Assembly (NCBI RefSeq): GCF_040183065.1
Contig: NC_091122.1
Location: forward strand, 156,863,955 to 156,927,954
Reading direction: 5' to 3'
Length of the DNA: 64,000 nt
Origin: Periplaneta americana
Lineage: Eukaryota; Arthropoda; Insecta; Blattodea; Blattidae
The position numbers were made by a program, and so were the translations under genes. Shown here piece by piece: positions 1 to 64,000 of the stretch. Under the pieces are notes generated by a model. That model saw only the letters and a list, made by a program, of their open reading frames with translations. It had not been told where the DNA came from and searched no databases. Each line of letters begins with the position of its first letter. The stretch's first letter is position 1.

Positions 1-478
1 CAGTGTAAATATTCAGTATTTTATTTAGGCCCAAGACTTTATAATACAATTTCAAACCATTTTCCAAATTTGAAATTTTTTAAAATTGAAACTTTTAAAA
101 AAGAAATTTGTAAAATTATCCATGATATATAATAGTAACAAATGTACTTTTTTTACCTTTTATTTCTATCGACTACATTCATGTTTTTATTGAATATCAC
201 TGGCTTCTGTCGGATTGTCAATTTATATTAAATGTGTATTTTTCTCTCGTTTTCTCTTTCTTCTTTATTCTTGCTCTTGTGTTGTATTTATTGGTTTGAA
301 TTAAGTTACTTACTGTATTTAGTAAACTTTCCTTGTAAATTTTATGTTATATTATTCACTAAGACCACACCGTACACGAGCCTGGCTCTTACGGTAGTGG
401 CTAGAAACATTTTTATTTTATAAATGCAATTGTACTCACTAGGTAGCTAGTGAAAATAAATAAAATAAAAAAATTTAA
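1..478 (+). mobile_element. 3' end of a Jockey/CR1-like LINE
   Basis: The first 130 bases read in one frame as the end of a non-LTR reverse transcriptase ORF: a LGPRLYN block followed by a lysine-rich tail and a stop at about 130. The same GPRLYN motif ends the LINE at 12.5-13.7 kb on the other strand. A 3' UTR follows, with a nested hairpin at 365-400 and an A-rich end (aaataaataaaataaaaaaa) at about 455-474. The element enters from outside the window, so its 5' part is unseen. Clade assignment (Jockey or CR1 group) is inferred from the C-terminal block only. Confidence 0.75.
365..400 (+). other. Nested 3'-UTR hairpin of the LINE
   Basis: Outer stem CCAC-ACCGTA (365-374) pairs with TACGGT-A-GTGG (390-400), with one bulged A. 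The inner stem is GAGC (378-381) with GCTC (385-388). It lies about 55 bases before the A-rich tail, like the hairpins in the other LINE tails of this window. Confidence 0.6.
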
Positions 479-1435
479 GTTTGCTCCCGTCACTTCATGT
501 GACGTGGAAATAAGTTTCCTTCGTTTCAAATCATGTTTAACTAACAGACGAAGAAGGTATGGGTTCGAAAATCTTCGAATGCATGTAGTCATACACTGTA
601 ATGAAATGTACAGAGCAGAACTGTAAATTTGATGTATTTTGCATGTTTGTTTATATATATGCTATAAAATTAGGTGTTTCAACCTATCATAATATTATCA
701 TTATGTTGTTCCAGCCAGGAACCACTTTTATAGCAGACCTGACAGTACCTCTGTGCTGGATGCGGGAGTTTGTTGACATTGAAGTCCGGTCGCTTAGCCA
801 CGTTCAAAGACACAAGTCCCCAAGTTCCGAGCTTTGGTGATTACATGCGACAGACAGCCTATGAAGTAAGGAGACGGAGGAACGGTACTTGGCATGAAAA
901 CTACAACCAGTGGTGGTTCCTGTACTAACATCTTGATCAATCCCGCGGATAAAAATCTCAAGCTTTGCTGTGTCAGTAATGTCACTGCTGTCATCAAGAG
1001 CCAATGAATAATATACGATTTTTCTTGCTTCTTTTTTTAACCTTCCTCTTGAATATAATCAGGAATTTTCTAAATTCTTCTCTCGATACTTGGTCGAGAA
1101 ATTCGTAGTTTTTCAAAATTAAAAACTTCTTATGGACGAGTTATTTAAGCTATTTTAAATATTACTCTTTTGAGAAATTCTGTTCTATTAAAAGGCTTTA
1201 GAGCACGAGATATTTCAAACCCCATCAGGTAGCTAACTTCCTTACATTTATTTATCTCATCTTTCTCTTCCTGGCTATGATTTAAGACATGTCAATTCCT
1301 GGAGTTTAACAGTTCGTTAGCATATAATATTGAATCAGTTTTTCTACAATATTATTATTAATATGGATCAACATTCTTTATTGCAACAGGAAAATTATAA
1401 AACGAGTGTCCATTTGAACAGTCGTCTTCTGTGAC
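479..1435. other. Unassigned spacer
   Basis: No coding block, inverted repeat or known repeat family was recognised. Short open frames at 600-1000 have no recognisable motif and look like chance frames. Confidence 0.4.
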
Positions 1436-1567
1436 CCGAGGTGGTCTTTCATACAGGCAGGTTCGATCCCCGGAAAAGTCGTGATAGAATCTGTAGTGGA
1501 CAATGACCATTGCAGTTTGGGGGGGGGGTACTCTCATTTTCTTCTAGCATTCTAACAACACTCTCAG
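1436..1567 (+). repeat. Fragment of a third SINE family (5' part missing)
   Basis: A B-box-like sequence GGTTCGATCCCCGG sits at 1460-1473. It is followed by a body with gtagtggacaatgacc, a G-run, gtactctcattttc and attctaacaacactctc. This general layout is familiar from arthropod tRNA-derived SINEs. Only the B-box half of the tRNA-like head is visible. It abuts the next SINE. Confidence 0.4.
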
Positions 1568-1821
1568 TCCACACCTGTGGAGTATCGGTTAGCGCGTCTG
1601 GCCACGAAACCAGGTGACCCGGTTTCGATTCCCGGTTGGGGCAAGTTATCTGGTTGAGGTTTTTCTCGGGGTTTTCCCTCAACCCAATATGAGCAAATGC
1701 TGGGTAACTTTCGGTGCTGGACCTCGGACTCATTTCTTCGGCATTATCACCTTCATCTCATTCAGACGTTAAATAACCTAAGATGTTGATAAAGTGTCAT
1801 AAAATAACCTACTAAAAAAAA
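1568..1821 (+). mobile_element. tRNA-derived SINE, family A
   Basis: The tRNA-like head has an A-box-like stretch (ttagcgcgtctggcc) and a B box (ggtttcgattccc, 1620-1632). A body follows (ttatctggttgaggtt, then ccctcaaccc), then the 3' block with ttcagacgttaaataacc and gttgataaagtgtcataaa, and a short A-rich end at 1814-1821. Other copies lie on the minus strand at 34433-34684, 37524-37688 and 41633-41888. Pol III promoters of this type drive SINE transcription, and mobility depends on a LINE enzyme. Confidence 0.85.
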
Positions 1822-2271
1822 GAACACTACCTTCCTACATTTTATCTGTCGTCGGCAATAGTTGTAGACCAAATGGACTGGGGAGAAGTCTTGAGGACAA
1901 TACAAATTTTCGATTTTGATACAGGAAGGGCTTGAACGCCATCTCTCGGACTTGGACAATCACCGCATACATAGGGCATAAAATGGGTCAAAATAAGCAT
2001 CCGTCCTATGTCCAACCGCCTAAAATCGAAGTCGAACCAAGAGAAGTTATGCCTTACGTGTAATTAAATTTAAATTACACTCATGGAAACGGAAATTGTA
2101 AAATCTACTTCGGTTATGGTCATTCAGTGTTATCGTATGATTTAGTTATCTGAATTTTGGCATCTGAAATAACACATATTCAAAATAGACTATAAAAAGG
2201 AGATAATTCTTAAAATTACTATTAGACGAATGCCCGTTCGAACATAAAGTTAAAATAAATTTAAAATTATG
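1822..2271. other. Unassigned spacer
   Basis: AT-rich sequence with no recognised gene or repeat. Confidence 0.35.
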
Positions 2272-2903
2272 TTCGGAAAACGTATTATTTGACTTTCTTG
2301 TGTTAAATGTTACATTACCTCGTTAACATGTTTCAGCCTGCTATTGGCCATCTTCAGAACTGGTTGTTGTTGGTCTTGGCGCCTTTTTGTTTGTGTTTCA
2401 TGTGAGGGTGTGTTTGTGTAGTGTAATGTGGAGTCAAAGAGTGTATGTGTTCTAAAATTGAGTTGTGTGTTGAGAATTTCATTTGGATGTGTTTTTGTGG
2501 TCTGTATATTACGTATTGTTCTAGTGTGTTTAGTTTCTGGCTTTTTGATTGGATTTGTAGAATTTCCATGTCTGTATTGATATCTTTGTAGGTGTGGTTA
2601 GCATTTGTGATGTGTTCTGCATATGCGGAAGTGTTTTTTGTAATTTTGTTATGGCTGTGATGTGTTCTGTGTAAAGTGTTTAAAATGATCTGTCTGTCTG
2701 TCCACAACTCAATTTCAGAACATAAAATCACACACTCTTTGACTCCACACTACAATACACAAACACACCCTCACAGGAAACGCAAACAAAAGGCGCCAAG
2801 ACCAACAACAACCGGTTCTGAAGATGGCCAATAGAAGGCTGAAACATGTTAACGAGGTACTGTAACATTTGACACAAGAAAGTCAAATAAAACGTTTTCC
2901 GAA
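2272..2903 (-). mobile_element. Penelope-like element fragment with inverted terminal arms
   Basis: Two arms of about 200 bp (2272-2467 and 2703-2903) are inverted copies of each other and differ at scattered bases. Between and partly inside them the minus strand encodes the end of a Penelope-type protein. Inverted or partial terminal repeats around a 5'-truncated copy are usual for Penelope-like elements. Each arm carries CTGAAGA ... GAAAC (for example 2818-2824 and 2841-2845) enclosing a GGCC/GGCT stem, and then an ATGTTA/TAACAT stem. This resembles the hammerhead ribozyme core described in Penelope terminal repeats, but the core pairing is imperfect. Confidence 0.65.
2354..2731 (-). pseudogene. 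Penelope-like protein, C-terminal piece of the GIY-YIG region
   Basis: A 125-residue frame holds the signature order AYAEHI...NH.Y.DI...MEIL...LNTLEQYVIY, which matches how the GIY-YIG endonuclease region of Penelope-like proteins ends. In the family the full protein has a reverse transcriptase followed by this nuclease, which nicks target DNA. Here the RT and the GIY-YIG catalytic core are absent, so this is a 5'-truncated relic. The first residues come from the inverted right arm and are not part of the original protein. Recognition is from family memory. Confidence 0.6.
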
Positions 2904-3035
2904 GTAATATAGTGTTAAAAGTAGTGTAATCAAGATGTATAAAAATTATGCCTTTGCCATACATTTATATTTTGGAAACTGTACTCTTCATGTATTTTTC
3001 ATAACACAAGGACAATCAGTAATATAAATCTCGTC

Positions 3036-3400
3036 CATATCTGTGGAGTAACGGTTACCACGTATAACCGCGAAACGAGTGGGCTCGGGTTCAAATTCTG
3101 TTTGGGACAGGTTACCTGATTACGGTTTCTACTGGGGTATTTTCTCAACCAATACAGCAGAATTTTTGAGTGATTTTCGGCGTCGTGCCTCGGACTCATT
3201 TCGCCATCACTAATTCACATATAATCATTCATACCATAGCCGAGGTTAAGTTCGCGGTGCGGTATGCTGTACTTGTACAAGAGCGCAGCCGTTTGGCTAC
3301 AAGTATCATTTACAGAACGGGAGTGGTAAGCGCAATAAACTTCAAGCTGAGGTGCAAGCCTTCGGGTCCCTTCTCCGTAAAAAAGAAAAAAAAAACATAC
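3036..3400 (+). mobile_element. Diverged SINE-A copy with a different 3' tail
   Basis: The head ctgtggagtaacggtta and body (acaggttacctgatta, then ttttctcaacc) match family A but are mutated. After about 3215 the sequence leaves the family A tail and runs through aataaacttcaagctg to an A-rich end (gtaaaaaagaaaaaaaaaac) at about 3378-3400. It is either an old subfamily with another tail or two adjacent repeats. Confidence 0.55.
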
Positions 3401-3564
3401 ATCTCAATCCACTAGAAGTCTTAATAGTCTATTTCATAAAGGTAGGCTATTAACTTACGTAATAAATTTCATTGCCATCTTAGAGAACTTGAACGGAAAA
3501 AATTTAAAAATATATAATTAATTTCGGCGTAGAATCTCTTGCCAATACAGAATCTAGTTTATAT

Positions 3565-4750
3565 TCTAAGATGGAAGGACTGTTGAAAGAAGAGCAGTTA
3601 AGATTCAAGGAGAGAAAAGGTACGAGGGATACAATTGGACTACTACAAACACTCGGCGAAAGATACTTAAAAAAGAATAAAGAAGTGTATACAGTACTGA
3701 GGACCTAGAAAAGGCGTTTGACAGAGTGGATTGGAGTAAACTGATGGGAATCTTGAAGAAGATAGATGTGAATTGGAAAGAGAGATGGGTGTTCAGTAAT
3801 CTCTACATGAAACAACGAATCAAAGTCAGGACAGGAGAAGAAATGTCTGAAGGAAGTGGAATTGGGAGAGGAGTACGTCAAGGATGCCCTTTATCACCTA
3901 CCCTGTTCAACATCTACTTGGAGGATTTAGTGGATAGTAGGGAGGAGTGATAGTAGGAGGAAGAAGAATAAAGTGCATAAGATTTGCTGCTGATATAGTG
4001 TTGTTAGCAGAAGAGGAGATGATATTAAGGGATATGCTACTGGAGCTAAATGACAGCTGTGAGCAGTACGGAATGAAGATAAATGCAAACAAGAAGATCA
4101 TGGTCATATGAAGAAAAATACAGAAGGCAAACCTGCGAATTCTAAATGAGACAGTAGCGCAAGTGGACAGCATCAAATGCTTGGGGTGTACTATAAGCAG
4201 TAACATGAGCTGCTGCCAGGAAGTGAAAAGGAGGATAGCAATGGCAAAGGAAGCTTTAAATAGAAAAATGAGCATTTTCTGCGGACATCTGGAAAAATAA
4301 CTAAAGGAAGAGACTAGTGAAGTGCTTTGTGTGGAGTGTGGCACTGTATGGTGCAGAGACATTGACATTACGACGAAGTGAAGAGGAACGACTAGAAGCA
4401 TTTGAAATGTGGATATGGAGAAGAATGGAACGTGTGGAATGGACAGACAGAATAAGAAATGATACTGTGTTAGAGTGGATGAAGAAAGAATGATGCTGAA
4501 ACTGATCAGGAAGAGGAAAAAGAATTGGTAGGGTCACTGGCTGAGAAGAAACTGCCTACTGAAGGTGTACTGGAAGAAATGATGAACGGGAGGAGTTCGG
4601 GGCAGAAGAAGATATCAGATGATAGATATAGCCTAGGGATCATATGCAGAGACTAAGAGGAAGACAGAAAATAGAAAGACTGGAGAATGTTGAGTTTGCA
4701 GTGAAAGACCTGCCCTTGGGCAGAATACTATGTTTGTATGTATTCATTAA
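3565..4750 (+). pseudogene. RTE-like LINE reverse transcriptase, decayed (family beta, copy 1)
   Basis: RT blocks appear in order but in shifting frames. KGTRDTIGLLQTLGERY is at about 3615-3675. Motif A-like EKAFDRVDW is at about 3705-3735, after a stop. Motif B GVRQGCPLSPTLFNIYLED is at 3870-3928. The catalytic box reads FAAD instead of FADD (3978-3990). NLRILNETVAQVDS follows, and the C-terminus has FEMWIWRRMER and a degraded GHWLRRN-like tail. At least four frame breaks are visible. Copies of the same tail lie at 27755-28110, 51806-52310 and 62108-62350. The clade is inferred. The catalytic change and frame breaks mean it is dead. Confidence 0.8.
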
Positions 4751-5242
4751 TTCATGCGCCATTTTGTATAAATGAATGATCACTTTTACAGTTTTATTAT
4801 ATTCGTATATTCAGGGTTGAAGGTGTTCAACGACAGTTACTTTAAGGGACGAATTCTTGGAATAGTATAAATAGGTAAGTTCTCTACCATTTTGTTCTTT
4901 TAAGCTTAGTTTTAACAGAAATAATTGTTTTACATGATAATTTTTGATCTCATTTAGAGCTTGTATCATAAGTAACTGTTATTACGAGTGAAAGTTTTAG
5001 CGCCCGAGGCGAAACTGAGGGTGATAATTTCCACAAAAGCATAAAATCTGCTTACTCTTGTGTGCTATACAATATTTTATCCATTATTGGTATCTAAATT
5101 TCATTAATGATAACTAAATTAATTTTAATTAGGCCGTTTCTTTGTAATGTGTTCTCTGTGAAGAAGTTAATCTATAAATGAATGGCTTTATGTACGGATT
5201 TTACTGTTGCTAATGTGTTGGTTGTCATGGAGAGAGTGATTT
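4751..5242. other. Unassigned spacer
   Basis: AT-rich, with no recognised coding block. The end of the LINE-beta 3' UTR may extend into its first 30 bases (tgtatgtattcattaattca). Confidence 0.35.
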
Positions 5243-5937
5243 AAAATATTTTGTGCTCGACCATGCCGAAATGTAGTAATTATACACCTGGTAGCAGACC
5301 TTTAATGCATGTCATTAAAGTACACCTACTCATTAAAGGTCAGGTGTTTCAGCCAATGACGACTCAGGTTACAACTGTTCAGCCAATGACAGGTCAGCTT
5401 TCTACCGTTATAAAACCGCAAGTATCGATTATTCTCGGATATGCAATCGAAAGAGAATTAGCGAAAAGTCACGGAGGCTGGAAATCCAATACTGTCGCAG
5501 AAGGTTATGTTCTGTTACTATAATAATTAGCGTTAATTGTAAATAATATTCAAATAAATTCAATTTGTCATCTCGTTTTTCAATGTCGAATTCAATAATC
5601 AAGGTTATATCAAGTTTAACGGGATTACATCAAGGTCAATGACATAATTGTTCCTCGGAAAAAATCAATACTTTCGCGTCTGCGCACATCTCACAATTCA
5701 CGACCTAGAACAAGGTCACTTCCGATCTTGTCAGATACAAATAAAATGTATACATCTGAATAATATCAAGTTAGAAATATGGTTGAGCATAAAAAGTCGT
5801 ATGAAACTCGCCTATAATGGTAATTAAGAAGCTCGTATGAAAATTATGGAACTCGCTTGCGCTCGTTTCATAAACATCCATACTCGCTTCTTAATTACTA
5901 TCATTATAGGCTCGTTGCATAATGTACTATTAATTCG
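5243..5937 (+). repeat. Dispersed repeat carrying a tyrosine-recombinase C-terminus (copy 1)
   Basis: A second copy lies inverted at 16865-17488. The unit starts near ttgtgctcgaccatgccg and its inner end has the inverse, atggttgagcataaa (5774-5789), giving short terminal inverted repeats for a part of about 545 bp. It is followed by a palindrome of about 130 bp (5798-5926) with arms cctataatggtaattaag and cttaattactatcattat. Both parts keep the same order in both copies, so they move or are copied as one unit. Confidence 0.65.
5251..5523 (+). pseudogene. Tyrosine recombinase C-terminal fragment (Crypton/DIRS-like)
   Basis: The end of this 90-residue frame reads GYAIEREL then HGGWKSNTVAEGY. 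In tyrosine recombinases the conserved His/Trp box lies a few residues before the nucleophilic Tyr, and HGGWKS.TVAEGY fits that C-terminal pattern as I know it from Crypton-type elements. The upstream part, with repeated QPMT.Q units, does not look like the catalytic domain. The first Arg and the HxxR box are missing, so it cannot be a full enzyme. The matching segment in the inverted copy (about 17290-17345) keeps the same motif after a frameshift. Confidence 0.5.
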
Positions 5938-6246
5938 TTGCTGTGAATAAAGCCATTGTTTAGCTTGCTAAGGACGATGAAATAAAAACCAGTTGAGATA
6001 CATAAAAATGTTAAATTCAACCATAAATTATTTATCGTCTCTCGTTGCACGAACATTAAAAAATTTCTATTACACATTTACATCTTAAGAAATTTCACTA
6101 CTGTCCGCGTAAGACTATAATACTTTTTTCTTTACCTGAAGATGAAACGTCGACAACTCATATTCAACATCGTGAATTTTGATAATGTAGCCTACAAACT
6201 ATATACATGTCATTGTTATTGTCAATGGGGAAATGGGTGGAGAAAC

Positions 6247-6345
6247 ATTTAAAAGGTCTACACGAAACCGCGTCTTTGCAAGGGATTTGGTGCTCAGGAA
6301 ACTGAATATGTGAGCTCCAAGCCTGTTGGTCACTTCTCTCACACC
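6247..6345. repeat. Dispersed repeat shared with 10645-10745
   Basis: Both sites share tttaaaaggt..., gcgtc.ttgcaagggg-like sequence, and atatgtgagctccaagcctg then ttgg.cact.tctcac. The minus strand of both can be read as a similar peptide (HI.F......PCKDA), which may mean an old coding source. The family was not recognised. Confidence 0.5.
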
Positions 6346-6599
6346 GACACACGATCACAACACTCCTCAATATTATCCATTCCCTCCCACCGAACATCCT
6401 CATATTCATCTTCTTTCACTGTGGCTGTTCCTCGGCTTTGGAATTCCCTACCGAGTAATGTCAGGGACTGTCAGACATCAAACCAATTTAAGAATAGACT
6501 AACGAAATATTTTTCTAACAATTCTTGTTAACAATAATAGCTGTTTCAGATTTCTCAATGTTTGATGGTTATATATCACAGAATAAATATTTTAATTAT

Positions 6600-6634
<35 letters not shown>

Positions 6635-6860
6635 CATCACTATTTCTTACCAATGTTTATTATTGTCACACTAACATTACTTATCCAACTTTCATTATTT
6701 ACTTTCATGTTGTTTTATGGCCTAGATATTAATGTAATAACTATGTAAGCAATTATTTTCAATTAGAATTAGAGTCTGGCTGGGCGGAAGAGAAGGCCTA
6801 CTGGTCTTAGCTCTGCCAGATTAAATAAATAAATTATTATTATTATTATTATTATACTAA
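6346..6860 (+). mobile_element. CR1-like LINE 3' end (copy C1)
   Basis: The coding end reads SIPSHRTSSYSSSFTVAVP then RLWNSLPSNVRDC and stops at about 6531. This is the same block that ends the 920-residue protein at 38.3-41.1 kb. The 3' UTR holds a (TTA)n run at about 6601-6633 and a nested hairpin: outer TCTGGC (6775-6780) with GCCAGA (6815-6820), inner AAGGCC (6793-6798) with GGTCTT (6803-6808). It ends in aaataaataaa plus (TTA)n. It is severely 5'-truncated. Confidence 0.85.
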
Positions 6861-6947
6861 TAAAATAATAAATAACAATACTAATAGTCTAACAAGAATG
6901 ACAAATGTTATTAGTGAAAATAAACATAGTTCGTAAATGAGACGTTT

Positions 6948-7133
6948 CAGAGTGGTATTCATAGACATTTCGCAGCACGCGCTACGAGCGTACTAAGCTA
7001 GCCCCGGCTATCCACTGGTTACTAGTACAGAATTCAAATCATATCCTATCGCTAACACTGGTTTATGAATACGAGAAAAGCTGATCATCCACCGGAAACC
7101 CGCGCTAAAAATGTCTATGAATACGGCCCTAAG
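6948..7133. mobile_element. Palindromic MITE, copy 1
   Basis: The termini are inverted: ggtattcatagacatttcg on the left and aatgtctatgaatac on the right. A near-identical copy lies inverted at 43494-43686 inside a transposase gene. The interior (agccccggctatccactgg, aacactggtttatgaatac) also matches. It has no coding capacity. The superfamily is not decided because the target duplication is unclear. Confidence 0.8.
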
Positions 7134-7939
7134 TGACGTACTCTAGTAGATGTTGCAACGCTACTTCCTTAGTCACGTGTCGAGTTGTGTAACAACAACC
7201 ACTGCTTCGGTAGCTTACTCACTTATTGCACCTCTTCCCCTTTTTTTTCTCCGAGCGAACGTACAATATATTATTTCAACTGTATCTTTTCATGGTAGTG
7301 TTATAAAGCGATATTTTAGCTCAAATTTGACATGAAAAAATTATAAAAAGTATGAACTTCAACAATTTCGATGAACATAAAATATCAAGACTTGTCACTG
7401 TTTGCAAAAATAAAATCCTCATACCAAAAGCATGTGGGATACAAAAAGGATGCCAAGAGATGACAAAGGGTACACTGTATTAAGACAAGATGCGATTGAT
7501 TATGTTGCCTTTATTTACAATTCAAGTCATTTGTTATCACAACAAATTAAAAAAAAACTTCTTCGGAAGCCTTCTTTTCGGTGAGTAGAACTTCGTATCT
7601 CCTCTGCACCCTGTTACACAGCCATCAATGCGTCACACCTGAAACAAATGAAGCAAGAATATTAATATCTCTTCATATTAGAAGACAAAAATTTAGTCTT
7701 AAAGGTAATAAATACAGAAATATATTGTTTCACACCCTGTACAAAAATTCTTCAACTTCAAGTGGATCCAAATTCCATTTATTAAATTATAACAGTTATT
7801 TTAATTCTTTTTATATAGGACAGGAAGTAATCGACAACACCCAAATCAACAATAAATTTAATTAAAAAATGAATACAAAACATCGAAGCAAGTATTTCTT
7901 GGTGCATTTGTTTCACTTTACTAAACCATATACAGATAA
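7134..7939. other. Unassigned spacer, possibly the 5' part of the next element
   Basis: Several short frames exist, but none shows a domain I recognise. It may include eroded sequence of the transposase element that follows. Confidence 0.3.
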
Positions 7940-8240
7940 TTCATAGAGGACGTGGGACTAGAAACTTGTTTGTCACTATAGTTAATGAAAAGTTTCCAAA
8001 TCGGTGGATAGGACGTGGTGGTCCTTGGAGGTGGCCTGCTCGTTCCCCCGACTTGACACCATTACACTTATTTTCTAGGGCACGCTGAAAGATAATGTGC
8101 ATCAGGAAACCCCAACAACAATAGAGTATTACTGAGGCGTGTGCGGTACCTGGGAAAACACTGCGTTCTGTGCAACGCTCTCTTATTCACCGTCTTCACA
8201 TGTGTGTAATTATGAACATGTGCTTAAGTGAAAAAACTTC
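7940..8240 (+). pseudogene. Tc1/mariner-type transposase C-terminal relic
   Basis: One frame reads FPNRWIGRGGP..WPARSPDLTPL, the region around the last catalytic acidic residue in DDE transposases of the IS630-Tc1-mariner group. A related block (RWIDRGGP..WPARSSNLNP) occurs at 43.4 kb. Stops follow, then a shifted frame gives SVQRSLIHRLHMC, matching how such proteins end. The N-terminal DNA-binding and the first catalytic parts are not seen. Non-functional. Confidence 0.65.
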
Positions 8241-8908
8241 CTAATGAGATAATATGTTTATTTTATGATTATTTTTCAGCGCATTTTCTGTGCTAGTTAT
8301 AATATACAAGAATTAATGTTTGTGTTTTCTTTTGACCTTCAGATCACTAGTATTTGGTTTAGGAAAGTGAAATCAATTCTGTTATCAATAATTGAAGGGT
8401 TGATAGCAAAAAGCGGAGAAGTCCAAAATATTACTTTTTGAGAAAACGAAAAAACTGTCCCTCACGTTTCTCATACAATATAATAAACTGATAGGTATTT
8501 CATATAAATCTACCAACTTTGGTAAAAAGTTTAACTGTTCTTTTATATGGTTTCTTGGGAAAAAAAAAACATTTGGACATATTTACTTTTTGCAGAAAAT
8601 TTCATACGTACACATATTAATTGAGAAAAAGTATACGAACACATGTTTCATTCATATTGTCAACTGTATCAACATACAAATACATACTTTATAAGTGTTT
8701 CACTAAATTAAAAACTTAACGATAGAATGATTTTCTGAAGAAGAAGAAGAAGAAAAACAATATGTTATGTTTATATTTTTCTTCTTTCTACATTTGTGTC
8801 CTTGAGCCAGAATTCTTGGCACGAGGTATATCAAGTAGGCTACCGAAAAATAATTATTCTAATAACACAATATACTATGCTCAATAAAAAATTATTATTA
8901 TTAGGCTA

Positions 8909-8945
<37 letters not shown>

Positions 8946-9049
8946 AACAGCTGTTTTCAGAGTCTTGAAATTAGTTTCCCAACATGATTTATATGTTCTT
9001 CATCTTTAACTTTGGCATTTCTTATTTTATCTTCCTTGCCATACTTGCC
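8241..9049. other. Spacer with short simple repeats
   Basis: Contains an aagaagaagaagaag run near 8737-8755 and (TTA)n at about 8907-8942. A 41-bp arm (8388-8428) has an inverted partner at 9872-9912. No gene recognised. Confidence 0.4.
8388..8428 (+). repeat. Left arm of a 41-bp inverted repeat
   Basis: The arm contains attgaagggttgatagcaaa and then cgga.aagtccaaaa. Its reverse complement is found at 9872-9912 with two mismatches. The 1.44 kb between them contains the CR1-like tail C2, which could be a later insertion. Confidence 0.6.
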
Positions 9050-9274
9050 CTCCCACCGAACATCCTCATATTCATCTTTCTTTCACTGTGGCTGTTCCTC
9101 GGCTTTGGAATTCCCTACCGAGTAATGTCAGGGACTGTCAGACATCAAACCAATTTAAGAATAGACTAACGAAATATTTTTCTAACAATTCTTGTTAACA
9201 ATAATAGCCGTTTCAGGTTTCTCAATGTTTAATGGTTATATATATCACAGAATAAATATTTAAATTATCTCATT

Positions 9275-9305
<31 letters not shown>

Positions 9306-9518
9306 CTATTTCTTACCAATGTTTATTATTGTCACACTAACATTACTTATCCAACTTACATTATTTACTTTCATGTTGTTTTATGGTCTAGATATTAATG
9401 TAATAACTATGTAACCAACTATATTCAATTAGAATTAGAGTCTGGCTCGGCGGAAGAGAAGGCCTACTGGCCTTAGCTCTGCCAGATTAAATAAATAAAT
9501 TATTATTATTATTACTAC

Positions 9519-9552
<34 letters not shown>

Positions 9553-9553
9553 C
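9050..9553 (+). mobile_element. CR1-like LINE 3' end (copy C2)
   Basis: Nearly identical to 6385-6860 from cccaccgaacatcctcatat onward, including the end of the protein (with one extra T breaking the frame) and the whole 3' UTR. The internal simple repeat is (TCA)n at about 9270-9304 instead of (TTA)n. Nested hairpin: outer TCTGGC (9441-9446) with GCCAGA (9481-9486), inner AAGGCC (9459-9464) with GGCCTT (9469-9474). The tail is aaataaataaa plus (TTA)n. Confidence 0.85.
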
Positions 9554-10498
9554 TTCAATATTTTGATTATGAACATTTATAAAACCAAATATTTAACCAA
9601 TAACACTGACAATAACATTTAATATGGCGATGAAACAAAAGAAGGCAACACTAATGCCATCTTCATAATATTTTCTATCAAGAACCGAATAAGTTTGTGA
9701 CTTGTCCGTCTTTGGCTAGAAAGACGTTGGACTAATCCGCTTTTTGTAGAAACGTTACATTTTCAAACACTCATCTCAGGGCACAAATCTGGTTTTTGTT
9801 CAAACTTTTTACGTCAATAGATGTCGTTTGAAATGAAGTGAAGAGAACTGTACTATACTCAAAATTTGAATTTTTGGACTTGTCCGATTTTTGCTATCAA
9901 CCCTTCAATTATACCTCTACTTTTCATTTTGAGAGAAAGAATCATGAAAATAATAAACTTTATGTTGAAAGTAATATTTTCTGAATTCGCTAGATATGCT
10001 GTGATGATTTCAGTCATAAATATAATAATCAAGATTGGAATGTCATTGGACTTATGTTTGGTGCGCGAGGAACAATTCCCAAATTTACATTGGAGATCCT
10101 CAGAAAATTAAAGGTTCCTGATAAGACTCTTCAGACAATTGCATCAACCATTTTAAAATCTTCATTGAACATCATCAATCACCATCTCTATTCATCTTTA
10201 TAATATTCAATGTATATTATTTATTTTCAATAAATTTTTATCGTTTTGATAGCTACCAAATCTTGTCGCAAAATATTCATTTTAAAAATCTCATTATGTA
10301 TTTTTTAATATTAATTTACATTTTCTTTTTTGTTCATTTGAATTGATTAGGATGCCGATATTTTAAATCCAAGATTTGAACGGCTATCATTTCGATGATA
10401 TTCTCTCTCCCCTCATTTTGTGAGCACTTGACATGGGTACACTCCTGTGCAAGTTGGTTTTCAATATTTTGTTTCGTTTCGAAAATATTTGTATTATA
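9554..10498. other. Spacer
   Basis: Holds the right arm of the 41-bp inverted repeat (9872-9912), and nothing else that I recognise. The frame at 9866-10111 lacks known motifs. Confidence 0.35.
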
Positions 10499-11112
10499 CG
10501 CTAATATGTTTTCGCGGGATATCAGCCGAGTTAAAATTTTGGAATGTTCCAAGCTTTCAACTGCTATCTCTGCAGCCATCTTCACGGAAGTTGTGTCTGG
10601 ACGAAAAATCGAAAAAAAACATCGAAAGAGAATTGGGAGGACAAATTTAAAAGGTACGCAAAACGCGTCCTTGCAAGGGGTTGAGGGCTGTACAAAACTA
10701 GATATGTGAGCTCCAAGCCTGTTGGCCACTAGTCTCACTCCGGGTTACGCTGCTCCACTGAAGGAGCTCTAGAAAATTTTGAAGGGGAAGCCGAAATTGG
10801 ACGTAACCTCTTAGGTACCACATACGCGAGGGGGACGGAGATTTGATCAAGTGATCACGGAACGGGGCGAGGAGGAGATGGCTGGTGTTTGCCGTTAGGG
10901 TGGCGAGACGCTGTCATCTGTTGTTCGATGATAAAGCATGTGAAGGCCGTCGGAAGAAGCGCCGTGAAATCTAAATCTGCAAATTGAGAGGTCCCTGTCC
11001 TTTCAAATTGCGACTAATTGAGTGACCTCGTATATTAATAGACAATTTATAGGTTCTGAACTAGGGCATACATCGTTTATAATAAAAGGGAATATATATG
11101 GGGAAGGGCATA

Positions 11113-11233
11113 TAGGTCCGTGGCCCATTTCTTATAGGGCTCATCCCGACATTTGTCTTACGCCTTAGGAAAACCACGGAATACCTTAAGCAGGATGAGT
11201 TGTCTCATATATAAGAGACTAGCCAATTTGGCT
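11113..11233 (+). repeat. Direct repeat, copy 1 of 2
   Basis: Shares aggtccgtggcccatttctt, gggctcatcccgacatttgt, aaaaccacgga and caggatgagttgtctca with 11391-11512 at high identity. Both end in an agccaat.tggct-type small palindrome that recurs several times nearby. The period between copies is about 278 bp. Confidence 0.75.
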
Positions 11234-11390
11234 ATTATGTAGGAGGTGATTGTTGTCATGAGCCTTGTTGAATCGTCTCAATTTTGAGACCAGCCATTTG
11301 GCTATGTGATGGCTCAATTACGAAGAGGGGGGAGAGATGTAATTGTTAATTAATTTAGAGTAATTAGGGAGATTCATGGGGATATGAGTG

Positions 11391-11512
11391 CAGGTCCGTG
11401 GCCCATTTCTTTTAGGGCTCATCCCGACATTTGTCTTAGCGCCTTAGGAAAACCACGGAAAAACCTTAGGCAGGATGAGTTGTCTCAATATCAGAGACTA
11501 GCCAGTTGGCTC
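11391..11512 (+). repeat. Direct repeat, copy 2 of 2
   Basis: See copy 1 at 11113-11233. It differs by small substitutions and single-base indels. Confidence 0.75.
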
Positions 11513-11605
11513 TTAGGTTGAATGACTCTATGAATCGATGGATTTATACTAGCCAATTGGCTCTATGATTTTGTCTGGACAGAAAAGTCATGGGTTATAT
11601 AGATG

Positions 11606-11850
11606 TTAGGCTGTCTCAGGTGATACAGGATTGGTTGGCGGATCGGCCAATTCGGGGCCGGGAATTATCCTTCTTCGTAAGCTCCGCCCCTCCCGGGATT
11701 CCTGTGTGAAGTTTGGCGGGCGACGAGTCCTGTTCCGCCGGTTGGAATCGGTTGCTGTCCTCCGTCCGTGATCTTCGTGACCTTGATTGTAAGAGGGCCT
11801 AAGCTGGTCCAAGGCTGGTGTCCATGCCTGACTGAGCTGCAGTCCACCGT
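11606..11850 (-). pseudogene. Possible C-terminal coding remnant of the composite element
   Basis: Two overlapping minus-strand frames are open here and rich in Arg, Pro and Gly (RRTATDSNRRNRTRRPPN in one). The position just before the inverted arm is where a Penelope-like protein would end. No catalytic motif is visible. It may be non-coding GC-richer DNA. The name is a guess from context. Confidence 0.3.
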
Positions 11851-11998
11851 CTCACCTGAGACAGTCTAACATCTATATAACCCACGACTTTTCTGTCCAG
11901 ACACAATTTCCCTGAAGATGGCTGCAGAGATAGCAGTTGAAAGCTTGGAACATTCCAAAATTTTAACTCGGCTGATATCCCGCGAAAACATATTAGCG

Positions 11999-12544
11999 AG
12001 CCAACGCCGAGAAAGCCTCAAATCATATATTTGTATTATAACTTCTCAATATTGAATCTCTGTTACACAGCTTGAATACCGGTACCAATGTTACAGCTAC
12101 AAATAAGAGAGCTGTCACACGGAGTCAATGCAACATGACGCTGGCTGTGTTCCATGAACACCAAGAAGGCCAAGAAAAACAAAAGCAGTTTGTTTATTTT
12201 AGCACTTTCTATATCTAGTATTTTTTTCATTGTTCTGGCCTATGTATTTGTCTCGCTACATAATCGGAGACACAAAACTCATCAAGTTTCAATTATAATA
12301 TGGAACAGGGTCACACATTATTTTCGACTGCTGAAATCGTAAAACTTGCCGGAATTCCGACTTTCTGAAAGTAGAATACGGAATGGGTCAAGCAATTAGC
12401 ATCTTCTTTCTATGAATCTCGCGTAACTGTTGATGTATCTAACAAGGAACTATCAGTGAGGTCATATCGAAACCTACCTTGAAATTTCGCTGACAAAATC
12501 TACATCTTATTCTCCTGAGGGTATAGTATACTATATCATACTTC
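11999..12544. other. Unassigned spacer
   Basis: A 62-residue frame at 12154-12342 contains a hydrophobic stretch but no recognisable family. Treated as chance. Confidence 0.3.
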
Positions 12545-13740
12545 ATGCATTGTATTATTGTTGTTTATTGTTAATGAAATAACACTGACAGAAATACAAT
12601 CTTAGTTCTTCCCTGAAAGAGTAAAAAAGTCGTGCTCAGGGAGATATCTAAACACAAAGATAATTTTTTGACACAAACTGGGTCAAGAAAAAAAAAATTA
12701 CGGGAATAAATTAAATTTAAAAATACAAATTTCAATTTTAACAATTTAAGTCATACAAATACATATACATATTAAATCAATATATATTCTTTAAAAATTA
12801 AATTCCTAACGCTATTTTTGAAATTTCTGATACTAAAATTTTCCAAATTTGGGTATTTATCAATTATTTTATTGTATAACCTTGGACCAAAGTAGGTACC
12901 ATGGCTCAGAGCTGTGCTTGTGAAACACTTTGGTTCCTCTAGTCGTATAAAATCGGATCTTTTAGTTCCATATTTATGATGATACAATTTGAATTTATTA
13001 CGGTTTTTATGTATGAAGATTAATAAGGCAATATAATAAATATGTTTAATTTTCAAAACATTAAAATCAGTGAACAAAAGCTCGGATGAGTAATCAATTG
13101 GTTTATTAAGGCATATTTTAATCATTCTTTTCTGAATAAGTATTAGTGGAGTGAGATTAGAATTACAAGCATTTCCCCACCCTAAATTCCATACTGGAGA
13201 ATGGATTGAAATAAAGCTAAATAAATGAGACGTAAAATATTAACTGGTAAATATGACCGAAGTATAACAAAGATATAAATTGTTTTACGTAATCTATTGC
13301 ATAAATATGTAATAAGTTTGTTCCATCGTAAGTGTTGGTCGATCGTAATGCCTAAATACTTAACTTCTGAGGATTCGGTTAATACGGGACATTCACAATT
13401 TCGAGAAGAACAATCTGAATGATGAATTTTGAGCCTAAAGGAAGATTGAGGAGATTGAAGACCACTGGACCGTAGTGAAAATGGAACAACAGTTGTTTTG
13501 GATCTGTTTAAGGGAAGAACGTTTGAATCAAACCACGCTTTAATTACCTGTAATCCATTATTCGCATTAATATAAATGCTTTCCCAAGATTGTTCACCAG
13601 AAAGAATTACGGTATCATCCGCATATGAATATATAACCCTATTATATTTGCGTAAATCAGTTAATAACAAATCATTTATATAAATCAAGAATAAAATTGG
13701 ACCAAGAACTGTGCCCTGAGGGACCCCTACTTTTATGTTA
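12545..13740 (-). mobile_element. Jockey/CR1-like LINE, 5'-truncated
   Basis: On the minus strand the RT reads GVPQGTVLGPILFLIYIND (motif B, about 13735-13675), then YSYADDTVILSG (catalytic box, about 13615), KYLGITIDQHLRWN, a short break near 13180-13130, and a second frame (13125-12772) ending LYNKII...NFKNSVRNLI. The RT palm 5' of motif B and the endonuclease are missing. The 3' UTR on the left contains TCCCTGA (12610-12616) paired with TCAGGGA (12636-12642), then an aataaacaacaataa end. Catalytic YADD is intact, but the ORF is broken. Confidence 0.85.
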
Positions 13741-14423
13741 TGATTATGATATAAGATGTATGTGCAGAAACCCGAAGTATAGTGTAATATACCTGCATTT
13801 GTGTCATAACTGTAACCTGCAGAATTTTTTCAGCATTTTTCCTCATGTCAGTGACTCTTGTTGCCTGTATGTACTTTCGCTCGTCTTCAAGATGGAAATG
13901 TCATACAAGTTTGAGATGCTTGTATCTCTATAGGTTACGCCTGTATCTGTTTATATTTACAGCAGTCAAATCTTTCAAGTCTCTTTTTTCTGCCTTCCAT
14001 TTTGTATCGCTAATCTTAGAATTTGAATGTAAGTAGGATGTTTGTGTGGGAATGATAAGCCTTTGCTTAAGATTTTCTGCCAGGTTTCTGTAAAACTGAT
14101 CAGGGTTTATTTCAACTGTCTTTGTCCTGCTGTGTAGCTCAATATCTTTTATGCCAGATATCAAAATCAAAATAAATGTTTTTCTAACATCTAACACCCT
14201 CCATTTTCGAGTCTTTTAAAGACTTAATATGTTTCCGAGTTTTTTTTTTTTTTTGCCGGTATGGTAACAGCGTGTTTTTATTTTAGACGGTATGGCGTAC
14301 CGGCCCGTACCGGCTCAACTATAGCACTCATTATTTTGTAAAAATTTAGTATGTTTGCATTATTTTACTCAACTTGTGCTTGTATAACTACATCAATTTT
14401 TTAGTGTTATTTAAATATTAGGC
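13741..14423. other. Spacer with one unrecognised frame
   Basis: The minus frame 13928-14197 (89 residues, polar, with FYRNLAENLKQRL) has protein-like composition but I cannot name it. It could be a transposase scrap. A GC-rich patch with gtaccggcccgtaccggc is at about 14297-14313, after a 15-T run. Confidence 0.3.
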
Positions 14424-16063
14424 GGTAATTATTAACCTGTAGGCTATTATTGCAAATTGTTTCAGTAATTATTAACTTGTATTATTGAAAATAGTATAGG
14501 TAATTATTAACTTGTATTATTGCGAATTGTATCGGTAATTATAAACTTGTATTAGTGAAAATTGTATCGGTAATTATCTTGTATTGTTGAAAATTGTATC
14601 GGTAATTATCTTGTATTGTTGAAAATTGCATCGGTGATTATTAACGTGTATTATTGCAAATTGTATTGGTAATTAACTTGTATTATTGAAAACTCTATCG
14701 GTAATAATTAACTTGTATTATTGAAAATTGTATCGGTAATTATTAACTTATATTATTGAACATTGTATCGGTAATTATTAACTTGTATTATTGAAAATTG
14801 TATCGGTAATTATTAACTTGTATTATTGAAAATTGTATCGGTAATTATTAACTTGTATCATTTCAAATTGTATCCGTAATTATTAACTTGTAGTATTTAA
14901 AATTGTATCGGTAATTATTAACTTATATCATTTCAAATTGTATCGGTAATTATTAACTTGAAGTATTGAAAATTGTATCGGTAATTATTAACTTGTATTA
15001 TTGTAAATTGTATCGGTAATTATTAACTTGTGATATTGCAAATTGCATCGGTAATTAACTTGTAATAATTCAAATTGTATCGGTAACTATTAACTTGTAT
15101 TATTGAAAAGTGTATCGGTAATTATTAACTTCTATTATTGCAAATTGTATAGCTAATTATTAACTTGTATTAATGAAAATTGTATCGGTAAATATTAACT
15201 TGTATTATTGCAAATTGTATCGGTAATCATTAACTTGCATTAATGAAAATTATATCGGTAAATATTAACTTGTATTATTGCAAATTGTATAGGTGATTAT
15301 TAACTTGTATTATTGCAAATTGTATCGGTAATTATTAACTTGTATTACTGCAAATTGTATCGCTAATTATTACCCTGTATTATTGCAAATTGTATCGGTA
15401 ATTATTCACTTGTATTATTGCAAATTGTATCGGTAATCATTAACTTGCATTAATGAAAATTATATCGGTAAATATTAACTTGTATTATTGCAAATTGTAT
15501 CGGTAATTATTAGCTTATATTATTGAAAATTGTATCGGTAATTCTTAACTTGTATTATTGCAAATTGTATCGGTAATTATTAACTTGTATTACTGCAAAT
15601 TGTATCGCTAATTATTACCCTGTATTATTGCAAATTGTATCGGTAATTTTTAACTTATATTATTGCAAATTGTATCGGTAATTATTAACTTGTATTAATG
15701 AAAATTGTATAGGTAAATATTAACTAGTATTATTGCAAATTGTATCGCTAATTATTACCCTGTATTATTACAATTTGTATCGGTAATTATTAACTTGTAT
15801 TATTGCAAATTGTATCGGTAATTATTAACTTGTATTAATGAAAATTGCATAGGTAAATATTAACTTGTATTATTGCAAATTGTATAGCTAATTATTAACT
15901 TGTATTAATGAAAATTGTATCGGTAAATATTAACTTGTATTATTGCAAATTGTGTCGGTAATTATTAACTTGCATTAATGAAAATTATATCGGTAAATAT
16001 TAACTTGTATTATTGAAAATTGTATTGGTAATGATTAACTTGTATTATTGCAAAATGTATCGG
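14424..16063. repeat. 35-bp minisatellite, about 47 units
   Basis: The unit is about ggtaattattaacttgtatt followed by attgaaaattgtatc, 35 bp. Variants alternate gaaaatt and gcaaatt, and some units have cgctaattattaccctg. Variant blocks recur at multiples of 35 bp (cggtaatcat at 15221 and 15431, 210 bp apart, and the ccctg variant 245 and 140 bp apart), so segmental duplication has acted inside the array. The array stops at 16063, directly at a CR1-like LINE 3' end. Confidence 0.95.
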
Positions 16064-16117
16064 CTTCTTTTGTTTTTGGCTAAGTGGAAGAGAAGGTTGA
16101 TGGCCTTAACTTCGCCA

Positions 16118-16155
<38 letters not shown>
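16064..16155 (+). mobile_element. CR1-like LINE 3' terminus fused to the minisatellite
   Basis: It contains gtggaagagaagg and gatggccttaacttcgccag, the same 3' terminus as the LINE at 38.1 kb, then (AAT)n from 16119. Hairpin: outer TTTGGC (16075-16080) with GCCAGA (16114-16119), inner AAGGTT (16093-16098) with GGCCTT (16102-16107) using two G-T pairs. No RT coding remains. Confidence 0.8.
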
Positions 16156-16156
<1 letters not shown>

Positions 16157-16379
16157 CAATATTAAATATTTGTGAGGTGGACCACAATTCCTATGGGCGG
16201 TTCTGGTCTGGGGGGGGGGGGAATGCTCCACACGTATTGCATTAATGGAGAACTCATGGAAATAAAGAAGCAAAATTTAGCAAGCTAATGCAGACAAAAA
16301 AAGTGTCGTTTGCGAGAAACCGCCCACATCGTTGAGAACAATACAACATTTAGCAGATAATTAGTTTTCCCAAGATTGC

Positions 16380-16640
16380 TAACGAATGCAGACCCTAGAA
16401 TAACTGCCTACACATATTACATTTGCTTTGTTAACAAATGGGGCTGTAGAGAGATTCCATCGTTCACTCAAAGGAGCTTTAATGTGCCTCGGGGAAGATA
16501 ACTGGAGTAATACATTATGCACAGTGTTGCAGGCCTTGGGCCATCTCTCTAAGAACTTCCACAATGCGCTACAGCTGAATCGGTCTACAGTACAACACTC
16601 CGCACGCCAGGTGAAATCGTTTTCGAAAATCTGAATTATT
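16380..16640 (+). pseudogene. LTR-retrotransposon (Gypsy-like) integrase fragment
   Basis: TNGAVERFHRSLKGALMC (about 16432-16485) matches the integrase core segment with the third catalytic acidic residue (the Glu in VERFHR). A +1 shift near 16535 is needed to follow the next block, where another frame reads AESVYSTTLRTPGEI before FENL, as in Gypsy-group integrases. The first two catalytic Asp, RT, protease and LTRs are absent. Dead fragment, orientation plus. Confidence 0.75.
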
Positions 16641-16864
16641 GATATGCTCAAAAATGTTTCTTCTACAGTTTGTGTACTGTACAAGGCCTCTATACACTCG
16701 CTCTCATGTTTTCCTGAGAGACCATTACATCTCTAGAGTCACTCTATGGCTGCTATTACACTATCAAAGATCTTTGACAAAGAATATGAGAAAATATTTT
16801 ATCAAAGATCTTTGATAAAAGATAGGATTTGGAGTATATTACACTACATAAAATCTTTTATACG

Positions 16865-17488
16865 GTAATAGTACATTATGCAACGAGCCTATAATGATAG
16901 TAATTAAGACGCGAGTATGTTTGTTTATGAAACGAGCGCAAGCGAGTTTCATAATTTTCATACGAGCGTCTTAATTACCATTATAGGCAAGTTTCATACG
17001 ACTTTTTATGCTCGACCATATTTCTAACTTTAAATTATTCAGAAGTATTCATTTTATTCGCATCTGACTGAAGATCGGAAGTGACCTTGTGCATAGCTCG
17101 TGAATTGTGAGATGCAGACGCGAAAGTATTGATTTTTTCCGAGGAACAATAATGTCATTGACCTTGATATAATTTAGAGAATAACATGAACTAATTTTGA
17201 TATAACCTGGAAATTGATTTAGAATTGAAAAGCGAGATGACAAATTGAATTTATTTGAATATTATTTACAATTAACGCTAATTATTATATTAACAGAACA
17301 TAACCTTCTGCGACAGTATTGGATTTCCAGCCTCCGTGACGTTTCTTTGTCTTTCGATTGCATATCCGAGAATAATCGAAAACCTGAACTTTAATGAGTA
17401 GCTGTACTTTAATGACATGCATTAAAGGACTGCTACCAGGTGTATAATTACTACATTTCGGCATGGTCGAGCATAAAATATTTTATCA
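16865..17488 (-). repeat. Dispersed recombinase-bearing repeat, copy 2
   Basis: Inverse of 5243-5937. It has the palindrome first (16870-16995), then tttttatgctcgaccatatt, and ends at gcatggtcgagcataaaat. The HGGWKSNTVAEGY coding stretch is preserved on the minus strand at about 17290-17345, but the frame before it is shifted. The two copies differ by indels (for example, the QPMT-type repeats are missing here). Confidence 0.65.
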
Positions 17489-17890
17489 ACAGTAATCTCA
17501 CTAGAGGTTTTTATTTATCTAGAGAAAATCAAAACTCGAGTGGGATTTAATTGACTATTACACGATAAGAAGGAAGTATATGAAGATTTGAAGTAACGAA
17601 GTACTCCAATACAATAAAATATTAGTTGACTTACGAAAATACAACTGTCTTCAAATGTATTATTGTACCATCTCAACATTACGCTAGATGGCAGTAATGT
17701 GTTATGATTAACTGTTTTCTTGTTATCAGTTGTGCTAATTATGGAATCTTCATTGAACTCTGTGGACGGTTACTAGTCAAGAAGGCTTTGTTGATTCAGT
17801 TTCATTTTTGTTAAATCAATTGCATTCCACTTCAATTATCCGGATCCCAGTAATCAACGTCACTTGACAGATGATTTTCAATAAATCTTA
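17489..17890. other. Unassigned spacer
   Basis: No gene or repeat recognised. The last three bases (tta, 17888-17890) form the left target duplication of the next element. Confidence 0.3.
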
Positions 17891-19794
17891 TGGCCGGTTT
17901 GTCCAAGTATTGTTAGAACACTTAACGACTGTTAAACCTTCAACAGTTTGTTAAATACAGTTTTTCCATTTGTTCAACACCAGTTTGGCTTAACAGATTC
18001 TTAACCGTTTGTTAACTTTAAATGTAGGATTTCAGGCCGTTAACTCATTTAACAAATAGTTAAACATGGCGGATAACACCAGAGCTGTTCAGACAAAAGT
18101 TGTGAAAATAATATGTTATGTTTCTCTTTGAGGAATGTTTAGAGTAAGGGCCGGTTTCACCAAGCTTCAGTAAATCAGTCCACATGAAACATTAACTAGT
18201 ACTGAACACTGAAATATTTACACGATTACGTTTGTATGTGAGCTGTCCGTAGACTTCAAACCTAACAGCTATATATTCCTTGTCGCGCTGGTTACGTCAC
18301 AACACACAAATGGAGTAGTCGGTAGCGTGTTGGCTTGCCATCCCAGTGGACCGTGTTCGATTCTGGCCTATAACTTTTTTTTTTTTAACGTAACTAATTT
18401 TTATACATGTTACCTTTCTTCATTTTTATAATTTTGTGTAGTGGAACTTATTATTTCGCAACTCTGGCTCCACTAGGAGAATTTAAAAAAACTCTTGGGA
18501 GATCAATTTTCTTCCCGAAATAAAACAAAGATAAACAAACAAATTAAAGAAAAATAAAACAAATACACATGTGGATCTAATACATTGTCCACATGACATC
18601 GGCGTCTATCACTGCTTGGCATTTTCGGCGCATTGAGTCCACCAGATCGCGGAAATAGTTCTGGTCCTTAGCGAAATCTTCCCAGGTAACCAGAACTTGA
18701 TCCCAGAACTGATCTGGATTTTGAGGTGGGATGTCTCGATATTTGTCAATCCTCCTCTTTTTCATGCTTTTCCGTGAACCGTCTTTGAACGTTTATGGCG
18801 GTGTGCGCGGGGTGATTATCCTGCTGGAAAATTAAATTTCCATCGGAAAGAAAACGATTATAAATTCCAAGAATCCAGCTCTTTCGCTTCTGTTTTAAAG
18901 CCAGTGCAAACATATCTTATCGCTAGCTATAATATAATTCTAATAAAAGAAAGTTAATATACCAATTAAGTTTTATTATGTTTGAATGCACATTATGTAT
19001 TAATTTACTAATATTTCTTAGGTACCGGTATGTAGTTATAATAATCACTTTCATGTCTTAAAATAAAACTCAGTTGTATGTTACCTAGTTGAAATAGGCC
19101 ACTTGTTCCAATTCACCAGCTACTATTAACTCTAGATTCTATGTTACTGGCTCTTCAACTATAGCCGATGTCAATAGTGCTTCAAAATACGCAGTGAGTA
19201 AATAATAAAATGTTTCAGCAGCAATTGCTTCTTTAGGACGAAATTACATATAATTTATACATGAACCTGAATTAGAGAATTTTATATGATACGGAATTCT
19301 CCTCGGGGTTTTCTGTACAGTTGACTACACACACATTCGTGTAATTATTGTCACCTGGTGGTCATAATGCTGAGATTTTTCTAAACAGAAATTCATATTT
19401 AGCGTTATAAAATATAACCATATATAATAATAATAATTATTATTATTCAATAACAGTAAATGCAACTTTCATTTATCAATTCTCTGTACTGTATGAATCA
19501 TGGCTACTGTAACAGGTTACGATTTTACACATGTTTCATGATTTACTCCATAGTACAGAATTTAAATAATAATAATATCAGTCAATAAGAAGTTGTCTTA
19601 TATATGCAAAATTATTACCAACTGCTGTTGAGTAGTTAGAATAGTATTAACGACAGTTAAAGTTAAGTGTTGGTTATTTTAAACAAAATTATGTTGGAAA
19701 AATGGAAAACATCTTAACAAAACGTTAAAAATAAACCAGCTGTTAATTTAACATTTGTTAAACCAAATTAAACATTACTTGGAAAAACTGGCCA
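17891..19794. mobile_element. PIF/Harbinger-like element with TTA duplication
   Basis: The left end TGGCCGGTTTGTCCAAGTA is matched by the inverse of the right end (tacttggaaaaactggcca). Both are flanked by TTA (17888-17890 and 19795-19797). Three-base TTA/TAA duplications and GGCC-type ends are typical of PIF/Harbinger. The subterminal DNA is rich in ttaac/gttaa motifs on both sides. A second similar end (gggccggtttcaccaagctt, about 18149) suggests another element nested inside. No Harbinger transposase is visible. Confidence 0.55.
18575..18910 (-). pseudogene. Tc1-like transposase C-terminal fragment
   Basis: The minus strand reads FQQDNHPAHTA (about 18838-18806), the box with the second catalytic Asp of Tc1-like transposases. 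After a frame change comes a 62-residue frame ending in LVDSMRRKCQAVIDADV, the conserved C-terminal helix region. The N-terminus is missing and there are stops. It sits inside the Harbinger-like element, so it is probably an older nested insertion. Confidence 0.75.
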
Positions 19795-19968
19795 TTAGTA
19801 TATTAAATAATCTCTGATACGTGACTATCCATAATATCATATAGCAGAAGCTATAACATAACATAAATAATATCAATAAGTGTTAGAAAAGTTTTAATTA
19901 GGGATGATGAAATAAACAAGAAAAGTTTTAATTAACGATGATGAAATAAAAAATAAACATGAATAATT

Positions 19969-20330
19969 TTAAAAGGAATAATTATTGAATGCACAATTTT
20001 CAAATTTGAATGTTTTAGTGATTGGTTGTTTAGTTGATGTTATATATGTTATATTGGACGTGTGCGTAAAAGTGGAACTCGTTGATGTACATGGTATATT
20101 CCTCAACTTATTCAGGATTTCCGAATGGTGCTCTTCATTTATTCGTAAATGGGGTTTCAGGGAAGATGCATAGCTATGACCAGTGATCTTTATTAATTCT
20201 TGTCCTTGAATGCTAATGCGAGTCATACTTGAAACTGCTGTGCATCGACTGGAGTGGTTTGTAATTTTCTGCTTTTTTTTTTTGACGTCCAGACCAGCGC
20301 AGTTTGAAATGTTGGAAAACAAAGAAACAA
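19969..20330 (-). pseudogene. Tyrosine recombinase C-terminal domain fragment (Crypton-like)
   Basis: A minus-strand frame of 117 residues starts SNISNCAGLDV and then has ITNHSSRCTAVSSM, which fits the HxxR box of tyrosine recombinases, followed by QELIKITGHS, the usual second box. SSLKPHLRINEEHH then falls where related Crypton-type proteins carry the nucleophilic Tyr (SLKPY). Here a His stands in that place, so it should be inactive unless I misalign it. The upstream Arg region is outside the frame. It lies within the 16747-20999 shell. Confidence 0.55.
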
Positions 20331-20963
20331 ATGCTAGGGACCCGATAAAATTGTTCGATAAGCAGCCATGATTGGTTGAAATACGTCCTTTCGTGCCGCT
20401 TTATTGGTCAAAAGTAGTATGACGTAGTAAAAGTGTAATGATAATCTAAAATTAGGAACAAAAGCTCACCTAACACTTATTTCACAACAGTTAACAAGTG
20501 TTCCGAAGATTTGTTGATACTAATATTTACGCGTTAAGTTTAACACCATGAATGAAGACCAGTATTATGCTTATTTAGCTAGAATTAGTTCAATTATTAC
20601 ATAAGCATTTTACTGAAAAAGAAACGTCTGTGGGTTAAACCGTGAATTGCAAAATGTAATAAGAGAGATATCCATCAGAATTTATTGAAAGAGCTACAAT
20701 GCGAGGACTTGAAAAGTTATACAAATTATTATAAAATATTATTATATAATATTAATATTAAATTATACAAATTATTTATTTACAAGATTTAATTTCCTTC
20801 ACACTCCGATATCAGAATTCTTGTGGTAGCAATGGTCCAGTTATATTTGCGATCCGTCATATTTGTTTCAAGGTATAGAAATCTTTTATCAAATGAACTT
20901 TTATAAAAGAAAACCCATTACATTTTCATATATTTTATAATACTATTTATTTTATAAAATTTC
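20331..20963. other. Unassigned spacer
   Basis: AT-rich. Two inverted CCAAT-type motifs (gattggttg, tattggtc) are near 20370-20412. No gene recognised. Confidence 0.3.
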
Positions 20964-20999
20964 TTTGCCAAAGAACTTTGATAGTGTAATAGCAGCCAA

Positions 21000-21389
21000 G
21001 GAAAATATTTGGAGCTAAGAGGGATGAAGTTACAGGAGAATGGAGAAAGTTACACGACACAGAACTTCACGCATTGTATTCTTCACCTGACATAATTAGG
21101 AACATTAAATCCAGACGTTTGAGATGGGCAGGGCATGTAGCACGCATGGGCGAATCCAGAAATGCATATGGAGTGTTAGTTCGGAGGCCGGAGGGAAAAA
21201 GACCTTTAGGGAGGCCGAGACGTAGGTGGGAAGATAATATTAAAATGGATTTGAGTGTGGGGGGATATGATGATAGAGAATGGATTAATCTTGCTCAGGA
21301 TAGGGACCAATGGCGGGCTTATGTGAGGACGGCAATGAACCTCCGGGTTCCTTAAAAGCCATAAGTAATTAAGTAAGTAAGTAATATGC
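21000..21389 (+). mobile_element. RTE-like LINE family alpha, 3' fragment (copy 1)
   Basis: An open frame from about 21003 to 21354 encodes the C-terminal part: [41 protein letters not shown] and WRAYVRTAMNLRVP. It ends with (TAAG)n (21362-21388). Other copies are at 33426-34427, 37741-41442 (split), 53428-53930 (minus) and 57914-58878. The RT catalytic part is absent. Its 5' truncation point abuts the inverted repeat ending at 20999. Confidence 0.9.
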
Positions 21390-21622
21390 AGAGCCTTACA
21401 AGACAGTTAAACGAACTATAGATATCAACAAGTGGTTTAAGTGTTCATCCTGAGGCTTATACTAGAGTACACTCTCACAAACAATGCCTTAATTGGCAGA
21501 TGGCCATAACTAGGGCTCGGGAGTTGATGACCTAAAAACCACAAAAAGTTACCTATAAAATGACTTTAAATTTCCGAAAATATGGCATTAAAATTTAAAA
21601 AAAGACTATGATTTTAACAGTA

Positions 21623-22508
21623 TCAAGTGGTTGTAATTAAACTGACGGTGTTCAGCGTGGCACAGCACGGACTGTAATGATCTTAAGAGTGTGAAACCTC
21701 GTAGATATGCTTAAGCAATGCGCTCGCGAATTATGCAAAAAATATTCGAAGTCTTGCCAGTCAGAACGTGGTATGGGCACAGGAAAAAGGTAGAAAAGAT
21801 CAAGCACATGACAAAAATAGTTCTGGTACGTTTATTAGGAATTATGGTTACAAACACTTCATTCAACATGGCCTCCCACCTCAGCAACGTGTTGCATCCG
21901 TAACACGGCATGGTCGACAGTCGCTCGCAGCATATTTGGTGAAATCAGAGCGACATATCGTATGCTAGCCTTTACGTCAAGCAGACACCGGATATGTCCC
22001 TGATAGACACGATCTTTCAAATATCCCACAACCAGAAGTCACATGGATTTAGGTCGGGGGATCTTGAAGGCCACACATCTGGATATTGCCTAGAGTTGAT
22101 GCTGTTCTTACTGAAAGTTTCTCGCAGCAAATCTTTCACCTGGCGAGCGACATGCGGTGTTGCCCCATCTTGCATGAAAATAATGGTGTGATCACAGTTG
22201 CGTTCGAACAAAGCTACTGTAGAATCACGTGTTGCACAAGCAAGTCTCTATAGCTAACGTGCAGAAATCACTGTACACCTAACAGGCCCGCAAGGTGTTC
22301 ATGTTTTTTATTTTTCTTGCCTTTTTCCTGCGCCCATACCACGTTCTGACTGTTTACAGCGCCATATTTACACCTGGTGTCAAGACTAGGAAATAATTAT
22401 TTTTTTGTTTGTATAAATCGCGAGCGCACTCCTTAATTAGCGTATCTACGATCATTACAGTCCGTGCTGTGCCACGTTGAACACCGCCAGTTTAATTATA
22501 ACCACTGG
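21623..22508. mobile_element. Tc1-like element, internally deleted, TA-flanked
   Basis: The ends are inverted (caagtggttgtaattaaact at left, agtttaattataaccactgg at right), with long subterminal similarity (gtggcacagcacggactgta both sides, and cagtcagaacgtggtatggg in both). Both are flanked by TA (21621-21622 and 22509-22510). It contains the C-terminal half of a transposase on the minus strand. The N-terminal half is deleted, so this copy depends on another. Confidence 0.8.
21866..22262 (-). pseudogene. Tc1/mariner-like transposase C-terminal half
   Basis: FMQDGATPHVARQVKDLL contains the second catalytic Asp. PSRSPDLNPCDFWLW precedes the third acidic position. Then a one-base loss causes a stop, and the reading continues as LKDRVYQGHIR and TVDHAVLRMQHVAEVGGHVE to a stop near 21866. 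This order matches the end of insect Tc1/mariner-type transposases. The first catalytic Asp and the HTH domain are gone, and upstream codons before 22212 carry stops. Confidence 0.8.
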
Positions 22509-22612
22509 TACAAACAAAATAGTATACTTCCATCTATGGAAACTAAATTGCCACCAAACTCAGTCACCAACTGTCGCAAAAAACTGTGTCTGTTTTGTTT
22601 TACTTTAGGCAT
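22509..22612 (-). pseudogene. Possible hAT/BED-finger N-terminal fragment
   Basis: The frame part MPKVKQNRHSFLRQLVTEFG then LVS.DGSILFC resembles the start of BED-type proteins related to hAT transposons. Its reading runs straight into the right end of the Tc1-like element at a TA, next to where a zinc-binding CxxC would be. Only about 35 residues are available. The assignment rests on memory and is weak. Confidence 0.3.
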
Positions 22613-24740
22613 TTTTACGTCCTCACTCGTGAGATGCAATATGTTGACTGCGGACACTGCGGCTGCAGTATTTGTTCTGTTGTGTTGAATGGAGGGGAAG
22701 CACGTAACACAGCCAAGGCTGGTGAAACCATAAGGAAAATTCCTGCATGAAGCAATCGAATTATGTAAGCAATCTGCAGTAGGTTCTCGAATATAGACTA
22801 CGACTATAGCGTAAAAAATAGTGGAATAGAAAAGGGCAATAAAAAGTAGAACATTTACTAAAAAAATTACCAATAGACAATTAAAGACCGAAAAATGCAA
22901 AAATAAAAATGCAAAAATAAAAGTAGGCTATAGTAATACGTAGTTCTTTTTGAAGTGCAATGAGTTTGTATTGCATTCTGCATTGTCTGTGATGAGAAAA
23001 TAGACGATATTTCATCAACTTCCGAGTCTCAGTCATAACCCAGTTCACTACTTCGGTAACAAAAAGGAAATCTCCACTACGGTGTGGCCAATGGAGGAGT
23101 CATATCGAAAGCAGTTTGTAGTTAAATTACAGATCTACCAAATTTTATGCATAATGTGCGAGTTACCAGCTATTGGCTCAAGACTTCCGCTCTCCCGCAA
23201 TGACATGATAAACTATAGAATTTGCAGATTATGCCATAACTTTAGTGTTCGTTTGAGGATATGACCGCGTATCCTAATACTACGACCCTTCTTTCTGGGT
23301 GATGGAGACCCTGTCAGAGACTACAATAAGAATTTTCAAGTACCCTTATAGCCTCCTTAAACGCTGTTCATTGGTCATTTTAAAAGAATAGAATAAATGA
23401 AATAATAAATATTTTAAACAGATTATTTCGTTTAAATGACGTCATTGCATTTTCGACCAATGAAGTGTAATGAAATTTTGAATTCCAACCAATCACAGTC
23501 AGACTTTGCGATAATTTCTGCAGCTAGATTTATCGCTATCAATTTATCGCATGGTCGTTCTTTTGTTTAGTCGTTGTCGCAAACTGTTTCCCCGTAAATT
23601 GATGATCATGAATACATTAAGATGCAACTACACGGTTAAACTTTTCTTTCAACTTTAAAGCAATGAATGCAGATTGATATTTAATATTAATTAATATATT
23701 TACGCAGTGAAGACCATGTTCAAAACGGCGCACCATGTAGACACAAAATCTTTATGCATTTTAATTGAACGTACCTTTCAAACTTGATTCTTTCAATATT
23801 CTTCCCAGATTGCACACATACGCGATTGGAATATTGAACTGTGTAGATGCAGCTTTAGTTCCGTTACACACTACAGCGAGAATGCGTTTGTCGAGCTATA
23901 AAAAATGCTTTCGTGTAGCACTGATTATAAGTAACGGTCGAAACAAGGCACAGCTGACATTGGTCCTGCTTCCACAGGTAGGCCTAACGTAACCTATAAA
24001 ATTGTAGCCTATAACATTTGTATTGAAATTAAACAATTAATAGACGTTCAAATTTATGTAACATCATCGCATATCAAACTCAAAGACCTTGCATAGTAAT
24101 AATGTCTTTGATCAAACTGCCTTTCGTATGGAGTAATAAAATTCGTGTTTTAATTAGGCCTATCTATACAGAGATGGCTTCACTGTGTAGCAACATGTCT
24201 CGCTGTGAATACATAAGCATTGGTATATAGCTGTACCCACTGTTACTGTTAAATTAAATTATGATTTCAGCAGATAATGAAAATGTATTTGCTACAATAA
24301 TAATAGAAAAGTGCAGTACATGTAATTAACATTGTTAAACCTGTATTTCGCTTTTAGCAATTGGCATTACTGAATAATAACATCGAATTTCTTTATTGCA
24401 ATAATCGATATTCATCTACGAGTATTTCAACTTCACAATGTCTGAATAGGTTAAGTATTCGTTAATATACAATTATAAACATTTTGTGATCGAATTTTAG
24501 GGATATATTATTTAAATTTTTATTTTATTCACGAAATAGTCCTAAGAAATGTCACTCGAGATCTGAGATTTCCCAGATAAATCCACTCGCTTCGCTCGTG
24601 GATTCATAGGCAGATCTCAGACCTCTCGTGACATTACTACAGATAAAATATAAAAAATAAAATTAATAAAAAACAAAATTACATACAAATAAATAAAATA
24701 AGCTATAATAAATACAAGAATTAACAGGACTTTCAGATGA
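22613..24740. other. Long unassigned stretch
   Basis: No gene, LINE block, SINE head or inverted element recognised. Short frames (for example 23765-23992) carry no known motif. A hairpin-like segment lies near 24548-24637: cactcgagatctgag with ctcagacctctcgtg, around cactcgcttcgctcgtgg. Confidence 0.3.
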
Positions 24741-24772
24741 CAGGACAGCCGAAAGAATATCTAAAGTTGTAT

Positions 24773-24970
24773 TTCTGCAGTGCTTGGGAAAAGTGACATA
24801 AGTCAGTTTCCACAAACCTTTTTTGATAATTTATTGACAACTTACACTGGTTTATGGCGATTTGATTTTTTTCTGTATGAATTAAGCGAGCAGATGTTCC
24901 GTAAGTTGTCAAATTATCAAAAAATGTTTGTGGAAACTGACCTATGTCTCTTTTCCCGAGCACTGCAGAA
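24773..24970. mobile_element. Palindromic foldback MITE, copy 1
   Basis: The left arm 24773-24844 (ttctgcagtgcttgggaaaa ...) is the inverse of 24901-24970, about 90% identical, with a loop of 56 bp. Half of the same element recurs at 61381-61477. No coding capacity. Confidence 0.85.
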
Positions 24971-25163
24971 GAATTATTTAACTATAGCAAGAAATTAATT
25001 GCGCAAACGTACGACGGATCATCGGGTAGTACCATGGCTTAGGAGCCATCTTCGCAACTAAAAAGAGGAGCAGAATCGAACTTCACTACTAATAAGTTGC
25101 CAGTTCCAGAATGGTGAGTTAAAGACTGACATAGGCCTACTTACATTGATCTTGCATGCTCTA

Positions 25164-25196
<33 letters not shown>

Positions 25197-25850
25197 CATT
25201 ATTATTATTATTACTAATATTATATTATTATTAATACTAGTTGCTGTCTTGGTCAACAGTCGTCAATCTCATATCCTACATACAAAAAAATATCACGAGT
25301 CGCCACTGGTCAACAAGGGGAATATAAAAATAACAAGTAGAGGGGTTGCAGGGCACAAACTTGAAAACGAAAGATATACGGGATAAAAGACAAGAATCAT
25401 ATAAAAAGTGAACAAACTAGAATACCAGAAAATAACATAAAAAGACAAAGAAAGGTCGGACGGTATAGGCCTAATTAGGTAGGACTAATTTCCAATCGAG
25501 CGTAACAGAGTAACTGGGTATAATTGCCAATGAAGATGTTCCTACTAATATTGAGAATAAAGGTGCTAACATGAAACAAGTAGAACTCAACTTTTAGAAG
25601 AAGCCGCTAATGTTTCGTAACGAACGTCCTTTCGTTTCTGGCAGTGGCATATAGGCCCCTACTTTGCTTAAGGCGAGACAAAAATAAGCTTCTATCAGAA
25701 TATTAAGTAGGAAGACGCTAAGTATATGTCATGCCCGCAATATGAGGAGCCATTTTAAATTACAGAGTAACCAGTGGGCAGAGCGGTTGCTACATACTCT
25801 CGAGCTGATGGGATTCTTACACAATTTGACTATAAGCAAATTCAGTCATG
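24971..25850. other. Spacer with (TTA)n
   Basis: Simple repeat (TTA)n at about 25164-25212. No gene recognised in the rest. Confidence 0.35.
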
Positions 25851-25866
25851 AAACAGCCAAAAAAAG

Positions 25867-26122
25867 AGCCATCGCCGTGGCTCAGTCTGCTAAGGCGCTT
25901 GCCTGCCGATTCGGAGTTGCGATCGGGCGTGGGTTTGAATCCCGCTTGGGCTGATTACCTGGTTGGGTTCTTTCCGAGGTTTTCTCCAACCGTAAGGCGA
26001 ATGTTAGGTTATCTATGAGGAATCCCAGGCCTCACCTCGCCAAATACCATCTCGTTATCACCAATCCCATGGACACTAAATGACCTAGCAGTTGATACAG
26101 CGTCGCTAAATAACAAAATAAA
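25867..26122 (+). mobile_element. tRNA-derived SINE, family B, with target duplication
   Basis: The head has an A box-like gtggctcagtctgctaagg and B box gggtttgaatccc. The body gattacctggttgggtt and the 3' block ctaaatgacctag then gttgatacagcgtcgctaaa follow. It is flanked by aaacag.caaaaaaag at 25851-25866 and 26123-26138 (16 bp, one mismatch), a target-site duplication. Minus-strand copies are at 29002-29260 and 44055-44319. Confidence 0.9.
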
Positions 26123-26147
26123 AAACAGGCAAAAAAAGTTGACGTTT

Positions 26148-26205
26148 TTTGGCTTATTGAACGACACTGTATCACCGAAAAAAACTATTTAGCATAGGTG
26201 TAGCA
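26148..26205 (-). repeat. Decayed 3' end of a second SINE-B
   Basis: ttattgaacgacactgtatc and tatttagcat resemble the inverse SINE-B tail. Short and diverged. The remaining spacer to 26590 shows nothing recognisable. Confidence 0.4.
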
Positions 26206-26591
26206 GTTGATGGGGAAAAGAGTTAGGAGGATATGCTATGGTATTACCTGATAACAGCCTTACAGTTAGAGAAAAATCGACTATGATCATATCTTCACGT
26301 ACTGTCTTTTACTCAGGAGACGACGAGCGGAAAGAATGTGACCTTCTTGATTATCGCTGTTGATTATTATAAACATCGCTCAGATAAGCATCCCAGTAGC
26401 CAGGTTATTACTCGTGCAGGAAACATGAGTAACAATGCGTATGGAAATTAAAGCTGAGTTGAACAGAAGGAGACCTAATGTTTCCGCTTACTGCAGTACA
26501 AATATTGCACGTGTTGTCTTACGTTATCTGTTCACATCCCTTCCTCCTCAGTCCGCTCTCGTCTTCTCCTGAGTCACCGACAGTACAATTA

Positions 26592-27110
26592 CGACACATG
26601 GATAACGAGAAGAATAAGGGAAATACAATGAGGGAAGAGGAATAGAAGGAAAACAATAGGAATACAAGAAGAAGGGAAAGATAATGAGAACAAGGGCAAG
26701 ATAAAGAGAACAAGGGGAATACAAAAAGAATAAGGGAGTACAATAATAACCAGGGAATACAAGAATAACAAGAGGAATACAAGGAGAACAAGGGGAAAGC
26801 AAGGAGAACAAGGGGAATGCAAGAAATAGTGGATTACAAGGACAACAAGGGGAATAAAAGAAAAACAAGGAGGATGCAAGGACAACAACGGAATATAAGG
26901 ACATGGGGAATACAAGAAAAAAGGGGAAATGCAAGAAGAACTATAGAAATACAAAGAGAACAAGGGGAATATAAGGAGAGTAATGTGAATACCAGAAGAA
27001 AATAGGAATATAAGGAGAATAAGGGGAATAAAGAGAGAACAATGGAAATGAAATGAGAAAAGGGAGATACAAAAAAAAAAAGGGAATACAAGGAGAAGAA
27101 AGAGCAGGAG
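26592..27110 (+). repeat. Purine-rich imperfect minisatellite
   Basis: Many imperfect units of the type gaacaaggggaatacaag (about 18-20 bp) form an A/G-rich block. Open frames on the minus strand here are rich in Phe, Ser, Leu and Pro and are artefacts of the composition. Confidence 0.85.
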
Positions 27111-27754
27111 GAATTGGCTGGGTCACTGGCTAATAGACTATCGGTCTTACTAATAAAAACTCTATATACAGACGTTTAACTCTCTTATACTTATACAATG
27201 AGTAGCTCGTTTATAAGTCGTGTGTAAATTCCTTACTAATAATCACTACATACGTTGTGTATAACAGTATAACTGTTACACAGCCACGTCATAGTTTCGT
27301 CATTACTTCATTACGAAAGGCAGCTAATAGAATATCTGAGATTCTCTATTACATCCGGTAGAGCGCTCTAGTGTGCCGTGTTAAGTATTCATAGTACAAC
27401 TGGCTCTGATCGATTACCACACTATATATATTTTGGTCAAAGAGTACAAGCTACAGCAATAATATTCTACTTATTCTGTGCTCTTTGGTGTGTTCTTCTG
27501 TGGTTACAAGGCATGCATCATCATAAAATGACAGTCGATACGAAAAGCTGTTAGAGGGGCGGCCATTTTTTCCCTATATACAACGCTTAAACAAGGGGTT
27601 TCGTGTATATAACTACTGCAAAGCAATTCCCATTGTATTGTTACAGATTGTTTATACATCCATCGCTTATGCATGGTTTATTAGTAACGTTTTCTGCCTC
27701 AATGCTGCATAAGTCTCGAATAAAAACTATACACGGTTTATTAGTAAGACTGTA
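27111..27754. other. Unassigned spacer
   Basis: No gene or repeat recognised. Confidence 0.3.
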
Positions 27755-28110
27755 TAAACATGGGAGGTGTGATAGTTGGAGGAAGACGAATAAAGTGCAT
27801 GAGATTTTAAAACGATATTAAGGCATATGCTACTGGGGCTAAAAGACAGTTGCGAGCAGTATGGATTAAGATAAATAAAAACAAGGCGAAGACCATGGTT
27901 ATCGGAAGATAGATAAAGAAGGAAAACGTGAGAATTCGAAATGAGACAGTGGAATAAGTGGACAGATTCAAATGCTTGGAGTGTACTGTAAGCGCTAACA
28001 TGAGCTGCTGCCAAGAAGTCAAGAGGAGGAGAGCAATGTTAAAGGAAGCTTTTAATAGAAAAAAGAGCATTTTCGGCGGATCACTTGAACAAGGACTAAG
28101 GTAGAGATTA
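27755..28110 (+). pseudogene. LINE family beta fragment (copy 2)
   Basis: Starts at MGGVIVGGRRIKCM-type coding and runs through the segment after the RT catalytic box (SCEQYGLR, MVIG, RIRNETVE, FKCLECTVSANMSC) with several stops. It matches 3940-4300 of copy 1. It ends at 28110 at a sharp junction with an inverted piece of the same family (28112-28190). Confidence 0.75.
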
Positions 28111-28111
28111 A

Positions 28112-28190
28112 AAGCTTCCTTTGCCATTACTATTCTCCTTTTGACTTCATGGCATCAGCTCATGCTACTGCTTATAGTACACCCCAAGTA
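28112..28190 (-). repeat. Inverted LINE-beta segment
   Basis: aaagcttcctttgccattac through tatagtacaccccaag is the inverse of the family segment that copy 2 also has in forward orientation at 27975-28055. The two are about 85-90% alike, so they are not a simple twin-priming split but come from separate copies. Confidence 0.65.
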
Positions 28191-28247
28191 TATTCATATT
28201 AATTCTCTAAATTAGTTTAAAAATGTTTAAAAAAATTAACTAATATA

Positions 28248-28877
28248 CAGGGTGATTCAGACCAATCATAGCAGTAATTTATTTCGGAAACTAATGCATT
28301 ATCTTTTTGTACGTTTTCTCATTGAAAGAGTAGGAATTGGTAAAAACGTTTCCTATGAAAGTTGTTTGTTTTGAAGAGCTCTATCAAATGGTACCTTATT
28401 TGACCCGTACTCCCATATGAAATTTTAAAGTGATACGCCACTGACTCTACTTCCTGTTAGAGCTGATTAATGAAATCAAGCTCAAGTGAAAGTTCACATG
28501 TGGTTTAGTAATAAATATTTTTGTCTCGAAAATTTTAATGCGATAGATTCCGAAATAAATGACTTACGTGTGGTCAGAATCACCTATTGCCTTTTCGTAC
28601 GTTTTCTCATTGAAAGAATAGGAATTAATAAAAACGTTTCCTAAGAAAGGTTTTTTGTTTTGAAGAGCTCTATCAAATGGTACCTATTTGACCCATACTC
28701 CCATTTGAAATTTTAAAGTGATAGGCCACTGACCCTACTTCCTGTTAGAGCTGATTGACGAAATTAAGATCAAGTGAAAGTTCACATGTGGTTTAGTCAT
28801 AAATATTTTTTTCTCGAAAATTTTAATGCATTAGTTTCCGAAATAAATTACTGTTACGGGTAGTCTGAATCACCCTG
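28248..28877. mobile_element. Tc1/mariner-type MITE, internally dimeric
   Basis: The ends cagggtgattcagac and gtctgaatcaccctg are inverted and flanked by TA (28246-28247 and 28878-28879). The interior is a tandem duplication: tacgttttctcattgaaaga, cctgttagagctgatt and agttcacatgtggtttagt each occur twice, about 290 bp apart. Between the halves lies gtcagaatcacc, a buried copy of the end. No coding. Confidence 0.85.
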
Positions 28878-29001
28878 TATTTCTAAATGAAACTTAAAAA
28901 GCTGCCAAAAATGTTAAAATTCTCTTTTTGATAATTATTGTCCCTTATCCCCCTCATAGCATCAATTTTTACCTAGAATGTAGGAAATTTCCCTCCATCT
29001 T

Positions 29002-29260
29002 TTTTTTTAAGTTGGTTATTTAACGACGCTGTATCAACTACGAGGTTATTTAGCGTCGATGAGATTGGTGATAGCGAGATGGTATTTGGCGAGATGAAGC
29101 CGAGGATTCGCCATAGATTACCTGGCATTCACTTTACTGTTGCGAAAAACCTCAGAAAAATTCCAACCAGGTAATAAGCCCAAGCGGGAATAGAACCCGT
29201 GCCCGAACGCAACTTCAGACTGGCAGACAAGCGCCTTAACCGACTGAGCCACGCCGGTGG
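29002..29260 (-). mobile_element. SINE family B, inverted, with 13-bp duplication
   Basis: The tail comes first (gttggttatttaacgacgct, tatttagcgtcgatgag) and the head last (ccgactgagccacgccgg). ttccctccatctt flanks it at 28989-29001 and 29261-29273. Confidence 0.9.
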
Positions 29261-29436
29261 TTCCCTCCATCTTACATCACTGGTTGGTTCCATCAAGGTT
29301 CGGTAGCCCTCCTACCCGCTTACCAGTGTAACGATGCTGCTATGAAGGAAGGATAGGATATGCCCATAACTATACGCACGAGTCTGAGACGGAATACAAG
29401 TCTCAATTATTAGGCTGTAACTCTCGTCCCAATCTT

Positions 29437-29690
29437 ATTTCATTTGCTAATCACTCTTCGCTAGCATCGAATGAATTTTATAGCCTAACTGAAAATCATA
29501 TACATAACACCGGAAGGAATATCCCAACTCTTTTGGCAGAACCTAAATGCCACACTACATCTGGATTAAGACACAGCAGAAATTATGGACCAATACTATA
29601 CAATTCAGTATTGAAAAATAATCCAGACCTAAGCAATTTACACATTCTTAAGTTTAAAAATATGGTGAAAATGTTAGTATGATATTTGTT
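29437..29690 (+). mobile_element. Jockey/CR1-like LINE, extreme 3' coding end
   Basis: The frame TSGLRHSRNYGPILYNSVL then NLHILKFKNMVKMLV and stop (about 29682) is the same C-terminal block as GPRLYN...FK in the elements at 1-130 and 12.8 kb. Earlier parts are absent. Confidence 0.6.
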
Positions 29691-29704
29691 AAATTTTATT
29701 ATTA

Positions 29705-30630
29705 TTTTAAGTGTTACTAGCATTGGAATATGGTGCTGCATATTGGGATCCTTACAGATTAGAACATATAAAGACACTGGAAAAGATTCAAGAACGGGCT
29801 CTCAAGTGTTGTAATAATTCACCATTAAAATGGGACATACGGACCGGAGAACGCGAATTCGATTATGCGCAATGTTCAAAACATACAGAGGTGAGCCTGC
29901 CTGGGGAGAAATAAAAAGTAGGTTGCAGCCGCCAAATTTCTCTTCAAGGAACGACCACTCATATAAATTGAGGGAAAGAAGGCAGAGGACGGACACTGGA
30001 AAGTTTTCTTTTCTCAATCGCACTATCAGGGACTGGAATGCTTTACCTGCAGACTTACTAAAGGCTTTACCAACAACCAAAAATGTATTTAAAAATAGGC
30101 TTAAGGACTTTACTAATAGACGGTAGTATATGATACACACTACTTAAAGGGTGTAATTGATATCTTGTTATTTGAAGTGTTCTATCAGTGAGGAAGTGTG
30201 TTGTGTCAGTGAAGTGGCTGTGCAAAGTATTTGAACAATGGAATGGTTAGAAGTGTAGTGAAATCAGGTAGAATCAGTGCAGTGAGTGAGTTGACAGGGA
30301 AATAAGTGTAGTGCTGAAAGGTACTTGTGCAGGTATGAACCTGTCACACTCGTGGGTCTTAGTTCGAACTTAGGGTTAAGATACAAATTAGATTTACTTT
30401 AAATGTTATTTTAAGTGACCATGCTTCATTTAATTTAGGATACTCCTTATTATTTTATTATTATTTTATTATTATTATTATTATTTTGTTATTATTAATT
30501 ATTGTTTTTATTAGTTGTGTTTATTATTAATTGTCATTATAGAGTGTAATTAGTTACCACTGCCACCGGGTATATACCCATTTGCAGTGTGAATATATAT
30601 ACATACATACATACATACATATGGTACTAA
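29705..30630 (+). mobile_element. Jockey/CR1-like LINE 3' fragment
   Basis: LEYGAAYWDPYRLEHIKTLE then IQERALKCC (29711-29820) is the C-terminal region of a LINE RT. After a one-base shift the frame 29830-30126 continues TDRRTRIRLCAMFKTYRG ... RDWNALPADLL ... FKNRLKDF. The long 3' UTR ends with a nested hairpin: CACTGC (30558-30563) with GCAGTG (30584-30589), inner GGGTATATACCC (30568-30579). A (ATAC)n tail follows (30600-30621). Catalytic RT motifs are missing. Confidence 0.85.
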
Positions 30631-31119
30631 TATTTATTGTATTTACCTGATGCATGTAACCTATAAGATAAAACATTGTAATAAATATAAGTAGATCATT
30701 TTCTTAATTAATAACAATGAAAATTTCCAATAAATGATTTCTTAGCATCGCCACAGACACACTTGATTGTACTTGTCACTATCTCTGTCACTAGAGCGTT
30801 CTTGAAATTTATATTTTCCCCGCCATTCATAAAATAATTTGATATGATACATCTTGCACAAAAGGGGAGATCTATAATTGAAACTTGATTAATATATTTC
30901 AGTTTTATTTGTATTTATCCTGGTAATAGTGAACAGTTTGACTCGTAGACATTTGGTTTTTCAGCATTAACTTCCCATGATTGTATGATAGAAGATTCGA
31001 AGAGAACGTCAGAATGTAGACCTTCGGCTCCCCCCTACTACCAATAATGCATAACACAATGTCAATACGGCGGTTGCTGTCGTCTGCGATACAACGAACT
31101 TTTTTGTTGATTTTCGAGT
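30631..31119. other. Unassigned spacer
   Basis: No gene or repeat recognised. Confidence 0.3.
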
Positions 31120-31510
31120 TCGTTATTCTTTTTTTCTGGTTATTATATGCTTATTTAAGTTGTGTTAACTCTCGCTAAGTGGTTTTATTATTTTATTTTA
31201 TCAGTCTTAGTATTTATTTTATTATTGTTAATATTTTTGTTTTATTATTACTAATAATTAATTAATTTGTATTACTATCTTTGTATTATCTCCGTCACGG
31301 TTATTCTATTATTATTATTATTATTACTATTATTATTATTATTAAATATTTCTACATTAACATTATTGTTGATCTCTGTAAAATTTATGTAGACTACTGG
31401 ACTGTACCCGAGCACGAGCACGTGCTCGTTTCGGGTATCTATTCATATGTACCATTTCAAATGTAAATTGTGAATAAATTTGAATTTGAAATTTGAAAAA
31501 AAAAAAACAT
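31120..31510 (+). mobile_element. LINE 3' UTR and tail
   Basis: The left limit is uncertain. There is a (TTA)n run at 31308-31343. Nested hairpin: outer TACCCGA (31405-31411) with TCGGGTA (31431-31437), inner perfect palindrome CGAGCACGTGCTCG (31415-31428). The end is gaataaatttgaatttgaaa and poly(A) at about 31496-31508. No RT coding visible; classed by analogy with the other tails. Confidence 0.6.
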
Positions 31511-32519
31511 TAATATTAATAACAAAAAGAATTTTAATAGGGTCAGTTGTAGTTGTATACAGGGACATCATTTTATTTTTACTTCAATTTTTATTGTACC
31601 TGAGTTTTTGAATGTACTTCACTCCCACCACTTCTTCTAATGAAGTTCAACCGTCCTCCACACAGATCCAAGATCGCATATACAGTAATAGTAGCCTTAC
31701 CGTCACAGTACGTTCCAAAAATATGTTCGCGTTTTCCAATGACGAAAGAGATTTCACTATTGCATCATTTTCGCACAGGTACTGTCGTCCATTTGCCTAC
31801 GTCGCATTCCGGTTTTCCCCACCTCTCTGTAACGGCTAGTGGCTGGGCTGTCTTATTCTTTTCTGAGAACATTAATTTCCGTTAGGAATTGGACATCTAC
31901 GTAACATTATACCCATACAACTGTTTAAAATAACTTAAATAAAAGGGCCTCCGTAAGTAATTAACTGTCACGTGATTTCTCTCCTTTCTACGATCCTGCG
32001 ACATAATCACTTGGACGGACAGTAGATAGCATGTCTGAGTAATTTTATCTTTTCGGATCGAGCAGAAGTGAAGATTGAATTTACAGTACGTAAGGTACTC
32101 TTTTATAGAGTAGGTACAGAATTATTTCAACATGAGTTACTAGTACGAAGGACGAAACTGGTAATTGGAATTACACACATTAGAACTGAAGCCTGTATCG
32201 AAATGAACGGCCACCATTTTCAAAAATGTGTTTAAATATCCATATTATGATTATTTTTCAATTTAACTTCATTCTGTATAATGTACGGTAATATGCTGTA
32301 GACAGTATAATATACACTGCATAATGAATACGTCCGCATGGACAGCTCAGTTCGTGAGCAAAAACATTAATTGTTAATACTGTACTGTATTTTGATTAAA
32401 CAAAAACCTAATGAAAATGATCAAACTCAAAAGCGTGATATTTCCTAGTTTACGTAAATGGATCAACTACTTTTCTTCCATTTTGAATCTTGCGTACACC
32501 ACTTTTAACACTTGAATAT
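31511..32519. other. Unassigned spacer
   Basis: Short overlapping frames at 31612-31885 show no known domain. No repeat recognised. Confidence 0.3.
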
Positions 32520-32856
32520 AATTAATTGATGAACTAGTGGACTTACTCGTGTTAAATATGTAATATTTGTCCGGCTTACATCTGTTTCGGTGCTTCACGC
32601 ACCATCATCCGAGCCTACTAGATCGCGGCGTCATCTCGAACTTCTCTGCTTCACAGTACACACACACTATTCGACTCCACACTTCAACACCTTCCAACAA
32701 TAAAACACACCCCCCCCCCCTAACAGGCAGAGAAGTTCGAGATGAAGCCGCGATCTAGTAGGCTCTGATGATGGTGCGTGAAGCACTGAAACAGCTGTAA
32801 GCCGGACAAATATTACATATTTAACACGAGTAAGTCCACTAGTTCATCAATTAATT
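32520..32856. mobile_element. Penelope-type inverted terminal repeats around a 77-bp core
   Basis: The arms 32520-32649 and 32727-32856 are 130-bp inverted copies, about 95% identical. The right arm has CTGATGA (32765-32771), stem GGTGC/GCACT (773-777 with 783-787) and GAAAC (32788-32792), then ATGTAA-like and TTACAT pairing. This is the same architecture as at 2272-2903. The core reads like the end of a Penelope-like protein 3' region (cactccacac-type sequence shared with 2740-2765) and has a run of 12 C. Confidence 0.65.
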
Positions 32857-33425
32857 ACTTTTCTTCCCTCCTATACTTAGTAAAGTGATTTGTTTGTATA
32901 TTACGCCACCGAACTCCAGTCGTGGAAGGGGATAGCAACCGTTGATCCAGAGGTATAGCCAGGTTAATATCAGAAATGTTAGTAAAAATAAAATGATGTC
33001 CCTTTATATCTTAACGTGGAAGCTTAGTAATAACACCATTTGCTTCCTGGCGTGCCAACATAACGTTGGAAAATTGGTGTCTTGTGTTTAAACTTGTCTC
33101 ATTTCGTAAGGTACTCCATATTCATCACAGACTCCGCATGCATGCTGGAGATGAGTCGATCCTAATGGATGCAGATGAGCTGCCATGCACTCCCGTCCCG
33201 TCACTTAGGCCTGCGTAATTTGTTTGACATGTGGATGCATTCTGTGTACGAAGAACTGTCACTTTGTTGCAGTACAAGTGTTAACTAGATGATGAGATTG
33301 CATCTTACGCATTTACACGAGTGTTAAAACACTGACACAGAAAATAGATCATCGGGACTCCAGTAATGAGATATTTAAGACACGCAACAGGATGTAGATT
33401 CGATCTAATTTTTTTATTTATACAA
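32857..33425. other. Unassigned spacer
   Basis: No gene or repeat recognised before the LINE begins. Confidence 0.3.
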
Positions 33426-34427
33426 CAGAGTCCGTATAGGTCATTTTCTATCTGATGCTTTTCCAATTCACTGCGGGCTAAAGCAGGGAGATGCACTATC
33501 ACCTTTACTTTTTAACTTCGCTCTAGAATATGCCATTAGGAAAGTTCAGGATAACAGGCAGGGTTTGGAATTGAACGGGTTACATCAGCTTCTTGTCTAT
33601 GCAGATGACGTGAATATGTTAGGAGAAAATACACAAACGATTAGGGAAAACACGGAAATTTTAGTTGAAGCAAGGAAAGCGATCGGTTTGGAAGTAAATC
33701 CCGAAAAGACAAAGTCTATGATCATGTCTCGTGACGGGAATATTGTACGAAATGGTAATATAAAAATTGGAGATTTATCCTTCGAAGAGGTGGAAAAATT
33801 CAAATATCTTGGAGCAACAGTAACAAATATAAATGACACTCGGGAGGAAATTAAACGCAGAATAAATATGGGAAATGCGTGTTATTATTCGGTTGAGAAG
33901 CTCTTATCATCCAGTCTGCTGTCCAAAAATCTGAAAGTTAGAATTTATAAAACAGTTATATTACCGGTTGTTCTGTATGGTTGTGAAACTTGGACTCTCA
34001 CTCTGAGAGAGGAACATAGGTTAAGGGTGTTTGAGAATAAGGTGTTTAGGAAAATATTTGGGGCTAAGCGGGATGAAGTTACAGGAGAATGGAGAAAGTT
34101 ACACAACACAGAACTGCACGCATTGTATTCTTCACCTAATATAATTAGGAACTTAAAATCCAGACGTTTGAGATGGGCAGGGCATGTAGCACGTATGGGC
34201 GAATCCAGAAATGCATATAGAGTGTTAGTTGGAAGATCGGAGGGAAAAAGACCTGTAGGGAGGCCGAGACGTAGATGGAAGGATAATATTAAAATGGATT
34301 TGAGAGAGGTGCGGTATGATGATAGAGACTGGATTAATCTTGCACAGGATAGGGACCGATGGCGGGCTTATGTGAGGGCGGCAATGAACTTTCGGGTTCC
34401 TTAAAAGCCATTTGTAAGTAAGTACGT
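33426..34427 (+). CDS. RTE-like LINE family alpha, RT C-terminal half (copy 2)
   Basis: Open from about 33426 to 34404. It begins inside the RT at [19 protein letters not shown] (motif B region [14 protein letters not shown]). The catalytic box is [11 protein letters not shown] (33587-33619). Next come [47 protein letters not shown] and [14 protein letters not shown]. The full protein would have an endonuclease and the first half of the RT upstream; these are missing, so it is a 5'-truncated copy with a preserved frame. The annotated Met start at 33565 is not a true start. The tail is (TAAG)n. Clade inferred. Confidence 0.9.
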
Positions 34428-34432
34428 ATTCT

Positions 34433-34684
34433 ATTCGGTTATTTTACGACGCTGTATCAACATCTCAGGTTATTTAGCGTCTGAATGAAATGATGGTGAT
34501 AATGCCGGTGAAATGAGTCCGGGATTCACCACCGAAAGTTACCCAGCACTTGCTTATATTAGGTTGAGGGTTAACCCAGGAAAAAACCTCAACCAGGTAA
34601 CTTGCCCCGACAGGGATTCGAACCCGGGCCACCTGGTTTCGCTGCCAGACGCACTGACCGTTACTCTACAGGTGTGGACGATTC
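34433..34684 (-). mobile_element. SINE family A, inverted
   Basis: The tail is first (gttattttacgacgctgtat), the body gttacccagcacttg and aacctcaaccaggtaact, and the head last (cgaacccgggccacctggtt, cgttactctacaggtg). It inserted directly behind the LINE-alpha tail. A 7-bp attcggt lies on both sides. Confidence 0.85.
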
Positions 34685-35109
34685 GGTCGAACCTTGGAAA
34701 CTATCTGGTGATTCAAAATACACACCAAAATAACATTTTTCCATGACCGAGAGTAAATGTCGGTTTGTTTCTAGGCTAGAAAAATCGAGAGAGAAAATAA
34801 CGTTAACAATGAAATATATCAATCGTTGTTGCTATGACATTATTTCTTTGCCTCCGTGCATATGCGATCAATAAAATAGCTCCAGTGGACTTCAATAATA
34901 AAAATTTTAGAAATAAAATGCGACAATTTACTCTCGATCTTGGAAAAATAGCATATAGGGTACGCCACGGGATCGAAACACAATTTTTCCCCCGGTACAT
35001 TTGTAGCCCTCAGGATAAATCCCTCGGGCTACAAACATGTACCTCGGGAAAAACCATGCCTTTCTCTCTTAATGTACATAGGCCTAGTAGTTTACAGTTA
35101 TAACGTCCT
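34685..35109. other. Unassigned spacer
   Basis: No gene or repeat recognised. The frame 34834-35103 has no known motif. Confidence 0.3.
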
Positions 35110-36600
35110 CTTTATCGACTAAGATTCTACTCCCCTCATATTTTCTCTATTCCGTTCTCCTCTAATTTTCTCTTTTCTCTCTTCCTTTTCCACTCGCCTC
35201 TTTTGCTTCTCTTATCTTTTTCTTTCTTTCCTCTCCCCTTCTTCCTTTGTCTCTATCTTCCCTTTTCTCTCTCTTCCCTCTCCTCTTCTCTCACCCTTCC
35301 ATCCTTTTTACTCTTTTTTCCCCTCCCATCTCCCTTCTTTATCTTTTCCCCTTTCCTCTCCCTTTTCCGCTCCTTTTCTTTCTCCCCTTTCTCACTTTCT
35401 CTTCTTCTCTCCTACTCCCTCTTTTTCTCTTTCCTCCCCTTTCTTCTGTGCCCTCTCCTCTTCTTCCCATCCCAGTTTTTTCTTTTCCCCCTCTACTCTT
35501 TTTTACTCTTTCTTTCCTTCCACCTTCCTTCCTTTCCTTCCCTTCTCTTCTCTCCCCTTCCCTCCTCTCCTCTCCTAATTTTCTACTCTCGTCTCTTTTC
35601 TCCCCGTCTCTCCTCTCCTCTCTTTTCTCCCGTCTCTCCTCTCCTCTCCTCTCCTCTCTTTTCTTCCCGTCTTTCCTCTCCTCTCCTCTCTTTTCTCCCC
35701 GTCTCTCTTCTCCTTTCCTCTCTTTTCTCCCCGTCTCTCGTCTCGTCTCCTCTCCTCTCTTTTCTCCCCGACTCTCGTCTCCTCTCCTCTCTTTTCTCCC
35801 CGTTTCTCCCCTCCTCTCTTTTCTCAGTCTCTCCTCTCCTCTCTTTTCTCCCCGTCTCTCCTCTCCTCTCTTTTCTCCCAGACTCTCTTCTCTTCTCTCT
35901 TTTCTCCCCGTCACTCCTCTCCTCTCTTTTCTCCCCGTCTCTCCTCTCCTCTCTTTTCTCAGTCTCTCCTCTCCTCTCTTTTCTCCCCGTCACTCCTCTC
36001 CTCTCTTTTCTCCCCGTCTCTCCTCTCCTCTCTTTTCTCCCCGTCTCTCCTCTCCTCTCTTTTCTCCCCGTCTCTCCGCTCCTTTCTTTTTTCCCCGTCT
36101 CTCCTCTCTTTTCTCTCCTCTATTTTCTCCCCGTCTTTCCTATTTCCTTTTCTCCCCGTCACTCCTCTCCTCTCTTTTCTCCCCGTCTCTCCTCTCTTTT
36201 CTCTCCTCTATTTTCTCCCCGTCTCTCCCATTTTCTTTTCTCCCCGTCTCTTCTCTTCTCTCCCAGTCTCGTCTCTTCTCTTCCCTTCTCTTCTCTTCTC
36301 TTCTCTTCTCTTCTCTTCTCTTCTCTTCTCTTCTCTTCTCTTCTCTTCTCTTCTCTTCTCTTCTCTTCTCTTCTCTTCTCTTCTCTCTCCCTTTTTCGCT
36401 CCTTTTCTGTCTCCCCTTTGCTACTTTCTCTTCTTCGCTCCTTTTCTCTCTCCTATTCCCTCTTTTCCCCTTTTTTCTCTGCCCTCTCCTCTTCTTCCCT
36501 CTTCTGATCTTTCTTTTCTGCTACTATCTTTTCTCTCTTCTCTCCTTTACTATTTTCCCTCCACACCCCCTATCTTTTTTCTCTTCATATCCTCCATTCA
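35110..36600 (+). repeat. 1.5-kb polypyrimidine tract with nested satellites
   Basis: The plus strand is almost only C and T. The middle (about 35590-36270) is a minisatellite of tctcctctcctctcttttct plus ccccg (about 25 bp). 36283-36385 is (TTCTC)n. Because stop codons need A, long frames of 434 and 538 codons stay open by composition. They encode only Ser/Leu/Phe/Pro/Arg strings and are not genes. Confidence 0.95.
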
Positions 36601-37510
36601 GCACAATCTCACAGAACATTTATTCCTTTTCTTCACTCACCTACTCCTCTTCCTTCTCGTTTAATCTCTTTTCTTATCCTTCAAATCTAATTCTGTCTGT
36701 CAGGTTTGCTCTTTCTCTTTTATATATCTTATCACTGTGTTCGTCAGTATGGCTTTATCAATGCGATCTGCATATTCTTTACAGTAATTTTGTAGCTTTA
36801 GTAGGACTAGGCTACGTGTTTACTCCTATGCAGCTCTTCTTCCTCTGTATTCGTCTGTTATAATTTTTATGATTGTCACATAGAAATAAGCCGGATATTA
36901 TGTTTGTATGTATGTATTTAATGCATAGTTCCGATGTCGGAAATAAGTACCCCCTGATGGAAGGTTCAATATCTATAAGGAATTTAGTTAGTACATTTAT
37001 TTGCCGCCAGGGGCAGTAGAACAAGAGCTAAGCTAATCGTATCAAACGCCATCTAGTATACAACTAAGATATTGATAGAACGCGAGAGAGGAAAAATTGG
37101 TCCATAAGCTCTAATTTAGGTTTGGAAGTCTTTAAGGTGCCGGAAAACTCAGACACGGGACAACGGCTTAGGCCCTCCCAGAGGACCTGAGTCCCGAATT
37201 TTTGCGTTGAAAAATCGGCATCCCTTGGATGTAGAGGAGAACATGGCTATGTTTAGTATACTCGTATTTAATTTGTATTTATTTCTTGTATTACTTTTGC
37301 ACGTTCTTCTTATAGTAGGGTACCACAAACTGTGGTCATTCGAGTAATAAATGTTGTCCATGTGACATGTGGAGGAAAGGAACTGGCCCCCTGTCCCATT
37401 ATCTCCTGGTTTAGTTGCCCCATGAGTGATGCCTTATTGGTGTCACTTATGAGGTTGAAAACTGTCGTTGGACAGTTGGCTAAACAACAATATCACATGA
37501 GATTCGTTAA
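36601..37510. other. Unassigned spacer
   Basis: The composition returns to normal. No gene or repeat recognised. Confidence 0.3.
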
Positions 37511-37523
37511 TTCTGTAGAGAAT

Positions 37524-37688
37524 TTTTAGTAGGTTATTTTACGACGCATTATCAACATTTTAGGTTATTTAGCGTCTGAATGAGATGAAGGTGATAATGC
37601 CGGTGAAATGAGCCCGGGGTCCACCACTCATATTGGGTTGAGGGAAAACCCCGGTACCTCAGCCAGGTAACTTGTCCCGACAGGGAAT
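37524..37688 (-). mobile_element. SINE family A, inverted and 5'-truncated, with 13-bp duplication
   Basis: The tail and body match family A, but the sequence stops at cttgtcccgacaggga, so most of the tRNA head is missing. ttctgtagagaat flanks it at 37511-37523 and 37689-37701. The clean duplication shows it inserted already truncated. Confidence 0.9.
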
Positions 37689-37740
37689 TTCTGTAGAGAA
37701 TGACGGAAGGAAGACAATTCTTTAAATACTATTATTGTAG

Positions 37741-38060
37741 GTAATCCTGCTATTATTCGGTTGAGAAACTTTTGACATCCAGTCTGCTGTCCAAAAAACT
37801 GAGATTTAGAATCTATAAAACAGTTATATTACCGGTTGTTCTGTATGGTTATGAAACTTGGACTCTCACATTGAAAGAGGAACAAAGGTTAAGGGTGTTC
37901 GAGAATAAAGTACTTAGGAATACCTATATTTGGGGCTAAGAGGGACGAAGTTATAGGAGAATGGAGAAAATTACATAACGCAGAACTGCACGCATTGTAT
38001 TCGTCACCTAACATAATTACGAATACTAAATCCAGAGGTTTGAGATGGGCAGGGCACGTA
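37741..38060 (+). mobile_element. LINE family alpha, left part of a split copy (copy 3)
   Basis: It starts in the segment [10 protein letters not shown], with frame breaks, through VLYGYETWTL and KRDEV.GEW to RGLRWAGH. It is cut at 38060 by the CR1-like LINE and resumes at 41218. Confidence 0.85.
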
Positions 38061-38061
38061 T

Positions 38062-38096
<35 letters not shown>

Positions 38097-41000
38097 TTCT
38101 GGTGTAGTTAAGGCCATCAGGCCTTCTCTTCCACAACACCAGGAATACAAATACAATAACAGAAATAAAAAGGAAAAAAAAAACACTATAAACGAAGTAA
38201 AGTCACACAAAAATATACACAGGTTGCAGTCACACAAACTTTAAATGAGTGATTAAGTATAATTAATTGTATCCTAATTAACTAACATAAACAAGAAACT
38301 TGCGATTTTAATCTGGAGTAAAAAAAAAAACACAAATCGACACTTCTAGCAATATCTAAAAAGCATTAAACAATACAAAATTTTCCAATTTAATTTTGAA
38401 TTGTGATAAAGTCCGGCAGTCCCTGACATCATTAGGTAGCGAATTCCAGAGACGAGGTATTTCTACAGTGTACGAGGATGAGTATAGAGACGTTCTATGA
38501 TGAGGGATAGAAAGAAGTGCTTGATGTCGGTTTCGAAGAGTTGTAAGAAATTGAAAGCGCGATAAGAGATAATTCGGAGTAGAAGTATGCATGATTCTAA
38601 ATAGAAGAGACAGTGAATGTATTGTTCTTCGTTCCTTCAGACGCACCCATGAAAGTAACTGGAGGGAAGGTGTTATATGGTCAAATTTACGAGTATTGCA
38701 GATGAATCGTATGCACACATTATGAACACGTTGTAGTCTCTCAGCTAAGAGTGAACTTACATTAGTTAGTAAGGAATCGCAATAATCAAAATGGGGCATT
38801 ACAAGCGTCTGAATAAGATTCTTTTTTAGACTAAGTGGTAGAAATTCTTTCATATGAAACAAAGAGTGAAGTTGAGAAAATATTTTTTTGCAAGTGTGTG
38901 TTACTTGGGTGTTCCAATTTAGATCGCTATCCATAAAAATGCCAAGATTTTTAACTGTTTCACTGTATTTAACAATAATCCCATTCAATGTTATATGTGG
39001 TATAGTACCACTATCAAGAGTACTTCGTAGACGATTATGTCCCATTACGATTGCTTGCGATTTCTCTGGATTTAACCTTAATCCAAATTTGTGTGACCAC
39101 AGTGAAATCGAATTTAAGTCTTCGTTTATTTTATTTACTGCGTCACTAGTCTCATCAGGGTGGAAATGCAAATAAATTTGCAAGTCGTCAGCATACATAT
39201 GGTATTTGCAGTGTTTTATCATTTTAGTCACGTTATTAATATAAATCATGAAGAGTAAAGGTCCGAGAACTGATCCTTGTTGAATTCCAGATTTCACGAC
39301 ACACCATCTTGAAGAATAATCGCATGCAATGACACATTGTTGACGTTCGCGAAGGTAGGATTCAAACCAAGTAACAGAACTTTCAGAAAGATGCAGAAGT
39401 CTTAATTTACATAATAGAAGGTCCGTGTCAACTGTATCAAATGCCTTACTGAAGTCAAGTAATGTCAGTAATGTTAATTTACGTTCATCTGTGGCTTCAC
39501 GTATATCCTCATTCACTTTTAGTAGTGCTGTAGTCGTACTATGTCCATTTCTGAACCCGGATTGGTATTCGTCCAGTAAGGCATGTTCGGTTAGATAGTT
39601 CATTAGTTGTTTGTGAACAATACGTTCCAGAGCTTTTGATAGGGCAGGTAGGATACTAATTGGACGGAAATCATTTGCACATAATGGGGTTTTAATTTTA
39701 GGGATCGGACGGATAAAGGCTTTCTTCCAGAGGTTCGGGTAGGTAGAAGTTATGAGTGAGGCGTTGAATATATGTGTTAATGTCGGCAGTATTATGTCCA
39801 ATATTTTCTTCAATAATATTATACTAATATTATCCACACCTTCAGCTTTAGAAGTAATACGTTTTATTGCCGCTCTCACTTCAGTTTCTGTGACATAAGT
39901 GAAGAAAAATATTTCTCTATCCGGAATTGGAGTCATTTGTAATTCGTTAACTGTCTGCTGTTTGTCGACCGTATCCAAGGTTATTGACTGTACCGTTGCA
40001 AAATGGTCATTTAGTTCGTCAAGAGAAACTGGCACACTGTCTACCTGAGTCCTGGGATTTCCTAAGCCAATTGTCCGTAAATTTCTCCACAGTTTGGAAG
40101 GGTCAGCTCCCCCCTTCAAGATGTTATGAAAATGTCTCAGTTTTGCGTTTCTAATGGCTTGAGTAGTTCTGTTACGTAAGAGTTTATAATAATTATAAGA
40201 GATTTCTGTCTTGTCATGTTTAAACGTTTTGTATGCAGCGTTTCTGTCCGTAATCATACTACGTATGTCAGCAGTCATCCATGGTGCTGGTGTCCTTTTT
40301 ACGCGTTTAGATTTGATAGGAGCATGCTTGTCATATAAATTTATAATATACTCATTTAGTTTAACAAGTTTCTCGTCAACAGTATGTAAGGTCCATATTG
40401 AGTCCCAGGGAATCTTTATTGCGTCTTCAAGTAGTTGGGTTTCATCAATACGTTTCAAGTCACGATACTTTATGAGTTTAGGTGTGGGCTTGGGACACTT
40501 CAAAGAATATACTAGATAAATAATATCGTGGTACGAAATTCCCGAAGCCGCACATTGTCCATGTTTTTGTACTTTGTCTGCATTCTTCGTAATAATTAAG
40601 TCTAATAGGGATTCGGAAGATTGGGTATGGTGGGTTGGTTCAAGGGGAAGGACTGCTAGATCAAGAGCCTGGAACATGGTCAATAGATGTCTAGTGTAGT
40701 TCGAATCAGAGGCTAACAAATTTGTGTTAAGATCACCCATTATTAAGACGTGTTCATAATCTGTGATGAATTCCAATAACGATCTCTCGATCTCTGCAAT
40801 ATCGTTAATCTTCGGGGGTTGGTAAATTACACAAATAAGGCATTTCTGAAAGCTTGTCAGTACTTCTACAAATAGCATTTCAGGTTTTCCGGCATACTCG
40901 CCAGGAGATGTGTGTATTATTCTGGGATTGAGATCTGATCTGACATATGCAGCAACGCCGCCCCCTTGTTTATTTAAACGATCATTTCTTAATAGCGTAT

Positions 41001-41217
41001 AACCATCTATGTGTAATGTCGCTGATAATGTAGGTTTGAGCCAAGATTCAGAGATGAGAAGAGCATGCAAATTCTGATTCGAGAATATGGATTGAATTTC
41101 GTCAAAGTGTGCAACCAAACTCTGAGCGTTAATATGGGCTACGTGAAGGGATGAAGAGTTCTTGGAAAATGCTGTTGTTAAAATGTTGAATGCTTCAGGG
41201 TGAGAGAGAGGGTTCCA
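38061..41217 (-). mobile_element. CR1-like LINE (copy C3), nearly complete ORF2, nested in LINE alpha
   Basis: The 3' end is on the left: (TAAA)n at 38061-38098, then the nested hairpin (outer CTGGTGT 38099-38105 with ACACCAG 38136-38142, inner AAGGCC 38110-38115 with GGCCTT 38120-38125). The 3' UTR runs to 38355 and the ORF upward to the right edge. There is no ORF1 or 5' UTR, so it is 5'-truncated just before or inside the start of ORF2. Confidence 0.9.
38356..41217 (-). CDS. LINE ORF2: AP-type endonuclease and reverse transcriptase
   Basis: A single open frame of at least 920 residues extends upstream to the element edge without a Met (the TTG at 41118 is not a needed start). Endonuclease: VAHINAQSL at the start, ISESWL, IMGDLNTNLL, and then ISYHD where related enzymes have SDHD. 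RT: FRPISILPALSKALERI, motif A LLDFSKAFDTVD, motif B GIQQGSVLGPLLFMIYIN, catalytic YADDLQI. The C-terminus is RLWNSLPNDVRDC. These enzymes nick target DNA and prime reverse transcription in the nucleus. The RT looks intact. The D-to-Y change in the endonuclease may disable nicking. Clade by motif impression. Confidence 0.9.
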   Translation of the reverse strand, partial: WNPLSHPEAFNILTTAFSKNSSSLHVAHINAQSLVAHFDEIQSIFSNQNLHALLISESWLKPTLSATLHIDGYTLLRNDRLNKQGGGVAAYVRSDLNPRIIHTSPGEYAGKPEMLFVEVLTSFQKCLICVIYQPPKINDIAEIERSLLEFITDYEHVLIMGDLNTNLLASDSNYTRHLLTMFQALDLAVLPLEPTHHTQSSESLLDLIITKNADKVQKHGQCAASGISYHDIIYLVYSLKCPKPTPKLIKYRDLKRIDETQLLEDAIKIPWDSIWTLHTVDEKLVKLNEYIINLYDKHAPIKSKRVKRTPAPWMTADIRSMITDRNAAYKTFKHDKTEISYNYYKLLRNRTTQAIRNAKLRHFHNILKGGADPSKLWRNLRTIGLGNPRTQVDSVPVSLDELNDHFATVQSITLDTVDKQQTVNELQMTPIPDREIFFFTYVTETEVRAAIKRITSKAEGVDNISIILLKKILDIILPTLTHIFNASLITSTYPNLWKKAFIRPIPKIKTPLCANDFRPISILPALSKALERIVHKQLMNYLTEHALLDEYQSGFRNGHSTTTALLKVNEDIREATDERKLTLLTLLDFSKAFDTVDTDLLLCKLRLLHLSESSVTWFESYLRERQQCVIACDYSSRWCVVKSGIQQGSVLGPLLFMIYINNVTKMIKHCKYHMYADDLQIYLHFHPDETSDAVNKINEDLNSISLWSHKFGLRLNPEKSQAIVMGHNRLRSTLDSGTIPHITLNGIIVKYSETVKNLGIFMDSDLNWNTQVTHTCKKIFSQLHSLFHMKEFLPLSLKKNLIQTLVMPHFDYCDSLLTNVSSLLAERLQRVHNVCIRFICNTRKFDHITPSLQLLSWVRLKERRTIHSLSLLFRIMHTSTPNYLLSRFQFLTTLRNRHQALLSIPHHRTSLYSSSYTVEIPRLWNSLPNDVRDCRTLSQFKIKLENFVLFNAF

Positions 41218-41442
41218 GAATCCAGAAATGCTTATAGAGTGTTAGTTGGGAGACCTGAAGGAAAAAGACCTCTGGGGAAACCGAGACATAGATGGGGGAA
41301 TAATATTAAAATGGATTTGAGGGAAGTCGGATATGATGCTAGGGGCTGGATTAATCTTGCTCAGGATAGGAACCGATGGCGGGCTTATGTGAGGGCGGCA
41401 ATGAATCTCCGGGTTCTCTAAAAGCCATAAGTAAGTAAGTAT
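41218..41442 (+). mobile_element. LINE family alpha, right part of the split copy (copy 3)
   Basis: Resumes at [19 protein letters not shown] and continues to [14 protein letters not shown] and the (TAAG)n tail. Compared with intact copies about a dozen bases are missing at the junction with 38060. Confidence 0.9.
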
Positions 41443-41632
41443 TTTGTAGGTAATTGTTATGAAATTTTGAACTACCTTATGTATTTGATAAGTTAATGCT
41501 TGAAATATTAAACGCTTACATGTATGGCTAACACGCAAAACAACAGAATTGGAAATAAATGTACCTTCAATTTCTTTAACAAAAATATTTAAACTGAATA
41601 TTATTACCTACACCTTAACGTTGCTCGATATT

Positions 41633-41888
41633 TTTATTTTAGTAGGTTATTTTACGACGCTTTATCAACATCTTAGGTTATTTAGCGTCTGAATGAGATG
41701 AAGGTGATAATGCCGGTGAAATGAGTCCGGGGTCCAACACCGAAAGTTACCCAGCATTTGTTCATATTGGGTTGAGGGAAAACCCCGGAAAAAAACCTCA
41801 ACCAGGTAACTTGCCCCGACCGGAAATCGAACCCGGGCCACCTGGTTTCGCAGCTAGACGCGCTAACCGTTACTCCACAGGTGTGGAC
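41633..41888 (-). mobile_element. SINE family A, inverted, with 11-bp duplication
   Basis: Full copy: tail ggttattttacgacgcttta, body, and head to cgttactccacaggtgtgga. tgctcgatatt is at 41622-41632 and 41889-41899. Confidence 0.9.
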
Positions 41889-41899
41889 TGCTCGATATT

Positions 41900-42821
41900 G
41901 TACGGAAAACAGCAGTGTAAAAATTACATATTACCTTACCATAGATTCTTTCTGTCCATCTTCAGACAATTTCCAAGTCCAGGTCAGTGACATACAAATC
42001 TTCATGACGGGATAGTTCTTCAGTCTAAATACCCCATATAGTAGACAACTGCAAAAAGAAAGAAATCTGGCATTATTCACCTATTCCAATACTATAGACA
42101 AATTGTAGCATGCCGGTCGTATTTGAATGAATCAATCAATATGTTGCCATATTGATCAACTGAATACACAAATCTTTCGTCTTCATCTATTTCCCTTAAC
42201 GTTAAGAAAAATGTTATAAACGAAATCATTTTGTACGCATATTTCTCGAAATATCTAAGCATTTTGTTTCGTGCAGCTCTATGTGTTACTGATTTCTGCA
42301 GGTATAATCTTTTTATAGAATGTACGTGTTGGTGGTACACATTCGGCACATACACTGTGGAAGTGAAATAGCCTTGCAGATTTCCAGAGCGAATTGCTCA
42401 TGTTGTATGTAACAAAAAAAACTATATCATCATATTGGTGGAAAGTTCATAGTTTTGTACATATCGATAGGATATCTAATAAAGAATAATTTATCCCTCT
42501 GGCGTATTTCAATAGCGTGCACGGATTTCCTACAAATTTAATTCTAAAAACCTCTAAATTCAAGCCATTGCACGATGCGAGCAAGTGGCAACGTCTTGGC
42601 AGACAACAGCTCACCTATAGAGACACACCGAGTTCGTTGACCTCTTACATCTGTATCACAAGTAGAGTGTGTTAGCGACGATGTTGCCGGACTGTTCAAA
42701 TGTCAAATTTAATTTTGTAATTAACCGTGCATTTAATCACAAAACGTAATATAGGTTTCTATTCATTTCAGTGTACCTTATCGTTCCATTCAATTTGCAT
42801 TTCATTTCTACCTTGTATGTA
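41900..42821. other. Unassigned spacer
   Basis: No gene or repeat recognised. The frame 42092-42355 has no known motif. Confidence 0.3.
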
Positions 42822-43084
42822 TATAGAGTGTTAAAGAAAAAGTATCCAATATTTTTTAAGGTTACAGTATGCATCAAAACAAGAAAAAAAAGTCTAATAA
42901 ACATGGGTCCTACAACACATATTTTCTGAGATATGAATACTTGTTCATAGGAGGTGCTCAATGTGATGTCCATTCATGGCAATGCATTTTTCTGCCCTAC
43001 AATACAGCAGACTACCAGATAATCATACCGTAGTTGACACCCCTGGCTTGGAATAATGTTACATCGCAAGGAATACTGACAACA

Positions 43085-43798
43085 AAAGTTTGGTTGCGGA
43101 TATGAGCAAGGTTCAGCACAGATGGTGTTGTGAATTTTGGTAATCAGCATGTGTGGGCTGATGAAAATTCTCATGCAGTTGAAGAAATAAGGCATCAGCA
43201 CCAATTCTCAATCAACTTATGGTCAGGTGTTCTTGGCGATAGATTAAGGGCCATAGTGCTACCACAGAGATTAACTGGGGCTCGTTATCAGGATTTTCTA
43301 ATTAATGTATTGCCTACCTTGCTGGAGCATGTGCCATGTCAGCAAAGACTACAGATGTGGTTCATGCATGATGGCACACCAGCACATTTTTTGGGCAATG
43401 AGCGTGAACACCTGACGCTGACATTTCAGGACCGCTGGATTGATCGGGGAGGCCCCACACCTTGGCCTGCTCGTTCCTCAAATCTAAACCCCTAAGGCCA
43501 TATTCATAGACATTCTTAGCGCGGGCTTCCGGTGGATGATCAACGAACTAACGTTTTTCGTATTCATAAACCAGTGTTAGCGTTGTGATATGATATGAAT
43601 CCTGTACAAGTAACCAGTCGATAGCTGGGGCTAGTTTAACACGCTCGTAGCGCGGGCTAGCGAAATGTCTATGAATTACACTCTTAGACTTTTGGTTAAG
43701 AACGACCAGGTCAATTTCAAAGAGTGCGTGATTCCTTACGCCGAAGGGCAGAGGAATGCATTGCCATGAATGGACGTCACATTGAGCACCTCCTATGA
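43085..43798 (+). pseudogene. Tc1/mariner-like transposase, split by a MITE
   Basis: One frame reads TDGVVNFGNQHVWADENSHA, QHQFSINLWSG, QMWFMHDGTPAHF (second catalytic Asp) and RWIDRGGP..WPARSSNLNP. The MITE enters directly after this. After it the reading resumes as LDFWL (carrying the third acidic residue) and, after a shift, DSLRRRAEECIAMNGRHIEH with LL and stop at 43798. The first acidic residue region and HTH are missing or eroded. Family by motifs; the exact clade is not claimed. Confidence 0.8.
43494..43686. mobile_element. Palindromic MITE, copy 2
   Basis: The inverse of 6948-7133, with high identity over its whole length. Ends ccatattcatagacatt and aatgtctatgaatta. It lies between the NLNP and LDFWL codons of the transposase. 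Confidence 0.85.
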
Positions 43799-44054
43799 AC
43801 AAGTGTTCAGATCTCAAAAAGTATCTGTTGTAGAACCCATGTTTATTAGACATTATTTTCTTGTTTTGATGCATACTAGCACCTCCTAAAATATTGGATA
43901 TTTTTTTCTTAACATTCTGTATTTGAATTTTTAAGAATGTTTTAAGCAAATTAAATTTGAAATAGTGATGCCACAGGAGCCCATATAAAAGTCACACATA
44001 AAATAAAATATCAAGCTAGTAACTTGCGTATGTACGAGGGAGAATCAGTAAGTT

Positions 44055-44319
44055 TTTTTTTTTATTTTAGTTGGTTATTAACGACGCTGTATCAACTACT
44101 CATTTATTTAGCGTCGATGGGATTGATGATAGCGAGATGCTATTTGGCAAGATAAGGTCGAGGATTCGCTGTAAATTACTTGTCATTCACCCCAAAGTTG
44201 GGAAAAACCTCGGATAAACCCAACCACGTAATCAGCCCAAGCAGGAATCGACCCCACGCCCGAGCGTAATTCCGCATCAGCAGGCAAGCGCCTCAGCCGA
44301 CTGAGCTACGCCTGTGACT
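44055..44319 (-). mobile_element. SINE family B, inverted, with 13-bp duplication
   Basis: Tail gttggttattaacgacgctg, body, and head ctcagccgactgagctacgc. ga.tcagtaagtt flanks it at 44042-44054 and 44320-44332 (one mismatch). A T-rich stretch follows the first duplication. Confidence 0.9.
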
Positions 44320-44378
44320 GAGTCAGTAAGTTACAATTTGAAGTAGTGCCTGAAACTATCATAGCTAGAGAGAAGTGT

Positions 44379-44425
44379 TATTGATGTGCGCACAAGCGAA
44401 ACGAAGAAGCAGTAGCTCCAAGATG
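44379..44425 (+). repeat. Copy 1 of a short unit (about 50-60 bp) seen three times
   Basis: ttgatgtgcgcacaagcgaa and agctccaagatga are shared with 48852-48906 and 50155-50209. This copy has no adjacent (TA)n. The minus frame 44378-44650 may include a mariner-type HTH remnant (GRPVEIVTETNVQQV), a weak match. Confidence 0.55.
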
Positions 44426-44996
44426 ACGGTAACTCTGCTCAAGTGCAGCACTGGCGACATAATCCGGGCATTGTCGCAGGCTATGCCTCGGGCTGATAAT
44501 GATGCAACCAAGACCCATCACCTGTGACTCCGGGCTAGCATTCGTCCCCCTAATCATGTCTACTCTGACTAAGTCGCCAACTTGTTGCACATTTGTCTCT
44601 GTGACAATCTCCACTGGCCGACCGACTCGGTATTTGATACTGTCCACCATTCAGAGAACTTCTGCTTGACGTGACAAGCTTTGATTACTATACACGGGCA
44701 GCATTTCTTTATGAATATCCTTTACTGCCAGATCTTTTATCAAGAAAAATCGCAAACGGAGAGCTGCTTGTCAACGGTGCGAGTACACTCGTGTAAAGTT
44801 GTTGACATCTTACAACTGCTGCTACCTTGTTTTGTGCACATCGATCACCTTGACATCTGAATAATATTGCCATCTAGCGGTGATATTTCCATTTGTAACT
44901 AACTGACCATCTTGTCAATTACTTTTGTACTTAACAATAGCTACGTCGTTTAAAACGGATATTGGGAACTTTAATACTAATGCAAACCTATTTGTA

Positions 44997-45058
<62 letters not shown>

Positions 45059-46605
45059 TTGATGTCTTGATTCTAAATTACTAGTGGCTTGTGGAGCAAT
45101 TGCTGCAAACTAAGTCCATAAAAAGTTCAAATAAAAATTGTTCAGATTTATTTTCAATGAAGAATACCAGACATTTTGATAGTTATTTGCTTCCATAATA
45201 GTGAAACATACTCCCTCTGAAAGTTTTTTTTTCTTTTGGCCAAATACTTTTCCTTGAAGCTATCCGTCTTCAGTTCTTGAGTTTCAATGCGAAATCGCTA
45301 GTAACAATGTCAGGATGATCAGTGGGTTTTTCATGTGGGAGTAATGCAGTAGCTATTTCGGGTCATTCTGGATTGTATGTGAAAGTTAAGGAAATGTAAG
45401 GCTTGTCATGCTTTGAACAAAATACTTAACATCTTGGTATAGCTGCTGCATGTTTCGTGAACTACCCTGAAATGTAGCGGGCAGAATCACTTTTTCCCAC
45501 TAAGAGATCTTGCTGAGGTAATCAAGAGACTACAAAATCTTGTAGGCCTCTTATTTTATCAATAAGTAATAACTTTTGGTCTTTTCTTATGAATTGTAAT
45601 TTTTTGCGCTTTTTCCAGACAATACTGATCTATCAAATACTGCTGGATTAATTTGTGTAACAATGAATGTTATTTCGTATATTTTCTGTAATATAGGCTG
45701 TTGTGAGGAATTTATTGCTGAGATGTGGAAAATGAGGCGAATGATATGTCAGAGTTGTAGAATCTTATATGCGCCCTAAATAAAATTGTCCATCGTAAAT
45801 CGTTAGCAGCTTCAGTGTTTCATTTGTTGCTGGTTGCGGGAAATAAACTTACTCATCACGGTAGCAAGAAGTGAAATGACATGCTATTTTCCCTACAACA
45901 AAATATGCTTGGGAGCGATCACAAATCTAATCAATTAAACCAAAGGAATATGAAATTAATTTTGATGTAGTTTAAAGACGCAGCTAAAATAGGAAGCATG
46001 ACAATTACTATCAAGGAAAGTTAGACGATAAGACATATAAATATCTATATCACACTGCCATTACATATATGAAAAGGACCCACACCACTTGATTAATAAT
46101 TGTAAAAGTATTTCATTTTTAATAACAATATTGTTACCTTACGTAAGTTTTATAGTTTTCAGTAACATAAGTTTATATAGATCTATAGCCGTTACTCAGT
46201 AAATTATAGAAATGAAGATCTAACATAAAATATTCTTTCTCTGCGTCTACTTACATAAAGCCCAAAATGGTTTCACTTTCATATATCAGTATAGCATTAT
46301 GTGTTGCATTAACTATAATAATATTTCATTTTTAATGGTAATAATGCCATCAAGCATTCTTAAGTTTTGTAGTTCTTAATATCCAATACACAGCTGTACT
46401 CGGAAAACTACAGATCAGAGAATCAGACCTGTAAATTATTTTTTATACGTTATCAAAAAATTACACAAATGAAGATCGACATATTGGCATTATGATGGGA
46501 AAGAATCTGAGCCGTCTGAACTCTATGTCAGCAATCCTGTAGGTCATGGCCTTCGTGTAATTGCCTATTGTTTGTTGTAGTGTGTGTTTTGTTCTATTCT
46601 GAAAT
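44426..46605. other. Long unassigned stretch with (AAT)n
   Basis: (AAT)n at 44998-45058. Otherwise no gene or repeat recognised. Confidence 0.35.
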
Positions 46606-46609
46606 GCAA

Positions 46610-46664
46610 CACGGCCGACTTGATGCTCGCTTCGCTTAAGGAAGCGAACATCAAGACGGCCGTG
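46610..46664. other. Long near-perfect hairpin
   Basis: CACGGCCG (46610-46617) with CGGCCGTG (46657-46664), CTTGATG (46619-46625) with CATCAAG (46649-46655), TCGCTTC (46627-46633) with GAAGCGA (46641-46647). Two single mismatches and a 7-base loop. GC-rich against an AT-rich background. Confidence 0.8.
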
Positions 46665-46889
46665 AATGCAATTAATTAGTTCTCAAAACTGACGAAAGAT
46701 GGATTGTGGAAAAAAGGAAAATGATGTAGGAAAATTGACATTTCACTGAAAACTACTATTTTTCCGAAAAGCTTTGGGTTCCAAGCTTCAAAATGAGGGG
46801 TCATTTATTAAAATCCGTTCAGCCGTTTTCCCGTAATTTCCATTACCAGTTCAAATTATATATATAGATATTTCCATGATCATGTGCAA

Positions 46890-47990
46890 TATATTTATAC
46901 CCATTCATTGAGAATGCTTGGTCTAATTAGTTCTATAACTTATTCTTTTTCTACTCCGATGTCTCAGCCTTTTCAAAGCTCAATGGGAAGCATATTTACA
47001 GCATCTCAATATTTGCAACACATTATTGAGAACCTCGAATCCTCTTGTCGTTTCTACAAGGAACATAGCAGCAGAAAAGAAAGTATGTTCCAGGAAGTTA
47101 AAAATTCCACCTGAAGATCTGGATATAAGTAACATCAATGTCCATAAACTACGACAAAATCTTAGGAAACAAGAGTACGACAAATGGTGTGCGCTTCCAC
47201 ATAAAGGAAAAGGTGTTATTTTATTTCATGAATATACTCCCGGAAATAAATGGATTTTTTCTAAGGAGGGTCTATCTTCCTCTGAATGGCGGGACGCAAT
47301 TAAGATGAATGCTAACGTAGCACCAGTGAGAAGTCTTCATGGAAGATCCTTGGACGGTTTCCGTTGCAGATACTGCAACGAGATTGAAACCTTAGCACAC
47401 GTCCTAGGATCCTGTCAGCATGGAGAACTCCTGAGAAATTCACGCCATCATAACATCCGAAAACTAATAGCACAAGCCCTTAGAAACAAATCCTTCGAGG
47501 TCCATGAAGAGGTGCACTGCGTTGCGTCTGAAGGCGGCGGAATTCGAAGAGCGGACATCGTGGCTCTAGACAAGACTAATAGTAAAGGCTTTATACTGGA
47601 CCCAACTGTTAGATTTGAGATGAGCCAGACCCAACCATCCGAGGTCAACAAAGAAAAACAACAAATTTATGAGCCTACTATTCCGTATTTTCCAGAAAAA
47701 TATCAGATGGAAGGCACCTGGGAAGTACATGGTTTAATGATCGGAGCGAGGGGCACCATCCCACGATCAACTGTAAACACTATCAAAACATTTGGAATCC
47801 ATGACATCATTCCAAAAATAATTACTTCAACCATTAAAGGGTCTGTGGCAATTCTGAAAAATCATTTATACGGAATATCATAATACCCCCCCCCTTTTCT
47901 ATTCGTTAGTGTGTGATTGTTACAAATATATGTACAAATTTAGTATTTCTTAAACTTAAGCTCCTAGTTCATATTTAAATTTGGCTCATC
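46890..47990 (+). mobile_element. R2-type LINE with restriction-like endonuclease, 3' part
   Basis: The coding part ends at 47883. A C-run (taatacccccccccc) and a 3' UTR follow, with no clear tail. Before 47026 the reading continues in another frame, so a shift lies near the start. The RT domain is missing. It does not lie in 28S rDNA here. Confidence 0.7.
47026..47883 (+). CDS. C-terminal zinc-binding and restriction-like endonuclease region
   Basis: The 285-residue frame is intact. CRYC...ETLAHVLGSCQHGELLRNSRHH gives the CCHC zinc-binding box that follows the RT in R2/R4/NeSL-type elements. Next comes a PD-(D/E)XK-like core: RRADIVALD then GFILDPTVRFEM. In the family this nuclease nicks the target. 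The RT is absent, and the N-terminal residues up to RKLKIPPEDLDISN are the end of the RT thumb by position. The Met start is not the original start. Clade within the RLE group not decided. Confidence 0.8.
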   Translation: MRTSNPLVVSTRNIAAEKKVCSRKLKIPPEDLDISNINVHKLRQNLRKQEYDKWCALPHKGKGVILFHEYTPGNKWIFSKEGLSSSEWRDAIKMNANVAPVRSLHGRSLDGFRCRYCNEIETLAHVLGSCQHGELLRNSRHHNIRKLIAQALRNKSFEVHEEVHCVASEGGGIRRADIVALDKTNSKGFILDPTVRFEMSQTQPSEVNKEKQQIYEPTIPYFPEKYQMEGTWEVHGLMIGARGTIPRSTVNTIKTFGIHDIIPKIITSTIKGSVAILKNHLYGIS

Positions 47991-48069
47991 TATCTTACTG
48001 TCATCATTACTATTCTTATATGTGTGTTATTCTGTGTTTTTGGCAACCCAGGATGCCTGGGCAGACTAT

Positions 48070-48720
48070 TTCTTGAAATAAATTATATATACTATACATT
48101 GGTCAGATCCAAGCTTGAATATGCATCTGTTGTATGGGACTCCATTACTTCCATTTACTCGGCTAAATTGGAGAATATTCAAAGAAAATTTATTTCCTTG
48201 TGTTGGTATAGATTTTTACCCAATTCCGATGATTATAAATATGAGTTTAACTGCAAATATTTTAATTGCTGTAGTGTATTTGCCAGACGTCAAGATCTTT
48301 ATTATTTATTTTTTTGCAAAGCCATTAAGGGTGATATTGATTGTGAATCCTTCTTAAGCAATATCAGTCTTCGTATTCCTGCTAAGGTTTAAGATTTCAT
48401 AAAATATTTTATAACAGAAATTCTCTCTCTCTCTCTCTCTCTCTCTGGCCTGCAGATGTATAAAATATGCAAATTTGCATGGATTGAACTTGGATCCATT
48501 TAATGTGTAGTATATACTCTTGGAGTTTATGTCTGTTATTAATTTATGTCTTTTGTTTAGATATGTATTATATTATTCTCGTTATCTACTATATATAATT
48601 TATATCATATTCATTTATAATATAATTCCATCCTTTCATTTTCAATTATTATTTTTTTGTAATTATTTTAAATAATTATTCCAATGTACTTTTATTGTAA
48701 CTTGTATCTTTGTTAATATT
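48070..48720 (+). mobile_element. LINE RT C-terminal fragment
   Basis: LVRSKLEYASVVWDSITSIY then KLENIQRKFISLCWYRF and ISLRIPAKV is the C-terminal region of Jockey/CR1-group RTs. It is followed by (CT)n at 48421-48446 and by ANLHGLNLDPF-like coding in another frame. The catalytic part is missing. Confidence 0.7.
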
Positions 48721-48789
48721 TTTGTAATGAATTGTCTTGTGCTGAACTGTTATTGGTTTCTGGCTGTTGTATAGCATATTATATACATA

Positions 48790-48799
48790 TATATGTATG

Positions 48800-48854
<55 letters not shown>

Positions 48855-48906
48855 CTTGATATTGATGTGCGCACAAGCGAAACAAAGAAGCTGCAGCTCC
48901 AAGATG
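48790..48906 (+). repeat. (TA)n plus short unit, copy 2
   Basis: acatatatatgtatgtatgtg and (TA)n to 48846, then the unit 48852-48906, which opens with CATCTTG and closes with CAAGATG, a 7-bp inverted end. The Helitron starts 15 bases later. Confidence 0.75.
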
Positions 48907-48920
48907 AAGGTATATATATA

Positions 48921-50066
48921 TCTATACTAATAATAAATCTGTAGCCGAAATTTTTCTGGTAATTTTCGATTTTCCAAAAATAATTGGTCCCAACATATAT
49001 AATTAACCACCCTGAAACCGAAAATCGCATTTTTGACAATTTTGTTTGTATGTCTGTCTGTATGTTTGTTACCTTTTCACGCGATAATGGCTGAACCGAT
49101 TTATATGAAAAGTGGAATATAAATTAAGTTCGTTGTAACTTAGATTTTAGGCTATATGGCATTCAAAATACTTTATTTAAAAGGGGGGTTATAAGGGGGC
49201 CTGAATGAAATAAATCGAAATATCTCGCTTATTATTGATTTTTGTGAAAAATGTTACATAACAAAAGATTCTTTAAAATAATTTTCGATAAGTTTCATTC
49301 CTTGAAAAATATTGATAGGACTGATATTTAATGAGATAAATTAGTTTTAAAATTAAAATAACTGCCATCTAAGGCCGTGTAATGAATTAAAAAACAAATG
49401 ACTTCGTCTATAAGAGGCCTTGGACAGCAACAATCGAAAACTATGAAAGATAGCATACAGAAGCTAAATTAACCGATTTGTATAATTAATTATTATTTCA
49501 CCATTGGAAAGTGTAATTTCTCTAGATGGACATAATGCTATAATGTTATTACAGTAACTTCTGATATAATATAATATAATAATATAATATAATATAATAT
49601 AATATAATATAATATAATATAATATAATATAATATAATATAATATAATATAATATAATTTAAGTTATATGAAGGGTTCAGAACCATAGTGGGCCAAGCGC
49701 CATTTACTGAATACGTAGAAAACAAGGGTTAAAATTAAGTTACTACCATAATTCAATGGAAACCTATAACAAGTAAAATAAAATATACACATTAAATCTA
49801 AATGCTGTCAATCTTCATTAAGCTATGGTTGCATGTAATAAAAATCAAGAAACATGTTAAAGGAATTGTCATTGCACCAAATGAGTGTCTCTGGACCAAA
49901 ATGATCGCATTTTAATTATTTGGATGCTATTTAAATTAAGTAACTTATTAAACGATTTATCCTTCTACCAAACACGAATGTTCCCTGGATCAAATGTCCT
50001 ATTTTAATTATGTAATTACTTTATATTTATTTCTAACGGGTGCAGCGGAGCGCACGGTACGGCTAG
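48921..50066 (+). mobile_element. Non-autonomous Helitron, copy 1
   Basis: Starts TCTATACTAATAATAAATCT after an A (48920). Ends in CTAG (50063-50066) before a T (50067), so the insertion is between A and T with no duplication. A hairpin GTGC-A-GC GGA GCGCAC lies about 8 bases before the CTAG. It shares both ends and much of its interior with 60209-61163. No Rep/helicase coding. It contains a private (ATAAT)n array. Confidence 0.85.
49568..49660 (+). repeat. (ATAAT)n inside the Helitron
   Basis: About 18 units of a pentanucleotide. The related Helitron at 60.2 kb lacks it at the corresponding site, so it expanded after or during copying. Confidence 0.9.
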
Positions 50067-50074
50067 TATACATA

Positions 50075-50076
50075 TA

Positions 50077-50157
<81 letters not shown>

Positions 50158-50209
50158 CTTGATATTGATGTGCGCACAAGCGAAACAAAGAAGCTGCAGC
50201 TCCAAGACG
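50075..50209 (+). repeat. (TG)n(TA)n plus short unit, copy 3
   Basis: acatatatgtgtgtgtgtgt, then (TA)n to 50150, then the unit 50155-50209 (ends CATCTTG and CAAGACG). Same order as copy 2. Confidence 0.75.
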
Positions 50210-50509
50210 AAGTAAATCAGTAATTAAATAAATAAAATAAATAATTATTAGTATTATTACCTTTTACGTAAGAGGTGCACTACTATGTTTCACAACTCCA
50301 TAGTAACACAGGCAGGTTGATAGTTCGTCTACCTGGAAACATAATGATTACGTATGAAATACCTCTTTTGAAGTAAGTACCATTAGCAGAGAAAATGTAA
50401 GATGGCATGGGAATCCGAAAGTAAAGTAAAATAAAAAAGATAAAGGAAAACTTTAAATTTATAAATGGAAAAACGAGTCCATGAAGTTAACACATACTTT
50501 CTAATTATA

Positions 50510-51219
50510 CAGTAAAATACCAGTATAACGAAAACCTAGATAGGTACCTCTTAAATTACTTCGTTATATCGTTGTTCATTAACCTCTACTTACACAGTAA
50601 ATTCCGCATATTTGACATGTAGGTCTGAAAAATATCATTAAATAAAATAAAAGATTGAACTTGTATTGCATTTGAAAATATAAAATTTAAAGAAAGGCAT
50701 AGGAAAAATACAAAATTCAAGTTTGTTTTACGAAGAACTTTGGAGAAAAAGAGATGTCATGTTGTTTGGGAAGCCATATTGTGAGATTAGTGAGCTGTGA
50801 TTGGTAGAAGGAAACTAAAAGAGGATAACAAGGAAACAATTGCATGAAAATTCAGAGACATTTGAATCATAGTATAACCTTGCATAGTATACATAGCGCG
50901 TTCAACAGATACTTAATGACGACGCGGCCACAATCCCGTTGTAATATTATTATAATGTAAAATATGACCTAATTGCTAACTAATTGTACCTACTGTATAT
51001 TTAAAATAATTTTCGTTAAAAATTAGTTTTTTTTTTTTGACAAGGAAGCGAAATTATTATTTTATTATACTGATTTCTTCGTAAAAATTAAATTCGTTGA
51101 AATGGAATATTTTAACATTAAAAGTGATATGGGGGGAAAAGGCACGGAGAAGAAAATAATTTCGTAATATTGAAAACTTCGTTATAGATAGTGGCGTTCG
51201 TTATAACGAAAATTTAGTG
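50510..51219. mobile_element. pogo/Tigger-like MITE, TA-flanked
   Basis: The left end cagtaaaatacc then gtataacgaaa and the right end (inverse: cactaaattttcgttataacg) are similar inverted repeats. TA flanks at 50508-50509 and 51220-51221. Interior non-coding. Class inferred from the end sequence and TA. Confidence 0.6.
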
Positions 51220-51221
51220 TA

Positions 51222-51805
51222 TATGTTTTACGAGCCCCGTAGCAATTACGTTTCTTTATCATGTTACGAAGGACTACTGCTTATATTTATTGATTTTCGA
51301 TAGCTATTATTCGATAGACATAATATGTGAAGTAATTTATACTCCGCATCACCTTACTTAATACCGTACGGGTGAAATCTAACCATTCCCCCCCACATTA
51401 CTACATATGCTAGTGGATTATGGTGATTTTCTAGTTTGAAAGTTGAATTTTCTTCTGCCAACTTTGTTTCGAATTACTGTACTGAGAAATACTACAACTA
51501 TTAGTGATTTTCTAACTGTTATGTTGGCAGCAGTGACAGCAGTTGTCTGTAGTGCAAATTCTAAAAATTCAAATTGTTCCAGATTTCTGAGCCGATTATT
51601 GGAAGCTAGTGAAATTTGAACATACTGGCGATTAATTAATATCAGTATTAATATTAATACATATTAGTTATTTTGTGTGTTGCGTTGCGTTGTGGTTACA
51701 ATTCAAGATTATAGTCAGGTAAGTGTAAATAAATATAACATCCGGTATGATACATGCATTTGGGTGATCGATAGAAATGTTGAAAGCAACGGGTAGCTAC
51801 AAACA
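51222..51805. other. Unassigned spacer
   Basis: No gene or repeat recognised. Confidence 0.3.
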
Positions 51806-52310
51806 TAGGGAGCATTTTCTGCGGACCTCTGCAAAAAGAATTATGGCAGAGACTAGTGAAGTGCTTTGTATGAAGTGTGGCATTGTATGGGGCAGAAACA
51901 TGTACATTACGACGAAGTGAAGAGAAGCGAACAGAAGAATTTGAAATGTGGATATGGAGAAGAATTGAAAGTGTGAAGTGGGCAGGCATAATAAGAAATG
52001 ATACTGTGTTGGAAAGAATGGGTGAAGAAAGAATGATGCTGAAAGTGATCAGGAAGAGGAAAAGGAATTGGTTGGGTCACTGGCCGGGAAGAAACTGCCA
52101 ACTGAAGGATGCACTGGAAGGAATGGTGAACGGGAGAAGAGTTCGGGGTAGAAGAAGATATCAGATCATAGACGACATTAAGATATTATATGGATCATAT
52201 GAGGAAACAAAGAGAAAGGCAGAAAATAGGAAAGATTGGAGAAAGCTGGGTTTGCAGTTAAAGGCCTGCCGTTGGACAGAAAACTAAATGAAAATGAAAA
52301 ATGAAGTAGA
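51806..52310 (+). pseudogene. LINE family beta, C-terminal part (copy 3)
   Basis: The frame 51877-52287 is open: VALYGAETCTLRRSEEKR, FEMWIWRRIESVKW, RKRNWLGHWPGRNCQLKDAL, GRRVRGRRRYQIIDDIK, RKAENRKDWRKLGLQ. Upstream SIFCGPLQKELWQRLVKCF is in another frame, so one shift is present. RT motifs A-C are missing. The 3' end has imperfect (GAAAAT) repeats. Confidence 0.85.
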
Positions 52311-53093
52311 TTTCTTCCGTATTAAACTCACTTTAAGTTTTGAAAGATGCAATGCAACTGGTCATCGCCTACTAGCAACGCCTTCACCTGCAAAAATCAA
52401 AATGCAACACTGTAATACCGGTATTTCTAATAAAGTTACAGTCTTTGAGCTATTTTGCTTGTAATATTATTAGCAGAGACCGGAAGTTTAGGCATTATGA
52501 ATCATTAAAATAGGCAGGCAAAAAGGCGTCATAAATAGCTAAAATAGGTAGGCAAAAAGGCATTATAAATAGCTAAAATGTGCAATAAAAGGCAATTACA
52601 AAAACCTTGCACTAAACCTATAACCTTGTATTTTCCACAAAGGGATTTCGGCAGCAAGAAAAGCTTTACATAAGTCGAATGCAAATTGAGATTTTCGACT
52701 CGATGTAGCAATTACTGTTGGAAGCAAAGAAATCTTCTTCCTAGTAGCCTTGGAAAATGCATTTTTGTGTTTGGTTGTACTGATATGTTGCGATATTAAA
52801 TATTTAGCTAGCTACAACAAGTCGCAATGAAAACGGAAAGGAAAATAACCGTTAAAAATAACGTTAGACCCGCACTCATTGTTGCCTTGTCAAATAAACA
52901 CAAGCGATAATTAAAACGCTTACTGTTACACATTTTTGTACGGCAGCACTCATTGTTGCAAAAAGAATATGAACAGACTGAAAGACAATAATATACAGTC
53001 GGTGAAGTCACTTTCATTGTAGCGGTTATAGAAATAAATTAAAATATACCTGCAGGCAATTTTTAATAATAAATTAATAAATAATAATAAGTA
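52311..53093. other. Spacer with a small tandem duplication
   Basis: A 38-bp unit with ataggtaggcaaaaaggc and ataaatagctaaaat occurs twice at about 52505-52580. No gene recognised. Confidence 0.4.
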
Positions 53094-53427
53094 TAGAAAA
53101 TGGACAAGGAATTACGAACAAAAGGGTGGCAATAAATCAGGGAGTGAAACAGGGATGCCCATTGTCACCAGCAATTTTTGATGTGTATATATATATATAT
53201 ATAGACGCAGTCAATGAAGAATGGCAAAGTATTTTAACAGAACATTTTATAGTCGGCAAAGAGAGTATAGACACTCTTTTGTTTGCCGATGATCAAGTGA
53301 TTTTCAGTAATTCAGAGGACGGTTTGCAAATAGCAACAAGTAAGTTATTGAAAGTTATTAAAGATTATAATCTTAAAATATCTTTAACAAAAACTAAAGC
53401 AATGGGCTTTCTGGGGACTAGGCATCT
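53094..53427 (+). pseudogene. LINE family gamma RT, left part
   Basis: INQGVKQGCPLSPAIFDVYI (motif B), then a (TA)n-expanded codon run (53184-53202), DAVNEEW, the catalytic box LLFADDQVIFSN (about 53277-53310) and the segment DYNLKISLTKTKAMGFLGT. It is cut at 53427 by an inverted LINE alpha. FADD is intact. 5'-truncated. Confidence 0.85.
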
Positions 53428-53930
53428 TACTTACTTACTTACAAATGGCTTTTAAGGAACCCGAAGGTTCATTGCCGCCCTCACATAAGCCCGCCATCGG
53501 TCCCTATCCTGTGCAAGATTAATCCAGTCTCTATCATCATACCCTACCTCTCTCAAATCCATTTTAATATTATCCTCCCATCTACGTCTCGGCCTCCCTA
53601 AAGGTCTTTTTCCCTCCGGTCTCCCAACTAACACTCTACATGCATTTCTGGATTCGCCCATACGTGCTACATGCCCTGCCCATCTCAAACGTCTGGATTT
53701 TAAGTTCCTAATTATGTTAGGTGAAGAATACAATGCGTGCAGTTCTGTATTGTGTAACTTTCTCCATTCTCCTGTAACTTCATCCCGCTTAGCCCCAAAT
53801 ATTTTCCTAAGCACCTTATTCTCAAATACCCTTAACCTATGTTCCTCTCTCAGAGTGAGAGTCCAAGTTTCACAACCATACAGAAGAACCGGTAATATAA
53901 CTTTTATAAATTCTAACTTTCAGGTTTTGT
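53428..53930 (-). mobile_element. LINE family alpha, inverted, inside LINE gamma (copy 4)
   Basis: The tail is first, as cttacttacttac; the frame 53452-53814 encodes [10 protein letters not shown] ... [14 protein letters not shown] ... [14 protein letters not shown]. ggactagg.atct is at 53415-53427 and 53931-53943 (13 bp, one mismatch), a target duplication. 5'-truncated. Confidence 0.92.
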
Positions 53931-53943
53931 GGACTAGGTATCT

Positions 53944-54490
53944 AAGGACCAAAATAGTAATGGAGGATAAAATAATTGAGCAGGTGAGTAGTTGGGTTGC
54001 AACGTATCCTATTGCGAAAATAACGATGTTAACAACAAAATTAATAAATTCCAGAGAATGTGCGGTAGGCTACAATAAAAAGAACTTTATCCCGGAAAAC
54101 ACTAAAAGAGACCCAACTAAAATTCTATAAAGTAATGGCAGTTCTTATGTATGGCAGCGAAAAATGGGCATTGACTCGATCAGAAAGAAGAAGGATAGAG
54201 GCTGCAGAGATGAGATTTCCGAGATCAGTGGCAGGATACACTCTATTGGACCAGAAAAGAAGCACAGACATAAGGACGGAACTGGGAATTTTCAACTTAA
54301 ACGACAGATTAGCAAGACAAAAGAAAAACTGGAAAGAAAATATTTTAAGGATGAATGAAGACAGATTCCCCAAAAAAATACTGAACTACAGACCGGAAGG
54401 AAGGAGGAATGTCGGAAGACCCCGCAATAGATGGGACGACACTTTCCAAGAGGAAGGAACAAGCCACCAGGCCTAAACCTTGAAGATGAT
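53944..54490 (+). pseudogene. LINE family gamma RT, right part
   Basis: Resumes as RTKIVMEDKIIEQVSS. The frame 54135-54476 encodes VLMYGSEKWALTRSERRRIE, GYTLLDQKRSTDIRTELGIF, WKENILRMNEDRFPKKILNY and GRRNVGRPRNRWDDTF. At least one shift lies at about 54130. It ends in gatgatgatg-type repeats. Different family from alpha and beta but the same general RTE-like layout. Confidence 0.85.
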
Positions 54491-56394
54491 GATGTTGATA
54501 ATGATAAATAAGATAAATAATCAAATAAAGGCAAAAAAATGCATTTATTTCGTAAATTTGGCATTTGTATCAAAAAAGGCAGAAAAGGACAGCATAAAAC
54601 TGTAACGTTTAAATCACCAAGATATAGGCCTAATTCGTACAGATTTACTTTCAAAATGAAGATAGATTTAACACATTTAAAAGGGCATTCTGCCAAAGTT
54701 CCGGTGTCTGATCTATTACTAATACCACGGCAAATGTGAGTAATGGAGTAGGTAAGTTAGCCTTTCTTTAGGTTGAAGAAGGAAAACAAGATCACTTCTT
54801 GCATTCTGTGAATCACATGTTAACAGAGGAGGTAGTCTATGCAGCGAATTGGGATTATAAAGAATGGACACTTCGCGTCGGTACTTTTGATGTAGCCAGA
54901 CTGATTTCAATGACCTTCAAGCCAGCTAATGCGTGAGATTCTGCTTTCTCCCTAGAGTTGGCGCTAACATCACACCAGCTAGCAGTCGACACAGCGGAAA
55001 TATAACACATATAATTAATACATCTAGGTACATTATGTACTCAAATAAAATAAATTGGATCCATAAAATATAAATCCGTCATTAACTTTAATGTCTAGAC
55101 TCTAGAGTTCCTTTATAATGAGAGTTGAGACGTTGACCCCAACAACAATTAAAATATGTAATGATTTGATAGCGCTGAAAATGGAAAAACATAACTCTTA
55201 CGAGAAGTAAATCCATATACCTATATTATATTATATACAAATATTAAACGAATTCGATACTTAATTTTATAACGTATTATATTATTTTATAATATAATTT
55301 ATGATATCTGAAATATAAAATATTATTATTACAACTAGTTTGTCACTGAGAAATAAGGAAAAGCTGTTAACTTGAATTTATTTGAAGCAAAGCGTTACTG
55401 GATTATGTAATAAGGAAGGCGATGTTTGGATCCTGTGTCTCAACTCTATTCTCAATTATTATCTTAGCGTATGCTCGATTACACTAACCTCTAGCACTTG
55501 AAAGTGGAACTATACGCTGGCGCACAGAGAAACAAAACACAGGAAAATTCGCTCAGTGTCCATTATTTATAATCCCTATTCGCTGGTCTATGTAGGTAGT
55601 TACTGTCACGCCAAGAATATTTTGCGCAGTATTCTTGCAAATATTTTAGTATAAAAACTTCTAAGGCAGAACTTCTATTTTTAGATACTTTTATTGGTGC
55701 AGACACATTTAAATTGTGAAATCTTTGCCTTCTGAAGGGAGCGAAGCGAGCTTAGTCGTTTGAACGATTGGCTACGGACTTCAATTATGGGGATTTGATC
55801 TCGAACGGACACAAATTTCTTTTTCCGTCATAAGAAGGCGTCTTTGACGCAAGTAGTGGAATAAATCGGCTGTAACATAAAGCCGATTATTCACCTGCAA
55901 GCATCGCGTTTAGAAAGAAACACATGTTTATCTACCTGCTCTCGAAATAATATTTATAACAAGGATTGAGATGGTTTTGAAACCAAATAATCGTGTTAAC
56001 AACATCCTCATCGCCATGAGCAAGAATCATTCTTATAGGCTGTCCTGTATCCAAGTAGAAACGACTAAATCTGTCTGCATCTTAAAATCGTGCTTGGAGT
56101 CTCGTATTAAAATAACACAATGATTTTTATAGACCCAAATCCGAAAGTGCTGTCGAACTTATACAGAATGACTTACGAAGTTCTGCCCCGGTTTATGGAG
56201 GTGATTCCAGAGGTTATTTGGAACAAAAAATGTAAGTACATTACTGGGATTACATTCATAATTACGAAGATACGATAATTTGAAAACGGCAGAAAAAATG
56301 TTTATTTCAGGATTTCGTTAACAAAAATGCAAAAAAATAATAAAATACAAACAATTAATTGTTTATGTACCACTCTCTTTCATTTAGAGTGGAT
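54491..56394. other. Long unassigned stretch
   Basis: No gene, LINE block or inverted element recognised. Short frames look random. Confidence 0.3.
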
Positions 56395-56600
56395 TTAAAT
56401 CACATTTTCGAAAATGCCTCCCTGAATTTGAAGGCAACGGTCCGCACTGGTGTGAACCGCACGTGTAGCATTTCGCAGCTTCACACGTTTCTTCCTTATT
56501 GACACCGCGGCATTCAGAATGAGCTGAAGCAACTCTTCGCGTGTTTGTACCTTAACCTGATACACGATGCCTTTCATTTACCTCCAGATGCACATGCACG
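56395..56600 (-). pseudogene. Tc1/mariner-type transposase C-terminal tail
   Basis: VQTREELLQLILNAAVSIRK then RATRAVHTSADRCLQIQGGI and FENVI with stop resemble the last 55 residues of insect transposases of this superfamily (the RCI...GG.FE end). Catalytic parts and terminal repeats are not seen. Confidence 0.55.
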
Positions 56601-57306
56601 CAGTTATGGCGACAAACATGCCTAGCGCTCCATTCACAATGACGCGTCTCGAAAATGTGTTGTAACTCCATTAGTACAACAATCACCATCGCTAGGAGTC
56701 ACATAATGGTCGGAGATGACTATTTCTTGGATTTTTTGGAATTATAATCACAGTCGGAAACAGTGGCAAACCTGACACAGCGACAAAATCACAGGTCTTA
56801 AATCACACCCCACCACTAGTCCAACTTGGACGGGAAATAACAATGCAATAATATGATCGTTTTCTAAGGTAATTTTATAAGGATCTCAGTTCAAATGTTG
56901 GTCACGAATTCTAATCTGTCAACAGAACCAGAGAATTGGTTTGTGAAGGATTTAGTGAGGTATTAATGTCATCAAACATTCCCCTAAAGAATACAGAAAG
57001 TTCAAAACTCTACGTTTCTTTTGGAAAACTATTGCAAAAAGGATATTCTTTTCGAATTAATCTTAAGAAAAATATATGTGGATGTTGTTTATAACAAGCT
57101 CAGAAAAAAAAATCACACAATTTCACCCTTAAGTCAGCAATTTAGAAGATGGGAGATTCGATGAAAATTGTAGCAGAAGTACCAGGACTCAAAGGCGGAA
57201 TTGTGTTAGAAAAGTCTGGGTCTATGTTGAACAAAAAAAGATGTTACAAGGTACTGAATGAAGTGAATTAAGTTCTTGAAGGTAAGACAAACATTTCCAA
57301 TAAACA
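56601..57306. other. Unassigned spacer
   Basis: No gene or repeat recognised. Confidence 0.3.
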
Positions 57307-57310
57307 TTAA

Positions 57311-59001
57311 GGGGTTAGGTACAGCTTAGAGCAGTAAAATTTTAGGAAATATTCAACATTTTTTTTTCCTCCATTACTGTATCGTGTACAATAATGAAAA
57401 TTGGTATGTGTAAAACACTGTCTTTCTGCTATACAAAAAAATAATTTTATGTTTAAAAAAAATATTTATACATTTTTTTCAAAATTCAAAATTGTGACAG
57501 TTTATTGTGCAGTGATGAAGCGTTTCCCTCATAACTCATAAACTTGTTAACATTTTCACGTTCTCTCTCTTTTATTTTATTACTGAAACTCATGTTTACA
57601 ATATCATGCTCTTTCAACTACATTCCTTCATAAATATTGTTTTTTTTTATCTTGTGTTAGAAGACAATACTGATATTTGACCATTTTTTTCAACGAATTT
57701 ATTTTTATAAATCTACCAAAGGTACAGAAGTGTTCTTGCATCATATTGTAGATATCATGTATAAATACACATAAAAATTGCATCACAGAATGTTGGATAG
57801 TTTTTGAGTTATGAGGGAAACTCTTCATCACTGCACAGTGAAATAAGTTTTGAAAAAAAAATGTAAATAATGTTTTTTTTGATCGCAAAAATATTTTTTC
57901 ATATAGCAGAACTGATTTTCCAATTCACTGCGCGCTAAAGCAAGGAGATGCACTATCACCTTTACTTTTTAACTTCGCTTTAGAATATGCCATTAGGAAA
58001 GTTCAGGATAACAGGCAGGGTTTGGAATTGAACGGGTTACATCAGCTTCTTGTCTATGCGGATGATGTGAATATGTTAGGAGAAAACCCTCAAACGATTA
58101 GGGAAAACACCGAAATTTTACTTGAAGCAAGTAAAGCGATCGGTTTGGAAGTAAATCCCGAAAAGACAAAGTATATGATTATATCTCGTGACCAGAATAT
58201 TGTACGAAATGGAAATATAAAAATTGGAGATTTATCCTTCGAAGGGGTGGAAAAATTAAAATATCTTGGAGCAACAGTAACAAATATAAATGACACTCGG
58301 GAGGAAATTAAACGCAGAATAAATATGGGAAATGCGTGTTATTATTCGGTTGAGAAGCTTTTATCATCTAGTCTGCTGTCAAAAAATCTGAAAGTTAGAA
58401 TTTATAAAACAGTTATATTACCGGTTGTTCTGTATGGTTGTGAAACTTGGACTCTCACTCAGAGAGGAATATAGGTTAAGGGTGTTTGAGAATAAGGTGC
58501 TTAGGAAAATATTTGGGGTTAAGCGGGATGAAGTTACAGGAGAATGGAGAAAGTTACACAACGCAGAACTGCACGCATTGTATTCTTCACCTGACATAAT
58601 TAGGAACATTAAATCCAGACGTTTGAGATGGGCAGGACATGTAGCACGTATGGGAGAATCCAGAAATGTATAGAGAGTGTTAGTTGGGAGACCGGAGGGA
58701 AAAGATCTTTGGGGAGGCCGAGACGTAGATGGAAGGATAATATTAAAATGGATTTGAGGCAGGTGGGATATGATGATAGAGATTGGATTAATCTTGCACA
58801 GGACAGGGACCGATGGCGGGCTTATGTGAGGGCGGCAATGAACCTTCGGGTTCCTTAAAAGCCATTTGTAAGTAAGTAAGCAGGACTACAGTGTTTTATA
58901 CATATTAATTTTCATCATTGTACAAGATACAGTAATGGAGGAAAATAATGTTGAATATTTCCAAAAAAAAAAATTACATGCTGTAAGTTGTACCTAACCT
59001 C
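57311..59001. mobile_element. TTAA-flanked palindromic MITE carrying a nested LINE
   Basis: The ends ggggttaggtacagctta and the inverse of taagttgtacctaacctc are flanked by TTAA (57307-57310 and 59002-59005), as in piggyBac-type insertions. The element is a long palindrome centred near 57660 (tgtgcagtgatgaagcgttt at 57511 pairs with aaactcttcatcactgcaca at 57819). The right arm is split by LINE alpha at 57914-58878. Without it the MITE is about 717 bp. Confidence 0.8.
57914..58878 (+). pseudogene. LINE family alpha, RT C-terminal half (copy 5)
   Basis: It begins at [19 protein letters not shown], almost the same truncation point as copy 2. The box [11 protein letters not shown] is intact (58049-58080). 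The first frame runs to TLTQRGI (58474), where a lost base ends it; the next frames (58425-58673, 58628-58858) continue to [14 protein letters not shown]. agcag.act flanks it at 57905-57913 and 58879-58887 (one mismatch). Tail (TAAG)n. Confidence 0.92.
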
Positions 59002-59005
59002 TTAA

Positions 59006-60208
59006 ACTAATGTAGCAACCTACAAATATGTAATCATTTCTAGGGGTAGTGTTCTGGTCCAGGGCGAACGGAGATAATTAGCACTCAAATTTGTATAAAA
59101 CATCATTAACAGAATTTGAAGTAATTTCAATGATCCTTGGATTTTTCACAGTAACGTGACGCTTGAAAATGCAAGTGTTTTTTTTTTTTTTTTCAAAACT
59201 TTACATTTTAAGTTGTTTCCGTTTTGAACTGGTCCGTCGTTTTGTATATTTTTCATATTTTGACATTTTATTTTTCCATATTTGACAAATATTTCACCGT
59301 ATTTTTACTCACTCCAATTATGACTTTTATTTAACGTTCCTTTTTAAACTACAAACAGCAGTTTACTGGCGACGAGACGATGCGATAATTATGAAGTAGG
59401 TAATGGAAATAACGTGCAAACCGAAGTACTCTAAATCAGCAGTATTACAACCACAGGGAAAAACCAAGTATTGAGAGGTATAGATAAAATCCTGGCCCTT
59501 TTGGTGAGAAGCCAGGAATAGACTTGATCTCTCGGCAGGTTACTGGAAGTCCTTGGTTCCATCCCAACTCCAGGCAATCTCAGATAATTTATTGATCCTT
59601 TCTATTCTCAAAATATATTTGGGTGTATACGATGCCAGACTTCTGAAGCTCCTATCGTTCATTGATACCTCCCATGTAAACCCAGCAGCAGCTCTGCTAT
59701 TACGAGTATCATTATTAGATCAATCAGAGCGGCTGTGAAACAGGATATCTCCCACCGTATAGATCTCCTTTGCCGTTCCCTTCTCATCATTTACTATCAT
59801 CGTCATTACCATCGTATCACTAGAGATCTGAATAGTGTGTGATGTTCAAAGGGAGGAATCGAGTGATAAAGCGAAAATATGACGACATAAATAAAGAATG
59901 AAAAACTCTTACGAGAGAGGTCTGAAAGAGAAGTAGTGTGCCAAAGAACATCAGCACAGATGGTAGTGGTGCTAACTGTGGCAATAGTCGTGCTGACGAG
60001 AAGCGATTCTGGCGGTAGTAACTGTAGCACTGGTAGTAGAACGACCCTGGTATTATTACTCGTGTTAGTGGTGAGTTGTGGTGCTGGTAGTGATAGGCAA
60101 TAGTCGATAGTGCTACCGATAGTTATGACTTCAACTATCAACTATCGATGGTAAAATTGTTTCCAATACTATCGAATATATATGCACAAAGTTATCAAGG
60201 GTTATATA
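59006..60208. other. Unassigned spacer
   Basis: A T-run at 59178-59193. A low-complexity gtagt/ggtagt-type stretch at about 59960-60120 makes the minus frame 59806-60141 rich in Thr/Val. No gene recognised. Confidence 0.35.
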
Positions 60209-61163
60209 TCTATAATAATAATAAATCTGTAGCCAAAATTTTTCTGGTAATTTTAGATTTTCCAAAAATAATTGGTCCTAACATATATAATTAACCGCCC
60301 TGAAACCGAAAATAGCTTTTTTGAAATTTTTGTTTGTATGTTTGTCTGAATGTTTGTTACCTTTTCACGCGATTTATATGAAAATTGGAATATAAAATTA
60401 AGTTCGTTGTAACTTAGAATTTAGGCTATACGTCATTCAACATATTTTATTTAATGGGGGTTATAAGGGGGGCCTGAATTAAATAAATCGAAATATCTCC
60501 CTCATTATTAATTTTCATGAAAAATATTACATAACAAAAGTTTCTTTAAAAATAATTTCCGATAAGTTTTATTCTATGCAAAATTTTGATAGAACTGATA
60601 TTTAATGAGATAAATGAGTTTCAAAATTACAATAACAACGCCATCTAAGGTGGTGTAATGAAATAAAAAACAGATGACTTCGTCTATAAGGGGGCTTGGA
60701 CAACAATCGAAAGCTATGAAACATAACCAACAGAGAATGTTTCTGTGTTTGTATGAAGTAATATCGGGAGCTAAATTAACAGATTTGTATAATTAATTAT
60801 TATTTCACCATTGGAAAGTGTAGTTTCTCTAGATGGACATAATGCTATAATGTTATTACAGTACCTTCTGAGTGAATTGAGGACAGGTAAGATTAAAATA
60901 GCTTCTTAAGCACAGAAAACTTGATAGGCTATTCTGTACATTCGTTTCCTGTATTTCCTAAAATAATTTTTATGGCCAAATGAGTGGTCTCTGAATCAAA
61001 ATGATCGCATTTTAATTTTTTTAATACAATTTAAATTAACATAATAAATGATTTATCATTCTATCAAATACGAATGTTCCCTGGATCAAATGTCCTGTTT
61101 TAATTATGTAATTACTTTATATTTATTTCTGACGGGTGCAGCGGAGCGCACGGGTACGGCTAG
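60209..61163 (+). mobile_element. Non-autonomous Helitron, copy 2
   Basis: Starts TCTATAATAATAATAAATCT after A (60208) and ends CTAG (61160-61163) before T. Same subterminal hairpin (gggtgcagcggagcgcacgg). Interior matches copy 1 except for indels; no pentanucleotide array. Confidence 0.85.
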
Positions 61164-61164
61164 T

Positions 61165-61472
61165 TTATTAATAAAATTAGTGACTTGCGTTTCTCAAAAT
61201 TATTTAAGATGTGCCTACTTTTCGTTCTTTCAGACGATAATTCGGTATGCCTTAATTTTCTGGGGAAATGGTAGCAAAATTGGGAGTGTCTTGGTTTTGC
61301 AAAAGAAAGCCATTAGAATTCTATGTCAATCAAACTATCTTGAACATTGTCGACCTCTTTTCAAACATCACAGATATTAACTCTGCAGTGCCTGGGAAAA
61401 GTGACATAAGTCAGTTTTCACAAACCATTTTTGATAATTTATTGACGACTTACACTGGTTTATGTCGATTTG

Positions 61473-61536
<64 letters not shown>

Positions 61537-62040
61537 CCTAGTTCTTTACACTCGAAAAAATACAATTACTTATTAGTAGTCAATATACATGATCATGGAA
61601 TTATAAATAGTGAACAAATTAATATTCCATACTGTAAATTACATAAAACTAGTACAAATTTTTCTGTCATGGAGATGAAATTATATAATAAGCTTCCCAG
61701 TCAATATTATAAGTTACCAACCAATAGTTTCAAAACTAGATTTTATAATTGGCTTTTAATTCATCCTTTCTATTCTGTAGATGAGTTTCTTTACGTAAAT
61801 ACATATGAAATTATTTTTTTAATAAATAAAGTTATTTACATTTAGTTACAAATAATACATTAAGAGTGAAGTGTTTTCATTAATTTTTTAGAGTTTCAAA
61901 ATGTTTTGTGTTTTCATTCTAATTAAACTTTACTGTTTTCAATTATATGTGCATTTTCAAATGTATATTTTTTTTCCTTTTTGCATTTGTGACGAAGCCT
62001 ATCACTGTATATTTAATGGCTTAATAAATTGAATTGAATT
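61165..62040 (+). pseudogene. CR1/Jockey-group LINE C-terminal part (family delta), interrupted
   Basis: LRCAYFSFFQTIIRYALIFW then QKKAIRILCQSNYLEHCRPL (to about 61370) is the RT C-terminal region. After the MITE and (AT)n at 61381-61534 it resumes LVLYTRKNTITY, and a later frame gives MKLYNKLPSQYYKLPTNSFK with FYNWLLIHPFYSVDEF. It ends in aattgaattgaattg. RT motifs are missing. Confidence 0.75.
61381..61534 (+). mobile_element. Half of the foldback MITE plus (AT)n
   Basis: 61381-61477 matches the left arm and loop of 24773-24890 (ctgcagtgc, then gggaaaagtgacataagtca). Instead of the right arm comes (AT)n at 61478-61534. Confidence 0.8.
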
Positions 62041-62107
62041 GGTAGTTCTGGCGATTATTGAGAGTATTGAGAAAATGGAAGGGCACCCATAATACTTTAA
62101 GGGTTTC

Positions 62108-62350
62108 AAACTGGAGTTGGGTCACTGGCTAAGAAAAAACTGTCTACTGAAGGATGCACTGGAAGGAATGGTGAACGGGAGAAGAGTTCGGGGTAGGAGA
62201 AGATATCAGATGATAGACGACATTAAGATATATGGATCATATGAGGATACAGAGAGGAAGGCAGAAAATAGGAGAGATTGGAGAAAGCTGGGTTTGCAGT
62301 GAAAGATCCGTCCTTGGGCAGAACACTGAATGAATGAATGAATGAATGAA
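62108..62350 (+). mobile_element. LINE family beta, extreme 3' end (copy 4)
   Basis: GHWLRKNCLLKDALEGMVNG and GRRRYQMIDDIKIYGSYEDT to DWRKLGLQ and stop, then (TGAA)n at about 62328-62349. Strongly 5'-truncated. Confidence 0.9.
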
Positions 62351-63315
62351 AAAATATATTCAGTTTATAACCAATTACTGTACCAGGAAGTGAACAAACA
62401 CCTATGTGAATCTTGCAGTGTATTTTGTACATGGCACATCACATTAAACCCGCAATTCTTTTAAAGAACACTTTCATTTTTGCTTAAATGACTATTGGAA
62501 CTTCTGCTGATTGGTATAAATATTTGAACAGTATTATTATTCTTCTACATCTTGCGGTGTCGTTATTTCTATATCTCTGGAATATACAGCAGAGTGATTG
62601 CTACAGGCAATTGTTAGAAGGGATATTGAAACATACCAACATTATACATAGATCGTGAAGGAATACAATTTATTATGTCTACTTGAGTCAAATTTTGAAG
62701 TAGAATGTTTCTCTTCATTGTTGTTTTTTCCATTCAAAGAAAGAAATTCCATAATAATATAATTTCGTACCACTGTCCCTGAACTAATATGTGTCTTGTA
62801 GATTATATTTCCACATTACATCATTTACAGTAAAATTTTTCTTCATTTCTTGATATAGGATTATCAGTAAACCTTGAAGTATTGGACTCAACTTCGTGTG
62901 ATTGGAAGACTTAAATTCTGCCATGTTAAAAACCACTCACTAAACTGCACAACTCCATTGCGAACGTTAGCACACAATGAAATTGCTTCTCTTCTATGCA
63001 TACTCCTATAGCTTTAACGTGGTTACGAAAGTCATCCATCCACATTTGCGGATATACTTTTGTGTTGTTTATGTGAACAGAATATAGTATACACAGAAGA
63101 CAACTAGGGTAATAGACTCGCCGTGATCTATATGCGTGGCTGCACGTAACCTGAAAACTATATTTTGGTACGAACTTCCTAGACATAGTTATTAGTGTTG
63201 GTGTTGGAAGGTGGTGTGGAAGTGTTAGTAGTAATGGTGCTGATAGATAGGGATGTTGAATTGATATTGTTGTGTCAGTAGTATAACCAAAGCCACCGTT
63301 TCTGATGTGTGAAGT
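62351..63315. other. Unassigned spacer
   Basis: No gene or repeat recognised. Confidence 0.3.
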
Positions 63316-63660
63316 AAGTAATGGGAACGTTGAGTGCGAGTATCTTATTTTTGCCGCAGTCTGTAGGCGGAAAAGCTGACTGCTGTGATTGGCAGATTGC
63401 TGACGTGATTTCTGTTTAGGAGGTGGTACCACTCTCAGCCGAAGTGGCAACAGATGCCACTGACTGGGCAATGTACTCAAGGACACATATCAGAAACGCA
63501 AAGTGCGAGTACCTTGCCTTTTTGCAGTCAGTGGGCAGTAAGACGGACAACTGTGATTGGCAGACTGCTGACGTGACGTGAATTTGAGTGGTACCGTTCT
63601 CAGCTGCACTGGCAACAAGTGCACACTGGCTGGAATTTTTACTCAAGGACACGCGCCAGA
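63316..63660. repeat. Tandem duplication, period about 169 bp, promoter-like motifs
   Basis: Two units share gtgcgagta.ctt, tgtgattggcaga.tgctga plus cgtga, and actcaaggacac then cagaaacg. Each unit holds an inverted CCAAT (attgg) next to tgctgacgtga, which resembles a CRE/ATF half. Overlapping minus frames (62926-63486, 63416-63697) are Ser/Ala-rich and not recognised. Confidence 0.65.
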
Positions 63661-64000
63661 AACGATGGCGCTGGCTGTAATACCGCCGATGCTGCAATCT
63701 CTCGGAGTTGGGCCCAAAGTGTTATATCACAGTAACGTCGATAACGCCTGGATCCTTTGCCACGTACATCGTCTGGATACTTGACAGGGACTACACTGGA
63801 GCAAAATATAGGAACATTGAAGCAGTCGAGATGTGTATAGTAAGGTGGAACACAATGGAGGTTAGATTCGTCATTAATACTTGCCCACACACGAGGGATG
63901 ATGTTCATTAAAAGTTTTTTTTTTTACTCTAACAGTAAACAAGTAGACGGGTAACAATAGCAGCTATTCAGAAAGTCTGTCAGTCTGGTCGGATCTTGGT
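63661..64000. other. Unassigned end of window
   Basis: No gene or repeat recognised. Confidence 0.3.

Follow-up and report, generated by a model that had tools for sequence, protein, structure and literature searches.

LINEs of several types in the genome of Periplaneta americana were found to carry at their 3' ends a hairpin in which an outer stem encloses an inner stem. These hairpins stand near the tails, recur through the genome, and covary in the outer stem of one group (B) and in both stems of another (RTE-like). That such structures mark LINE 3' ends across LINE types had been claimed in an earlier note on this DNA; the claim is supported, and the range is wider than claimed. Most likely they are a known kind of feature with new members, unusually widespread in one genome. 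Judged from sequence, they are putative recognition hairpins for target-primed reverse transcription, acting in cis in the LINE RNA, and we give this reading a probability of roughly three in four.

Hairpin groups in the window

The window is the whole 64-kb stretch of DNA that was analysed (Table 1). The earlier note had listed seven LINE tails with an outer and an inner stem, and by sequence and folding all seven can form both. The sequences and coordinates were given correctly, and the tails at 38099 and 12610 are now assigned to minus-strand elements. It was also right that 12610 has the outer stem only, the inner one reaching 2 bp at most on the minus strand. The seven tails do cross LINE types as had been said, but they represent three hairpin types rather than seven families: group B (6775, 9441, 16075 and 38099), group A/D (365 and 31405, with 12610 related) and group C (30558). 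Because 6775, 9441, 16075 and 38099 have one homologous core, the seven tails amount to about six lineages, divided among three hairpin groups; 6775 and 9441 are copies, 94–95% identical. A position just before the tail holds for B and C, whose hairpins lie by reading within about a dozen nt of it, but not for A and D, whose hairpins end about 50–57 nt before the A-rich tail.

Table 1. Hairpins, tails and associated LINE coding stretches in the window (z, folding z score)
Feature	Position	Strand	Details
Group A hairpin	365..400	+	outer ACCGUA/UACGGU (plus CCAC/GUGG), inner GAGC/GCUC; z -3.34
LINE C-terminus upstream of A hairpin	22..129	+	
Group B hairpin, lineage m	6775..6820	+	outer UCUGGC/GCCAGA
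LINE C-terminus remnant upstream of 6775 tail	6343..6525	+	57% identical to 38356 frame
Group B hairpin, lineage m, second copy	9441..9486	+	
LINE C-terminus remnant upstream of 9441 tail	9045..9192	+	two pieces
Group E tail	12610..12642	-	outer UCCCUGA/UCAGGGA, motif GCACGA, inner at most 2 bp; z -2.27
RT fragment and C-terminus upstream of 12610 tail	12772..13829	-	RVT_1 in 13182-13829; C-terminus in other frame
Group B hairpin, lineage l	16075..16119	+	after 35-bp tandem array
Group C hairpin	30558..30589	+	outer CACUGC/GCAGUG, inner GGGU/ACCC; z -3.27
LINE C-terminus upstream of C hairpin	30013..30123	+	
Group D hairpin	31405..31437	+	outer UACCCGA/UCGGGUA, inner ACGAGC/GCUCGU; z -5.30
Group B hairpin, lineage h	38099..38142	-	outer CUGGUGU/ACACCAG, inner AAGGCC/GGCCUU; z -3.98
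Microsatellite tail	38059..38098	-	(AATA)10 on minus strand, directly after 38099 hairpin
Open frame, 961 aa	38356..41241	-	Exo_endo_phos + RVT_1
PW stretch between endonuclease and RT	40219..40284	-	place where ZfL2 has its tail-binding region (PMC4176376)
RTE-like tail fragment	54456..54479	+	weak nested hairpin before (GAT)n; z -1.28
RTE-like element tail	58831..58863	+	inner GAACC/GGUUC in outer GGC/GCC; z -1.16
Tail of another LINE-like family	62297..62328	+	outer CAGUG/CACUG, inner 4 bp; z -0.97

The element that has the 38099 hairpin at its 3' end keeps an open endonuclease-RT frame. For the last 142 aa of that frame, the best 150 of 61,312 first-look genome candidates were 99–100% identical. 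No LINE frame was seen upstream of the 16075 tail in the upstream stretches examined. The last three rows of Table 1 are tails absent from the earlier list. Further copies of the 58831 element end near 21352 (z -1.31), 34404 and 53455 (minus); in the 62297 family, the copy near 4700 folds only its inner stem, and no such fold is formed by the copy near 52256.

The eight listed tails fold with z of -2.1 to -5.3 (12610 being folded here on the plus strand). Folded singly to minimum energy, 6775 and 9441 depart from the nested drawing, and 31405 has a one-base bulge between outer and inner stems. Across 13 family ends the mean z was -1.01, against +0.07 in 182 windows taken upstream at these loci (p = 1.2e-4), and single-tail folding was weak, with z ≤ -2 in one end of 13. 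Folding energy of single sequences was insufficient as evidence, most of these 13 ends and the six extra window tails barely beating shuffles. A nested-hairpin descriptor matched 107 times in 2 x 64 kb, so hairpins of such grade are common; of the seven listed tails, each on its own strand, it caught all but 365. It could be argued from these figures, and from the copy near 52256, that short inverted repeats are frequent and that the tails were picked for having them. As nested hairpins are common, the significance comes from recurrence at tails and from covariation, not from any single hairpin, and on that evidence, given below, chance or reader selection is highly improbable as a general explanation.

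Genome-wide recurrence and covariation

The core patterns were counted in the 3.23-Gb genome: there were 27,401 matches for B, 7,007 for C and 2,498 for D, against 52, 1 and 1, respectively, for the reversed-pattern controls. Thousands against 0 to 52 matches speak against chance, and show repeat families rather than structure. Thirteen lineages were distinguished among the sampled B tails, their upstream 3'UTRs being mostly different, and the similarity between lineages mostly begins at the outer stem: 68 of the 394 row pairs from different lineages that gave a BLAST hit extend at least 10 nt upstream of it, as compared to 30 of 30 within lineages. The 13 lineages are not all independent, since 9 of 77 lineage pairs have a median of 10–29 nt in common upstream. 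No match to the exact hairpin patterns was found in viral and prokaryote contig collections. Rfam 15, of which the UnaL2 3' element is presumably a family, gave no match in the window at the gathering threshold; for 11 loci at E up to 5 it gave three matches, with no LINE element among these.

The earlier note had suggested an R-scape type covariation test. In counts set against shuffles, covariation was seen in the B outer stem and both RTE-like stems, but not in the B inner stem or the C hairpin. As the search patterns fix columns 16–24 and 41–44, which include part of the inner stem (alignments A1 and A4), the counts for B were repeated on the free outer columns with one row for each of the 13 lineages. 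Covariation of the outer stem was 0.410 against 0.174 in shuffles, 81.7% of cells were paired against 70.4%, and 12 cells were changed on both sides against 2.9, each reached in 0 of 500 shuffles; the structures had been drawn on the sequences that supplied the counts, a bias in favour of percent paired, and the shuffles take no account of relatedness. Slid structures gave 20–56% paired. One outer-stem pair is GC in three lineages, UA in three, AU in two, CG in two, UG in one and unpaired in two. Other counts were less distinctive: in the 31-row alignment, the number of pairs with a double change was reached in 74 and that of further pair types in 267 of 500 shuffles, in the 13 lineages (free columns) in 25 and 39, respectively, and there a +1 slide gave equally many pairs with a double change. 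RNAalifold on A1 agrees on pairs 7-52 to 12-47, on 14-45 and on five of the six inner pairs, and pairs columns 21–22 with 43–44, replacing the inner end of the drawn outer stem. Many changes in B copies break a pair. The B inner stem was dropped as covariation evidence because it is nearly invariant, with no pair changed on both sides in the 13 lineages.

Watson-Crick pairs alone fit RNA and DNA hairpins equally, and what is preserved could be the DNA inverted repeat itself, as a cruciform for instance. This is very hard to reconcile with B pair 12-47, the commonest type of which is U-G (19 of 29 sequences), and with an element that lies at the sense-strand 3' end in fixed order with the tail.

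Loci labelled RTE-like by reading had been fetched by reverse-transcriptase score, hairpins disregarded, and were intended as controls; as negative controls they were dropped, since these LINEs also end in nested hairpins. In eight families, chosen after fetching for alignability, covariation over both stems was 0.531 against 0.136 and 93.8% of cells were paired against 74.3% (0 of 500 shuffles each), and five of eight pairs were changed on both sides (4 of 500). The innermost pair of one family, L041, is impossible, since it would leave a loop of 2 nt. In all eight the hairpin ends 5–11 nt before the tail, and relative to the hairpin start the stop codon ranges from 7 nt upstream to 30 nt downstream; the constraint therefore follows the tail and not the reading frame. 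Covariation in loci fetched blind to hairpins, even with rows picked afterwards, and in pattern-free columns of B largely contradicts chance for these two groups; for C taken alone, where no covariation was seen, chance is possible. A hand-made table of the A/D/E outer stems hinted at covariation, one of five straight pairs failing in L087, which folds well with a bulge. Pairing had been said to be kept although the stems differ. Compensating changes bear this out within B (outer stem) and the RTE-like families (both stems), but stem differences across groups are not covariation, since stems of different hairpin groups are non-homologous.

Relation to published stem-loops and proposed function

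The nested double stem had been offered as the earlier note's own observation; the layout has been published, as a stem-loop interrupted by an internal loop or bulge (PMC5135761). 'Stringent' LINE tails have this loop or bulge 4–6 bp from the terminal loop (PMC5135761, PMC4176376), which measures 5–7 nt in the consensus of PMC5135761. The inner stems found here are of 6 bp in B, 4–5 bp in RTE-like, 4 bp in C and 6 bp in D, all within 4–6 bp, whereas the terminal loops do not keep to 5–7 nt, being 4 nt in B, C and D and about 3 to 8 nt in RTE-like tails.

As in UnaL2 of eel and ZfL2-1 and ZfL2-2 of zebrafish (L2 clade), a terminal hairpin adjoins a repeat tail, an internal loop or bulge sits a few bp below the tip, the letters of the stem can be exchanged with pairing kept, and the endonuclease-RT protein has a PW stretch between its domains. 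Retrotransposition of ZfL2 is lost when the 3' stem-loop is deleted or swapped, but survives exchange of the stem (PMC4176376). Specificity in ZfL2 comes from the loop (PMC4176376), whereas the 4-nt terminal loop of group B varies between lineages; the B internal-loop side looks conserved, which is partly pattern-fixed yet also seen in 11 rows found without the pattern. The L2-clade cTBR has Pro, Trp, Glu and Trp at offsets 0, 1, 17 and 20 between endonuclease and RT; residues 320–321 of the 38356 frame are P and W, with Tyr and Phe at the ZfL2 Glu and Trp offsets in an ungapped comparison.

The RTE-like hairpins resemble RTE-clade LINE and SINE 3' ends in lying directly before the repeat tail and in their compensatory changes, and a background passage of PMC5135761 names stem-loops for RTE in mammals. 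They differ in that the hairpin of three of the eight families overlaps or precedes the reading-frame end, undescribed in the available part of PMC5135761. The plant L1 LINE/SINE 3' hairpin of Ohshima likewise has variable stem letters, compensatory changes and conserved letters in both loop and flank (PMC3747384), but its clade and sequence are different and the available part of that paper describes no nested layout. No description of the present tails was found in full-text literature available to us in part, outside subscription journals and Repbase, nor in the available parts of PMC9191728 and PMC1925062; a search by hairpin letter string gave, among the matches listed, no title on LINE tails.

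We infer that protein binds these hairpins and that they have a role in priming. The ORF2 protein of each element (endonuclease and reverse transcriptase) would bind the terminal hairpin of its own RNA and carry the neighbouring 3' end, microsatellite or A-rich, to the nicked target, where target-primed reverse transcription would start. The outer stem could be serving as a scaffold whose letters are free to change while pairing holds, and the conserved inner part (in group B the internal loop and inner stem) would give family identity. In the 500 nt upstream of 11 B tails, a small sample, no B-box-like site was seen, and hence there is no partner SINE to argue for recognition in trans.

The hairpins might instead act elsewhere in the life of the LINE RNA, in 3' end formation, stability or protection of non-polyadenylated ends. 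In 11 of the 13 B lineages at least one copy has AATAAA closely after the hairpin, and covariation shows RNA structure, not which protein reads the RNA. We hold such a role to be unlikely, as the structure of the eight RTE-like tails stands directly before (GAA)n or (GAT)n with no AATAAA between, and tested stringent LINE stem-loops bind ORF2 (PMC4176376).

Recognition in priming is the reading we prefer. One group B hairpin is found on 13 mostly different 3'UTRs. A bolder and rather doubtful proposal is that the hairpin is an evolutionary module, near-universal among LINE types here, which persists or moves independently of the 3'UTR. In it the outer stem would be a covarying scaffold, ORF2 would read identity from the internal loop and inner stem instead of the terminal loop, and the resemblance between the B core (GGAA..AGGCC-loop-GGCCU..AA) and RTE-like tails would reflect shared descent or exchange between clades.

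How a LINE protein chooses its own RNA is understood for a handful of elements only. Here a single genome holds about twenty LINE lineages with a common hairpin layout and differing letters, and at least one of them has a long open frame in many near-identical copies. Such a set of lineages is suited to testing which letters of the hairpin co-evolve with which tail-binding residues, and how far stringent recognition extends in insects.

Hairpins at the LINE tails of the window

The earlier note described an outer stem enclosing an inner stem in at least seven LINE tails and an outer stem alone in a further one, 12610-12642. When the eight were read and folded, both stems proved possible in seven; 12610-12642 does have the outer stem and at most two inner pairs. 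Four of the tails have a common core, GGAAGAGAAGG..CCTTA.CT, with small differences, and therefore form one hairpin group (B); two of them, 6775 and 9441, are copies of one another with 94-95% identity. CACGA..CTC is common to 365, 31405 and 12610, lying between differing outer stems (groups A, D and E), and 30558 stands alone (group C). Elsewhere in the genome, the D hairpin of locus L084 lies downstream of a LINE C-terminus that matches window frame 47979-48392 at 69% identity along 100 aa, and a D-like hairpin (L088) lies downstream of a relative of the E C-terminus (31%, E 4.5e-19). Six further tail stretches of the window were folded (z +0.50 to -1.31), with nested stems in four, an inner stem only in one and no such fold in one.

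Tails and other features of the window
Position	Strand	Feature	Observation
365		Group A tail	LINE C-terminus upstream
6775		Group B tail	LINE C-terminus upstream
9441		Group B tail	LINE C-terminus upstream
12610-12642	-	Group E tail	LINE C-terminus upstream
16075-16119		Group B tail	No LINE C-terminus seen in stretch examined; within about a dozen bases after the 14445-16063 array
30558		Group C tail	LINE C-terminus upstream
31405		Group D tail	No LINE C-terminus seen in stretch examined
38099-38142	-	Group B tail
38356-41241	-	961-aa endonuclease-RT frame	Ends ~210 bp before 38099 tail
		RTE-like copies (4)	Directly before short repeats
near 4700, 52256, 62297		LINE-like family (3 copies)	Directly before short repeats
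54456		Tail	Directly before short repeats
14445-16063		35-bp tandem array	~46 copies
1565-1821, 34427-34679, 41633-41890		tRNA-derived-looking repeat (SINE-like, by reading)	Copy at 34427 adjoins end of RTE-like copy at 34424
46939-47883	+	Open frame resembling LINE C-terminal zinc-finger region, by reading	No Pfam match
43106-43495	+	Open frame resembling transposase piece, by reading

A nested-hairpin descriptor (outer stem at least 6 bp, inner stem at least 4 bp) matched 107 sites when both window strands were scanned, and six of the seven listed tails are among them on the strand of the element. Such hairpins are thus common and a single one proves nothing. In the 3.23-Gb assembly containing the window, with the reversed pattern as control, the B core gave 27,401 matches against 52 when its inner part was left free and 19,563 against 0 in its stricter form, the C pattern 7,007 against 1 and the D pattern 2,498 against 1; these counts are evidence of repeat families, not of structure.

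Stem pairing in groups A to E

Group B was represented by 11 tails, four from the window and seven found by approximate matching (up to 6 errors) in loci fetched for another reason, and by 20 more from pattern places picked for varied inner letters among the matches listed (about the first 100). Three loci from the stricter core duplicate three of those 20, and every place is represented once in the 31-row alignment. On upstream sequence 30 of the 31 rows were sorted by eye into 13 lineages, the second tail of locus L047 being left out. Within lineages all 30 pairs extend at least 10 nt upstream of the outer stem (median 69 nt); between lineages this holds for 68 of the 394 row pairs that gave a BLAST match, and the median reach is 10-29 nt in 9 of 77 lineage pairs. 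Therefore the part common to the lineages is mostly the hairpin, some lineages being close.

In this structure the outer stem has at most 10 pairs and usually one mismatch; it encloses an internal loop, the inner stem AAGGCC/GGCCUU and a 4-nt loop. The first-listed row of each lineage was compared with 500 shuffles, using only the outer columns left free by the search patterns. In the observed rows 81.7% of cells are paired, covariation is 0.410 and 12 cells show two-sided changes, the shuffled values being 70.4%, 0.174 and 2.9 (each 0/500 shuffles reaching the observed value); double-change pairs were 3 against 1.4 (25/500) and further pair types 11 against 8.4 (39/500). Sliding the structure by +1 left 55.8% paired, 3 double-change pairs and covariation of 0.122. 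With all 31 rows covariation was 0.220 against 0.126 (0/500), and two of the five measures were unremarkable (74/500, 267/500). No inner-stem pair changed on both sides among the 13 lineages. In 11 of the 13 lineages one or more copies have AATAAA soon after the hairpin, just before or within the microsatellite (for example window 38084-38098, minus strand; L067, L068, L071).

The outer stems of A/D/E are unlike in letters but paired (ACCGUA/UACGGU, UACCCGA/UCGGGUA, GCCCGA/UCGGGC, UCCCUGA/UCAGGGA), that of L087 with a bulge; this hand-made table of five rows hints at compensatory change. Among group C copies most differences fall in the internal loop (ATTT, ATT, ACT), alongside single stem changes, and no covariation was found.

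RTE-like families

Sixty loci fetched from the 150 RVT_1 matches listed were intended as controls. The RTE-like loci could not serve as hairpin-free controls, as many of their tails also carry a nested hairpin. Eight families, one row each, chosen after the hairpins were seen and with alignable tails, gave 93.8% paired cells against 74.3% shuffled and covariation of 0.531 against 0.136 (both 0/500), with double change in 5 of 8 pairs (4/500), both helices being included and the structure drawn on the same alignment. Slid structures were 23-45% paired. In L041 one paired cell is not possible, since it would leave a loop of only 2 nt. A ninth family (L060), with about two outer and three inner pairs by reading, was left out of the alignment. 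Other nested folds were seen in L028, L016 and L058; L046 has letters in common with L058, yet a single-stem fold (z +0.42), and no clear end was obtained for L020 and L035. The B core resembles the tails of L025, L047 and L048 in the order GGAA or GTAA, then AGGC(C)-loop-GGCCU and AA, a likeness that may come from common descent, exchange or convergence. When the final 60 nt of 13 family ends were folded, they were more stable than 182 upstream windows (p = 1.2e-4), z being -2 or below in only one end.

In the eight families the hairpin lies 5-11 nt from the tail, and the stop codon falls anywhere between 7 nt upstream and 30 nt downstream of the hairpin start. The steady distance together with the shifting stop codon points to a constraint on the RNA that is linked to the tail. 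In three families (at ~1225-1340 of the loci, read orientation) the terminal hairpin overlaps the reading frame, the stop codon lying inside it in L025 and L047 and after it in L013.

Probable role of the hairpins in LINE recognition

The closest tested case is ZfL2 of zebrafish, for which PMC4176376 reports that the stem-loop is required, that swapped stem-loops fail while an exchanged stem is tolerated, and that it is bound by the stretch of protein linking endonuclease to RT. The consensus layout for such tails in PMC5135761 is a stem bulged 4-6 bp away from the loop; the hairpins described here match it, except that B, C and D have a terminal loop of 4 nt. At the place of the ZfL2 binding region the 38356 frame has the PW, without its Glu and Trp. 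The hairpins are therefore most likely, at roughly three chances in four, recognition elements for target-primed reverse transcription; position, recurrence and covariation are established here, and binding by the LINE protein is predicted.

Terminal LINE hairpins are already known as a kind. No description of these tails was found in the full-text literature searched, and no match in Rfam. What is added is the breadth within one genome, with 13 B lineages, eight RTE-like families and several single families, together with the overlap of hairpin and reading frame in RTE-like elements and the persistence of the B hairpin on different 3'UTRs.
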